Of a stretch of DNA of 64,000 bases, positions 1-64,000 are shown piece after piece. The notes under the pieces are model-generated. The model ran no database searches. It was not told the DNA's origin and worked only from the letters and a program-made list of their open reading frames with translations. The stretch is from Ligustrum vulgare (taxonomy: Eukaryota; Streptophyta; Magnoliopsida; Lamiales; Oleaceae): assembly GCA_963555705.1 (NCBI GenBank), contig OY743184.1, positions 28,846,639 to 28,910,638 on the forward strand, in the 5' to 3' direction. How positions within the stretch are numbered: the first letter of the stretch is position 1; every line of letters begins with the position of its first letter. A program made the position numbers and the translations under genes.

Positions 1-80
1 TCAGGAGTAAATGTTTTGTGCCTTTTCCCAAAAAGGAGTTTATGATAATCACTCAGAAGTTTTGATTTAAAAAAAAAAAT

Positions 81-632
81 TTCGAGATAGAGAATTTCCT
101 GATCTATTTCAATTATGTGCAAATATCATTTGATATGAACGATTGTTGGTGGAAGATAAAAAAAACGAAAAATTCTAGCAAAAGTACCTACTATATGCTC
201 TTAATTATAAAATGCCTAAAATTGAGGCAGGACTGGTCGAAGCTGAAATATTTTTTGGCCGAATTGGTTAAGGAGAAAACTTTCATGTACAAAGCATTAG
301 TTAAGTTAGAATAAGAAACCAAAAATGAGTGGTTGATGAGGATCTATTCCTTTAAAAAAAATTCCTAGATAGAGAATTTCCTGATCTATTTCAATTATGT
401 GCAAATGTCATTCGATATGAACGATTGTTGGTGGAAGATAAAAAAATGAAAAATTCTAGAAAATGTAACTACTATATGTTCTTACTTATAAAATGCATAA
501 AATTGAGGTAGGACTAGTCGAAGTTGAAATATGTTTGGTCGAATTGGTTAAGGAGAAAACTTACATGTGCAAAGCATTAGTTAAGTTAGAATAAGAAACC
601 ATAAATGAGTGGCTGATGAGGATCTTTTCCCA
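81..632. repeat. Two-copy direct repeat, unit about 270-280 bp
   Basis: Copy 1 runs about 81-346 and copy 2 about 363-630. Both start with the same AGATAGAGAATTTCC word (85 and 367) and both end in AAGAAACC followed by an ATGAGTGG-like word. The copies are aligned nearly throughout with scattered substitutions and a short A-rich spacer. No coding function is recognised; short ORFs in each copy are not preserved in the other. Confidence 0.75.
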
Positions 633-861
633 AATCATATGGGAATGACAAATTGGACCAAACTAAATCTATCAAAGTTCAAATTGGTGTTGGACGAAGA
701 AGAGGACGAGCCATGTCGTAGTGTTTTTGTGCGAATAAAGTCCAATGGTAAGATGATAATTGATCTAGACAAAGTTAAAGAACATTTTTGTATACGTTGC
801 TAGAAGATTACTAAGTGGGCAAAAAATGTGGAAGCTTCAAAAGGAACATGTGAAGAAAAAG
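633..861. other. Unidentified AT-rich flank of the Athila LTR
   Basis: A 64-codon reading frame (609-803, +) rich in acidic residues lies here. I recognise no domain in it and it is too short to support a gene call. The stretch ends at the first base of the Athila LTR. Confidence 0.3.
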
Positions 862-2400
862 TGATAAGTGTATTTTATACACTTATTTATATGCTAAAAT
901 TAAGATTTTATGTAGTCGTTTGAGAATAAATGCTATTGGTTTATCTATTATTTGTTAATGTTTCAGTTTTATTCCAAAATCGAGAAAATGAAACAATTGA
1001 AGCAAATAATGAGCAAAAAGATAGCAATTTGGACCAAAGTAGGCAAATCAATAGTCATGGATGTAAATCATGAATCAAGGAAGAGCTTAATTGAAAAAAT
1101 CCAAAGATAAAGAATTGAATTGAAGAAATCAAAAAAAGAAAAGACAAAATTGAAGTGTTTCAAAAGTTTGAGGACCAAATTGTTCAAATTAGAAGTTGAA
1201 GGACTTGTTATGCAAATAAATAATAGGGACCAACTGAAACGGATTCAAAATTTGGTAATTGTAGAAAATCGTAAAGCCACACGATTGTGGCTATTACACC
1301 TACGCGATTGCGCCAGTGCATTAAAAATAAACAACAATCAATTTACCGTAACCACACAATTGCGAGCATTCCTTCTGCGCAATCGCGCTTTTGTTCGAGA
1401 CATAAAATCTATTTTCTTGTGCAACACAACTTGTGATATCTTTTCCAACTTCGTGCAAGACCTCAACCCTAACTATATATACATTAGTGTGCACGAATTT
1501 GGGTCCTCCTCTCCTCTCTTCTCTACTCTTACACGTATCTATACACATCTACACTCAATATTCTCAATTCATCAATTTAAGGATCAATAAGGCAAGAAGA
1601 TTGAAGATTTTTATTGAAGATCAGATTTCTTTGTGTTATAGGTGATGAATTCCATATTTTATGATTGTTTATCATCTGTTATGTATCTGGGCTAAACTTT
1701 TCATAGTGTTAGGATCATCATGAAGTTTTAAACTATCATTTTTATGCTTTAGTTTGTTTAATTTAATGAATTTTTTTAAGAGATTAATTCGTATTGTTTT
1801 GCATCTATAATTATATGCTCAGTGATTGATGATGTTTATGACGTTTTTCTATGTTCGAAAGAGTAGGAAATCATTAGACTTGAATAATTTTCATAAAGTT
1901 CGATAGGGATAGAAATATGCCACTATACTTATGTGATCTTACATTGCTCATGAATGTTTAATGTTTTACAACATGTTCACATTCACCATAGAAATTAGGT
2001 AAGTCACATATAGGAAAATGTTTAATTCTTGTTCGAATGAGAGTTTTAAACGTTATAGGAAAATTGATCTTCATAAACATACATTGTCATTATTAATTCC
2101 AAACTTGTGTGTGAAATATGGAGTATAAGATGAATTTTAGATTCTAGCACTACATTCATGTACATTATATACACAAATCTTGCATTTTGCGTAGTTTACT
2201 TTAATTTGATAATTATACATAATTTGGTAGTTTAGTTCTTAGTTTAAATAATTCACAAAAACAACTTGATTTTATCCTTTTCGGTTAAGGCTAATAATCT
2301 ACTATAATAAATTTGCTCAATCCTCGTAGGTATGATACTTGGCCTCAAATTTTACTGTATTACTTGTGCGGATCGTACACTTACGATAAGAAAAAAGCAC
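862..2400 (+). repeat. 5' LTR of Athila-group element
   Basis: It starts with TGATAAGTGTATTTTATACA, which recurs at 9203 and resembles the TGATAAGTG start of the Athila-type LTR pair at 33236/39367 (minus). The end is placed near 2400, about 10 bp before the primer site. Positions about 1270-1400 hold several imperfect copies of a CGCGATTGCG-like dyad. The LTR end is approximate because no intact partner is available. Confidence 0.65.
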
Positions 2401-2410
2401 AACTAGTTTT

Positions 2411-2424
2411 TGATGCCATTTCAG
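2411..2424 (+). promoter_or_regulatory. Degenerate primer binding site (tRNA-Asp type)
   Basis: TGATGCCATTTCAG matches 9 of 14 positions of the Athila-group site TGGCGCCGTTGCCG. The same site occurs intact on the minus strand at 39343-39360. The spacing just inside the LTR fits. Confidence 0.5.
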
Positions 2425-3770
2425 AAGATTATAGTTTAGATTTATTTTTAGATTATTTTCACTAATTTGGACTTTTTATTACTTTATTATATTTCTTTTT
2501 ATTTTCAGTTCATACATAGTTCTTTTATGTCCTCTCAAGTTTGTGCAGGCGAATTAGACAAGGTGATCTTGCAAGAGCTAATTCGGGAATTGAACATACT
2601 CTTCTTCGCAAATTAAGAGATACAAAAGAGGCAGAAAAATATCAAAAATAGCAAGAAATGACAGATATTCAAGAGAATCAAATAGTATAAGAAGATGACG
2701 AGGGGAAACGATAATTTAAAATCAGTCGAGCATAGTCTACCCTCCCTTTGGTCAGTCAAATCTCCAGTTAAAGACAAATTTCATTCAATTTTTCCAGAAT
2801 GGACATCAATTTTACGGCAAAACAGGCGAAAGTTCGCACACTCATGTTTCCTAGTTTTTGGAGATGTGCCAGCATTTCAAATATCAAGGGATGTCGAATG
2901 ATGTCATCAAACTTCATCTATTTCCATACACTCTGCGAGACAAGGCTTTAGAATAGTTGGATTCTCTTCCTATAGCCAGTAGAACTACATAGAATGATCT
3001 AGCTCAGAAGTTCTGCACAAAATTCTTATCATCCGTCAAAATTGGAAAGCTCAAGCCTGATATATCAATCTTCTATAAACAGGATAGAGAATCATTTGAT
3101 GAGGCATGAAATATATTCAAAAAAATGCTTAGAAAGTGTCCTCATTATAGGATCACAAAGGGTGTTCAAGTGCAGTACTTCTATGCAGGCCTACTTCCTT
3201 GGTTCAAAACTCTAGTAGATTCATCATCTCATGGGTAGTGTCTATTAAGACTTGACGAGACACTGGAACTATTTGAAAGAATTGCAAATACTAATGCTAT
3301 GTGGGATTCAGATTGAGTAATCCAAAAGAAATCTGTGGGAGTCTATGAGGTGGATACTTACATTGCCTTGTTTGCAAAAATAGACTCATTGGTGACTAAA
3401 GTGGAAAGCAAGACAATGTTTGGGAATTCAATAAAAATCTATGAATAAGCTACAGATTACCTTATCTTGAAACAACTACCAAAATATGTTGATTTCGTTC
3501 AAGGGGTGGTCGTCCACCAAATAACTTGTATCCAAATACCTACAATCTAGGTTGGCGAAATTATCCTAACTTTGCATGGATAGACAATCAGAACATAGCC
3601 AGACCATAGCCTTAAAAGTGTAGGCGTGGGTGTGGGTGTGGGTTGGGTTAGGTTGGACTGGGTTGAAGGTCAATCCGAATCCAAACCAACCATATCGGTT
3701 TGCATGAAAATGAACTCAATCAACCAAACGAGAGTTTAAAAAACCAAACCAACCCAAACCAATGTGGGCC

Positions 3771-3799
3771 TCCTTTATTTATTTATTTATTTATTTATG
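3771..3799. repeat. (TTTA)n microsatellite
   Basis: About seven TTTA units interrupt the hAT-like element. Confidence 0.8.
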
Positions 3800-4120
3800 G
3801 ACTTCATAAATATTAATCCGTACCCATACTCATACATTAGCAATTTAACATTGACTGAACCTGAACTCAAACATTCACAAAATTACAATTACAAATATGA
3901 ACTTGTCAAAACTCAAATACATACTTGGTCTAAATTAAACATAAAGTCATAGTTCATATTAAACATAGTACAACTCATTAAACTCCATAAAAATAGCCTA
4001 AATAAGCCACAAATTCACATTCAATGATTGCCTAAGCAACTAAGCCTTTTTTTTTAAAAAAAAGTAACGGTTTTGTTTGTGTTGGGTTAATTCGGGGTTT
4101 TTTACTGAAACCCGCACCCA

Positions 4121-4198
4121 AACCAACCCGAGACAAATTTATATTTCTCAACCCGCAAAACCAACCCGAGACAAATTTATATTTCTCAACCCGCAAAA
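4121..4198. repeat. 38-bp tandem duplication inside the hAT-like element
   Basis: Two adjacent, practically identical 38-bp copies contain AACCCGAGACAAATTTATAT. A recent slippage or unequal-exchange product is likely. Confidence 0.85.
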
Positions 4199-5180
4199 CC
4201 AACCCAACCACCTGAAAACCCAACCCAAACTGGTCGGTTTGGGTTGGGTCGGTCGATTTTATCGGTTTGGTTCGATTTCTGCCTAGCCCTACTCAAGTGT
4301 ACCATCAAGAAGAAGATAAACCTTCATTGTAAAGACATGTTTGGTAAGTTCACGAAGAAAATAGAGCAGTACATTGGTAAGACCGAATAGTTTATGAGAA
4401 GGACGAAAACTACATTTCAAAATCAGCAGGCATCAATAAAGATTTTAGAAGCATAAATGGGACAAATGACAATAGCTTTTCAGGAAGACATCTAGGCACT
4501 TTACCTAGCAATATAGAAAAAATCCTAGAGAGCATGCGAAAGCCTTGGAGTGGGACCCAATTGCCAGAAATCAATGTCAAATGATCAGCTATTAACCATG
4601 AAAAAAGGATTGATTAGGAAGAAGAACATATTTAAGTATCAGAAAAGACTTCTAAAACAATGGGAGGGTTGAATAGGGTGAAGTCATCAATTAAGCTTTA
4701 TGAGACTCCAATCCCTTTTTCACAGAAGTTGAAAAGACAAACAATTTGAGAAATTCTAGAATATTTTCAAAAATATTCATATCAATACTCCCTTTGCAGA
4801 TGCATTTGCTTTTGCTCAAATGCCCAACTATGCAACATTCATAAGGAAATGAAGTTACCGGTTAGATAGTGGGAAGCGGTTACCAAAAAAATATGACTAA
4901 TAGAACCATTCAATAAAAACATGGAAGTTAAAACATCAAGAGCAGTTTTAAAGATACAGTTACAAAGGCTTATAAAAGCAAGGAATTAAGACATTTAGAA
5001 GGACAAACAAAAAAAATCGTACGTCCAAATAGATAATGAGATTTCCTTTTATGTTATTTCCTTTTCAGAACAATTTAATTCTTGTGATTGTGAGCTGCGC
5101 CCCTTGAAACAAAATCTAATTCTCAATTGCACCATCTTTGGGAACATTGTCCCAAGAGGTTTGTTCCTGCACACAATCGT

Positions 5181-5418
5181 ATATGTTTAATTATTTTGCA
5201 TGTACAACGTGGGAATATCTCAACTTGATTCTTTAATTTCAATTCAACTTTATTGAGTTGCTAAACTTCAATTTTAGCTTCAAAAACTCTTTCTGCTGTC
5301 TCTCAAAATGACTATAATTGCTACATTGGTAAAAAAAGTACATAAATATAATATAAATATATTATCATAACCATCATTTTACTTTTTTTATTTTAGGATA
5401 TTATCATAGAGTAAGTTT
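5181..5418. other. Transition from Athila remnant to Tekay LTR
   Basis: AT-rich sequence without recognisable coding or repeat structure. It includes the faded 3' end of the Athila remnant. Confidence 0.4.
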
Positions 5419-7798
5419 ATGGTCAAGCGATCGAGAATTTTCGTAACCTATTACATGTCTCAAATTATTTTGAGTCAAGTTTTTATTTATTTTAGGTCCA
5501 ACTCCATAAGTCCAAATTTCATTACCAATCATCTAAGTACATTTAAAACCCAATCAAGCCCAACCAATTCAACAAATTCTTCCTCCTCAAGTCTTTCCTT
5601 ACACAATCGATACTCATTTCCAAAATTCTTACTAGTCTTCCATAAACCAAGATTTTGCCCTAACTTACCATGTAAACTCCAAATCAACACACATTAAACC
5701 TCCCTCTCCCTCACATTCACGACACACAAAAAGAATTTGCAGCAATACAATTACACTCTAGGTATGAATCTCTCTTCTTCTCAAAATGATCAAATTTGGT
5801 TTAAGCACGTGTCATTCAATCCAAACTGCAGCAAACCTTCATCATCTCAACCAAATCAGACCATTACACTGCCTGCCACCCAACACCGGAGCGACCAACT
5901 CCAATAAAAAATCAGCCTAAACCGAACCACAATTTGCTGAAACGAATTTCACACCCAACGAGACTTCCTGTTCTCAAACCAGAATCGAGCACACCACCAC
6001 TGTCATAACAAAAAGAGCCTCGAAACATAACTTCTATCATCTGCAAATTCCAATTTCACACACGCCATGAACGAACCATTCAATTTCACAGCAACCACCC
6101 ACGATCAAACTCACTGCCTAACCTAACGATCACTGCCACCACCAATTTCGAACCCCACTACCGACCAAGCCTAGCCTCACCAATTACCGAACCACCAAAA
6201 CGCCACCACAGACATCACCGCCTCTCCAAGACCGCCACCAACCACCTCAAAACCCATACTGCCCACTTCGGTTTTAACACCCAAGAAAACCCGAAACCAA
6301 GAATAAAAGCTAACCCATAAACTAACCTTGACCGCCGTCTGCTTCGCCGGAGCTATGGCCGGAATCGCAACCCCAAAAGCCAATCCCAAGCCTTGGTTTT
6401 CACGCCCAAAAATTGCCCGGCTCTTCTTCTCCGTAGCCCCCTCCACCCACTGTTGTCGCCGCCCCTTGACGGCGACGTCACCGCCTTCGAATGCCAGCGA
6501 ACGCACCGGCAGATTCATCCTTGCCATCACGCTCCCTCTCCCTTTTGCTTTGTCTTCCGAGCCTTGAGGGAGAGAGTGATAACTTTTGTTTATACTTTGA
6601 TTTTTGAAACTTAATGTTTAAGACCCAACTTTTGAAGAGTATTTATTTCAGTCCTTGAAATTTTAAAACGTTTTACTCAGCTTCTACAGTTTTAAGATAA
6701 TTCATTCAGTCCCTATTAAGTTCCAAAATATTTCTTGTCAACCCTTAAATTTTTGAAAAGTATAATTCAGTCCTCTTCTTTTAAAAGTCCCTTAACTTGA
6801 CCCCTGTACTTTTGAAATAAGTTAGCTAAACCCTAGTGTTTTGAAATCCTTTGACCCATTCCTTTTAATTTCGAAAAGAAAATGTATTTCAGTCCCTAAG
6901 CTTTTAAATTCCAGTTTTCTTTAAATTTCAATTTTGTCCCAAACTTTATTTTATCACTTTAATTCTTCAAATCTTCAAAGTACCAAATTAGTTTAATTTT
7001 ATTTTGGCTAGACAAAATGTTCGGAGAATTAAAGGATTGACGTGACATTCCCGCTCTAATTTTTCAAACTCGTGATTTGAGGTAGATTCGCTCCCACTAA
7101 TTAGTTTAGATTATAATTGCATGTATTAAGTGAACTTTACGTGATTTAAATGCTTTGAGGTATGAGAAAATACTAGAATATCTCTTATGAGATAAAAATC
7201 AAAATGTGGTTATGCATAATTTAAATATGTTATGCATGAGATTTTGATGTGGTTAACTTAAATGCATGAGACGAGACTACCCACACCCTATCATTTTTAA
7301 AGAGCCTATGATTATGATGATGTGATCACTGTATTAGTTGCATAATTATGTATTCAATTATTTTGTAAACTAATTATTGACGATGAGTCTACTGAGTATT
7401 TCTTTCGAAATGCTCATTCCATTTTTAACAGCTATTGCAAATTTCGGAGATGGTGGCGAATGAAAGGGCAGTGGTGGCGGATTAATAATGAAATTATATT
7501 ATTTTTTTGGAAGTCACGATTTATGAATATTGTTAATTAAATTATTTACCGTTACTTTCCTTAGAAAAATTTAGATTTAAAGTTTTATAAATGTTTCAGA
7601 ATTCATATGATTTAGTTTCCGCTGTAGTTTCCAAATAATAAACGTGATAAATTTAGTTATTTTTGAGAATTAATATTTATGAATTGTTTAAATGAATTTA
7701 TCAGAATTAAGTTTTCGCTGAAATTTTCAAATGATAAATACGATGTTTAAAATTCAATTTATTTTTCGCAATAAAATTATATTTAAAGGAGAAGTGGA
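5419..7798 (+). repeat. Tekay-type LTR, probably solo, truncated at its 3' end
   Basis: The start (GGTCAAGCGATCGAGAATTT) resembles the TGTAGCGACCGAGAAATTTT start of the Tekay LTR at 30648. From about 7430 to 7797 it closely follows the reverse complement of the solo LTR at 18103, including the words for GGAGATGGTGGCGAATG and ATTTAAAGGAGAAGTGG. Similarity stops at 7797, so about 30 terminal bases are missing or replaced. A CT/CCACC-rich block (about 5850-6560) with long antisense ORFs and a series of CAGTCCCT-like words (6630-6900) are typical of this LTR family here. No internal domain follows. Confidence 0.7.
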
Positions 7799-7806
7799 AA
7801 ACATAT

Positions 7807-7926
7807 GGTGCCCCTAGTGGAAAACATAAAACTCAGCCTATCCCGCCAAATGATAAGTAGGCATTGGGTGTCGAGCGGGGCCTGGACATCCCAATAGGGG
7901 GGCGACAAGTTCCCACTAGGGGAACC
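7807..7926. mobile_element. 120-bp candidate miniature inverted-repeat element
   Basis: GGTGCCCCTAGTGG at the left matches the reverse complement of the right end, GGTTCCCCTAGTGG, at 13 of 14 positions. The left end lies within a 12-bp direct repeat of GTGGAAAACATA (7795 and 7817). It sits exactly where the LTR at 5419-7798 loses its expected terminus. No clear target duplication is seen, so this could be a secondary rearrangement rather than a transposon. Confidence 0.4.
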
Positions 7927-9074
7927 TTAAAATTCCTATATTATCATATCCATCATTTTTTTATTTTCATCTTGGGGTGACATGTAGTGATAGATAAGAT
8001 ATAAACAGTGTTTCAAAAAGAACGCAGATATGCCACCTAGACAAGAGGCATGGGGAAAACACTTTGCCTTGGCAGTAAGCGTAAATTAAGCTGTCAACTA
8101 GTGCCAACTAGTGCGCTTCTTGGCATCCTTCATTAATTGCTATTTTTTTATTTTCCCTTTTTTAAAAGTCTTTTACTTGACTTTTATTAAGTAGAACTTT
8201 TTAATTTAAAATTGAAATTATGAGAAATAGTCTACCTTTTGCATTCTGAAATTGTATAATTGACTAATTATAGAAATTATTAAATAAATATTATATTTTA
8301 TAATTTTAGATGTTTCGTATGTATTATTTTAATCATTAAATGATTTTTACGACATTTTAAAATTTAATATAATATTGAAAAATATAAACATTTTTTATGC
8401 TTGGGCCCGTAAATCTTGAAGCTTTACATACACTCTAAGTGCATTTTACACTTTTTAGAATACTGATTATAAAATAAATGTCAAATAAGGAATCTTAGAA
8501 GATGATAGATGAGGAAATGTGACAAAATTGCTAAATTTGAAACTATATTATAGTTTAATTATCTGACTGAGATTAACTAAAGTTTAGTGATTTAATTTGA
8601 ATTACACGAAAAGTTCCATGATATGAATGAGATTTACCTCAAGTTTTTATTTATTTATTTATTAAAAGTAAATTTAATCTCTCTCTCTCTCTCTAATATA
8701 CAAAATTTCAAAGGAGAGGGAAGAGAATAGAAGGGAGGGGTAGGATCCGAACTCGATATCGAATAGGAAAAATTAGAGCAACCTGGCCGCAACGTCATGC
8801 CCCCAAATCCTAAGTAAGTTTAATATCTTATGCTTTGTGTTTTTGTTTTTCCATTTTTTAAATCTATATATGCGCATTCACTGATCCACTATCCCTATAC
8901 CCCTACCATTACTCCGGCTTCAAATTTTCCACCTTCAATTTAGGGTCATGATTTATGCCCAATTATTTCAAATGCCCGCTTAATTACATCCCATATAATG
9001 GTCACCACGTCCACCAAGAAAGGTCAAACTTTTTATGAGTGGTGTGTATATGTTATTTATTACATCATCATGCC
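7927..9074. other. Unassigned AT-rich sequence
   Basis: No gene or element could be supported. A short (CT)n tract lies at about 8680-8695. A stretch at 8010-8120 with words such as CAACTAGTGC repeated twice looks like an old dispersed repeat. Confidence 0.4.
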
Positions 9075-9202
9075 TAGGGATAACAACATGACGGATTTGG
9101 GCGGGGATGTCATTCTCCATCCCCGTCCAGCTGAAGACTTATCATCCGGTCCTCGCTCATTCAAATTTAAAACGGGACGGAACAGGACGAGACGGGAGTG
9201 AG
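9075..9202. mobile_element. Fragment resembling a hAT-type GC-rich non-autonomous element
   Basis: TAGGGATAACAACATGACGG followed by GGGCGGGGATG and CCCCGTCC words looks like the left end of common plant hAT miniature elements. The right end is missing: an Athila LTR begins at 9203. Attribution is by resemblance only. Confidence 0.35.
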
Positions 9203-9930
9203 TGATAAGTGTATTTTATACACTTATTTATATGTCAAAATTAGAATCTTATATTGTCTTTTTAGAATAAATACTAGTTAATTTGTATTGTTTGTCTACA
9301 TTTTATAAAATATCCCAAAATTATGAGAATGAAGCATTTGATGGAAAAAATGCACAATTGGATGACATTTAAAGATAAATTGGACAACTGAGAGGCTAAT
9401 GACGTCAACCGAGAACTATGCATGGTGCTAAAGTGAAGAAATCAAGAGTTGGAGGAGCCAATTGAAGAAATTGAGAGATGAAATGAGCTAATCAAGATGA
9501 TTCTAAAGTATGGGGACTAAAATGCTTTAATTGAAAGTGGAGGACTAAAGTTGCAAATAAAAGCAAGAGACCTACTTGTACTGATTTATAAGTTGAAAAT
9601 TGCATTGGACGTTTTAAACACGCGATCGCGGCACTCAAAGGCACGCGGTCGCGTGGGGGGTAAAAAAATCCACCTGAAACAAGAGTTAAAGGCATAACCA
9701 CGCGATCGCACGACTTTATGCCACTTGATTGTGCAACTGTCCGTCTAGGCCAGTTTTTGGAATTTTGGCTGTTGATTCATGGTTTTTCCTCCTTTTACTA
9801 GGTCTTTCCACAACATTCATGAAGAAGGCTAAAATTAGGATCCATATTCATCATACAGAAATGTTCATGAGGACACCATTAGATTTTATTCTTTTTCCAT
9901 TATCTGTATACTAAATAAATCTTCTAATAC
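9203..9930 (+). repeat. Second Athila-group LTR fragment
   Basis: It begins with the same TGATAAGTGTATTTTATACA as the LTR at 862 and follows it in order, at clearly lower identity than a recent pair would show. At 9620-9745 it carries CACGCGATCGCGG, CACGCGGTCGCGT and CACGCGATCGCAC, the counterpart of the dyads at 1270-1400. The right end fades near 9930. It may be the 3' LTR of the element starting at 862 or an independent insertion. Confidence 0.6.
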
Positions 9931-10049
9931 AAAAGAGCAATTTTAATATTCTTCTCTGCCCAAAATGGGATAAAAATAATGGACCCATTTAGAAATTGTT
10001 ATCATATAATATTATATATTCTGAACTCAATAACTGAATAGGTGCCATG
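9931..10049. other. Flank of copia element with short dispersed repeat
   Basis: The words GGACCCATTTAGAAATTGTT and ATCATAT at 9979-10022 recur at 56215-56262, so a short repeat is shared between the two ends of the window. The last five bases (CCATG, 10045-10049) are the probable target duplication of the copia element. Confidence 0.5.
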
Positions 10050-10752
10050 TGTTGGAAGAGTTTTCTAAATGAATCATATATACAATGGTTGATGAAAAGA
10101 TAGAAAAATGGAATGAAAAATTGGATAAATTTTTTTAACCATGCGAGGTCACACATGAATCATCTTTTCGGAATATCCGTTGTCGGTCAAAGGCCATGTG
10201 TCCACATGTAGTATAAAGGTGTTTCCACATGGTTGTCCGATATGACCGTTGGACAGTTTTTTCTTAATTTTTCTTGAGCATTTTTGATATTATTACATCG
10301 CTTTTCGTGGAAAGCTTAAACCATGAAGATTTGTATCATTTGTAAATGTTGTATCTATTAATAATACACCTCTTGATGCTCTATATAAATGATTCATTGT
10401 TGGTTGATTTGACACACTTGAATTTCTCCTCTTCTCTACTCTTGTTATCTTCTTGCATATAAAAACATTATTCTTTGAATTAAACTCTCTTGTCTAGTAT
10501 TCATTTGCTACATCTTTGAATACTAGACTCTCTTGGATTTAATTTATAGTTTTTGTGTTCGAGGTTGTTGTCGGATATTGCACATATGTCATCAAACAAA
10601 AATTTGATTCCATTGTATCTTGGAGGCTTATTTGGATCCCTCGTGCATACTATTTGGTGGGAAAAATAATGTCTAAAGGAAAGAGACGTCGTTCCTTGGA
10701 ATCTTCAAAGTTATTACGAGTTTTGTCATCACACGACCAAAATTGTTTAAAA
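10050..10752 (+). repeat. Copia 5' LTR
   Basis: It aligns throughout with 16598-17300, with shared blocks such as CATCTTTTCGGAATAT and CTCTTGATGCTCTATATAA. The latter includes a TATATAA word that is a candidate promoter element. Similarity between the two LTRs ends just after a CCAAAATTGTTT word. Confidence 0.8.
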
Positions 10753-10773
10753 AATCTTTAGACTCTATCTTAC

Positions 10774-11480
10774 GTGTTTATTGTGATGACTCCTACAACT
10801 TCTTTACTTCCTGATCTTGCCATAAAATTTTTGAAGTTCGAAAGATTTGAAGGCTCAAACTTCAGGAAGTGGCAAAACAAGTTACATGTCCTACTTACTA
10901 CTCTCAACATGGCTTATGTTCTTACTACCCCAAAACAGGAAGAAACCGAAGATGAAAGTTTGGCAAATACATGGGAAAGACAAAAATGGGAACAAGATGA
11001 TTACATATGTAAAGACCATATATGGAATTCCATGTTGGGTGCTTTGTTTGATTAGTACTATGGAAAAATGCAAAATAAATTTTAGATGCATTGTGAGTAA
11101 AATGCATGTCCAAGGATGCTACAAGTAAGAAATTTCTTGCCTCTAAATTTCATCTATATCCTGTGGTGGATAATAGGAAGATAATTAAGCAATTCCATGA
11201 AATAGTTCATATATATAACCAATTTCAATAACATGACATGAATGTGGATGAAAGCTTTGTTGTCTCATTTATAATTGACAAACTTTCCCCAAGTTGGAGA
11301 GATTATAAAAAGAATCTCAAGCATATGAAGGATAACCTTCTCTTGAAGATTTTGGCCAACATCTTCGTATTGAAGAGGATCTTAGAGTGAACAACTCTGA
11401 AGAAAATAATGGACGATCTTCTAATGTCCATGTGGTGGAGGAAGGGAAAGACACCAACAAGGAAAATTAAAAAAAAAAAA
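10774..11480 (+). pseudogene. Copia gag pseudogene
   Basis: The first 93 codons (from ATG at 10774) carry the FLKFERFEGSNFRKWQ segment typical of the copia gag N-terminus. Downstream, in shifting frames, blocks equivalent to KFHLYKMVD, QFHEIVHIYNQF, DESFVVSFIIDKLP and the HLRIEEDLR region can be read. A stop after codon 93 and several frame changes destroy the ORF. A 20-base A run at 11469-11487 lies between gag and the zinc knuckle. Confidence 0.75.
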
Positions 11481-11519
11481 AAAAAAACTTCTCAAAGAAA
11501 ACAAAGAAGAGGAAATTTG

Positions 11520-12533
11520 ACTCCAAAGATAAAGACAAGAAGAAGAAGGGACCATGTTTCAATTGTGGTAAGATGAGACATCTTAAAAGGGATTGTTGTC
11601 TTGCAAGGAAAAAGAAACGAGATGGGGACTCCAATTTTGTGGCTATGATAAGTGAAGTGAACATAGTGGAGGAAAATAATGAGTGGTGGATCGATTCCGG
11701 TCCCACTATGCATTTTTGTAAGGATTGAAATACTTTCACAACTTATGAACCCGTGAAAGATGGGAAAACTCTCTATATGGGAAGCTCTATCACCGAAAAT
11801 TTTCTTGGCCAAGGCAACATTGATTTGGAATTTACTTCCGAGGAAATTCTCAATTTGTTATCATGTACCGGATGTTCGAAGAATATTTGGTCCGGAGGTC
11901 TTCTTAATGAGTTTGGTTTCAAACTTCTATTTGAGTCAAATAAGTTGTATTATCTGAAGGAAGAGTCTTTGTTTGGAAATGGTTCATAAATGATGGAATG
12001 TTTAAACTCAATATTATGAATAAAAATACAAATTCCGTTTACATTGTTGTTGATGTCTTATCTTTTTGGCATTCACTTTTAGGACATGTAAACATTAAGA
12101 AAAATGCTTGATATGATTATACTTGGTTTAATTTCTAATTACAAACACGATTTAGAAGAAAAATGGAAAGTGTGTGCTCTTACTAAAATCACGAAAACTC
12201 CTTCCGGTAAAATTAAAAGAAGTAGTTCTTTACATGAACTTATTTATAGTGATGTATGTGATTTACATAGCACACTTAGTAAAGGAGGAAAACTTTACTT
12301 TATGACTTTGTTATGTATATTTAAGGCATTCTAAGGACAAAGTTTTGGCTAAATTTGAAATCTTTAAAAATGAAGTTGAAAACTTGTGCAACGCTAAAGT
12401 TAAATACCTTAGAAGTGATAGAGGAGGAGAATATCATTTTTCATCTTATTGTGAAGATGTTGGAATTTTTCATGAAACATCTATTGCATACAATCCTCAA
12501 CAAAACGGTGTGGCCGAAAGAAAAAATAGAACA
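11520..12533 (+). pseudogene. Copia zinc knuckle, protease and integrase core (5' part)
   Basis: The nucleocapsid motif CFNCGKMRHLKRDC (CX2CX4HX4C) is intact near 11550-11590. The protease core WWIDSGPTMHFC follows near 11690 and keeps D-S-G but has P in place of the usual A. The integrase core shows a SDV aspartate (about 12250), the SDRGGEY aspartate (about 12415) and the ERKNRT glutamate (about 12520). The frame is cut at 12533 by a solo LTR and continues at 13537. Stops and frameshifts occur at about 11990, 12080 and 12330. Confidence 0.8.
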
Positions 12534-13536
12534 TGACGCGATCCCAGTCGGGGAATCTCGTCGAACACGCGGGATAACGATAATTAAAACCCTAGGAAAG
12601 ATCTAGATCAGATCTGACACGAAAATAACAAGAATTAAAATACTGGAAAGATAAACTTGACGATAGGACCTTGACCCAAGATTCACGACGCAAGAAATTG
12701 ACGATGCGGAATCGAGATCCAAGGTTTTCGAAACACCACAAGGACTTGTCAATTTCCTTGATAAGATTCTAATCGGACACGCCACAAATATTCTCGCGAA
12801 TATTTGATAAGTACAACGCCACAAATATTTCCACAATATTTGATAGGTCGGATTTGTTCTCGAAGAACACAAAAGGGACTCCTCAACCTTTCAATTGGAG
12901 AAAACTCTCTCAACTATATTAATCTCAAAATCAATCTTAACTGTTTTTACAATGAATGTAAAGCGATATAAATAAGCAAAATAACCTAGCATCTAATTTA
13001 CTCAAAATAGAATTCTAATTATGCTAAAATTCTAAAATAGGAAAATAACCTAAAATAATAAAAGGAAATAAATTAATTGGCAAAATCCGGAAAATCTGGC
13101 GCTGCGTCTTTCACGGCCGTGACAAACTCTTTTACGGCCGTAAAGGCCTTTCTGATCAAAATTGTGATATTAGTTACGGCCGTGACACAATGTTTACGGC
13201 CGTGAATTTCCTCCGGTTTGAATGTTACGGCCGTAAGAATGGACATTACGGCCGTGAGACCCTTTCTGCTGAAATTCTGCCTTTTTCCTCGTTAATTGAT
13301 TACGGCCATGATTGTAAGATTTACGGCCGTGATTATATGATTTACGGCCGTGAAGGATTTCCATTACGGCCGTAATGCCTTTTCTGCATAAACAATTTCT
13401 TTTACTCGTTTCGGCTCGATCCGTCCTTCTTCTCGGCTCGCCCCCAACACGAAACTTACTCCGTTTTGCACGTAGATCACTATTATATTGCCGATGGCTC
13501 GACTTCGACCTTCGATGCCTTGTCCGGATCACATCA
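12534..13536 (-). mobile_element. Solo LTR of the 58048-61737 Ty3 family, TSD GAACA
   Basis: The 1003-bp insert begins TGACGCGATCC and ends GGATCACATCA, reading TG...CA. It is homologous along its length to both LTRs at 58048-59012 and 60736-61737, in the same orientation as them, so it is minus relative to that family's gag. GAACA occurs on both sides (12529-12533 and 13537-13541), and its removal restores the copia integrase frame. No internal sequence remains, as expected from LTR-LTR recombination. It carries nine exact ACGGCCGT palindromes between about 13110 and 13380. Confidence 0.95.
13105..13382. repeat. Array of ACGGCCGT palindromes in the solo LTR
   Basis: Nine exact copies and one variant (ACGGCCAT) are spaced 16-60 bp apart, usually as TTACGGCCGTGA or TTACGGCCGTAA. 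They are often arranged in pairs followed by a TTTCTG word. The spacers are not conserved as tandem units, so this is an array of short motifs rather than a satellite. Confidence 0.9.
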
Positions 13537-16045
13537 GAACATTAATTGAAATTGTTAATGCTATGTTAAACAACTCAGTCTTAGTAAAGGATATAGCAGA
13601 GAAGCTTTACTTACTGCATGTTATATCCTAAATCGAGTCCCGAGTAAAGGAAACAAATTTACACCATATGAATTATGGAAAAATTATAAATCTAACTTAT
13701 CATATCTACGTGTTTGGGGATGTAGGGCCATTTTTAAGTTGCCCGAAAAAAAGATTAAAAAGTTGGGAGAAAAATGAATAGAGTGCATATTTTTGGGATA
13801 TGCGCAACATAGAAAAGGTTATAGGTTTCTAGTAACTCGGTTGAAGTTTATACCATGATAGAATCTATAGATGCTATATTTTATGAAAACAGCTTCAAAA
13901 CTATTCCTAGATGTACTAATCTGGATTCTATTGAGCTAGAGGTAATCAAAGATAACAAGAAAAAGGTAGATGAAGAACTTCCAAAAATCAGAAGGAGTAA
14001 AGGCTTGAAAAGAGAAAACTTTTGGGCTCAACTTCATTATGCATCTAGTGGAAGGCACTAGAAATTCACAAATAAAGCAAATCTTAGTAACTCAAACTAT
14101 TGACTTGGATCCTCTCACTTATGAAGATGCTATGAAATCTAATGATTCGGCTTTTTGGAAAGAAGCTATAGAAGATAAAATATCATCTGTCATGAATAAC
14201 AAGACTTTGGAACTTGTAGATCTTCCTCCGGGTTGTAGACCTATTTGTTGCTAATGGATCTATGAAAGTAAATGGAACAATAAACAAATACAAAGCAAGA
14301 TTAGTGGCAAAAGGATTTACACAAAAAGAAGGCCTTGATTATTTTGATACCTATTCACTTGTTGCTAGGATTGCTATTATTAGAACCTTAATTACTTTAG
14401 CATCCAGATAAGTTTGAAATTCATCAAATGGATATTAAAATTGTGTTCCTAAATGGGGAATTGGATGAAGAAATATATATGGACTAATTGGAAGGTTTTG
14501 TCTTACAAGGATAAGAAAGAAAGGTGTGTAAATTAATTAAGTCATTATATATACTTAAACAAGCACTATGGATGACAAAATGGCTCGTTGGCTCAAGCCA
14601 CTCAGGTTTAGCTCAGCTCGTGGCTCGAGATTTCGAGTCAAAGCTCGAGCCGAGCTTTTTTTGAGAGACGGACATTGGCTGGACACGGATCGAGCAAAAA
14701 AAAACTCGGTCAAAAAACTCGATGGGAGCTTGAGCCATGAATTTTGACCATGAGCTTGGCTCAACTTGCTATATATATACATTTTCAATAAAAAAAATTT
14801 TGGATTTTTGTTATAAAAATAAAAAAAATTAAAAGCTCGGTACTTGGCTCGGAAAAACTTGAGCTTAAAACTCAAGTCGAGCCTTATTTTTGAGGACGAG
14901 CTTTGACTCGGATCGGCTCGGGCCAAAAAAAGCTCGAGCCTTGATCTTTGGCTCGCGAGCCGGCTCAGCTCGGCTCGTTGACATCCTTAACAAGCACCTA
15001 AGAAATGTTGTGAAAAATTTGATAAAATTATCGTTGCTAATGAATTTAAGATCCATGAATCATACAAATGTGTGTATAGTAAGTTTAATGGACACAAATG
15101 TGTAATTATTTGTCTATATGTGGATGACATGTTAAGATTTTGAATAGACTTAGAAGTGATCAAATCTACTAAGTCATTATTGTCATCCAACTTTGATATG
15201 AAAGGCATGGGACATGTATATGTGATTTTAGGAATTAAAATCATGAGAAAAGATACCGGGATCATACTTACTCAATGATATTATACAGAAAAGATGTTGA
15301 AAAGTTTGATCATTTTGATTGTAAGTCATTATCTACTCCATTTGATTCAAATGTTAGGATGTATCCTAACACTGATAGAGTAGTTTCTCAATTAGAATAT
15401 GCTCACATGATTGGATGTCTTATGTATGCAATGACATCTACAAAACCAGATATCACATTTGTTGTTGGTAAAATAAGTTGATATGCTAGTAATCCTAGTC
15501 AAATTCATTGGCAAGGAGTTAATAGAGTTTTAAAGTATCTTAAAGGTGTTAGAAGGATTTACTGATGCTAGTTAGATTACCGATCGAGAAGATCATGCAT
15601 CAACTAGAAGATGGATATTCACACTTGGTAGACCTGCTGTATTATGGGGTTCAAAGAAATGGGTTTCAAAGAAACAAACTTGTATATCATACTCCACCAT
15701 GGCTGCAGAATTATAGCATTAGCTTCACGTAGTAAAGAAACAGATTGACTAAGGAATTTATTGATTGAAATCCCTATTTGGCCTAAACCTGTACTTCTGG
15801 TATCTATTCATTATGATAGTGAGGCTAAGTTGTCTAAAGCATATATTCAAATTTATAATGAAAAATTTAGACATATTGGTTTAAGACATAGCTTGGTTAG
15901 ACAATTGATTTCAGGTGGATTCATTACCGTGGATTATGTGAAATTAAGTTAAAACTTAGCGGATCCTTTGACTAAATGCCTCGCAAGGGATTTAGTTTCA
16001 AAATCATTAAAGGGAATGAGATTGTGGCCAATTCAAAATCATCAA
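13537..16045 (+). pseudogene. Copia integrase C-terminus, reverse transcriptase and RNase H
   Basis: After the solo LTR the integrase tail continues (an EIVNAML block, then LRVWGCRA, KLGEK and CIFLGYA blocks). Reverse transcriptase begins near 14120 with a DAMKSNDSAFWKEAIEDKI segment. It continues to LKQAPKKCCEKF once the hAT insert at 14567-14989 is removed, then LYVDDM (about 15118). RNase H/tail blocks include WGSKKWVSKKQTCISYST (about 15650) and LADPLTKCLARD (about 15960). Many stops and at least three frame changes are present. Confidence 0.85.
14567..14989. mobile_element. 423-bp hAT-type non-autonomous element, TSD ACAAGCAC
   Basis: It begins TATGGATGACAAAATGGCTCG and its reverse complement begins TAAGGATGTCAACGAGC, giving a hAT-like terminal inverted repeat. 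A perfect 8-bp duplication, ACAAGCAC, lies at 14559-14566 and 14990-14997. Excision in silico rejoins the copia reverse transcriptase at the LKQAP motif. The interior is packed with GCTCG/CGAGC words, the kind of subterminal repeats hAT transposases bind. It has no coding capacity. Confidence 0.92.
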
Positions 16046-16584
16046 TAATGGAACCTCCACATAACACTTGAAACATCAAGCTCTTAGGTTCAATAAGTAA
16101 AGTACATTATATGAGTGATTGCTAACATTTAAATTAATCCCAAGATAAAAATGTTTGGAAATGTATCAATAAGATTAGGATGAGTTAAATGGCTCTTAAT
16201 AGACTTATATAGATGTCTATGAAATGCTTTAGATACATTGGCATTTTTGATATGTCTATCTATATGAATATCGAGGATGGTGTCGTCTCCAAAGTAGTTT
16301 CGTAAACTACTCAAGATATTCATGAAATCAAAACCAAGATATAGGACACATGGCATATTCATGTTTTGGTTTATTGAACACAATAAAGACTCTCAGATGT
16401 GTGTGTGAGGTATTTCCAGTTTGTCACATAGGGTCGCTAGCTCAAAGCTTGTCGACCACGCTACCTTATTTGACATTTGAAATACTTTCACTATGCTAAC
16501 GTTCAAGTCCTAAAGATACCTTCATTTATGCATAAGTTTGGAAAACTTACACAAGAGATTTTTCAAAACCTCATTCATTTTGAA

Positions 16585-16597
16585 AATGGTGGAGGAT
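16585..16597 (+). promoter_or_regulatory. Polypurine tract of the copia element
   Basis: AAATGGTGGAGGAT immediately precedes the TGTTGG start of the 3' LTR and is purine-rich as expected for the plus-strand primer. Confidence 0.6.
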
Positions 16598-17300
16598 TGT
16601 TGGAGGAATTTTCTAAATGAATCACATAAACAATGAATGATGAAAAGGTAGAAAAATGGAATGAAAATCGGGTTAAAATTTTTAACCATGTGACCGCATG
16701 GGTATAAGCCATGCATGTCACATGTGAATCATCTTTTCGGAATATTCGTTGTCGCTCAAGGCCATGCAGTCGCATGGTTTTCCGATATGACCGTTGGACA
16801 GTTTCATTCTTGATTTTTCTTACACTTTTTTGATATATTACATGGCTTCTCATGGAAAGCTTGAACCATGAAGAGTTGTATCCTTTGTAAATGTTGTATC
16901 TATTAAAAATACACCTCTTGATGCTCTATATAAAGGATTCATTGTTGGTTGATTTGACACACTTGAATTTATCTTCTTCTCTATTTTTGTTATCTTCTTG
17001 CATATAAAAACATTATTCTTTGTATAAAAATCTCTTGTCTAGTATTCATTTACTGCAGCTCTGAATACTAGACTCCCTTGTGTTTAATTTCATAGTTCTT
17101 GTGTTCTGGTTTATTGCCGGATATTGCACGTTCTTCATCAAACAAATATTTGATTTCATTGTATCTTGGAGACTTATTTGTATCCTTCGTGCATTCTATT
17201 TGGTGGGACAAATAAATTCTAAAGGAAAACGGTGTCGTGTCTTGAATTCTTCATAGTTATTACGAGTTTTATTATCACACCACCAAAATTGTTTTAAAAC
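16598..17300 (+). repeat. Copia 3' LTR
   Basis: It is the partner of 10050-10752. The two differ by scattered substitutions and small indels, for example around 16700 where extra bases occur, indicating an old insertion. Confidence 0.8.
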
Positions 17301-17657
17301 CATAGACCCATTTCCTAAAGAAAAGTGGCTATCAAGGGCTTCTGGAAAAGAGGGGGGAGTATTAAATTGGATTAAAAATGGATGGCTTAAAATATTATAA
17401 CGAAAGTCTAAAAACTTTAATTATCTTATTGATTCCTTTTGGGCAAAAGAATTTTTCGAAAGATCAAACTTTCGATTTTATACAGAAAGAAATGAGAATA
17501 TGCATGAAATGTGGGACTAAAAACTTGTAAAATGTTTATGAATTAAACTCTTATCTACCTCAAGAATATGCCTCCAACTTACTATTGTTATAGGATCACA
17601 AATAATTACTAGAAAAGGAATCTATAATGAATATGCAAACTCTTCACAACATTAGCA
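17301..17657. other. Flank with a dispersed repeat shared with 61790-61980
   Basis: From about 17440 to 17640 the sequence matches 61790-61980 in the same orientation, sharing words such as ATTTTATAC and GGGACTAAAAACTTGTAAAATG with interspersed changes. Nothing coding is recognised. The two copies lie outside the nested stack on opposite sides of it. Confidence 0.6.
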
Positions 17658-18097
17658 ATGTTTACTCATTTTTTTCCTTCTTCTTTGGTGATATACAATT
17701 GTTCATCATGCAACCAATCTTGTCACAATTTCAGTATTTCACTTTTTTTTTTAGACCTAGACGAGGACCTGCTTCTAACATTCCTCCACTTCTTTCCATT
17801 GGTTTTACAATTGGAATTCATAACTCTGTTCTCGACATTTAGGGCAGAATTCAATGTTGAGACTTCTCCAAAACCTCTTCTACAGACTTCCTCAACAAGA
17901 ATAGTATCACGAGCGCCACTAAATTTCAGTTTCTCATTGCCTATAAATCTATTGAATGCATCTATCATAGAGTCCCAACTATTCGGTAGTGATGCCAACA
18001 AGATTAGAGCATGGACCTCATTGTAAAATTTAATCTCGACATAAACCAATTGATTTATAATTGTATTCAATTTATTGAGACATTCTGCTGCTGGAGT
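17658..18097 (-). pseudogene. 3' part of a minus-strand copia gag, cut by the solo LTR
   Basis: Read on the minus strand from 18097 downward, the translation holds LNTIINQL, ALILLASLPNSWDSM and KLKF blocks, an EE-R segment, and a Lys/Arg/Ser-rich stretch. A degenerate zinc knuckle (NCDKIG-MMNNC-like) follows. These are the middle and end of a Ty1/copia gag. The upstream part of the same protein lies 37 kb away at 55480-55700, ending in NKVHLMK. Both ends meet at the ACATT duplication, so one gag gene was split by the insertion at 18103-55474. Confidence 0.85.
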
Positions 18098-18630
18098 ACA
18101 TTTGTAACGCCCCGATTTCTAATAACCCGGGACGCCACTTCTCCTTTAAATCTAATTTTTATTGCAAAAAAACAATGGAATTCTAAACATCATATTTATG
18201 TGAAAAATTTCAACAGTAAATAAATTAAATTTGATAAATTCATAAAAATATTTAAATCTAAATTTTCAAAGAAAATAACAACAAAATAATTAAATTGACG
18301 ATGTTCATAAGAATTTAAATCTAAATGTTTCGAAGGAAAATAACGGTAAATAATTTAATTGACAATATTCATAAATCGTGACTTTCAAAAAAATAATAAT
18401 ATAATCTCATTATTAATCTGCCACCACTGCCCTTTTCATTCGCCACCATCTCTGAAATCTGCAATTTGTAAGTTAAAAAATAGGGGTGAGCATTTCGAAG
18501 AAATACTCAGTAAGTTCAGCGCAATTTAAATAAACTGTACAGTAAATAATACACATAATCATGCAACTTAATTCATAAATTCTCATTCTCATGCAATAAG
18601 CAAGTGGATCTCATAAGTCATAAATTTTCA

Positions 18631-18753
18631 TGCCTAAAGACATGTGAATTTGGGCCCGAAGGCAATTGGTCCATACCCAAAGACATGTGGATCTGGGCCC
18701 AAAGGAAACTGGTCCATGCCCGGAGACATGTGGATTTGGGCCCGAAGGCAACT
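18631..18753. repeat. Three 44-bp tandem repeats in the solo LTR
   Basis: Three adjacent copies contain GACATGTG, TTGGGCCC and GAAGGCAA words with small differences. The array is absent at the equivalent place in the related LTR at 5419-7798. Confidence 0.8.
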
Positions 18754-19370
18754 AGTTCTCATAAATTACGTAATCACATGCATAAATTTACAATACGAGT
18801 TTACTTAATATTGCGCATTTAACATAAAAGATTTTTGAAGTAATGTACCTACATTAAGATATTTTTGAATTTGGTTAAAAAATGATTCTAGCTTTCTTGA
18901 AAATCTATCACCTCGTCTAGCCTTAAAATAAATAATTTCGATTAGAAACTTTAAATTAAAGTTTTGTAAATGAAAGTAAACTTAAGGGTTGAATTGAAAG
19001 AATTTAAAAGTGTAAAACTCAAACTAAAATGGTAAAGTGTAAAGATTTGGGACTTTGTGCAAATAATTGAAATTTGGGACTAAATTGATAAACCCGAAAA
19101 GTTCCTGACCAAATTATATTTTAGTCAAAACTCAGGGTCATATTATACTCAATTGAAGACTTGGGGACTAATTTGTGAAATTGATTATTTAAATACAAAA
19201 GGACTAAAATAACTTAAATAAAAATATAGGGGCTGAAATAACGTTTTGAAACTGAAAGAATTGTTTAAACTATTTTAAAACTTGTGGGACTAAAAATAAA
19301 AGCTTTTTAAAACTTGGGGCTAAAATGTAAATTTTTCAAAAATAAAAATATAAACATAATATATATAATA

Positions 19371-19471
<101 letters not shown>

Positions 19472-20508
19472 ACGGCGACACAACGGCAGAAGAGGTGACC
19501 CGCGATCCACGTCGTCAGGCGGCGACCCGGCGGTGTATAGTTGAGTGTGTGTGTCAAAATAATGAAGTATAGAGTCTGATTTTGGGTTGGAAGATTGCAG
19601 TTTTATGGACTGTGAGGTTGTGATTTTGGAGTTTTCACCGGCGAAAATCCGGCCAGAAATAGGTCGACGGTAGAGGTAAGTTTCTGGACTTTGCCTATTT
19701 CTTGGTTTTGAGTTTGATTTTGGCTGATTTGATGAGGATTTGGAGTTGGGCAGAGACCCGTTCATGTGATGGCTGGTGGTCCAGGCGACGGCGAAGGGAG
19801 GTTGGTTTGGCAGTGATGATAATGGTGGTGATGTTTGGGTGGTGATGTGGTTGGTGGCGTTGGTGATAACGGAGGTGGATGGCAGCGACTTTGGTTAAGA
19901 AACTAATTGAGGCCGTGGCTAATTACAGTGGAGCTCGGGTGATTGAGGCTCGTTTTGTGATGACAGTGGTTATGGTTTATGATGGTGGATTGGGGTTTGG
20001 TTTTTCTGATTATTGGAGTTGGCCGCTCCGGTGCTGGGATTGGTCGGTGGTGAAGATGGTTGTCGGTGGTGGATGCAGATAACAAGCTTTGAATATGGTA
20101 GAAATTGAGAGAAAATTATACCTTTGCTGGAGGTGGTTGTTTGCGTGGGTTTGGATAATAAGGTGGGGGGTTTAATTAATAGTTGATTATGTATTAAACA
20201 TGGTAGTTTAGGTTGAATCTTGGTTTATGGAAAACTTGGAAGAATGTTGGAAATGAGTATCGATTGTGTAAGGAAAGACTTGGGAAGGAAGAAGCTGTTG
20301 ATTTGGTTGGGCCAAGAAATGACTGATGGGGTTTTAAATGAGCTTGAATGATTTGGTTGGGTCAAGAAATGACTGATTGGGTTTTAAATGGGCTTGAATG
20401 ATTGGTAAAAACATTTGGGCTTAAGAAGTTGGGTTGGATTAAAATAGATTAGATCCAAAATAGTTGAAGTTTGGACTTAATATAATTAAAACTTGGACTT
20501 AAAATAAA

Positions 20509-20863
20509 GGGAAAATTACATAGAACCATGTACTTTAAAGTTACAATTCAAACCTAAGCGATCGCTGAAAAGTTTTTCAAGTTTCAGGTGCTAATTAAGG
20601 TTTTTTTTTAATTAATTGAACATAATTATTAATTACAAAACGTGATTTAACTGACTATCAAAATTGAATGTGTCACTATCTCTCTTCTTCTGTATCAGTT
20701 CCTTGTTTGCCATAGAACCCACGCTCTCCATCTTCTCCACGATCCCCATTGCCCATTATCCTCGCCGCTAATCTTCTCATTTTCTTTTATACTCGTTTAA
20801 CTGAGTACATTTTCTTCACCATCGCCATTTTTCGTTTCTTCAACAACCCATATTTCTGTCAAA
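20509..20863. other. MULE left terminal region
   Basis: Terminal inverted repeat plus AT-rich DNA, with a CTCTTCT/TTCTCC-rich stretch at 20680-20790 upstream of the first ATG. This is the probable promoter/5' UTR side of the Ulp1 gene; no specific element is identified beyond that. Confidence 0.5.
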
Positions 20864-21046
20864 ATGACTACGACCCGTAGTGCAGAGGCAAAGAATAAAG
20901 AAGAAGACAAAGGAAAGAGATCCCGTGGCGTTAATGTTAAGAACGTAGAAGAAGAAGACAAAGGAAAGAGGAAGTTTAGCACCGGAGAGTCTCTACGTGG
21001 AAGAGGGTTAAGATGTCTGCTACTGAAGGGAGGTCGACGGTGAAGG
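20864..21046 (+). pseudogene. Probable first exon of the MULE Ulp1-type gene
   Basis: An ATG at 20864 opens a frame of about 60 codons, very rich in Lys, Glu and Arg and containing a repeated EEDKGKR segment that could act as a nuclear-localisation-like basic patch. It runs to a candidate donor (GAAG followed by GTTAAA, 21046/21047). Position at the start of the DUF1985/Ulp1 gene inside the MULE supports the call; there is no domain hit to prove it. Confidence 0.45.
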
Positions 21047-21289
21047 TTAAAAAAATATCTTGATTTTTTCCTTTCTTGTGCAAATAAGTTCATTTCAAAT
21101 CTTTTATTGAATGGAGGGAGATCATTGAGGAAGGATAATTTCCTATTACTTAGTAGATTGATTTGCGCGCCTTGATTCCTATTACCTATGACTTGTGTTG
21201 CCTTCAAATGTAACCTATCAAGTAGTTAGTTCGTGTGTATGAATTTGATGGATTGTTGGACCTTATGTCGTTTAAATGGGACATGTCTT

Positions 21290-22870
21290 TTTTCTAACTG
21301 TGACCTATTTTGGGGATAATGAGACATGCATATGTATTTTTGGTTTGTCTAAAACTGATATATTTGTGTGACCTGACTTCAACTATGTGTGACGTTTATT
21401 TTGTTTTTTCCCCCTAAATGTGACCAATTATGTATAGATGTGACTTTATCTTTTGGGTTCACAATTAGCATTATTTGTGGTAAAAGTGACATAAACAATG
21501 TTTGAAGCAAACAATCAATAATCTCACAGTATTACTTGCAGGAATGAGAATTTTTAATAAAACCAAGCAAGTGGTTTACTAGTAAAATCACAACCAGTTG
21601 CATAAAAAATGTGATCGTGAATTTCATGATGAAATTCACTGTTGAACAGTAATGGATGACTGAAGAGACTTGTTTCTCACACTTCCTACAGTGCAGAGAG
21701 ATTGTTGTGCAGCCTCAACTGTTACACTATGTACTTTTGCGTCAGGTAAAACAACGCAACAGGCAAGAGATGTGGTTCAAAATTCATGACAGATATATTC
21801 GATTTTCTATGACTGAATTTTGTCTTGTGACTGGTTTAAGATATGAGGGGGTTGATGAACGGGAGAGACTTGAGGATAAACCATCCGAGCTTAAGGAGAA
21901 ATATTTTGGTGATCTAAGAGTAGTAACTAGTGATGATATAGGAAATGTGTTCCTTGGGGATAAAGTGGATAATGAACACAATCTTGTTAGAATTGGGATT
22001 TTGTACCTGCTTTCGTGCTATTTGTTTTCTACCTCATACACTAAGGTGGTGGACCACTACATGTTTGTATTGGTAGAATATTTCGATTCGATGAAAGTGT
22101 TTTCTTGGGGGAAGATTCTATTTGATATCACCTTATCATCCTTGAAGAAAGGATTAGATAAGCAGATCTCACATTATAGATTGAATGGATTTCTCATTGC
22201 TTTTCAAGTGTGGTTGTACGAGTGCATACCGAGTATGGAGGGAAATGTTGCAACAAGAATTGCTAGGAATTATCCTAGGATTGTAAATTGGACAGCGCAC
22301 AAACATCCATCTGTCCCATTGTTGGATGGAAAAGTATTTAAGAATGAGGTAAAGATTAAAGCATGTTTTATGTGGAGGTAACAAATAATTATATTTGTTT
22401 TAACGTAATAAGGTTTACATTTGTATATATAACAGGTTGAGATAAATGATATTGAACCCTTCATTGCAGAGCTTGGTATGCCGTATATGTGAGGTTGAGA
22501 TTTATTTTTATGAGATTTATATACCTTGAAAAGAGTCTGTAACCTGATTGAAAAACTGTGACCAATATTTTATGTCTATATGTGACTATATAAGTATTTT
22601 TGCATAGTCATGCTAGTATGTGGTTTGTAATTGTAAATAAACTGTTACATGAATTCATGTTCTAGGACCAATAGTCATGTCTATTTATGACTTTCTATTG
22701 TATAAACTGTGACCTGAATATACGAAACTGGGACAAATGTTCATGGGTATTTGTGACTTTATATATTTATATTGTGACCAATATTATATATCTATCTGTG
22801 ACTATACAGACATTCTCAATATTCATCATAGTACATGTTTGGATTCTATAGATAAAATGTGACATGAATA
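21290..22870. repeat. TGTGAC motif cluster, left part of MULE
   Basis: About a dozen exact TGTGAC hexamers, commonly TGTGACC or TGTGACT, all on the + strand, occur in the two non-coding stretches on either side of the DUF1985 exon. None is seen in the exon itself. Confidence 0.8.
21560..22488 (+). pseudogene. DUF1985 exons of the MULE-borne Ulp1-type gene
   Basis: The long open stretch (ATG at 21656) encodes a DUF1985-like domain: CFSHFL near its start, LLHYVLLRQV, FSMTEFCLVTGLRYEG (about residues 50-65), HNLVRIGILYLLSCYLF, and VWLYECIPSM...RIARNYPRIVNW (about 185-215). This domain is plant-specific and characteristic of Ulp1-carrying KI-MULEs. The frame is open upstream too but crosses an in-frame TAA at 21650, so 21656 is not the native start. 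A donor (GAATGAG then GTAAAG, 22348/22349) and an acceptor (ATAACAG, 22434) lead to a short second exon (VEINDIEPFIAELG). The surrounding introns are full of TGTGAC words. The next exons lie beyond two retrotransposon insertions, at 40803. Confidence 0.85.
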
Positions 22871-22879
22871 CATGATGTG

Positions 22880-25360
22880 TGTGGCGACCGAGAAATTTTA
22901 AGTAATATAAAATCGTTTTTTAAAAAAAAAAAAAAATGCGTCGCTAAGATTTAACCCCGATTTTTTTTTACTTTTAAATGTGAAGCATGTTCGTCTAGCC
23001 ATTGTAAAAATAAAATTTAACTTATTCCAAATCGAGCCCAATTCTCAAATAATCTAAAGTAGCGAATTCCTTATTATTTTAAAAATCCAAATATGTAATA
23101 ATTTTGAGTCCAATTTATTAACTCCAATATTTGGCTATTTTGGGTCAAATATTATGTAATCCAATTTTGAATATTTTCAGTCCAATTATAAATTCTGTAG
23201 CCCAAGCTGGCCCACTTACCAACCTAGAAATTTGTGCCCTAACACATTACTGTTCAGATCACTCCATTCTCTCCCTCACAGCTCAGCTCACGCAGCCAAA
23301 GAAATTCTGGGGTAAGAACTTCTCCTCTTCCACCATGGCTACTCCTTTGTTGAAACTCCACCTTCATCACCAATCCTTCCACAATTTGCAAGCAAGTTGA
23401 CGTACTCAGCACCACCCATCCTACATACCAGTCGAACGAGCTACCACATACTGCTCGTTTAAATCTTGAGCAACCATTGGCCAAACAACCCATCGCTCCC
23501 AACCAAACCACGACTCGACCAACATCACCGCCACATCCACCATTTTTGCTGCCCTTTCATTACCACCTTCACGTTCGAGCACCACCACCGCAAGCATTAC
23601 CACTTCCAATATTGGAAACCTCCATAGCCGACCGAGCTATCAAGCCCATCGCTCCCAACTACAGCCAAACAGCCACCACCACCTGTAGCACCCCCACAAC
23701 CGGCGAACCCCAACCACACAACAACAAACCAAAAACACCAAACCACAGCCTGCAACACAAACCATAACCAAACTGCTGTCACCACCAATTGCACAAACCA
23801 CACATCACAATGACCACTGTCGAGTTCTAACCACCAACCACATCAACCTCCATATCTGTCGAATGCCCACCTACCGACCACAACCTCAAAACTCCACAAC
23901 AGAGATTGGCCACCAGTACCACTGCCCTAACCACCACCAATCACCTCAAAGACCGCCATTGCCCCAACTGCGTCGGAATCACCACCTCCAACCAAACTCA
24001 AGAAAAGCCCAAACTTCAATACCCAATCAAAACCCAAAGCAACCAAGAAAATAAATTGATCCAAACACTCACCTTGACCAGTGGCAGCTTCGACCGGAGT
24101 ATGGCCGAAAATTGCAGCTCCAACCTATCACCTCTCCACCTCGATTTTGCGAACCAAATCTGCCAACCCTTCTCCCTTTCGCCAGCCCTCCACTAACCCC
24201 ATCGCCGACACGTGACGGCGGCGCTACCACCTTCGAAAGGAGCCGGCAACCTTGACCGGCGATGGGCAGATCGCACCGACTCTCCTCTCTCGAATCCAAT
24301 AAAGAGAGACAAAGGGGATTTGATTTTATTAAATTTTGATTTTACAAAATTATTCCATTAGCCCCCATAGGTCCCTATTGCCTTTAATTTCAGCCCCAAA
24401 TTTTTCTGATCCTTATTTCAGTGCTTTTTGTTTAAATGTTTTAACTCAGTCCTTTCAGTTTTAAAGATTTCTTATAATTCAGCCCCTGCAGATTTAAAAT
24501 GTTTCTAATTAGCCCCACTATTTTCAAAATATTTATTTCAGTCCCTAAACTCTTATTTTCAGTTTTAATAAATTCCCATCGAGTCCCTAAATTTTACTTT
24601 ATCATTTTAAAACCCTAAAAAATTCGAATTACTAATTCAAAGCTTTATTTCATATTTTGGCTAGACGAAACGTGTGTACGATTGAGAGATTGAGGCTACT
24701 TCCCGCTCCACTTTTACGTGATTCAAGATAAATTAAGGTAGACTCGCTCCCACTAATTTATTTATATTATAATTGCATGTGTTATGTGGATTTATGTGAT
24801 TTATATGCTTAATTGCATGAGACAAGAAAAGAGAATCTCTTATGAGATAAGAAGAGAAATTTATGTTATGCATGCCATAACTTATATACTTTATTTGCAT
24901 AAGATAAGACAAGAGTATGTTCATATTGCACTCATTTCATGATGCTTATGACTAAGAAGAGAATGTAACTATAATATTTGCATAATTACTTGTTCAATTA
25001 TCTTGTAAATTAATTATTGGCGATGAGTCTACTGAGTATTTTTTTTGAAATACTCACTCCGTTTTTAACAATATTTACAGAGTTCGGAGGCGAAGACCAA
25101 TGATGGGCAATTTGACAACATTTATTTTTAGTTATTTTGAAAGTCTAGTTTATTGAACTTTGTTAAGTTAAATTGTTGAGATTTGAAATTTTATGGAATG
25201 TTTTCAAGTAGATGTATTTAAATTTGAGCTACCATCGCAAATTTTCCAAATGAATGTGATGTTGAAAATTTTAGTTTATTTCCGCAATATTTTTCGTTAA
25301 AGGGTTAGTTTTAAAGAGATGAAGTGGCGACCCGGGTTTTACGGAACTCGGGCTGTCACA
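22880..25360 (+). repeat. 5' LTR of the Tekay element
   Basis: Starts TGTGGCGACCGAG and ends GGGCTGTCACA. It includes an oligo-A tract near the start. A CT/CCACC-rich segment (23240-24300), open over long stretches on both strands, is followed by a run of CAGTCC/CAGCCCC words (24360-24560). It also has a conserved GATGAGTCTACTGAGTATT block near 25023. Confidence 0.95.
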
Positions 25361-25363
25361 TTG

Positions 25364-25375
25364 TGGTATCAGAGC
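25364..25375 (+). promoter_or_regulatory. Primer binding site, tRNA-iMet type
   Basis: TGGTATCAGAGC is a perfect complement to the 3' end of initiator tRNA-Met and lies 3 bp inside the 5' LTR. Confidence 0.95.
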
Positions 25376-26094
25376 AAGGTCTACGTTTCTGTAGATTTTC
25401 AAAAATTTTCTAAGAGAGTTTTTTCAAATAAATAAATAAATAATAAATAATGTTTTGACGACTTTTGCCACTTCCATAATTCTCTCTGCCTACTCCGAAG
25501 GTAAAGAAGTTTAGTATATTCATCTTATTTATTTCGGATACTTGAGAAATAAATGTTTGAGATTTAGACAAGAAAGAATGAGAAGATGAGAAAGAATTAG
25601 AAAATTAGTATCCGAAATAATAAGAAAGAAAGAAAGAAATGAGTTTTGGTGCATAATGGGAAATTAGTATGATTTAAATGATGTCTTTATAAATATTTTA
25701 TCCTCGAATTTAAATGAGTAATACTATAGAAACCCTAACTGGACTTTGCATAAGTGGACTTTAGATATGGCACCTATTTCAAAGAGAGAAATGGAATTAG
25801 ATCGAGTTTTCTTAAGATGCTTACCGTTAAATAGGAGGCATTACCAAGAAATACTTGGACATGTACCTTACCGGGGCATCGCGTACGATGACGCAATAGT
25901 TTGTGGCTAGGACAACTGATGTTCAATCTATTGGCAATTTTATCAAATTTTTCCCATATGACAAGTGAAGCCTAATGAACAAGTTCTATGACGACATAAA
26001 GAGACACCTGGGAGTTGATAATATGATATGTTTGGTTTAACGATTTTCACTGGAGAAGTTACCAACATATTTTGTTTTCAATTTTGAAAGGAGC
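25376..26094 (+). other. Leader of the Tekay element
   Basis: Non-coding sequence between PBS and gag. It contains (AAAT)n at about 25428-25452 and (AAAG)n at about 25621-25640. A stretch around 25780-25960 has no recognisable domain. Confidence 0.7.
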
Positions 26095-26823
26095 ATGGTA
26101 GGGCGCAATAATAGACATGTAATGGATCGTAATACCACCGAGCATGCCGACCCAGAACAGAGCCCCACGGCCCAATCCACTATCATCAAGGACCTACTTC
26201 AGGCCGTGCAAGATTTAAGACAGACCCCGATAGGTTCCTCAGTATCGATTATCGAGCAGTTCAGGAAGTATCGCCCGCCCAATTTTGATGGCGGGAATGG
26301 TCCATTAGCTGTAGAAGAATGGTTGCAGATGATCGAGAAGATCTTCAAGCATATCTCGTGTCCTGAAGATAAGAAAGTACTATGCACCGAGTTTATGTTG
26401 GTTGGCAGAGCTAGTTTGTGGTGGGAGTCTGCATCGCGAACTAGGACTGAGGCGCAGCAAGCAGCCTTGACTTGGGATGAGTTTAAAGAGGAAATCAAAG
26501 ACAAGTTTTTTCCTCAAGCTCTTCGCGATCACAAGGAGACGGAGTTTCTACGTTTGGTCCAAGGTGAGATGGACATCACTGATTATGAGAGAAAGTTTGA
26601 GGAACTATGTCGATATGCTCCACACCTGGTGGAGACTGAAGTTAAGAAAGCACGCCGATTCGAGAGAGGCCTACGTTCAAATATCAGGCAGATTGTTAGC
26701 TCACACGAGTTACCCATTATGCTGGTGCAAAGTTTGACATCCAAGGCAATCAGAACAATCAGAGGCATCAGGACAAAAGAAAATGGCATGGTTCAACATA
26801 TAATCAAAACAGAAATCAGATAG
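26095..26823 (+). pseudogene. Tekay gag (capsid part), frameshifted at its end
   Basis: A 242-codon ORF starts at an ATG right after the leader. The capsid-type core runs from YRPPNFDGG (about residue 60) through VEEWLQMIEKIF, FMLVGRASLWWES (about 105) and FFPQALRDHKETEFLRLVQGEMDITDYERKFEELCRYAP (about 142-180). This is the usual retrotransposon gag order. A frame change near 26740 moves translation away from the zinc knuckle, which continues in another frame from about 26750. Confidence 0.9.
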
Positions 26824-27130
26824 TCAACAAGAGACCGAATACAGGACCTACCAGAGGTTCTATGACTGCTTACATCCCACCGTGTCCCAAATGTCAGCGG
26901 ATACATAAAGGAGAATGTCTCTTTGGAAAAAGAGTCTGTTACCGGTGTGGACAGCCGGGCCACTTCGCACAGGATTGTCGTGCTACACCTGCTCGGGATT
27001 TCGACCAGAAGAAGAACACAGACCAGAACAAAAAGAGAAAGGCCAGAGTGTTTACCATGGACACCGTCGAGGACTCACACGTGATTGCAGGTATACAGTT
27101 ATTTTGGTACTCATGCATCTACCATGCTTA
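26750..27130 (+). pseudogene. Tekay nucleocapsid zinc knuckle segment
   Basis: An Asn/Gln/Arg-rich linker is followed by CPKCQRIHKGEC and the CCHC knuckle CYRCGQPGHFAQDC (about 26935-26980). A basic segment follows, then a stop near 27130. The knuckle residues are intact. Confidence 0.9.
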
Positions 27131-27170
27131 ATTTTGTATGATATACATTGCTTAAATTGATGAAATTAAC

Positions 27171-29047
27171 ATGATAACAAGCATTTTGTCTGTCTATGGT
27201 ATTCCCGTATATGTCTTAATAGATTCGGGTGCTACGCATTCATTCATATCTTGTGCATGCCTAATTAGACTAAATTTGAGGGGAGAAACAACGGGTAGTG
27301 TTCTTGAGGTAAGCTTACCGTCAGGAGGAATTATTGACATGGATAGGATAGGATAGTCAAGTCTGTACAAATAGATTTCGATGGGATAGTGCTTGAAGCA
27401 GATCTAAATATTATTCCGATGAAGGACTTCGACATTATCTTAGGTATGGATTGGATGAGTTCTAACCGCGCCACAATCATGTTCCATGAGAAAGAAGTTG
27501 TGTTTCGGAAGAATGGGGATGAGGTATTCAGATTTTGCTGGTCGAAGCTTAAGGTACTTCCTCGCCTTATATCGGCTTTACAAGCCGAAAGGTTACTTGC
27601 TAAAGGAAATTGTCAAGGTTATCTGGTTAACCTTGAAGGCAAGCCTTCTGGGGAAATCACATTGGAGTCAGTACCAGTTGTTTTTGATTTCAAGGATGTA
27701 TTTCTGGATGACCTACCAGGCACCCCGCCTGATAGGCAAGTTGAGTTTGTCATTGACTTGGTGCCGGAAGCTGCACCTATTTCGAAAGCCCCATATCGCA
27801 TGGCACCAAAGGAATTGCAAGAATTGAAGGTTCAACTGGAAGAATTGCTAGAGAAGGGTTTTATTAGGCCGAGTGTATCTCCATGCGGAGCACCTGTCCT
27901 ATTTGTAAAGAAGAAGGATGGTAGCATGAGGATGTGCATTGATTATCAAGAACTTAACAAGTTGACGATAAAGAATAAGTATCCCTTGCCCAGGATCGAA
28001 CATTTGTTCGATCAATTGAAGGGAGCTGCTGTATTCTCAAAGATGGATTTAAGGTCTGGTTACCACCAGTTGAAGATCAAGTCCACTGCTATACCTAAGA
28101 CGGCGTTCAGAACTTGATATGGACATTATGAATTCACAGTGATGCCATTTGGTCTCACGAACGCACCCGCAGTATTTATGGACTTGATGAACCGAGTTTT
28201 TCATCAATATTTGGATCAATTTTTCATTGTCTTTATCGATGACATTTTGGTCTACTCAAGGGATTCTGTGCAACATGGAGAACATTTGAGGATTGTACTG
28301 GAGACGCTGAGAGCAGAAAAGTTGTATGCTAAATTCAAGAAATGTGAGTTTTGGCTTGAGAAGATTGGTTTTCTTGGTCATATTGTTACAGTCAATGGCA
28401 TCGAAGTCGATCCTTCGAAGGTCGAGACAGTGACTAATTGGACTACTCCAGCAAATGCAGGTGATGTGAGAAGTTTTTTGGGTTTAGCCGGGTATTATCG
28501 TCGATTCATCGAGGGATTTTCCAAGATATCGGGTCCCCTGACTCAGTTGACCTGGAAGGGTGTTAAATTTCAGTGGACCGAACAGTGTGAGCAAAGTTTT
28601 CAAGAACTAAAGAATAGATTGGTTACAGCCCCAACTTTGACAGTGCCCGATGGACCTGATGGTTTTGTGATTTGCAGTGATGCCTCCAAACATGGCTTAG
28701 GATGTGTGTTAATGCAGAAAGGTAAAGTAATCGCCTATGCTTCGAGACAGTTGAAGCTATACGAGAAGAACTATCTGTCACATGATCTAGAGCTGGCAGC
28801 TGTGGTGCACGCACTCAAGATTTGGTGACATTATTTGTATGGGAGTAAATGCGAGATTTACACCGATCACAAGAGCCTCAAGTATTTCTTTACCTAGAAG
28901 GAGCTGAACATGAAGCAGCGTCGATGGTTAGAGTTGGTGAAAGATTATGACAGAACCATTCTTTACCACCCGGGTAAAGCAAATAAAGTTGCAGATGTTT
29001 TGAGTAGAAAAGATGCTGGACAGTTAGCAGCTTTGGGAACAGTGTAG
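27171..29047 (+). pseudogene. Tekay protease, reverse transcriptase and RNase H
   Basis: The protease core LIDSGATHSFIS (about 27215) is intact. A frame change near 27350, at a short GGATA duplication, precedes the LGMDWMS block (about 27440). Reverse transcriptase shows [43 protein letters not shown] and, after a TGA at 28115, [17 protein letters not shown]. The catalytic [10 protein letters not shown] is at about 28225. RNase H shows [18 protein letters not shown] (about 28670), then TGA at 28826, TDHKSLKYFF, TAG at 28895 and LSRK. Stops at 28826 and 28895 look like CGA to TGA and CAG to TAG changes. Confidence 0.93.
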
Positions 29048-29189
29048 GATCAGTTAATATGGGATTTTTCAGAACCTAAAGATTGAGGTGCTAGCCCCAT
29101 CGATTCGAAGTTCTAGTAGATTGGCAAACCTGACTATCAAACCAGATTTATGAGGTAGAATTGTGACGGATCAAGCCGAGGATAAATTT

Positions 29190-30600
29190 TTAGAGAAGAT
29201 CAGAACCGAAGTTGGGACGGGTAAGAGAATAGGTTTTGAGATTGCCCCGGATCACGCACTTATGTTCAAGGGGTCGTCTTTGTGTACCAAAAGATGATCA
29301 AATCAGAAATGAAATCATGGTGGAAGCTCACTCAGCACCATACACAGCTCATCCAGGAGGGACAAAGATGTACCGCGACTTGCGTAATACATTTTGGTGG
29401 AGGAACATGAAAGGATGTATTGCAAAGTTTGTCTCTCGATGCATGACCTGTCAGCAAGTCAAGGCTGAACATCAGAGACCTTCAGGGTTGTTGAACCCTT
29501 TGGACATACTAGAATGGAAATGGGAGAAAATTTCCATGGATTTTGTGACAGGATTACCGAGGTCAACAAAAGGACATGACGCTATTTGGGTTGTTGTGGA
29601 CCGACTCACAAAGACAGATCACTTTCTTCCAGTTCGAATGACTCTTGGTGTTGATTCGTTGGCCCAGATTTATGTTAGGGAGGTTGTTCGACTCCATGGT
29701 GTCCTAGCGTCCATTGTTTCAGATAGAGATCCGAGATTCACCTCGAGATTTTGGAAGAGCTTACAGATTGCTATGGGTACTAAGTTAAATTTTTAGTACC
29801 GCTTACCATCCTCAGAAGGACGGGCAATCAGAACGCACTATTCAGATATTAGAAGATATGCTTAGAGCCTGTGTGTTAGATCTAAGCGGCAGTTGGGAGT
29901 CTCACTTGCCATTAGTGGAGTTTGCTTACAAAAATAGCTTTTAGGAAACCATTGGTATGGCACCATACGAAGCACTGTATGGGAGAAGATGTCGATCGCC
30001 AGTCTATTGGGATGAAGTTGGAGAGAGGAAGTTATTGGGTCCAGAATTGATTGAGAGGACAGTTGAGGCTATCGAGAAGATCAAATTGCGGATTAAAGCT
30101 GCCCAAGATAGACAGAAAAGTTATGCCGATCAAAGGAGAAAAGACTTAGAGTTTGAGATTGGAGAGAAAGTGTTCTTGAAAGTATCTCCTATGAAGGGTA
30201 CTATCCGTTTCAGTAAGAGAGGGAAATTAAAGCCTCATTCAAGAGAGGGAAATTAAAGCCTCATTTTATCGGGCCATTTGAAGTATTAGAGAAAGTGGGT
30301 AATGTAGCTTATCGTTTGGCGTTGCCACCCGAGCTCTCGGCTGTACATAATGTTTTTCACATCTCTTTATTGAGGAAGTAAGTTCATGATCCCAGCTACG
30401 TAGTGAACTTTCAGTCGATTTCGATTCAGAAGAATATGTCTTATGAAGAGGCACATATGTGCATCATTGATAGAAAAGTCCATCTCTTGAGAAACAAAGA
30501 AATTTCACTAGTCAAAGTCCAGTGGGCAGACATGGAAGCGACGACGCTACATGGGAAAAAGAGAATGAGATTTTATCTAAGTATCCAGATATTCTAGATC
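29190..30600 (+). pseudogene. Tekay integrase with chromodomain-like tail
   Basis: The zinc-binding H-H-C-C region (HSAPYTAHPGGTKMY ... CMTCQQVK) is at about 29330-29460. The first two catalytic aspartates are in MDFVTGLP (about 29540) and SDRDPRF (about 29725). A frameshift after 29795 precedes the QSERT glutamate region. The GMAPYEALYGRRCRSPVYWDEVG block is at about 29955. A 25-bp tandem duplication at 30215-30265 breaks the frame, after which [11 protein letters not shown] and a [12 protein letters not shown] block follow. The tail resembles the chromodomain of Tekay/Del integrases (VKVQW then an ATxE-like segment near 30540). Confidence 0.9.
30213..30265. repeat. Tandem duplication inside integrase
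   Basis: AAGAGAGGGAAATTAAAGCC and the bases after it occur twice, 25 bp apart. The event is private to this copy's coding region and shifts the frame. Confidence 0.9.
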
Positions 30601-30634
30601 AAGTAAGTTTAAATTTCGAGGACGAAATTATTCT

Positions 30635-30647
30635 AAGCGGGTAAGGT
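30635..30647 (+). promoter_or_regulatory. Polypurine tract of the Tekay element
   Basis: AAGCGGGTAAGGT directly precedes the 3' LTR. Confidence 0.7.
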
Positions 30648-33129
30648 TGTAGCGACCGAGAAATTTTAAGTAATACAAAATCGTTTTTTAAAAAAAAAAA
30701 AAAAATGTGTCGCTAAGATTTAACCCCGAATTTTTTTTACTTTTAAATGTGAAGCATGTTTGTCTAGCCACTGTAAAAATAAAATTTAATTTATTCCAAA
30801 TCGAGCCCAATTCTCAAATAATTTAAAGTATCGAATTCCTTATTATTTTAAAAATCCAAATATGTAATAATTTTGAGTCCAATTTATTAACTCCAATATT
30901 TGGCTATTTTGGGTCAAAGATTATGAAATGCAATTTTGAATATTTTCAGTCCAATTATAAATTCTGTAGCCCAAGTTGGCCCACTTACCAACCTAGAAAT
31001 TTGTGCCCTAACACATTACTGTTCAGATCACTCCATTCTCTCCCTCACAGCTCAGCTCACGCAACCAAAGAAATTCTGGGGTAAGAACTTCTCCTCTTCC
31101 ACCATAGCTACTCCTCTGTTGAAACTCCACCTTCATCACCAATCCTTCCACAATCTGCTAGCAAGTTGACGCACTCAGCACCACCCATCCTACATACCAG
31201 CTGAACGAGCTACCACATACTGCTCGTTTAAATCTTGAGCAACCATTGGCCAAACAACCCATCGCTCCCAACCGAACCACGGCTCGACCAACATCACCGC
31301 CACATCCACCATTTTTGCTGCCCTTTCATCACCACCTTCACGTTCGAGCACCACCACCGCAAGCATTACCACTTACAATATTCGAACCCTCCATAGTCGA
31401 CGGAGCTATCAAGCCCATCGCTCCCAACTACAGCCAAACAGCCACCACCACCTATAGCACCCCCACAACCGGTGAACCCCAACCACACAACAACAAACCA
31501 AAAACACCAAACCACAGCCTGCAACACAAACCAAAACCAAACTACTGTCACCACCAATTGCACAAACCACAGATCACAACGACCACTGTCGAGTTCTAAC
31601 CACCAACCACATCAACCTCCATATCTGTCGAATGCCCACCAACGGACCACAACCTCAAAACTCCACAAAAGAGATCGGCCACCAGCACCACTACCCTCAC
31701 CACCACCAATCACCTCAAAGACCGCCACTGCCCCAACCGCATCGGAATCGCCACCTCCAACCAAACACAAGAAAAGCCCAAACTTCAATACCCAATCAAA
31801 ACCCAAAGCAACCAAGAACATAAATTGATCCAAACACTCACCTTGACCAGTGGCGGCTTCGACGGAGTATGGCCGAAAATTGCAGCTCCAACCTGTCACC
31901 TCTCCACCTCGATTTTGTGCACCAAATCCGCCAACCCTTCTCCCTTTCGCCACCCCTCCACTAACCCCATCGCCGACACGTGACGGCGCCGCTACCACCG
32001 TTGAAAGGAGCCGGCAACCTTGACCGGCGATGGGCAGATCGCCCAGACTCTCCTCTCTCGATTCCAATAAAGAGTGACAAAGGGGATTTGATTTTTTTTA
32101 ATTTTGATTTTAAAAAATTATTCCATTAGCCCCCATGGGTCCCTATTGTTTTTAATTTCAGCCTCAAAGTTTTCTGATCCTTATTTCAGTCCTTTTAGTT
32201 TAAATGTTTTAACTCAGTCCTTTCAGTTTTAAAGATTTCTTATAATTCAGCCCATGCAGATTTAAAATGTTTCTAATCAGCCCCACTATTTTCAAATATT
32301 TATTTCAGTCCCTAAACTCTTATTTTCAGTTTTAATAAATTCCCATCGAGTCCCTAAATTTTACTTTATCATTTTAAAACCCTAAAAATTTCGAATTACT
32401 AATTGAAAGCTTTATTTCATATTTTGGCTAGACGAAACGTGTGGACGATTGAGAGATTGAGGCTACTTCCCGCTCCACTTTTTACGTGATTCAAGATAAA
32501 TTAAGGTAGACTCGCCCCCACTAATTTATTTATATTATAATTGCATGTGTTATGTGGATTTATGTGATTTATATGCTTAATTGCATGAGACAAGAAAAGA
32601 GAATCTCTTATGAGATAAGAAGAGAAATTTATGTTATGCATGTCATAACTTATATGCTTTATTTGCATAAGACAAGACAAGAGTATGTTCATATTGCACT
32701 CATTTCATGATGCTTATGACTAAGAAGAGAATGTCACTATAATATTTGCATAATTACTTGTTCAATTATCTTGTAAATTAATTATTGGCGATGAGTCTAC
32801 TGGGTATTTCTTTTGAAATACTCACTCCGTTTTTAACAATATTTACAGAGTTCGGATTCGGAGACTAATGATGGGCAATTTGACAACATTTATTTTTAGT
32901 TATTTTGAAAGTCTAGTTTATTGAACTTTGTTAAGTTAAATTTTTGAGATTTGGAATTTTAAGGAATGTTTTCAAGTAGATGTATTTAAATTTGAGCTAC
33001 CATCGTAAATTTTCCAAAATGAATGTGATGTTGAAAAATTTAGTTTATTTTCGCAATATTTTTCGTTAAAGGGTTAGTTTTAAAGATATGAAGTGGCGAC
33101 CCGAGTTTTACAGAACTCGGGGCGTCACA
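30648..33129 (+). repeat. 3' LTR of the Tekay element
   Basis: Starts TGTAGCGACCGAG and ends GGGCGTCACA. It is collinear with 22880-25360 along its whole length. Confidence 0.95.
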
Positions 33130-33235
33130 ATGTGGTACCAAGTTAATTCTATTTGTGATCAATTGTTTGTCTTTGTACATATTTTTTATGATAAGGATCC
33201 AGTACTCGAAACCAAGACAGCCTCGTGAGACCGTG
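33130..33235 (+). other. MULE intron segment between two retrotransposons
   Basis: 106 bp of MULE sequence. It includes the second ATGTG duplication copy (33130-33134) and ends with the first CCGTG copy (33231-33235). It continues in frame-compatible fashion into the exon at 40803. Confidence 0.7.
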
Positions 33236-34671
33236 TGATGCGTGTCGTAATGCACCAAAATAATAATTAAATTCCTTGTTCACTATTACTAAGAATATAG
33301 CAGTGGAAGCAAGGTTCGATCCCACGAGGAACGGGAACTAATTTAATGCCATGTCAATTAGAATTATAAGGGGGGTTTTGAGTTGAAAATTGCAATTAAT
33401 CTAAATAATCAAATAAAGATGTAAAATAGCTGGAATAAAAATCAATTAATAAGAAATCCTAGTTCTCAGGTTCGGTTGTGCCCTATCATGATATTGTCAT
33501 TCCCCAAGCAACGCATGTACTATTTCCTTCGTTTTATTTATCACCCGGAATAATCAAAAAGCTCTGATTAATCCAATTCTTCCTTAATAATAATCAATTA
33601 GAATTAGTTCTCCAATCAATTTAGAGCGAATGAACAACCTAGAATAAGCTCCCTAGATTTAATTCATTAACTATGTGAAAACAAGAAGAATTAGGTGAAC
33701 TAAATTATCAATTACATATGCTCGAATTGATTAATCTAGATTGGATTTTCATATGGAAATATAAAATTACCAATTGCTACTATGATTTAGATAATAAGAC
33801 AAATACGAATCCAATTACCCAAATTAGCAAACATCAACACAATAATTAAAAGACAAGGCCTTAATCAATTAATAAATTGTCTTGACGAAATTAATGTTCA
33901 TGAGAAATCCAATAAATAAAATATAAAAACAAGAACTACGTTACGAGTTTGAGGAATGAATAATAAAATAATATGAACACAACTTCCCCCTTGAACTAGG
34001 TTGAGAAGACTAGCCACGCATTTCCATGAAGAATTCCCCAAAAATATTGTCTGGATTAACCTTGATTTTTGCCCGGAATTTCTTCTCTTCAAACTTTGAT
34101 ATTGGTGGCTCTCAAAAATAATTCCCTCTTCTCTTTGGTACTGAATTGCTCCTTTTATAGAGCTCAAATTCGTGCCCTAGCTTAGCCAAAAAGAAATACC
34201 AAAGATAGAGTTTAAGTTGAATTAGGAAACAATTTCCTTTTTTTTTTCGGGCTTAAGTTACGGCCGTAATATAAAGAGTTACGGCCGTAACTCACTTTCT
34301 GTTTATTTTCTACGCAATTGATTCACTTCTTACGGCCGTGACTTTGCATTCAATACGGCCGTAAGATCCTTGTTACGGCCGTGACTTGGTTTCTATACGG
34401 CCGTGACTTGGTTTCTGCAAATTTTCGTACTTTTGTTTAAACAGCTTCTTACGGCCGTGACTTTCATGGTTGCGGCCGTAAATTATTTACATGCCAGGTC
34501 CTCGAACTTCCTTTTTACGTGCTTTTTAGTCCTTTTTCCTTCTTTTCTTGTCATTTGCGATCCTACACAATATAAAACATAAAATGCATTAAGCAATACT
34601 TAATTAGGATCAAACTAACAGTAATTCGAGGCAACAAGTAAATAAATAAAGTGTTAGTAAAGCACTTATCA
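33236..34671 (-). repeat. 3' LTR of the gag-only Athila element
   Basis: In + orientation it reads TGATGCGTGTCG to AAGCACTTATCA, so on the minus strand it starts TGATAAGTGC like the Athila LTRs at 862 and 9203. It has seven exact ACGGCCGT copies at 34258-34480 plus one GCGGCCGT. Confidence 0.95.
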
Positions 34672-34684
34672 AATCCCCCCACAC
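34672..34684 (-). promoter_or_regulatory. Polypurine tract of the gag-only Athila element
   Basis: On the minus strand the sequence GTGTGGGGGGATT lies immediately before the 3' LTR. Confidence 0.85.
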
Positions 34685-36831
34685 TTGAACCATTGTTCGT
34701 CCTCGAATAATGATAGAAAAGAACTAAAGCATGACTCGAATGAACATGTTAGACTTTTAAATCTGGAAAGTCAAGGTCACAACCCACTTCTTTTTAGCAC
34801 GAAAATCAAATTGCATAATCGGAGTGTGTTAGTGTGTGTAAGAGATGCATCACCCAATATTCTCCGAACAAAAATGAAAATTGATACCCCAATGTGGATT
34901 ATATCCTTTCACCTCTCGTGAGTTCTCTCTGAATTTATCAATTCCCCATAAAAATGTAAGTTTTGACTAATTCAAGTAAATGCCAACAGATTAGTGCGGT
35001 TTATCTCATGGTAAAAATTTTAGTCAATACACAGTTTCAGATCAAAAGGGCACAAAATATAGACCAAGCAATTCAAACCACTCATAAGTACATGTAATGG
35101 GAGCCAACACTCTCACCAGATATCTCTCTTCGCACAAAGTGTATATAAAGGTGAGAATTTACGCTCAACTCACTGCATGAAAAACTTGTTACCACAGATT
35201 GCTCAAGTGTAAAAACCGGAGCCAACAATAACACAAGTGCAAAGCAAAGGTCTTTGTTAGGTTGTAGCGGGGCTTCGGGTCAGGTGGGATAAAAGGGAAA
35301 CATTTAGGCTGAATCGAGAAGGAGTTTCACAAGCCGAATCGGTTCAATTATAACTTCCCTTCTTTCTTCTTCAACATGAATTAATAATCTCCCTGCTATC
35401 CAACTGATTTAACACTAGACTTCCATTTGTGCAGCTTGAGTGTTTATTTTCAATACTAGCAAATGTTCATGACCTCGTAATTTGAGAACTGGTCTGAACT
35501 TCTCTTTTTCTTTTTTTTTTTTTTTCAACATATACTGCAATTTTTTTTTCTCTTTTGGTCAAATCACCCCCACAATCCCCAATGACACAAGATCGAATTT
35601 CCACTTTGAAACTTAATCCACCTCAAACTTCTCAACCAACACAAGCTTGTGAATCCGTTCTCTATAGGTTCAAGAAAAAGGATAACATGAAAGAATGGGT
35701 GTTCGTGGCTTGTAGTGTGGTATTAATATTCCAAAGAAAGGCTAAGGCTCAAAGGGTCTTCTATTGGTAAATGTACAAAGGTAGGCTTATTTAGAAGGCC
35801 AAATTTGGTTCATCCTAGTGCCTTTACTATATTTTGCACTCGAGCCAAGAAGCTACTACGGCATGTACACAAAAGCATATCCAAGAACAAATCAACCATG
35901 CAGGACACACATTAAAAGAAAAATAAGAGCTTTATAATAAGAGTAAAAGTAGCTCATAGGCTCAAAAGCTCACAAATTATGGTTCATATGTGTGTCTCCC
36001 ATCCAATTATGAGTTTTGGTCATTGCTCGGTCTTAGGGTCGAATTGAAAAACGCAAAAAATCTAGTGGCCAAAGGGGTGAATCTCTTTACTCGGGGTAAT
36101 TATTAGTCAATCAAATTTGGGTTTGAATCTACTAGGTTGCAGAGATATGGCATTTTGTCCCCATTTTCAAACCTATTCGGAAAGTATTGGAAAATTCATC
36201 TCTACGTGCTCAATTCATGTCCAATTATGCAATTATATTTCAAAAAAAATGAACCAAAAGTGGGGTCGCTTCCTATCAAAGATTAAAATGGATGCTGACT
36301 CAAACTGAATTTTAACGTTTCGACTACAGAAAGTAGATAAAGACATTAAGCTCAAAATCAATTCAATCCCCCCCACACGTAAACAAAACAATGTCCTCAT
36401 TGAAAAATAAAGCTAAATAATAAAAGGGATGTTATGCACGAGGGGACCGTTTTAAAATTTTGAAAAAGGGTAGACTTGCGGCCGTGAAGGTATGACTTAC
36501 GGTCGTAAGTCACAGTCTGAAAAAAATTTCCAAGAAACAATTACGGCCGTGAAAATGTAATTACGGCCGTAATAAGGCCTCTGTATAAAAACTGGGATTG
36601 AGTTACGGCCGTAAAAATGTTAACTTACGGCCGTAACAAGGCTACTGAATTTTTTTATTTTTTTATTTATTTATTTTTTTTTTATTTTTGAAATGACTAA
36701 ATAAACTAAAATTAACCAAAAAGTAAAATACGAAAATAAAAAGTTGAGGAGATAAAGAAACTCCCCTCTCGGGTTGCCTCCCGAGCAGCGCCTTTGTTTA
36801 CTGTCGTTGGCTCGACTTGTTGTTTCCTCCT
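34685..36831 (-). other. Non-coding interior of the gag-only Athila element
   Basis: About 2.1 kb where pol would be expected. No reverse transcriptase, RNase H or integrase motif is readable in any frame. T-rich tracts occur at 35505-35545 and 36650-36690. At 36478-36640 there are four exact ACGGCCGT motifs plus two variants. The sequence is not obviously a decayed pol; it looks like a different, non-coding interior. Confidence 0.7.
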
Positions 36832-39204
36832 TCAACCGGGATTAGGTGGATTCCCAAAACTCAATTTTTTCTTCATGCTCTTCATTAAGATCTGCAAAAT
36901 AGGGGGTAGAGGTTTTTCATCAGAAATTGGTAATGAGATGGATGAGATTTTACCTGATTTCGGAGACTTTGGACAGTCCTTTCCACCAATATCGAGAACT
37001 TCCTGTACTAAAGAGTCATTAACATTAACAGAATAAACAGGATCATCACCAAAATTCTTCACAGAATCATAAATATTGAATTGAACAATTTTATTATCAA
37101 ATTCCATGGAAAGTGTGCCACTACTAACATCTATCTTAGTTTTAGATGTTTTCAAAATTGGTCTACCTAACAAAATAGGAGTGGAGTTGGGGGAGTGGTC
37201 ATCATTCATGTCCAATACATAAAAATCTGCAGGAAATACTAACCCGCCTACTTGCACTAGAATGTCTTCAACTACCCCGTCAGGATAAGTATTAGAACGA
37301 TCGGCTAGTTGAATTATAACATTAGTCTCAGTCATATTAGCAAGTTTTAATGCATTGTATGTAGACCTAGGCATTACATTTATAGATGCACCTAAATCTA
37401 TTAATGCACGATCCAGTTTAGTGTCACCTATTTGGCATGGTATAGTGAACATACCTGGATCCTTGCATTTTGGGGGCAGTTTCCTTTGGAAGAGTGCTGA
37501 CACATTTTCCCCCATTCTTACCATTTCATTTCCCATCAACTTCCGTTTGTTGGTGCACAGCTCCTTTAAGAACTTCGCGTATCGGGGCACTTGCTTGATT
37601 GCATCCAACAGTGGAATGTTGATTTCCACTTTCCTGAACAATTCCAGAATTTCCTTCTCCTTGCTTTCCTTAGTCGCCTTCGCTAACCTGCTCGGAAAAG
37701 GCGGTGGAGTTAGTTTCGCATTCACAATAGGTTCGGTTTTTACCTGAGAGTTTTGTGGAATGCTGTTTTTCTTTTCGACTTCTTTTTCTTCAACCTCCTC
37801 CTCTTCACTCGCGGTTGGCTTTGATTGTGGTGCCTCAATTTCTTTTCCACTTCGAAGAGTAATTGCACTTACATTCTTCGGATTCACCTCGGGTTGAGAT
37901 GGCAATTTTCCTCCTGTTTGTGCTTCCAGTCTGTTGATAGCTGTGGCCATTTGACTCATTTGATTTTCCAGGTTTTGAATGCTGGATTTGGTATCCTGTT
38001 GAAATTGTAGAGTGTTAGTGGCCAAAGTTTTCATCATTTCTTCGAGAGACATACCTGATGATTGTGGCTTTTGCTGATATTGTCCCTGTGGATGGAAATT
38101 TCCTTGTTGTTGAAAATTCCCTTGAGGCTTGTTGGAGACGAAACCCGAAGGTTTGTTATTCCCATAGCTCAAGTTCGGGTGGTCCCTCCAGCTAGGATTG
38201 TAGGTATTGGAGTACGGGTTGTATTGCTGTTTTTGAAATGGAAACCCTTCTGCAGCCTTTACCTGTTCGCTGTTTTCCTCTTGGAGCACTGGGCACGCAT
38301 CCGTTGCATGTCCGAAGTTAGCACATATCCCGCATGCTTTGACTTGTTGTGCACTTCCTACAGTAAGTTTTTTAACGAGATTTGTTAGTTCAAACAGTTG
38401 ACTTTCTATATTGGAACTACTTACCTCGTTCACGCGGCGAACTTGCATGTCTCGGGTTGGGTTAAATTGCTGAGTGTTTTCAGCCATGTTGGAAATCAAA
38501 GCCTGAGCCTGTTCTGGTGTTTTGTCCATTAAGGCACCTCCACTTGCGGCATCTATCATACTTCTATCCATTGGTAGCAGTCCTTCGTAGAAATATTGCA
38601 CTAGTAGTTGTTCGCTGATTTGATGATGGGGGCAGCTCGAGATGAGCTTCTTGAAGCGCTCCCAATATTCATACAGCGATTCACCATTGTTTTGACGAAC
38701 CCCGCAAATTTCCTTCCGGATTGTTCCAGCCCGAGAAGCAGGAAAATATTTTTCCAAAAATAGCCTCTTCATGTCATTCCAGGTGGTGACTGATCCGGAT
38801 GGTAAACAGTATAGCCAATCAGTAGCGGCATCCTTTAACGAGAATGGAAAGGCCCTCATTTTAATTTGTTCCTCGGTAATACCAGTGGGTCTCATACTGT
38901 CACAAACCACGTGGAATTCCTTGAGATGCCTGTAAGGGTCTTCACCAGCATGTCCTCGAAAAGTTGGCAACAAGTGAATGAGTCCAGATTTGAGTTCAAA
39001 AGTTTTTCCCCCCTCCACTGTCGGAAAAGTGATACAGAGTGGCTGTTGAGCGACATCTGGGGTGGCCAATTGTTTAAGTGTCCTGTTGTTGAGGTTATTT
39101 GCTGCCATTTGTTCTAGTGCTTCCCTTCTTCGCTGTTGAAAAGTTCGCTCGATTTCTGGATCAAATAAAAGATATTCAGGATTAGTGGATCGAGTTTTAT
39201 GCAT
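36832..39204 (-). CDS. Athila-group gag-protease polyprotein, intact ORF
   Basis: The 790-residue ORF starts 160 bp inside the 5' LTR, at the ATG closest to the PBS that opens the whole frame. Residues about 42-250 form the Athila gag core (LATPD, CITFPTVE, FELKSGLIHLLPTF, AFPFSLKDAATDWLYCLPSGSVTTW, YFYEGLLP, MIDAASGGALMDKTP). A CCHC knuckle lies at C291-C294-H299-C304. A Gln/Asn-rich linker (about 320-400) and an acidic coiled-coil-prone stretch (about 465-480) follow. The aspartic protease core is IDLGASINVMP with the catalytic Asp at 603, and ILLGRPIL is near 678. DLGA is usual for Athila proteases. Its products would form virus-like particles and process gag, but no pol is encoded. The absence of stops over 2.4 kb contrasts with every other element gene in the window. 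Confidence 0.95.
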   Translation of the reverse strand: MHKTRSTNPEYLLFDPEIERTFQQRRREALEQMAANNLNNRTLKQLATPDVAQQPLCITFPTVEGGKTFELKSGLIHLLPTFRGHAGEDPYRHLKEFHVVCDSMRPTGITEEQIKMRAFPFSLKDAATDWLYCLPSGSVTTWNDMKRLFLEKYFPASRAGTIRKEICGVRQNNGESLYEYWERFKKLISSCPHHQISEQLLVQYFYEGLLPMDRSMIDAASGGALMDKTPEQAQALISNMAENTQQFNPTRDMQVRRVNEVSSSNIESQLFELTNLVKKLTVGSAQQVKACGICANFGHATDACPVLQEENSEQVKAAEGFPFQKQQYNPYSNTYNPSWRDHPNLSYGNNKPSGFVSNKPQGNFQQQGNFHPQGQYQQKPQSSGMSLEEMMKTLATNTLQFQQDTKSSIQNLENQMSQMATAINRLEAQTGGKLPSQPEVNPKNVSAITLRSGKEIEAPQSKPTASEEEEVEEKEVEKKNSIPQNSQVKTEPIVNAKLTPPPFPSRLAKATKESKEKEILELFRKVEINIPLLDAIKQVPRYAKFLKELCTNKRKLMGNEMVRMGENVSALFQRKLPPKCKDPGMFTIPCQIGDTKLDRALIDLGASINVMPRSTYNALKLANMTETNVIIQLADRSNTYPDGVVEDILVQVGGLVFPADFYVLDMNDDHSPNSTPILLGRPILKTSKTKIDVSSGTLSMEFDNKIVQFNIYDSVKNFGDDPVYSVNVNDSLVQEVLDIGGKDCPKSPKSGKISSISLPISDEKPLPPILQILMKSMKKKLSFGNPPNPG

Positions 39205-39342
39205 ATAAATAAATGAATAATTAAATAAAATTGTCGGAATTTCAAATTTTTTTTTTTTTTTATTAAACCGAAAACAAAAATAAATAAATAAAAATGCAGA
39301 AAATAAAATTCTAATTGATTAAACAGAAAATTGGTTAACCGT

Positions 39343-39360
39343 TCCCCGGCAACGGCGCCA
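39343..39360 (-). promoter_or_regulatory. Primer binding site, tRNA-Asp type
   Basis: On the minus strand TGGCGCCGTTGCCGGGGA, 6 bases inside the 5' LTR, is the hallmark primer site of Athila/Tat-group elements. Confidence 0.95.
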
Positions 39361-39366
39361 AAAATT

Positions 39367-40802
39367 TGATGCGTGTCGTAATGCACCAAAATAATAATTA
39401 AATTCCTTGTTCACTATTACTAAGAATATAGCAGTGGAAGCAAGGGTCGATCCCACGAGGAACGGGAACTAATTTAATGCCATGTCAATTAGAATTATAA
39501 GGGGGGTTTTGAGTTGAAAATTGCAATTAGTCTAAATAATCAAATAAAGATGTAAAATAGCTGGAATAAAAATCAATTAATAAGAAATCCTAGTTCTCAG
39601 GTTCGGTTGTGCCCTATCATGATATTGTCATTCCCCAAGCAACGCATGTACTATTTCCTTCGTTTTATTTATCACCCGGAATAATCAAAAAGCTCTGATT
39701 AATCCAATTCTTCCTTAATAATAATCAATTAGAATTAGTTCTCCAATCAATTTAGAGCGAATGAACAACCTAGAATAAGCTCCCTAGATTTAATTCATTA
39801 ACTATGTGAAAACAAGAAGAATTAGGTGAACTAAATTATCAATTACATATGCTCGAATTGATTAATCTAGATTGGATTTTCATATGGAAATATAAAATTA
39901 CCAATTGCTACTATGATTTAGATAATAAGACAAATACGAATCCAATTACCCAAATTAGCAAACATCAACACAATAATTAAAAGACAAGGCCTTAATCAAT
40001 TAATAAATTGTCTTGACGAAATTAATGTTCATGAGAAATCCAATAAATAAAATATAAAAACAAGAACTACGTTACGAGTTTGAGGAATGAATAATAAAAT
40101 AATATGAACACAACTTTCCCCTTGAACTAGGTTGAGAAGACTAGCCACGCATTGCCATGAAGAATTCCCCAAAAATATTGTCTGGATTAACCTTGATTTT
40201 TGCCCGGAATTTCTTCTCTTCAAACTTTGATATTGGTGGCTCTCAAAAATAACTCTCTCTTCTCTTTGGTACTGAATTGCTCCTTTTATAGAGCTCAAAT
40301 TCGTGCCCTAGCTTAGCCAAAAAGAAATACCAAAGATAGAGTTTAAGTTGAATTAGGAAACAATTTCCTTTTTTTTTTCGGGCTTAAGTTACGACCGTAA
40401 TATAAAGAGTTACGGCCGTAACTCACTTTCTGTTTATTTTCTACGCAATTGATTCACTTCTTACGGCCGTGACTTTGCATTCAATACGGCCGTAAGATCC
40501 TTGTTACGGCCGTGACTTGGTTTCTATACGGCCGTGACTTGGTTTCTGCAAATTTTCATACTTTTGTTTAATCAGCTTCTTACGGCTGTGACTTTCATGG
40601 TTGCGGCCGTAAATTATTTACATGCCAGGTCCTCGAACTTCCTTTTTACGTGCTTTTTAGTCCTTTTTCCTTCTTTTCTTGTCATTTGCGATCCTACACA
40701 ATATAAAACATAAAATGCATTAAGCAATACTTAATTAGGATCAAACTAACAGTAATTCGAGGCAACAAGTAAATAAATAAAGTGTTAGTAAAGCACTTAT
40801 CA
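39367..40802 (-). repeat. 5' LTR of the gag-only Athila element
   Basis: It has the same length as the LTR at 33236-34671. The differences I can see include C/T changes within two of the ACGGCCGT motifs (ACGACCGT near 40392, ACGGCTGT near 40584). Confidence 0.95.
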
Positions 40803-42086
40803 CCGTGCAAAGATCAACAGCACAAGTTGGCATAAGCGAGGCTACTCCTCCTGTTGATACTAATGTGCCACGTTCAAAGGTTGATAAAAAACACGATGAT
40901 GATTTTTTTGTCGACCCACAATTACACGGACAAAAGGATGACAGTCCCAGCACGCCTGCACAACATCGCACAACACATGATCCTCAATTTTTATGTGTTG
41001 AAGTAAGTAATTTATTTGATTCCTAATATTTTAACTCTCAATAATATTTTAGAAAATTAATATTTATATTTATTTTATCAGGATTGTGACCGGTTAAAGA
41101 AGAGATTCATGATGAAGTTTTTGATCTTCGAAGTGAGAATAGAGGTTTGAAAACAGAGATTGCACAACTTGTGTCACGAATGGCTGAAATAAATGATGAT
41201 TTGAGGAATTCCAACCGCGCTATGAAGTTGAATGATGTCATTAATAACCAAGAGTTATTGAAAGTTGGAATTAGTGATTTAAGGTCAAACATGAAGATTC
41301 TTGAAGAATCGATAGCTGGTTTGATATCTTCTTTTGCCGATGAGGTTAAAAAAATGTTGAAAACAGAACATGTATCCAATGAAGATGTGAGTGACTAAAA
41401 ACATATGAATGTGACTTTGCATTTGACTTTGATTGAAGTGACAAAATGTGACCACATTTTTCTTAATATTGTCACTGCAGAATCAAGGGATTAATGTACA
41501 AGAGAAGGCCGATGAAGCAAAGCAGCACGATGAAGAGGTGAAATTATATGTTCTAACGTGACATTTGTATCTTCATTGATTGGACTGACAAAATTTGACC
41601 ACATTTGTTTTTATTTTAGAATGAAGGGACAAATGTTGATGAAAATCTAGACAAAAATGAGAAGGCATCTATGCAACCAAATCCCTCAAACGACCCGAAG
41701 TCATCTGAAGTCGAACAAACTAAGGTGAGTTTTGACTTAATGTGATTTACAAAAAATTTTAAGAATTTGGGCAATTGTGACTAGAATTACAAAATGTGAC
41801 CAGATATGTTTCAATTCTTTTGTTATAGAATGACGAGACTAGGGTGGATGAAGATGTGAACAACAAAGGGAAGGCTCCCATGAGATCTGATCCTTCAAAT
41901 GACGAAGAAGATTTCTACATAATACCAACACCTTCATTTGATCTTGGTGTTTGCACTCCCACACCTGCAAGGAGAGATGATGTAAAGTTGAAGGCTAATC
42001 AAGTGCAGGAGCAGGTTGATATGGTCATAACATCTGTTCTGAAGTCAAGTGATCTCCAAGTTATGACTGAAGGTGATTTATCTGAG
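40803..42086 (+). pseudogene. Central exons of the MULE Ulp1-type gene, with an exon family
   Basis: Splice signals delimit exons at about 40803-41002 (donor AA then GTAAGT), 41082-41386 (acceptor TTATCAG), 41481-41537, 41620-41724 and 41829-42086. The 41082 exon encodes a Glu/Lys-rich, coiled-coil-prone segment (RLKKRFMMK to SNED). The next three exons all begin with AAT and encode related openings (NQGINVQEK, NEGTNVDEN, NDETRVDED). The last ends with IIPTPSFDLGVCTPTP, a motif typical of plant Ulp1-type MULE proteins before the protease domain. Introns are 80-105 bp and hold TGTGAC words. These exons are open; the gene is broken elsewhere. Confidence 0.75.
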
Positions 42087-42228
42087 GTGAGCTGGATTTT
42101 TATGATTTTTCAAAACCTTGTATGAATATAGACAGTGTGTGACTCAAGGTTAATGTGGATAAAGATTTGTCTCAACAGAATAATGTTTCTAGATCTGACC
42201 GTGGTTATATACTTTTATTGTGTGACTT

Positions 42229-43450
42229 AGGAATCTAATCGTACTCTACGATACACAAAATATTGTATTTGATGGATGTTTGGATGGTGTGGATAATATA
42301 GACTTGACAACATTTCACAATTGGTTTAACAGAGGCTACAAGCCAAGGAACATGTATTTTTTTTATTGAAATGAAGTATCTCAAACAGGTCACAGTCTAG
42401 AATATCGAGTCACATTATGCATATGATATCAGGTCACATTTATGTATATAAGGTCACAGTGTGGGCAAACAAAAGACTGATATGTTAATGTTTCTACAGG
42501 ACTAAGTTCAATTCAATTGATGACCTGATTAGTCCAGCCTATGTATGCGGCATTGTCCCCGTGCATTCCAAAACTTGGTGGCATGTTTTAATTGATACTG
42601 GATCATCACTAAACAGTACGGTAAATTTGTTTATATGTTTACGAAATTTTAAATAGTATATCGCATAATAACATGTTATTTATTCTTAATTAATTGTTGA
42701 CAGCATATCGATGCATGCTTTTATTATGTGCGACAACTTTCCAAGTTTGGAGATAAGGTGAAGATGAAGGCGACAACCACAGACTTTCTATTTGACTCCA
42801 CAATCCGCACAATGTACTCAAAGTACGTCCAAGATCCAAGCATCATAAATGACTAGGAAGGACTTATGCAAACTATAAATGGAGAACGTTTGATGGTAAT
42901 ACTCCTTGGAGAGAGGTTGAGTATGTGCTTTTTCCTATCATGCCTACAAATAAAGCACATTAGATGCTTGGATAGCTTGACCTAAACAACCGTGTCCTGT
43001 ACATTTTCAATTCAAGCTACAAAACTTATCGGGACAACATGGTTCGAGAGGGTATTGTGCCTCACATCAAGATTCTTACACAGTTGATGAAAATGGCAGG
43101 ATTTTGGGTCTCAAGCGCAGATGGTGGAGATGATAGTACAAGTGAGTTGCAAAATACCATGATAAGTGGTTTACCGCATCAACGAAATGGGTATGTATTC
43201 TAATTGTATATTACACCCGTATGACAATGAGGAAACGTCTTATGTACTTTCTGTAATGCATTTTGTTTCACATTTGTACAGGAATGATAGTGGCATTTTT
43301 GTGGTAAAATATGCTCAATACTTGCTACACAATGATCTTGCAAATATGCCAATGACATTTGATACAACAACAGCATAGATGGAAATTGCATCGTTGTTGT
43401 TCAAGCACAAGCATATCAGGGCGATTGGGAAGAAAGGGGAAGCATAGATG
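42229..43450 (+). pseudogene. Ulp1 (C48) protease domain exons, catalytically dead
   Basis: A segment with FVFDGCLDGVD and TTFHNWFNRGYKPRN (about 42260-42350) is followed by exons with FNSIDDLISPAYVCGI...KTWWHVLIDTGSS (about 42505-42620) and HIDACFYYVRQL...KATTTDFLF (about 42712-42795). The histidine region is present at 42958-42960, but the expected following Trp codon is TAG (42961-42963). Two more stops lie at about 42855 and 42973. The nucleophile region reads NDSGIFVVKYAQYL: Ser (AGT, 43289-43291) stands where C48 proteases have Cys. Function as a SUMO-type protease is therefore excluded for this copy. Confidence 0.88.
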
Positions 43451-43459
43451 GATGTTTGA

Positions 43460-44300
43460 TTCATATTATTCATATTTTTCTATGCTAGATAATGATTAGT
43501 TTCTTATTTTTGGTGTAACGTTGTAACTAACGCGTGGGATATTCACTAGTTTCACATTTTGCTTTTCAGTAAGTAGTTTCATATTTAGTTTCATTACTTT
43601 TGTTGATTTTGTAAATATGTTTTTGGAATGACAGGTCACTTGAATTATCTATATTCAAGCTATATCATTTTTGCTCACATCCAGTCACAGTGTCCACAAA
43701 ATTGGTCACAAACGGTCGCATTTTTCATCTCGAGCAGTCAGTGTGTTCAGAAACTGGTAACAATCAGTCACATTTTACTTAAACATTGGTCAGAATCAGT
43801 TATAGTGTGCACAATAAGCAACAAGGGTGCCGTAATTTGGTCACAAAAGGTCACAGTTAATAAATATTTTGTCTGAATTGATTACAAGGGATTACAGAGT
43901 TGAGTTATTGTTCATGTCAAGCAGTCACAGTGTGCTAAAAAAATGGTAATAATCAGTCACAGTTTGCTTAAACATTGGTCACAGTCAGTTATAGTGTGCA
44001 AAATAAGCAACCAGGGTGCCTAAACTTGGTCACAAAAGGTCACAGTTAATAAATATTATGTCTGAATTGATTACATGGTTGAATCATCGTTTATACCAAG
44101 CAGTCACAGTGTGAAAAAAAAAACTGGTAACAATTAGTCACAGTTTGTTTAATCCTTGGTCACAATCAGTTATGGTGTGCACAAACATTGGTTATAATCA
44201 TTCACATTGTGCAGGATGAAAAATGAATAGTATTTTATTCAATATATCTGAGAACACAGTTTATATGAAAAAAAATTAATAATAAGGCAATACAATGAAT
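43460..44300. repeat. GTCACA-rich region between the two convergent MULE genes
   Basis: Non-coding. From about 43670 to 44220 the words GGTCACAA, CAGTCACAGTGTG and TTGGTCACA recur at intervals of about 15-40 bp, all with GTCACA on the + strand. Longer imperfect repeats of roughly 170-180 bp can be seen (AATAAATATT...GATTACA blocks near 43858 and 44047). Confidence 0.8.
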
Positions 44301-44329
44301 ATCTTCAAATTCATAATAGAATGATCTAT

Positions 44330-45990
44330 CTGCCTTGTTTTCGCTTTTTGGTTGCCCTCAATTTCCCTTCTTCATGGTTAAGTGGTACCATGTTGTTGCA
44401 TGTTCGGCGATTGTGACCAAGTCCACCGCACCTTCCACATTCAACAACCTACGACCTCTCACATGTTGCCTTCTTACGCTTCTCAGTTGGACGTCCAGAA
44501 GATCTCTTTTGAATAGGAGCTAGTACAACTCTACTGGTAACTTCTTCTGGTATATTCCACTCTATTATATTTCCAATGGAAAACACTGTTGGTCTATAGG
44601 TGTTCATATATGCATCTTTTGTGTAATAATTTGAGCAAAAATCATACATGTCCAACTTCAACGTAGCTATAACTGCTAATGCATGTGGACATGGAAGTAG
44701 ATCAACTTGAAACATCCTACAACTACATGTACGTTCATGTATGTCAATCATGAACAATGAAGAATCATCCCTAACTTCGTACAATGTGTGACTAGCTGGA
44801 GAAACCTATAATAATGAATGAATTATGAAATTCAATAGAAAAGCTAAAAAAATCACATTTTTATACATGATCTATAGAATATAAATAATGAACTTACCTT
44901 TAAATTTCTTAAATCATGGCTCATTTTCCTCAATTGTTTCTCATACTTGGTTGAAAGTTTTGTGAATGTGCATTGTCTCTGTTCTTGCAAAACCAAGACT
45001 GAATTGTTTGCCTCTATGACTCTAGAAGTGCTTGAATTGTGAATGTGGAATATCTGTTCGTTGGCATGTGCAACCGTGACCATTTTTCATTGCCTACACC
45101 ATCCTACAAAGAAATAAAATATCACAATTGATGTACTTTAGGTTCTCAAAAACAGTTGAGTATCTTTCACACAACAAACTAGTCACACGTGAAATAGATC
45201 TAGTCACAGTAGATCACATTGTTAATAAAAAATATAATTTATAAAAGGTCACAACTAGTCACAGTTAATACAGAATATGTCACACATACTACTGATTATA
45301 TCATACATAAAACAGATCAAATTACAGTAGATCACATTTACTAAAATTTGGTCACACAAAGTTAATAAAAAACATAATTTATAAATGGTCACAAACAGTC
45401 ACAGCTAACACATAATTGGTCACACACAATACAAGTTGACGGAATTATATGGGAAATACCATATATTTCTTGATTCCTGGATGCATTGCATACAATTGTT
45501 GCAAGTGATACTCAAACTCATTAAAGGTATATGCTTGGACTGCAGAGTTGAAGGCATGTGTGATGTTTTCATTTGACCTCCCAAATTGAGTCCTCAAGTT
45601 TTGAAGCAAGTGGTAAGAACATATCCCATGCATTGCCTCAGGATATACTACTTCAATGGCGTTCTTTATATTATTATGTCTATCCGACACTATACATAAA
45701 TGTTCTCTTGATCCATAAGCCATTTTCAACATTTGAAAAAATCACGTCCAAGACCTATCATTTTCATTGTCCCCAACCCCGAATGCAAGTATAAAGATGT
45801 TGTTATTTGCATCTTATGTACATGCAGTAAATAGTGTCCCACCATAATGCCCATTCAAATATGTACCATCAACTACAATCACTGGTCTACAAAATTGCCA
45901 CCCAACTATAGATGCACCCAAAGCCATAAAGCAATACTTAAACCTGTTTTGATGATCTGTTAATATGCTTCTGATTGTTCCATTGTTCAC
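44330..45990 (-). pseudogene. mudrA-type MULE transposase, N-terminus missing
   Basis: Read on the minus strand, exon 45990-45461 carries FKYCFMALGASIVGWQFCRPVIVVDGTYLNG (first catalytic Asp in DGT, codon at 45868-45870) and CIVSDRHNNIKNAI (second Asp). It then has HGICSYHLLQNL, as in the MULE transposase domain. The second exon (about 45103-44900) has the RLHMPTNRYSTFT and QSWF-KNRD blocks. The third has the SWIM zinc finger CSCRMFQVDLLPCPHALAVI (about 44730-44670), a basic segment and a terminal CGRCGGLGHNRRTC knuckle. Stops interrupt the first exon twice, the second and the third (before the knuckle). The N-terminal part is cut off by the retrotransposon at 45995 and I cannot find it on the far side. 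Confidence 0.9.
45110..45440. repeat. GTCACA motif cluster in a mudrA intron
   Basis: Roughly ten GTCACA words on the + strand, often as GGTCACA or AGTCACAG, fill the intron between the first two readable transposase exons. Confidence 0.8.
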
Positions 45991-47104
45991 TTGTTGTAAG
46001 ACCGCTTTTCAGTTTTCGTGCAGTTTTAAATTTCATGTAATAATTAGTTTAATGTTATTATAAATTTTAAATTTATTGATATTTTTAATGTCAATAATTT
46101 GAATTATTTTGCAGTGGAAGGACTTGGATGCCGCCTCGACCAATGTGCCAATTATAAAAAAAAAAAAATTAAATTGTTTACGTGCAATTCTATGTCTATT
46201 TGTTTATTTTAATTGTTGAACTTGCCAATTTCTATTTTTATTAAATTGTAAGTTACCAAATTTGCATGAATGTGAAATTGGGGAAAGTTTAGTGTACATG
46301 GAGAGTAAATATAAGTTATGGACTTACTGTGCACATGGAGAGAAATGAGGGACCAAATTGAAAATTACCAAAATTTTATATCGAAACCTAAACTAATCCC
46401 ACCCAGAACCGTTCCTATCTCTCTCAACCCTCATTTTCGCCATCTCTCACCCGACTCCATCTCTCTGACTCGACTCGACTCTCTTCTCGCCTCCATCACT
46501 CTCGTCTCTCTCGCCTCCATCACTCTCGGCCAATCATAGCTCTGCCACCACCACACCGCCGGTAACCACCACAGTAAGGCACCCTTCCTGCCTTCTTTCT
46601 TACCCTTTCTCTTCACCAACGCACCACACACACACCCACGCAGTCACGCACACTGCACACAAACACACACACACAACACACACATGTAATTGGTGTATGT
46701 ATATATGGAAGTGTATGTATTTGTTGATGTATATTTGTGTTGGGTGTATGTAAATGTGTGTTGGTTCTCATATTTTCATATTCAAGTTCACTTGATTTCG
46801 AATTATACCGTTAATTGGGGATTTAGTAATGCTTATATATGTGTATATTGATGTATATATGTATATATAGCTGGGTATCTTTTACAGTAGATTTTCAGAT
46901 TCTTACTTAGTATAATTTCGAAATTTAATTGATTAAATTCAATTTTTAAATTTAGGTATTTAGTGTTTATATGTATGCGTTAATGATGGATTTCGAAAAT
47001 TATTAAATTGATTTGTTAAATTGATATTCTTCTAGTTTAATGAAGGGTTAAATTTAGAATTTTAGAATTTGGGAAACGTAAATAAATTTTTGATTTGTTT
47101 TAAA

Positions 47105-47105
<1 letters not shown>

Positions 47106-47157
<52 letters not shown>
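47106..47157. repeat. (TA)n microsatellite
   Basis: About 25 uninterrupted TA units inside the LTR. Confidence 0.95.
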
Positions 47158-47160
<3 letters not shown>

Positions 47161-48149
47161 TTCGGATTTTTGAGATTTATGAAAATTGTAGTTTAGTTAA
47201 CTGTTTGGGTGAAGTTTGGATATATGTTGGTTTTTAAGATTTGTGAAATTTAGGGGATTTTATGGGAGTGGATTTTATAACGTCAGGTTAAATTGTGTAA
47301 ATTTGAGTTTGAGTTTGAATTTAAAAATGAGAGTTTCTAACGTGGATTGAAATTTATCTCTTATTTTCGAATATGATTTTATGTGTTTTGGTTATTATGT
47401 AAAGTCACGCATGGGTTAAATTGAAGTTTTAATCTCGGTTAATATTTGATTATTATTAAAATGAATAATGAATGTGTTTGTGAACTGAAAGTTATACGTT
47501 TTTTCGAATGCTTTAAATCTTTTGATTTCGAGTATTGTATGGAAGTATTTAATATATCTTAATACCTTGTTTGGAATAAATGATCACAAGAATGAAAAGG
47601 GAAAAAAGATTTATTGTTTTAACTTGTTTAATGTAATGTTAAAAGAATGATGAATGTATCAATTTGAACTGAAAGTATATTTTACTAAATGAATGGATAC
47701 AACTAGGATTTTGGTACGTTGACGACACGGGTAGTCGAGGCTCCTCCACTTGCAAATTCAGATAACGGTAAATACTAAGGATGTCAGGTAAGTAAACTCC
47801 CCCTATTTTTATTAAAGTTGAAAGTTAATGTGAAATTACTGTACTCAAGTGACAGTTATGTAAATTGCTTATTTCGATGCTTTCGTTACTTTATATAAGT
47901 GTATATTGTTCAATTTGGAAACTATCCAAGCATTCATATATTTGTCACTCCATCACCAAGTATGCATTTGTCATGGAGTACTGGGGAAGTAAAATGATTT
48001 TAAATGAAAAGTGTGGAAAGTTCAATTTTTCTAAAAAAGTATGTATCCCAAGTTTTAAGAATAAATGGATGTACTTCTATGTCATGAAAGGTGTGAGTGG
48101 GAAATGGGACGCGGGGGACTGGCGTACCCGAATTAAATCGCTGTTGCAG

Positions 48150-48510
48150 TAGTAAATATTAAACCGTTTTGCGGTGACGATTGCCTAACAGTTTGACGGT
48201 GGAAAATATTAAACCATTTGCGGTGACGATTGCCTAACCGTTTGGCGGTGGCAAATATTAAACCGTTTTTCGATGACGATTGCCTTACCGTTTGGTGGTG
48301 GCAAATATTAAACCGCTATGCGGTGACGATTGCTTAACCATTTGGCGGTGGCAAATATTAAACTGCTATGCGGTGACGATTGCTAAACCGTTTGGCGGTG
48401 GCAAATATTAAACCGCTTTGCGGTGACGATTGCTTAACCGCTTGGCGGTGGCAAATATTAAACCGCTTTGCGGTGACGATTGCTAAACCGCTTAGCGGTT
48501 GTAAATTTTG
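48150..48510. repeat. Seven-copy 50-bp tandem array of hairpin-forming units
   Basis: Each unit reads roughly AAATATTAAACCGCTTTGCGG then TGACGATTGCTTAACCGTTTGGCGGTGGC. Two dyads per unit, ACCGCTTTGCGGT and ACCGTTTGGCGGT, can each fold into a short stem. There are seven copies of the TGACGATTGC core, the later copies more alike than the first three. The array is absent from the shortened 3' LTR. Confidence 0.92.
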
Positions 48511-49205
48511 GAAAGTATGAAAGTCTTGAAAAGTAAAGTAAATGGGGGTAATTATTTGAATGGTCTAAGGAATTTCATGTCATGAGCATGCATCACGTGC
48601 ATAAAGTTTACTTACTGAGCTTTAGCTCACCCCAATCCCTCCCCAATATTTCAGGTGATGAAAGCTAGATGAGACGAGGAGAGCACTTGGCGACAGACTC
48701 AGGCTATACCTACCTTCAATTTTTGAAAATAAAGTTAAATTAGAATTCATTTAAGTTTCTCATTAATTATTCCTTCATTTATTATTGTTAATGGTTTGAT
48801 TGCAATTAGCTTTGAATAAGTATTAGTGTAGTATTAGAGGTTAAATGACCTCTTATTTCATTTGCTAAAGTTTATTCACTTGGAAATATATCGTTGAGGA
48901 GTTTGGGACTTATTGAATGGTTTTGATGATGTATGGGGTTGAATGAGTTGAGATGTATGCTTTAAAATGGTTTTGAAGTCCCTTTACAGGTTGGTTAAGT
49001 CCAATTTATAGAGGAGACTCTGTCGAAATTTTTGTAGAATTTTATAATAGAAAAGTAAAAAAAAAAAAATGTTGAGGTTTTAAATGTTTTGTTTACGCAT
49101 GTAAGTGAAGAAAATAAGTGTTTGAAATGTTTTATTTCCGCATTTAAAGTGAAAGGAAGTTAACACGCCTAAGTTGAAGATTTTAAACTTGGGGTGTTAC
49201 ATTTT

Positions 49206-49217
49206 TGGTATCAGAGC
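49206..49217 (+). promoter_or_regulatory. Primer binding site, tRNA-iMet type
   Basis: TGGTATCAGAGC, 4 bp inside the 5' LTR. Confidence 0.95.
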
Positions 49218-49264
49218 TAAGAGTTTTAAAAGCGATTCTGTAAACTTTTAAAATTTATTTGAAA

Positions 49265-52200
49265 ATGGTTCGGGTACTGAGTCACGCCTCAAGTGCATCT
49301 TCCTCGATCATCTGGTAAGTTAAATTTTTGTTCAAGTTAGTAAATGCGTGGTAATGTTTCCAGTATTGTAAATCTTTGAATGTTAATATGTAATGTTGTA
49401 AAGTTAAAGGTTAAGGATGTTGTTAATGAATATGGCGTGTATATCTTGATTATGTAAATGAGAAAATGAGATGGTAATGATTACTATACAATTGGGTAAT
49501 GTTCACAAATTCCTTATGTGAAAGATATGAAGTGAATGCGAATAGTGCTTTGAGTCATGGAGACTACATCGGCACGAATGTATATTTTATCCAAGTCGGA
49601 AGTTTAGAAGTCATCGAACTTAGTATTAAGCACTTATCATGCTCGATCTCGGGACTACCCACTCATTTGATAGTCCCATAATCATAGGAAAATTGATTTA
49701 CCCATCTCGGTAACTGGAGATCGTGTTTTGCTTGCCAACACATTTTGGAGAACTTTTGAACTCAAGATATGCGTTGAACGATTTCCCAATCGTGGTAAAT
49801 GGGAAGGAGTAGATGATAGATCTCATAACACCGGATATCCACGATCTTGATGTCAAACTAAGAATGGAATTGTTATTACGATATAATGCTTCAATCGTCA
49901 GTCACAATAAGGTGGTGTTTGAACCTCCAAACAAAACCCCGTTTCATTTGTTGGGGTTGAGGTGAAGCTTTCTATTTCGATAGTGTAGGTGATCAACGCT
50001 CGTCAGTTGGTGAATACAAGTTGTAAGGCCTAATTAGCTACAGTAATTGAGCTGATTAAGATAGGCCCTTATCTTTTGAACAAACTTCAATTGTTCGAGA
50101 ATGTCTAAATATGTTACCAAACGATCTTTATGATCTACCACCTAAAGAGAGATTGAATTCGTCATTGATTAAGTGCCTAGGGCAGCTCTAATATCCAAGG
50201 CACAGTATTGGATGGCTCTTGCTGAACTTAAAGAGCTCAAAGAGCAGGTATAGGATTCTTCTGGACAAGGGTTTTATTCGAACTAGCTTTTCGCTACTGA
50301 TTGCTCTTGTGTTATATACGTAAAGAAGAGAGATGGTTCTATAAGACTTTGCATAGAAAACAGAGAATTGAACAAGTGACAATAAAAATAGATATGCATT
50401 GCTAAGAATTGAGGATATGTTGATCAGCTTCAAGGTTTGGGGTATTTTTCTTAGATCGAGTTGCAATCTGTTTTCCATCATTTGAGGATCAAAGAAAAGG
50501 ACCTTCCAAAGACAGCTTTCCATATTGGATAAGGACATTATGAGTTCTTAGTGGTGTTGTTCAGGTTAACAAATACCCTTGCAGCATTAATGGACTTAAT
50601 GCATTGGGTCTTTAAAGAATATTTTGACCAAGTTGTTATAGTTTTCATTGATGACATATTGATCTATTCGAGGTCTGAGAATAAACAAGACATTTGAGGA
50701 TCGTGCTTTAGAAACTTAGAGAAGAGAAATTTTTACTAAGTTTAAGAAGTGTGAGTTCTGGCTGGATAGGGTGTCATTCTTGGGGCATGTTGTATCAAGG
50801 GAAGGTATTAATGTTGATCAGAGTAAGATTGAGGAAGTTTGGCGATGCCATATAATGTTCAAGAAGTTCGTAGTTTTCTCGGATTAGCTGGTTACTACCA
50901 GAGATTTGTCGAGGAATTTTCCAAGATTGCCTCATCGTTGACTAAGTTGACTAGAAATGATACAAAATTTAAGTGGAGTTCGGATTGTGAAACACAGTTG
51001 ACAACTGTGCCCATTTTAACTATTCCACAAGGAAATGAATGGTTGTTCATATACATTGATGTGTCATTAAAAGGGCTCGGTTGTGTTCTTATGCAATATG
51101 ATAAGGTGATGGCCTACACTTCTAGGAAACTGAAGGAGTAAAGAATTGTAAAATTTAAGATTTATTGAAATTGAGAGATTGGTATAAATAAGATTTTAGT
51201 GATTTATTGATGTAGAAATGTTCAGGTGATATTTATGATGGTTATTATACTATGATCTTAAGGAGATTGATATGATTAAATGTTGAGGTCATTTGGTATG
51301 GTGATAAGTGACATTTCACATGATTACCACAAGTTATGGTGAATAGATAGTTAATGAATGTTATGATTGTCCTATGGAAGAATAGTGTGATGATATGTTT
51401 GAACTAATTTATCTTATCTTGATAAATGGTTTGTTTATTGATAAATATGACCTATGGTCGGGAAATTTCATTTGTTTATGACAAGATAGATGAATTTATT
51501 TAAAATTTTGGTGATGTAGTTGTGGATACTCATTGTTGGTTGTGCATTAGATGTGAGTAGAGCATATTATCCATTTTGAGATCTCCATGGAATATACATA
51601 AATTTGGGTTGTTTAAAATCTAAGATGATCATTAGTGTGACTTTTACTTATTGTGGAGTTGTATCTTTGGGTTAAGTAAACTTGAGGACGAATCCTATAT
51701 GAATGAATCGCAAAAGTCTTATTCATTGGTGATAGGTCAATGATTTATTTATAAAATACTTGGTTAGAGTATTGTTGAAATATGGCATACATTGAGGTTT
51801 TGGAAAAAAAAATTGAGAATGTCATATTGATCTTATAATGATTTTGAAAGCATGGATTCTTAAATTAGTACCTTAGCTTTAGTTTTAAGATGAGTGTATG
51901 ATGCTGAATACTTGATTACAATATATAAGTATGGGTTACAGGATTTAAGTTTCACCCTCCGAATTTAAAAGAAATGTTAGCATGTTTAGAAAGGATTTCG
52001 TTCGTAAATCTTTCCAGAAAGATTCTGTAAAAGTATTAGTATTTCTACTGTATATTTTGGTATGGACGTCAAGTTTCACTAATTCTGGATTATAAAGTCT
52101 TATTTTGGTCAATATTCTTGATTTTAGTTTTAAGAATGCGATCAATCAATATATATATTAAGGTTTAGACGTTAGAATAGATCCTAGGAAAGGCTGGAAA

Positions 52201-52900
52201 TAGAAAGTTAGTGGATGGATTCATAAGTGGGATAATGTCGGTTGATGGTCTCCTACAACAATAACTATCAAACTTCGGTCACGTATGAGGTACTATACAG
52301 GAAGAAGTGTAGATCACCAGTTCATTGAGATGAGATAGGAGAAAGAAAATTATTGGGTCCAGAAATAGTACAACAAAAAGCAGAAGTTGTTGAAAAGATT
52401 CGTCAGCAGATGAAAACTGTACAGAGTAGACAAAAAAAAAGCTATGCGGACAAAAGAAGGAAATCTTTGGAATTCGCCGCAGGCGATATGATATTTTTGA
52501 AGGTAGCTCCAATAAAATGAATTATGAGGTTCGGGAAGAAAAGAAGGTTGAGCCTTTTGTTGGCCCCTTGAGAGGCTAGAAATGATGAGCGACCTAATTT
52601 ATCTGATTGCATTGCTACCAAAACCATCTGGGATACAAAAGGTGTTTTACGTCTTATTGTCAAGGAAGTATTATCCAGACTCATGTTATATTCTCAGCTA
52701 TGAGTAATTAGATCTTCGTGAGAAATTGATATATGAATAGTCACATGCGAGAACCTTAGAAAAGGTTAATAAGGCACTTAGGAGAAAGAAGGTAACATTA
52801 GTTAAAGCCCTTTGGAGGAATCATGCAGTAGAAGAGGCTACTTGGGAACGCGAAGATGAAATGCATGCCAAGTATCCACACCTTTTTGGTAAGTTTTAAT
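49265..52900 (+). pseudogene. Decayed gag-pol of the second Tekay element
   Basis: The first codons after an ATG at 49265 look like a gag start, but gag is otherwise missing. Protease-region remnants may lie at 49540-49680. Reverse transcriptase remnants start near 50220 (VKKRDGSIRLCI, then [12 protein letters not shown] at about 50645), followed by FLGHVV and, after frame changes, [22 protein letters not shown] (about 50860). RNase H gives [22 protein letters not shown] (about 51075). Between about 51140 and 52240 I read no convincing motif. The integrase tail returns at 52290 (KLLGPE, SYADKRRKSLEF). The chromodomain-like end VTLVKALWRNHAVEEATWE lies at about 52795-52850. Confidence 0.85.
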
Positions 52901-52922
52901 TTCGAGGACGAAATTTCTTTTT

Positions 52923-52936
52923 AGGGGGTAAGGAAT
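52923..52936 (+). promoter_or_regulatory. Polypurine tract of the second Tekay element
   Basis: AGGGGGTAAGGAAT directly precedes the TGTAAGACC start of the 3' LTR. Confidence 0.8.
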
Positions 52937-54100
52937 TGTAAGACCACTTTTCAGTTTTCGTGTAATTTTAAATTTCACGTAATAATTAGTTTAATGTTAT
53001 TATAAATTTTAAATTTATTGATATTTTTAATGTCGGTAATTTGAATTATTTTGCAGTGGAAGGACTTGGATGCCGTCTCGACCAATGTGCCAATTATAAA
53101 AAAAAAAAAAATTAAATTTTTTACGTGGAATTCTATGTCTATTTGTTTATTTTAATTGTTGAACTTGCCAATTTCTATTTTTATTAAATTGTAAGTTACC
53201 AAATTTGCATGAATGTGAAATTGGAGAAAGTTTAGTGTACATGGAGAGTAAATATAAGTTATGGACTTACTGTGCACATGGAGAGAAATGAGGGACCAAA
53301 TTGAAAATTACCAAAAGTTTATATCAAAACCTAAACTAATCCCACCCAGAACCGTTCCTATCTCTCTCAACCCTCATTTTCGCCATCTCTCACCCGACTC
53401 CATCTCTCTGACTCGACTCTCCTCTCTTCTCGCCTCCATCACTCTCGTCTCTCTCGCCTCCATCACTCTCGACCAATCATAGCTCCGCCACCACCACACC
53501 GCCGGTAACCACCACAGTAAGGCACCCTTCCTGCCTTCTTTCTTCCCCTTTCTCTTCACCGACGCACCACACACACACCCACACAGTCACGCACACTGCA
53601 CACAAACGCACACACACACACGTAATTGGTGTATGTATATATGGAACTGTATGTATTTGTTGATGTATATTTGTGTTGAGTGTATGTAAATGTGTGTTGG
53701 TTCTCATATTTTCATATTCAAGTTCACTTGATTTCAAATTATACCGTTAATTGGGGATTTAGTAATGCTTATATATGTGTTTATTGATGTATATATGTAT
53801 ATATAGCTGGGTATCTTCTACAGTAGATTTTCAGATTCTGACTTAGTATAATTTAAAATTTTTTAATGTTATTATAAAATTTTAATTTTTTGATATTTTT
53901 AATGTCGATAATTTGAATTATTTTGCAATGGAAGGACTTGGATGCCGTCTCGACCAATGTGTCAATTATAAAAAAAAATTAAATTGTTTTGTTTACGCAT
54001 GTAAGTGAAGAAAATAAGTGTTTGAAATGTTTTATTTCCGCATTTAAAGTGAAAGGAAGTTAACACGCCTAAGTTAAAGATTTTAAACTTGGGGTGTTAC
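52937..54100 (+). repeat. Rearranged 3' LTR of the second Tekay element
   Basis: Positions 52937 to about 53860 match the first 0.9 kb of the 5' LTR. Then about 53862-53988 is a second copy of LTR positions about 60-190, and about 53985-54100 matches the LTR end. Roughly 2.2 kb is missing, including the 50-bp array. The second junction falls at TTGTTTACG, a word present in both parental sites. Confidence 0.88.
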
Positions 54101-55281
54101 GAAATAACAGGTCACATTTAGTTTAAAACACCTTTACACACAACGTGAAAAGATTCTTTCATGTTTTCATGTCACAGTTACACATAAAATTAAGGTCACA
54201 CACGAAACATATTGTCACATTTAGTTCAGAATAAGTCACAGCTTCTAGACAATTTGATCACCATGTTTTATTTGTGATTCTATACACTCCAATGCACGTG
54301 TAATTTCATGAAATCATATTTAGCACAACAAACAAATGCATACAGCTACCATCCTGTTTTCATGTCGCTGACACAGAAAAATGACACGAAACACAAGACA
54401 TCCGGTCACAGTTAGTTCAAAATAAGTCACAGCTACTTCACAAATTAGTCACAGTGTTTTCTTAAGATTCTATACATTCCAATGCTTTCATGGAATCATA
54501 TTTAGTACAACTAAGGAATGTGTAGAGCTACCATACTGTTTTCATGTCACAATTTATAGATAAAAATTACATGAAAACACAAAAAAATTTGGTCACATTT
54601 AGTTCAAAACAAGTCACAGTTAGTTGACAAATTTGATCACAGTGTTTATTGTGATTCTATACATTCAAATGCACATGTTATTCATGAAATCATATTTAGT
54701 GCAATGAAATCAAACACGTCGAGGCAATTTTTATTTATGTGGTATTGGTATTTACGCAACAACTTTCTAATTAAATATGAAACACCTCGTAAATCTAGAT
54801 TTCACATTTCGAGTTTTGAAGAAAACTTCATCTGGAAAACAGAATGGTAGCCAATATGCTTACCTTCAGAATCAATTCAAAGAACCGTAGCTTCTGATTC
54901 AAGGACCTATAGCTTCATAATCAATTTAACGAACAGTAGCTTCCGATTTACCCAATAAACGATGATGGTGTTTCATCGAATATGAGAGTAATGCTACCTC
55001 AATTGTTGATTATTGCCTAGAATCTTTAATTTCGGGAAGAAACAATCGATTATGTAGCTTCAATTGATTTTAGGGAGATATTATAGGGATGGGCATGGAG
55101 AGTTCTTCTTTTGTTGGTAAGTTTATTTTATTAACGAGATTGTCTGTTTATTAATAGCTAATATATTTTCTATATTATTAATTACATTAATTGTATTTAC
55201 CACCTGATTTTTAGAAAAATTACTTAAGTTTGTTAATTTTAAAAAGTGATAGTTTTACCTTTGTAGTTATGTATTGTTCCC
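54101..55281. other. MULE right terminal region
   Basis: Non-coding. At 54105-54690 about a dozen GTCACA words occur on the + strand (GGTCACATTTAG, AAGTCACAG) within imperfect repeats of roughly 240 bp (GATTCTATACA...CATTTAG). From 54750 to 55100 there is sequence that would lie upstream of mudrA, with CTTCNGATTC repeats near 54865-54950. No transposase N-terminus is readable. It ends with the terminal repeat at 55281. Confidence 0.65.
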
Positions 55282-55479
55282 TAAAATAAATTGTGATATT
55301 GGAAAACACTTTCGATGAAAATTGAAATTTGACTAAGAATAAATTTAATTTCTCTTAATTGTCTAGACGAATGCGCGTTTAAAAATAAATAAATGAATGG
55401 GCAAAGTCGAAGTGACACATTTTTAAAATAAAAATATTTATTTGAATAAATCACGAAAATTCTCTGTCGCTACAACATT

Positions 55480-55710
55480 TAGCCATCTTCAAATTAAATA
55501 ATTTTCATTAAATGGACCTTGTTACATGTAGATGACTTCTCATACACATTGGGTAGCACCTTCATTAGATTCGCCGTGGTTTTCTCTGCCGTCACATTGT
55601 GACCAACTTTCTTCAGTAGAGTCAATTGATCAAAATTATTACCATTAAACTTCCAGGCTCCCACCAACCTTCCTTCTTCACCATTTATTGCTCTCAAACA
55701 AGAACCAAAG
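55480..55710 (-). pseudogene. 5' part of the minus-strand copia gag
   Basis: The minus-strand ORF from about 55710 reads GAWKFNGNNF, TTANLMKVLPNVYEKSSTCNKVHLMK and stops being gag exactly at the ACATT duplication. Its continuation (LNTIINQL...) is at 18097. The order VYEK-S-NKVHLMK-LKM followed by LNxxNTI-NQL is that of a copia gag. The N-terminal third of a normal gag is not recognisable between here and the LTR. Confidence 0.82.
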
Positions 55711-55723
55711 CTCCGATTCAAGT

Positions 55724-56192
55724 TGTTGAGAATTAGAATTCTAATTCTATGTTTATTGAAAACAATTAATATGAAGAAAAGAAAAACAATTAAGAAACAC
55801 AAGATTTATAGAAGTTCGCTTCAATGTGAGACTACATCTTCTTTGCCCCTGTAGGAATTTACTATAATGTAATAGAATGTTTTACAAGAGAAAAACATAC
55901 ATATCATCTCTTTTTTCTCTATTTGATGGATAATAAAAGCATAAAGATTGCCCCTATTTAAAAGATTGTATAGATGCAAATCTACATTATACAATAACTC
56001 TAATTATCTACTAAAGGCAAATCAAAGTTACATAAGGATTCCAACTCCTCGATATGAGCAAATCCACTTTAGACAAGAACTCCAACTATTTAATAAATTT
56101 TTATTAGAATACAATCTCCTAAATAGTCCTAAACTAGGATTTAAGTCCTTATCCAATTGTCTCCTTGTCTAGTTATCAAATAATTTTTAACA
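55724..56192 (-). repeat. 5' LTR of the minus-strand copia element
   Basis: In + orientation it runs TGTTGAGAATTAG to AATTTTTAACA (469 bp), so on the minus strand it starts TGTTAAAAATTATTTG and ends TCTCAACA. Placement directly upstream of the copia gag fits a 5' LTR. No partner LTR is found on the left side of the stack, and no primer site beginning TGG is evident. Confidence 0.7.
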
Positions 56193-58042
56193 AGTGTGAA
56201 CAAATTACAAGAGATGGACCCATTTAGAAATTGTTATCATATCATATCATATCATATATTCTTAACCCACACATCACCCTTGCGATGCATGAATTTGACC
56301 GTTTCTAATGTAAATACTTAAACTGAGGAATAATATTTGTTACATTTGTGTATATATACATACTAATTTAAGTAATGGAATTATCAATAATAAACATTTC
56401 TTATTATAATATAGTACAATTTGTCGACGAATCAATATCTGATGTCAAATTGGCTTCACACTTTTGATATCTTTTGTATGATATAATATTATATATATGA
56501 CATTTTTCTGAACCATGTTTGAAGCTGACCGGCTTGAAACAAACGTTTTCTACATGATCGTTGTCTATTAGTTAACATATTATTAACTTGAAAAAAAATA
56601 AAAATAAAAAAATTTAATAAAAATGAAAATTTAATACACACCATTTTATATCTATTACAATTAAGATATTGATGAAGAGACCATTTAATTTCTTAAATAG
56701 CAATATTTTTTTCTTTCTTGATTAACATTAATTGTCTGCAAGGTTCAATTACGGCAGGAGACTTTTTATCAGGAATTAAAATTAAAATATGAAAAAGAAC
56801 CGGAATGCAAGTAAATTGAATTTAACAGCAAGACGATTCTTCAAAGTTATTTTAAAATACAACAATGCTACAAGCACCCACACTTGACCTCATGTATGAC
56901 AATACACTCAATGGGTTGTGGGGCCCGCTCATCAATGATGACTGACTCCATAGCTCATGTGAGTATGTTGTCATAATTGGAGTTAAGTAGGGGGTGCAAA
57001 TAGACTAATTCTTTAAAATAAATCACTTTTCTTTACAAATTATTTCTTCTTAATAAATGATCGAATATGAATTTCTTATATTAGGTGATCCTCCAAATAA
57101 TTTTTTGCATATCTTTTTTTGAAAAAATGATTTATTTGCACGTGTTCTAACACATTTATTCATATTCAAATATATTAATCTAACTTTTTCATTTTATATG
57201 TAACACAGTTACATGGAATACATTTATTACATTTCTTACGAAATATGTAATATTAAATATTAAATTTTCGACAAAAGTTTATTTAGAGTATAGAAAATAT
57301 ATTTTGACAAGAATCTATGTTTGTACTTTTGTGACGGCTCTTTTATTAAAGTATATGCTACTGCATCACCAATGCGATAGACGAATTTAACATTTTCTAA
57401 TGTAATTACTTGAATCAATGGATAATATTTGTTATATTTGTGTATATACACTAATTTCATAAACAAAATTATCAAAAATAAACATGTTATATTAAAATAC
57501 CGTACAATTTGTCGACGAATCAATATTTGCTATCAAATCAGGTTCACACTCTAAATATCATTTGTACGATAGCATTATACCAGACATTTTCTAAACAGTG
57601 CTTGAAGCCACCAACTGGAACCAAACCTAGCTTCTACACGATCATTGTTTATTGGTTAATATATTGTTAACTCGACAAAAATAAAAATAAAAAAATTGAA
57701 CGAAAAATGAAAATTTAATACATTCCATTTTACTATATATATATATATTAAGATTAAGATATAAATGAATGTACCGAGTTTAAAATTCTAGTATTGGATG
57801 ATCCTTCAAATAATTTTCCACAAAACATTAAAAAAAAAAAAAAAAGATTTCGTTGCACAAATTTAGCACATTTATTCATACTCAAATATATTAATCATTT
57901 TTTTTTTCATTTCCAATGTAACACATTTAAGCCTCTGTTCGGCAACTCCATTTATTTGGATTTTAAATCAATTTATAATCTACATGATTTCTCAAAGTGC
58001 ATTTTAATCACATGTGTTTTTTCTCTCCACTTTTCAACCACT
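56193..58042. repeat. AT-rich region with a duplicated block
   Basis: About 56280-56715 plus 57070-57235 matches about 57366-57950. Shared words include TACAATTTGTCGACGAATCA, AATAATATTTGTTA and TCAAATATATTAATC. The first copy carries an extra segment of about 350 bp (56715-57070), richer in mixed sequence (CACCCACACTTGACC, GGGGCCCGC). Nothing coding is supported. A short TATC/CATA repeat lies at 56239-56262. Confidence 0.65.
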
Positions 58043-58047
58043 CATTT

Positions 58048-59012
58048 TGACGCGATCCCGGTACGGGAATCTCGTCGAACAACGCGGAATAACGAAATCT
58101 AAAACCTAGGAAAGATCTAAATCAGATCTGACACGAAAATAATAAGAATTAAAATACTGGAAAGATAAAATTGACGATAGGACCTTGACCCAAGATTCAC
58201 GACGCAATTAATTGACGATGCGGAATCGAGATCCAAGGTTTTCGAAACACCACAAGGACTTGTCAATTTCCTTGATAAGATTCTAATTGGACACGCCACA
58301 AATATTTTCACAATATTTGATAAGTCGGATTTGTTCTTGAAGAACACAAAAGGGACTCCTCAACCTTTTAATTGGAGAAAACTCTCTCAACTCAAATTCA
58401 ATATTCAAAACTAAACTTAACTGTTTTTACAATGAATGTAAAGCGATATAAATAAGCAAAATAACCTAGCATCTAATTTACTCAAAATAGACTTCTAATT
58501 AAACTAAAATACTAAACTAGGAAAATAACCAAAAACTAAAAAAGGAATAAAATAATTAAAAATCCGGAAAATCTGGCGCAGCTTGTTTACGGCCGTGACG
58601 AAACCTCTTACGGCCGTAAAGGTCTTTCTGATTAAAATTGTGATATTAGTTACGGCCGTGACGAATTTCTTACGGCCGTGAAGTTTCCCTTTTCTGAATG
58701 TTACGGCCGTAACTTCCAAGCTTACGGCCGTAAGCGTCGTTCTGCAGAATTTCTTCCTTTTTCTTCGACAATTGATTACGGCCGTGATAACATGATTTAC
58801 GGCCGTGAATATATGCGTTACGGCGGTGAAGGTCTTCTTTACGGCCGTAATTGGAATTTCTGCCCAAATTACTTCGACCCCTTGATTCGGCTTGATCCGT
58901 CCCCCTTCTCGGCTCGACCTCAACATGGAACTTACTCCGTTTTGTACGTAGATCACTATCATATTGCCGATGGCTCGACTTCGCCCTTCGATGCCTTTTC
59001 CGGATCACATCA
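58048..59012 (-). repeat. 3' LTR of the short gag-protease element
   Basis: In + orientation it runs TGACGCGATCC to GGATCACATCA. It has nine exact ACGGCCGT motifs at 58586-58850 plus one ACGGCGGT. It carries one copy of a 37-bp CGCCACAAATATT unit where the partner LTR and the solo LTR have two. Confidence 0.95.
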
Positions 59013-59026
59013 TACTCCCTCTCTTG
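59013..59026 (-). promoter_or_regulatory. Polypurine tract of the short gag-protease element
   Basis: On the minus strand AAGAGAGGGAGTA directly precedes the 3' LTR. Confidence 0.8.
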
Positions 59027-59329
59027 AAAAGGATTCGACCTCGAATCCAATTTTTGTCGGCTTTTCAAACTCCTTCTGCTTTTCTGGGCTCGATGATCAT
59101 GCTTATGCCTCGTGCTTGCTATCAACCTTTTGGGCTGCCCATTTTTATCCTTCAACTTTCTCGGCTTTTTGTGCTGTTCATTTGTGCCAACAAGTTTCTT
59201 TCCTATTTTAAGCTCATGGTTTGACTTCGGTACCTGTAAAACAGATTTTAAAGAATTGGGGAGGGGTGTGTTAGCGTGAATAAGTGCAAATAGACTCATT
59301 TTTGTGGTAGACTCTCTTTTCTTTTGCTT

Positions 59330-59500
59330 TTTGCACTCAGTCTCTCCTTTTTCTGAAATTTGAACCTCAACCCTCTTTTCTTTATTTTTCACTTCTTCTC
59401 CTTTTTTCTGAGGTCGTGGCCTCAACTCTCTTTTCTTTAATTTCCACTCCCTCTCCTTTTTCTGAGGTCGTGGCCTCAACTCTCTTATTTTTCCCCTCAA
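59330..59500 (-). repeat. Three tandem units of about 58 bp at the end of the ORF
   Basis: CTCCTTTTTCTGAGGTCGTG followed by GCCTCAACTCTCTT recurs with small changes, encoding repeated RVEATTSEK-type segments on the minus strand. The two overlapping minus ORFs here differ in frame, probably because of slippage in this array. Confidence 0.8.
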
Positions 59501-60467
59501 ACTCACTTTTTACTTTCAATTGATCTTTCAAGGCTTCAGTTGGAGATAGTGGCATTAGAGTAAACTTTTTTCCCCCTTTTACCAGGCTGTATCTATTCGT
59601 ATACCCATCGTGTAGTACAACCCTTTCATGTTGCCAAGGTCTCCCCAACAGTATGAGACTAATTTGCATTGGCACCACGTCACAAATTACCTCATCCGAA
59701 TACCCACCCAAAGAAAATGTCACCAAGGCCTGTCTCTTCACCTTAACTTCCCCTGACTCAGTCAACCATTGTAATTTATAAGGCGTTGGATGTTTCGTTA
59801 AAGGTAAGCCTAATTTTTCCACCAACATTGTACTAACTACATTAGTACAACTTCCCCCATCAATCACCAAGCTACAAACTTTTTCATCCACTAAGCATCT
59901 AGTGCGAAAAATATTATCCCTTTGCCCATCCACATTTTCCAAAACATTCGCCTTACGCTTAACGCTAAGAGCATGCCTATCAATAATTGACTTATTCACC
60001 ACGACATTTTTAGCCCCTTCACTATCACACCTAATCTTCTTATGTGGACAATCAAGTGCAATGTGACCCCGTTCCAAACATTTAAAGCACTTAACATTTT
60101 TATCCTTAAGAGGTTTGGAATCAAAATTATTTTTACATTTGGTTGTCGGTTCCTCCCTCCTGTTGTAAACATGATCACTACTCTCCCATTTTGATGTCTC
60201 TTTTCGCTTCAATGGCCTTTCATCCATCCCATCTCCGTACCTAGCATGATATTCACGCTTACTACTCCTCCTAACCATAGAGTCCGCCCGCGATTGCTCT
60301 TTTTTCAATTGGGCAATCATCGCATCTCTTTTATCCATCCTAGCCATTACCTTCTTAAATTTTGCCTGCATCTCTGCCAATAATTCAAAACCCTGCTCCA
60401 ATATCCTATCCCCTCTTTCGAGCCGTTTGTTGTCACCCATTGACGAATATCTCTCCCCGCGAGACAT
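59382..60467 (-). CDS. Truncated gag (zinc knuckle) and protease of a Ty3 element
   Basis: The 361-residue ORF starts with a coiled-coil-like, charged segment (about residues 1-60: LLAEMQAKFKKVMARMDKRDAMIAQLKKEQ). A basic linker follows, then CFKCLERGHIALDC (C127, C130, H135, C140). The protease core is IDGGSCTNVVS with Asp at 203, and ILLGRPW lies near 273. The D-G-G-S-C form of the protease is common in plant Ty3 elements of this type. The capsid core normally upstream of the knuckle is missing, so the product could bind RNA and cleave but probably cannot assemble alone. The end (RVEATTSEK repeats) runs into the tandem array. The ORF itself is open. Confidence 0.88.
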   Translation of the reverse strand: MSRGERYSSMGDNKRLERGDRILEQGFELLAEMQAKFKKVMARMDKRDAMIAQLKKEQSRADSMVRRSSKREYHARYGDGMDERPLKRKETSKWESSDHVYNRREEPTTKCKNNFDSKPLKDKNVKCFKCLERGHIALDCPHKKIRCDSEGAKNVVVNKSIIDRHALSVKRKANVLENVDGQRDNIFRTRCLVDEKVCSLVIDGGSCTNVVSTMLVEKLGLPLTKHPTPYKLQWLTESGEVKVKRQALVTFSLGGYSDEVICDVVPMQISLILLGRPWQHERVVLHDGYTNRYSLVKGGKKFTLMPLSPTEALKDQLKVKSEFEGKNKRVEATTSEKGEGVEIKEKRVEATTSEKRRRSEK

Positions 60468-60721
60468 GGAAATTTGGAATATGGAAAAAAAATGGAATTT
60501 TTCGATTTTTTGTTTTTAATCTGCCAGAGAATTAAACTACGAGTATGGCTGAAAAAACGGAACTGAATTTGGACGAAAAACGAAGAAGAAAAATACTTTT
60601 GAATTTTTGGGACTGACTCTTATGGATCAAACTGGAAAAATATATGACTGACACGAAGAACGCGAAGAACACGAAAAAAATCAAGAAAATCAAGAAACGC
60701 AAGAATCTGAAATAGATCCAA

Positions 60722-60733
60722 GCTCTGATACAA
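60722..60733 (-). promoter_or_regulatory. Primer binding site, tRNA-iMet type
   Basis: On the minus strand TTGTATCAGAGC, two bases inside the 5' LTR, differs by one base from TGGTATCAGAGC. Confidence 0.85.
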
Positions 60734-60735
60734 GA

Positions 60736-61737
60736 TGACGCGATCCCGGTCGGGGAATCTCGTCGAACAAAGCGGAATAACGAAATCTAAAACCTAGGAA
60801 AGATCTAAATCAGATCTGACACGAAAATAACAAGAATTAAAATACTGGAAAGATAAAATTGACGATAGGACCTTGACCCAAGATTCACGACACAATTAAT
60901 TGACGATGCGGAATCGAGATCCAAAGTTTTCGAAACACCACAAGGACTTGTCAATTTCCTTGATAAGATTCTAATTGGACACGCCACAAATATTCTCGCT
61001 AATATTTAATAAGTACAACGCCACAAATATTTTCACAATATTTGATAAGTCGGATTTGTTCTTGAAGAAAACAAAAGGGACTCCTCAACCTTTTAATTGG
61101 AGAAAACTCTCTCAACTCAAATTCAATATTCAAAACTAAACTTAACTGTTTTTACAATGAATGTAAAGCGATATAAATAAGCAAAATAACCTAGCATCTA
61201 ATTTACTCAAAATAGACTTCTAATTAAACTAAAATACTAAACTAGGAAAATAATCAAAAACTAAAAAAGGAATAAAATAATTAAAAATTCGGAAAATCTG
61301 GCGCAGCTTGTTTACGGCCGTGACGAAACCTCTTACGGCCGTAAAGGTCTTTCTGATTAAAATTGTGATATTAGTTACGGCCGTGACGAATTTCTTACGG
61401 CCGTGAAGTTTTCCTTTTTTGAATGTTACGGTCGTAACTTCCAAGCTTACGGACGTAAGCGTCGTTCTGCAGAATTTCTTCCTTTTTCTTCGACAATTGA
61501 TTACGGCCATGATAACATGATTTACGGCCGTGAATATATGTGTTACGGCCGTGAAGGTCTTCTTTACGGCCGTAATTGGAATTTCTGCCCAAATTACTTC
61601 GACCCCTTGATTCGGCTTGATTCGTCCCCCTTCTCGGCTCGACCTCAACATGGAACTTACTCCGTTTTGTACGTAGATCACTATCATATTGTCGATGGCT
61701 CGACTTCGCCTTTCGATGCCTTGTCCGGATCACATCA
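60736..61737 (-). repeat. 5' LTR of the short gag-protease element
   Basis: Partner of 58048-59012. It has seven exact ACGGCCGT motifs and three variants (ACGGTCGT, ACGGACGT, ACGGCCAT) at 61312-61580. Confidence 0.95.
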
Positions 61738-61742
61738 CATTT

Positions 61743-62021
61743 TATTTAGAAAACACAAATAATCCAAATTATAATATATATAGGGTCCTTTTAGGCAAAA
61801 GAATTTTGCAAAAAATTTCGATTTTATACGAAAATAAATGAGAATCTGCACGAAATGTGGGGCTAAAAACTTGTAAAATGTTTTGAATTAAATTCAATCT
61901 ATCTCAAGAATATGCTCCAACTTATGATTGGGATAGGATCACATATAATTACAAGAAAAGTAATTTATAATGATTATGCAATTAACCCATCATGGAAGTA
62001 ATCATAAAAATTAATAGTAAG

Positions 62022-62080
<59 letters not shown>

Positions 62081-62504
62081 CAAATTTGAATAATTGAACC
62101 ATTAGTGAATACGCATAAAACTTGCAACAATCATTTGAAACTAAAAAAAAGATACATCCAACAAATTTCGTGTTAGTTCCTAGAACATCCTTAATGATAC
62201 CAAGGCCACTCACGATATTTGAAAAGTGTATATACCAACCTCCATCACGTTAACGTACAAATCACACAAGGAAAACGAATTACTTTAGGGTCAAATAATA
62301 TCACATAAACATGAAAGACCTTAGTCACCAAGCCATGAGGTCACTTGGGAAAGAAAAAGACTTGTTGATGTAGATCAATTGACATTAGCATTTCTAAACG
62401 AGCATGATAAAAACTAAAGAATTTATCATTGTTTAATATTTTGGACGTAGAATTCGCGTATAGTGTATGTTTTCAGCCCATAATAACAATTTGAAAAGCT
62501 CGCA
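61743..62504. other. Flank with dispersed repeat and TA microsatellite
   Basis: 61790-61980 is the second copy of the repeat at 17440-17640. (TA)n spans 62023-62079. The rest is AT-rich with no recognisable gene. Confidence 0.6.
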
Positions 62505-64000
62505 TGTAACGACCTCAAAATTTCCATTGTTTTTTTTTTTTTTTTATAGACACTATTTATATATATTGAAATATATACATAAAACTCTTTGCTCATTCAT
62601 TTGCCTTTGAACATAGAAAACAGATTTCAGAAGGCTTCTAATAGCCTATCACTGAACTGGGAGTCAAGCTGCAGGATGCTTCTAATAGCCTAAAGCTGTA
62701 CTGGAATTCAAGCTGCATGAGGCTTCTAATAGTCTGCTGCAAAAACTTCTTTCATAATCTTCTTTTAAGTTTTCATTTACATTAAATGATAAGCGGAAGT
62801 CCAAGACAAAGAATAATTTCATTCTCAACTAAACGGAAGCAGAAAATACGATAAACTTCATTAAAGATCTTACACAGTTACACATCATGTTCTATCCTTC
62901 CACGACATACAAGTTTATAACCATTTCAAAATATGATTTCTTGATTTTTACTATATGTCTTAATGCCGAATAGTCTTGGTTTTACATCAAAATAGGGAAA
63001 AGCTTTGCCCCACACTATTCTCTTAGCGATAATATGATACTTGATGCGTCTGAGAAAGACCTCCCCAAGTACGTAAAACCTCCAAATAGTTAGGGTCTGT
63101 GACCTACATAAGAGTCATAAAACGACTATAAGCTATGAAGCTGAGTGAGTAAAGCTACACGTTATCATTTAAGAATATTATCATATAGATATGATCAAGG
63201 TGATACAAACACACTTTATGATTATTGTCCAATTTTACGTATTTTAGATAGGCAAATAAATGAAAAATACAATTTTGGGGATTTAAATTTTGTAATTTAG
63301 AGTAAAACTTATAAAAGATTTAATTTTAATTCTTAAACTCTAAATTGATTTTATTTACTATTAATTTCATTTATTTAATTGCAGAAATACAATGGACAAA
63401 TTTTTATATCCAATTCAATGTCCAACCCACATTTTTGGCCCAATTCTTTAGCCCAAAAACACTTCACCAGTCCAGTCCAGCTCCTCTTTCTCTACACTTT
63501 AAACCTTCAGCACAACCTCTCCTGACGCGGCTCTTCTGTCTGTCTTCTTCTCTTCACAGAAGCACAAAACCTATAGCAACTCCTCTGTCTCTCAACTCAC
63601 TCAGCCGCCATCCCATTCTCCCTCTCCATCTGTCTTCTTTCAGCCCGTCTCTGTCTGTCTTCTCTCCATTCAATAGTCGCAGAACAACTTCAGCCGCAAC
63701 CTTTCTCTCTTCTTCCCTCTCTCTCACGCATTCTGGTCTGTCTCTGGTTTTTTTCTTTAACCTTCAACCTCTCCCTCACGTCTTCCATCATCTTCTACAG
63801 CCTCCATAGCCATCTGTCCCATACACTCCATCTTCTCTCTCAACAGAAACAGCCACTTCTTTTTCTCACCAACCTACACACACAGGACCTCCCTCTGAAT
63901 TCCCTCTACCTCACGTCTCTCTCACCTTCCACCATTACCAACCTCCTTCCATCCGTTTCCAGCTACAACCAGTCTTCTCTCAACTCCCACACTCACCAGC
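62505..64000 (+). repeat. LTR-like sequence running off the right edge
   Basis: TGTAACGACCTCAAAATTTCC resembles the starts of the Tekay LTRs (TGTAGCGACCGAGAAATTTT). A CT-rich block at 63430-64000, like those at 23240 and 46400, follows at a plausible distance. A block near 63145 (GAGTGAGTAAAGC) resembles the inverse of a motif near the 3' end of other LTRs, so the orientation is not certain. The 154-codon ORF at 63345 is low-complexity Ser/Leu/Pro-rich and is probably not a gene. Confidence 0.5.
62629..62745. repeat. Three imperfect tandem repeats of about 47 bp
   Basis: GCTTCTAATAG occurs three times at regular spacing, with CAAGCTGCA words between, inside the LTR-like sequence. Confidence 0.8.

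What the first reader, a model, noticed from the sequence alone, without database searches (positions are those of the whole stretch)
13105..61580. ACGGCCGT palindrome arrays shared by two unrelated LTR families
The 12-bp words TTACGGCCGTAA/TTACGGCCGTGA occur in arrays of about seven to nine in all five LTRs of two families: the Athila-type element (tRNA-Asp primer) and the short Ty3 element (tRNA-iMet primer). Both are gag-protease-only. Outside the motif the LTRs do not resemble each other. The motifs often come in pairs followed by TTTCTG. Shared motifs in different families suggest convergent gain of a host factor site, a methylation-related element or a shared helper signal.
Basis: partly seen in the sequence, partly recalled or inferred. 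Interest (0 to 1): 0.82.

Follow-up and report, generated by a model that had tools for sequence, protein, structure and literature searches.

The report
Helix-phased DNA word arrays in retrotransposons
Two unrelated groups of plant retrotransposons carry, just upstream of their promoters, the same 12-letter DNA word in evenly turned rows, which looks like a docking array for one DNA-binding protein that helps the elements get expressed.

Summary
All 41 ACGGCCGT words in the window lie in six arrays: the five LTRs named plus an unreported sixth inside the Athila-type element (36476-36636). In the host assembly (1.385 Gb) TTACGGCCGTRA has 108,586 forward and 106,865 reverse matches; the reversed control word has 21 and 16. 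The 100 places listed, all on the first 0.96 Mb of one contig, fall in two Ty3 lineages: Athila-type, and the short element with a related autonomous family. With motifs masked, the lineages show no meaningful LTR similarity.

The word is oriented (TYACGGCCGTAA). Copies pair mostly 20-23 bp apart; longer gaps cluster at 28-32, 42-45 and 51-54 bp, close to whole DNA turns. CAGAA lies exactly 11 bp upstream of 28 of 74 pairs or singles. Spacers are near random; motifs are conserved between insertions, yet overall decay faster than other LTR sequence after insertion. In families A, B and C arrays end 85-136 bp before a TATA-like box.

Best reading: a DNA-level array for a cooperative dimeric factor that activates, or un-silences, the U3 promoter. 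The factor is unidentified; convergence versus module transfer is unresolved. New variant of a known kind.

The parts
33236..34671 (-). Family A (Athila-type) 3' LTR, starts TGATAAG, ends CATCA; TSD CACGG
   Evidence: self-BLAST 99.3% to 39367-40802; TSD
34258..34481 (-). Motif array, 8 sites, in U3 of A 3' LTR; sense gaps 21,54,22,20,23,51,21
36476..36636 (-). Sixth array, 6 sites, internal, between the gag-protease stop and the 3' LTR of family A; gaps 22,42,20,44,21
   Evidence: same feature in L026 and L032
36835..39207 (-). Family A gag-protease ORF (Retrotrans_gag, Asp_protease_2), no RT
   Evidence: homologs
39343..39360 (-). Family A primer-binding site TGGCGCCGTTGCCGGGGA (tRNA-Asp type; assignment recalled)
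39367..40802 (-). Family A 5' LTR
40281..40290 (-). TATA box TATAAAAGGA, 98 bp downstream of the array in the A 5' LTR
40389..40612 (-). Motif array, 8 sites, in U3 of A 5' LTR
12534..13536 (-). Family B solo LTR, TSD TGTTC
13111..13375 (-). Motif array, 10 sites, in B solo LTR
58048..59012 (-). Family B 3' LTR; TSD AAATG
58587..58850 (-). Motif array, 10 sites, gaps 21,21,21,54,21,31,20,42,21
59385..60515 (-). Family B ORF: zinc knuckle (just under the Pfam cut-off) plus aspartic protease, no capsid domain, no RT
60718..60730 (-). Family B primer-binding site TATCAGAGCTTGG (tRNA-iMet type; assignment recalled)
60736..61737 (-). Family B 5' LTR (end at CGCGTCA read; BLAST end 60728)
61170..61179 (-). 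TATA-like TATTTATATC 132 bp downstream of the B array
61312..61575 (-). Motif array, 10 sites, in B 5' LTR

Best explanation
The arrays are DNA-level binding platforms in the U3 promoters of the elements. A sequence-specific protein, probably a dimer because the site is a near-palindrome, binds TYACGGCCGTAA. Neighbouring sites lie about two, three, four or five helical turns apart, so bound dimers sit on one face of the DNA and can contact each other, with a second recognition element (CAGAA) about one turn upstream of many pairs. Because the array lies about 85-136 bp upstream of a TATA-like box, the bound protein most likely raises transcription of the element's genomic RNA. Element copies with a good array leave more offspring; dead copies then lose the motif, mainly by C/T and G/A changes as expected from methylated cytosines. 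None of the carrier ORFs scanned showed a spare DNA-binding domain, so the factor is probably supplied in trans, most likely a host transcription factor. Shown: word, orientation, spacing, position, spacer randomisation, conservation between insertions, decay after insertion, two lineages, genome-wide copy number. Inferred: a protein binds, cooperativity, activation, the role of methylation, host origin of the factor.
For: Helical spacing: 124 gaps in 20 sampled loci all fall in 20-23, 28-32, 43-45, 51-54, 64 or 73-76 bp. In 19 arrays with 103 gaps, none of the 43 long gaps lies in 24-27, 33-41 or 46-50; 0 of 20,000 random draws were as phased, and 2 of 20,000 when collapsed to 24 family-value combinations. 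At each position 119 to 135 of 135 sites keep the word, while forty 9-bp spacers have pairwise identity 0.29 against 0.27 expected. Between insertions, 37 of 41 printed pairs have lower divergence in motifs than in spacers and flanks, for example 3.3% against 29% for the two window B elements. B and C share six consecutive gaps within 2 bp in 3 of 30 array pairs, with spacer identity 0.31-0.42 and motif identity at least 90%. After insertion motif columns diverge more than the rest overall (23/708 against 125/6956, Fisher p 0.014), so the conservation is not low mutability. TATA distance is nearly constant per family: A 85-98, B 121-136, C 97-98 bp. Directionality: first motif of a pair has T at position 2 in 53 of 64, second has C in 40 of 64; CAGAA at -11 in 28 of 74, at all other offsets together 5. 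Genome-wide excess.
Against: No binding, expression or methylation data. The factor is not identified and no TF motif was matched. The pooled best period is 10.8 bp and that of long gaps alone 11.15, not exactly 10.5; L032 has gaps of 19 and 24. Family A also has an array outside the LTR, which an enhancer model tolerates but does not predict, and CAGAA at -11 is absent there (0 of 6). Subfamily D arrays (4 of 4) had no TATA match within 450 bp with the patterns used. In 3 of 9 LTR pairs motifs did not diverge more than the rest (L025 and L022 lower, L020 equal). In 4 of 41 pairs motifs were not less diverged than spacers. The 0 of 20,000 treats related arrays as independent. Sites were chosen with 2 or fewer mismatches, which inflates invariance. 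5 of the 25 ORFs scanned gave no Pfam family at all. The genome-wide spacing count could not be run.
Confidence: 0.6

Rival explanations
1. VANC-like anti-silencing: the array is the target of a transposon-encoded (DUF1985-type) protein that removes DNA methylation, and these LTR elements carry its word, either evolved or hijacked.
For: Arabidopsis VANC proteins (with a DUF1985 domain by a figure legend) bind short words in tandem arrays in non-coding regions, and VANC6 words also occur in the unrelated AT9TSD1 (PMC5735166 passages). This window has a DUF1985 ORF at 21653-22378 and a Mutator-like region with GTCACA clusters whose commonest spacing is 21 bp. Family A has an internal non-coding array too.
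Against: The DUF1985 neighbourhood in the window carries GTCACA, not ACGGCCGT. The 31 clusters holding the 100 listed genome places were assigned to LTR elements, none to a MULE; a low-copy MULE would be missed by that sample. VANC-target regions are reported to diverge rapidly (PMC10398659 abstract passage), whereas this word is the same in two Ty3 lineages. The PF09331 genome search did not complete.
Confidence: 0.22
2. RNA-level signal: the paired palindromes form hairpins or dimerise genomic RNAs for packaging or transport.
For: U3 arrays are present in the 3' end of the RNA, and pairs could form 12-bp stems with loops of about 9 nt (inference from the layout).
Against: 62 of 145 sites have C at position 2, of which only 1 has the compensating G at 11; phasing extends to long gaps where hairpins need no fixed length; sites are oriented. 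No RNA fold was computed.
Confidence: 0.06
3. Tandem-duplication by-product: arrays grew by slippage of a unit of about 65 bp, with no function.
For: Some arrays repeat a 21,44,21 layout; Tandem Repeats Finder reports 21-22-bp arrays over parts of five LTR arrays; family A has a local duplication.
Against: 9-bp spacers are near random while motifs are intact; B and C keep layouts after spacers have diverged; motifs mutate faster after insertion overall, so without selection they should be lost first.
Confidence: 0.05
4. Sequence exchange: the module was moved from one lineage to the other by template switching, and the function is as in the best explanation (not exclusive with it).
For: The composite module (CAGAA at -11, TT then TC motif, about 21 bp) occurs in both lineages.
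Against: With motifs masked no A/D to B/C match at E <= 1e-3 among 18 stretches except one 44-bp inverse match between the A internal array and a B LTR; 9-bp spacers between families have 0.28 identity.
Confidence: 0.4

Closest known systems
VANC target motif arrays in Arabidopsis VANDAL (Mutator-like) elements, PMC5735166 and PMC10398659 (passages read)
   Same: Short word repeated many times in transposon non-coding regions; one word also shared by an unrelated element (AT9TSD1)
   Different: There: DNA transposons encoding the binder, words YAGTATTAY and AGTTGTCC/AGTTGTAC, rapid divergence, tandem-repeat growth. Here: LTR elements with no DUF1985 found in the ORFs scanned, one stable 12-bp word, spacers near random, helical spacing, TATA-proximal position
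Heat-responsive elements in ONSEN and other Brassicaceae COPIA LTRs, PMC5059998 (passages read)
   Same: Clustered TF sites in LTRs gained recurrently in several families and driving transcription
   Different: Heat-shock nGAAn clusters; here 2-10 copies per LTR of an unknown 12-bp word in helical-turn pairs, in Ty3 elements
TR-GAG-type non-autonomous LTR elements (search listing only)
   Same: LTR elements keeping gag without RT/IN (definition recalled)
   Different: Family A keeps gag and protease; family B keeps a zinc knuckle and protease but no capsid. TR-GAG says nothing about the motif

Membership tests
VANC/VANDAL anti-silencing target | short word repeated in element non-coding regions | tested here: met
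VANC/VANDAL anti-silencing target | element is a Mutator-like DNA transposon encoding a DUF1985 VANC protein | tested here: not met
   carriers are LTR elements; 25 ORFs scanned, from carriers and their neighbourhoods, gave DUF1985 only at window 21653-22378, outside the carriers; 5 of the 25 matched nothing
VANC/VANDAL anti-silencing target | protein binds the word and removes methylation | not testable with these tools
   no binding or methylation data held
VANC/VANDAL anti-silencing target | a DUF1985 element elsewhere in this genome carries the ACGGCCGT word | not tested
   The genome search with PF09331 did not complete
TF-driven LTR promoter (ONSEN-like) | site cluster in U3 upstream of the core promoter | tested here: met
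   85-136 bp upstream of TATA-like boxes in 15 of 19 arrays (A 4, B 8, C 3); not found in 4 of 4 D arrays
TF-driven LTR promoter (ONSEN-like) | known TF binds and activates | not testable with these tools
   no TF match; paper searches for the word listed nothing relevant
Athila-type Ty3 lineage (family A) | tRNA-Asp type PBS, LTR TG..CA, 5-bp TSD, Athila-like gag | tested here: inconclusive
   PBS and TSD met; gag homologs found; the lineage label itself is recalled, no RT to place it
Tandem repeat / satellite | similar sequence between units | tested here: not met
   9-bp spacers pairwise identity 0.29 against 0.27 expected; weak 21-22-bp tandem calls come from the motif itself

The most novel reading that the evidence does not exclude
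Unrelated retrotransposon lineages in one plant genome have adopted a common regulatory code, an oriented, helix-phased array read by a single trans-acting factor that none of the scanned carriers appears to encode (a host regulator or another transposon's anti-silencing protein), so that about 140,000 exact sites (estimated) form one shared expression or anti-silencing network.
Probability: 0.4. Interest if true: 0.88.

Novelty: new variant of a known kind. Interest (0 to 1): 0.72.

Why it matters
It gives a clean natural case in which selection on a transposon regulatory array can be read letter by letter: word and helical spacing kept, what lies between them lost. It makes testable whether unrelated transposons converge on, or take over, one host or transposon factor, and whether escape from silencing can be shared between families. 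With more than 10^5 sites in one genome, the factor's availability and its host targets could be strongly affected.

Tried and rejected
Considered and set aside: DUF1985 ORF in the window as the binder (its surroundings carry a different word, GTCACA). RNA hairpin or kissing-loop reading (no compensation). Tandem duplication. Bacterial hits of the paired pattern (2 stretches, L001 and L002), not followed up. The ORF running through the B array was searched as a protein: 35 candidates, none with E <= 0.001. IMG/VR scan for the paired word: 0. Paper searches for the word and for LTR palindromes listed nothing relevant. Attempts to name the TF from recall (NAC, LBD, bZIP half-sites) were dropped as untested.

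Rows dropped. One search printed 19 of 55 family-B pairs (spacer divergence under 0.45) and all 6 C, 6 A and 10 D pairs. Of the 41 printed, 4 go against or are equal: A1-A3, B3-B4 and B8-B9 have motifs more diverged, C3-C4 is equal. One search used 19 arrays typed in, leaving out second LTRs of one element and several near-identical layouts; L031 and L032 came later and are not in it. Searches used hand-made lists of 25, 21, 24 and 24 arrays. In some searches the D arrays and the L026 internal array were read on the opposite strand, where orientation was set by homology to A; this touches positions 2 and 11 of the counts. One search compared 30 B-C array pairs: 10 had runs of four or more equal gaps (spacer identity 0.31-0.57, taken from the better of two end alignments), 3 had six; its shuffle (168 of 20,000) was made for one of those three. 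The place list shows plus-strand matches only, so arrays made solely of the other one-sided form would not be in it.
Full report
Observation. The window holds 41 exact ACGGCCGT words against a shuffle mean of 0.05 and no site with two or fewer mismatches to the 12-bp word outside six arrays. Five arrays are in LTRs: A 3' LTR, A 5' LTR, B solo, B 3' LTR and B 5' LTR. The sixth, unreported, lies inside element A between the gag-protease stop and the 3' LTR. All carrier elements are on the minus strand. On their sense strand the word is TYACGGCCGTAA; the exact one-sided copies in the window all point the same way.

Elements. A is an Athila-type element by its PBS (TGGCGCCGTTGCCGGGGA), LTR ends and 5-bp TSD, with one gag-protease ORF. 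B has a TATCAGAGC primer site and an ORF with a zinc knuckle (just under the Pfam cut-off) and protease but no capsid domain. Lineage and tRNA names are recalled. The host is a flowering plant by its gag relatives (best 120 of 1981 listed); the species is not known. Two other LTR-pair families in the window (22880-33137 and 45994-53861) have no motif.

Genome. The assembly (1.385 Gb, 51 contigs) has 108,586 forward and 106,865 reverse matches of TTACGGCCGTRA, control 21 and 16. In my sample 85 of 163 exact sites are fully palindromic, which puts the number of distinct exact sites near 142,000 (estimate; the sample was chosen around arrays). The 100 places that one search lists, plus-strand matches only, run from 53 kb to 956 kb of contig C1 and form 31 clusters. 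The 22 stretches I fetched cover all 100. All 31 clusters could be assigned by similarity to A, its subfamily D, B or C: 28 arrays of two or more sites in L011-L030 (26 of them in the list) by single-linkage clustering with motifs masked, one single-site cluster by its LTR pair, and those in L031-L032 by BLAST to the earlier LTRs. For many of these only one LTR lies in the stretch, so they are assigned by resemblance, not by a found LTR pair. C is an autonomous Ty3 element with gag and protease-RT-RNase H-integrase, the same LTR start and primer site as B and 55% identity over 222 residues of the protease region. So there are two lineages, A/D and B/C. With motifs masked, 18 stretches compared gave no A/D to B/C match at E <= 1e-3 except one 44-bp inverse match between the A internal array and a B LTR; the gag-protease of A has no significant match to the C pol (best E 0.87).

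Spacing. In 20 loci all 124 gaps lie at 20-23, 28-32, 43-45, 51-54, 64 or 73-76 bp. In 19 arrays with 103 gaps the 60 short gaps average 20.95 bp (sd 0.72) and the 43 long gaps avoid 24-27, 33-41 and 46-50; no random draw of 20,000 was as phased, and 2 of 20,000 after reducing to 24 family-value combinations. The pooled best period is 10.8 bp, that of the long gaps alone 11.15. Two later gaps, 19 and 24 bp in L032, are off by a few bases and sum to 43.

Module. In pairs the first motif has T at position 2 in 53 of 64 and the second has C in 40 of 64. CAGAA starts exactly 11 bp before 28 of 74 motifs that open a pair or stand alone, against 5 at all other offsets together. It occurs at -11 in A (8 of 13), B (14 of 34), C (2 of 11) and D (4 of 10) but in 0 of 6 of the internal arrays.

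Selection. Over 135 sites each position keeps the word in 119 to 135 (sites were chosen with 2 or fewer mismatches), while forty 9-bp spacers have identity 0.29 against 0.27 expected, 0.28 between families. Between insertions motifs are less diverged than spacers and flanks in 37 of 41 printed comparisons (rows dropped and exceptions are told in Tried and rejected). Three of 30 B-C array pairs share six consecutive gaps within 2 bp, with motif identity at least 90% and spacer identity 0.31-0.42; for one of them shuffling gap order reached that run in 168 of 20,000. Between the two LTRs of nine putative single insertions, motif columns differ more than the rest when pooled (23 of 708 against 125 of 6956, p 0.014), all in the CGGCCG core, 18 of 23 being C/T or G/A; in 3 of the 9 pairs taken alone they do not. 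The motif is therefore rather hypermutable once an element sits silent, and its preservation must come from selection among active lineages.

Position. Arrays end 85-98 bp (A, 4 arrays), 121-136 bp (B, 8) and 97-98 bp (C, 3) before a TATA-like box. Where an LTR-start match lies near, they begin 150-162 (B), 189-211 (A) and 241-242 bp (C) from it; L016 gave 667, and no match was found for L020 and L024. This is the place of an upstream activating sequence. For the 4 D arrays no TATA was found with the patterns used.

Mechanism. I take it as a cooperative dimer-binding array that recruits an activator to U3. The 25 ORFs scanned from carriers and their surroundings showed no extra DNA-binding domain in a carrier, though 5 matched nothing, so the factor probably acts in trans. 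A host factor fits the stable word best. The rival is a VANC-like anti-silencing factor: VANC proteins contain DUF1985 and bind words in arrays, and one VANC word occurs in an unrelated element (PMC5735166, passages read; PMC10398659, passages). This window has a DUF1985 ORF and a Mutator-like region with GTCACA clusters whose commonest spacing is 21 bp (no shuffle control was run for that word), so such systems may exist here with another word. Recurrent gain of factor sites in LTRs is known for heat elements in COPIA families (PMC5059998, passages).

Novelty. I found no held paper that gives this word in a transposon: word plus LTR; 131 papers, the 20 listed being unrelated by title; 12-bp word; 1, unrelated; word, motif, retrotransposon; 0; CGGCCGT plus DAP-seq; 1, on bacteria. 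Most subscription papers are not held. I file it as a new variant of a known kind: transposon regulatory site arrays, with unusual helical strictness, scale and sharing between lineages.

Noticed in passing
window 41085-45420 and 54111-54613 (+ and -), 21299-22858 (-): A different word, GTCACA, is clustered (52 on + and 32 on - in the window). The commonest gap is 21 bp; 16 of 33 close gaps on + and 3 of 12 on - are 10 or 20-22 bp (no shuffle control). It surrounds a Mutator-like transposase fragment (45448-45741 -, PF10551) and a SWIM finger ORF (44452-44805 -), and also flanks the DUF1985 ORF at 21653-22378. It may be a VANDAL/VANC-type element with its own word.
   Followed up: partly
window 36368-36378 (-): A second polypurine-tract-like GTGTGGGGGGG lies inside element A, about 1.7 kb before the true one (34665-34684) and about 100 bp downstream (in sense) of the internal array.
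   Followed up: no
window 45994-53861: An LTR element with LTRs of about 0.93 kb (96% identical) and a degraded RT/RNase H piece lies inside the Mutator-like region; it has no ACGGCCGT.
   Followed up: no
window 22880-33137: A Ty3 element with 2.49-kb LTRs (95.8% identical) and gag, RT and integrase fragments; it has no ACGGCCGT array.
   Followed up: no
window 48154-48506: A 50-bp tandem repeat, 7.1 copies, 90% matches.
   Followed up: no
motif positions 6 and 7 in the 135 sampled sites: The most frequent departures are C to T at position 7 (14 of 135), then C to T at 4 and G to A at 6 (7 of 135 each); positions 6 and 7 are the outer C of CCG, a CHG rather than CG context.
   Followed up: no
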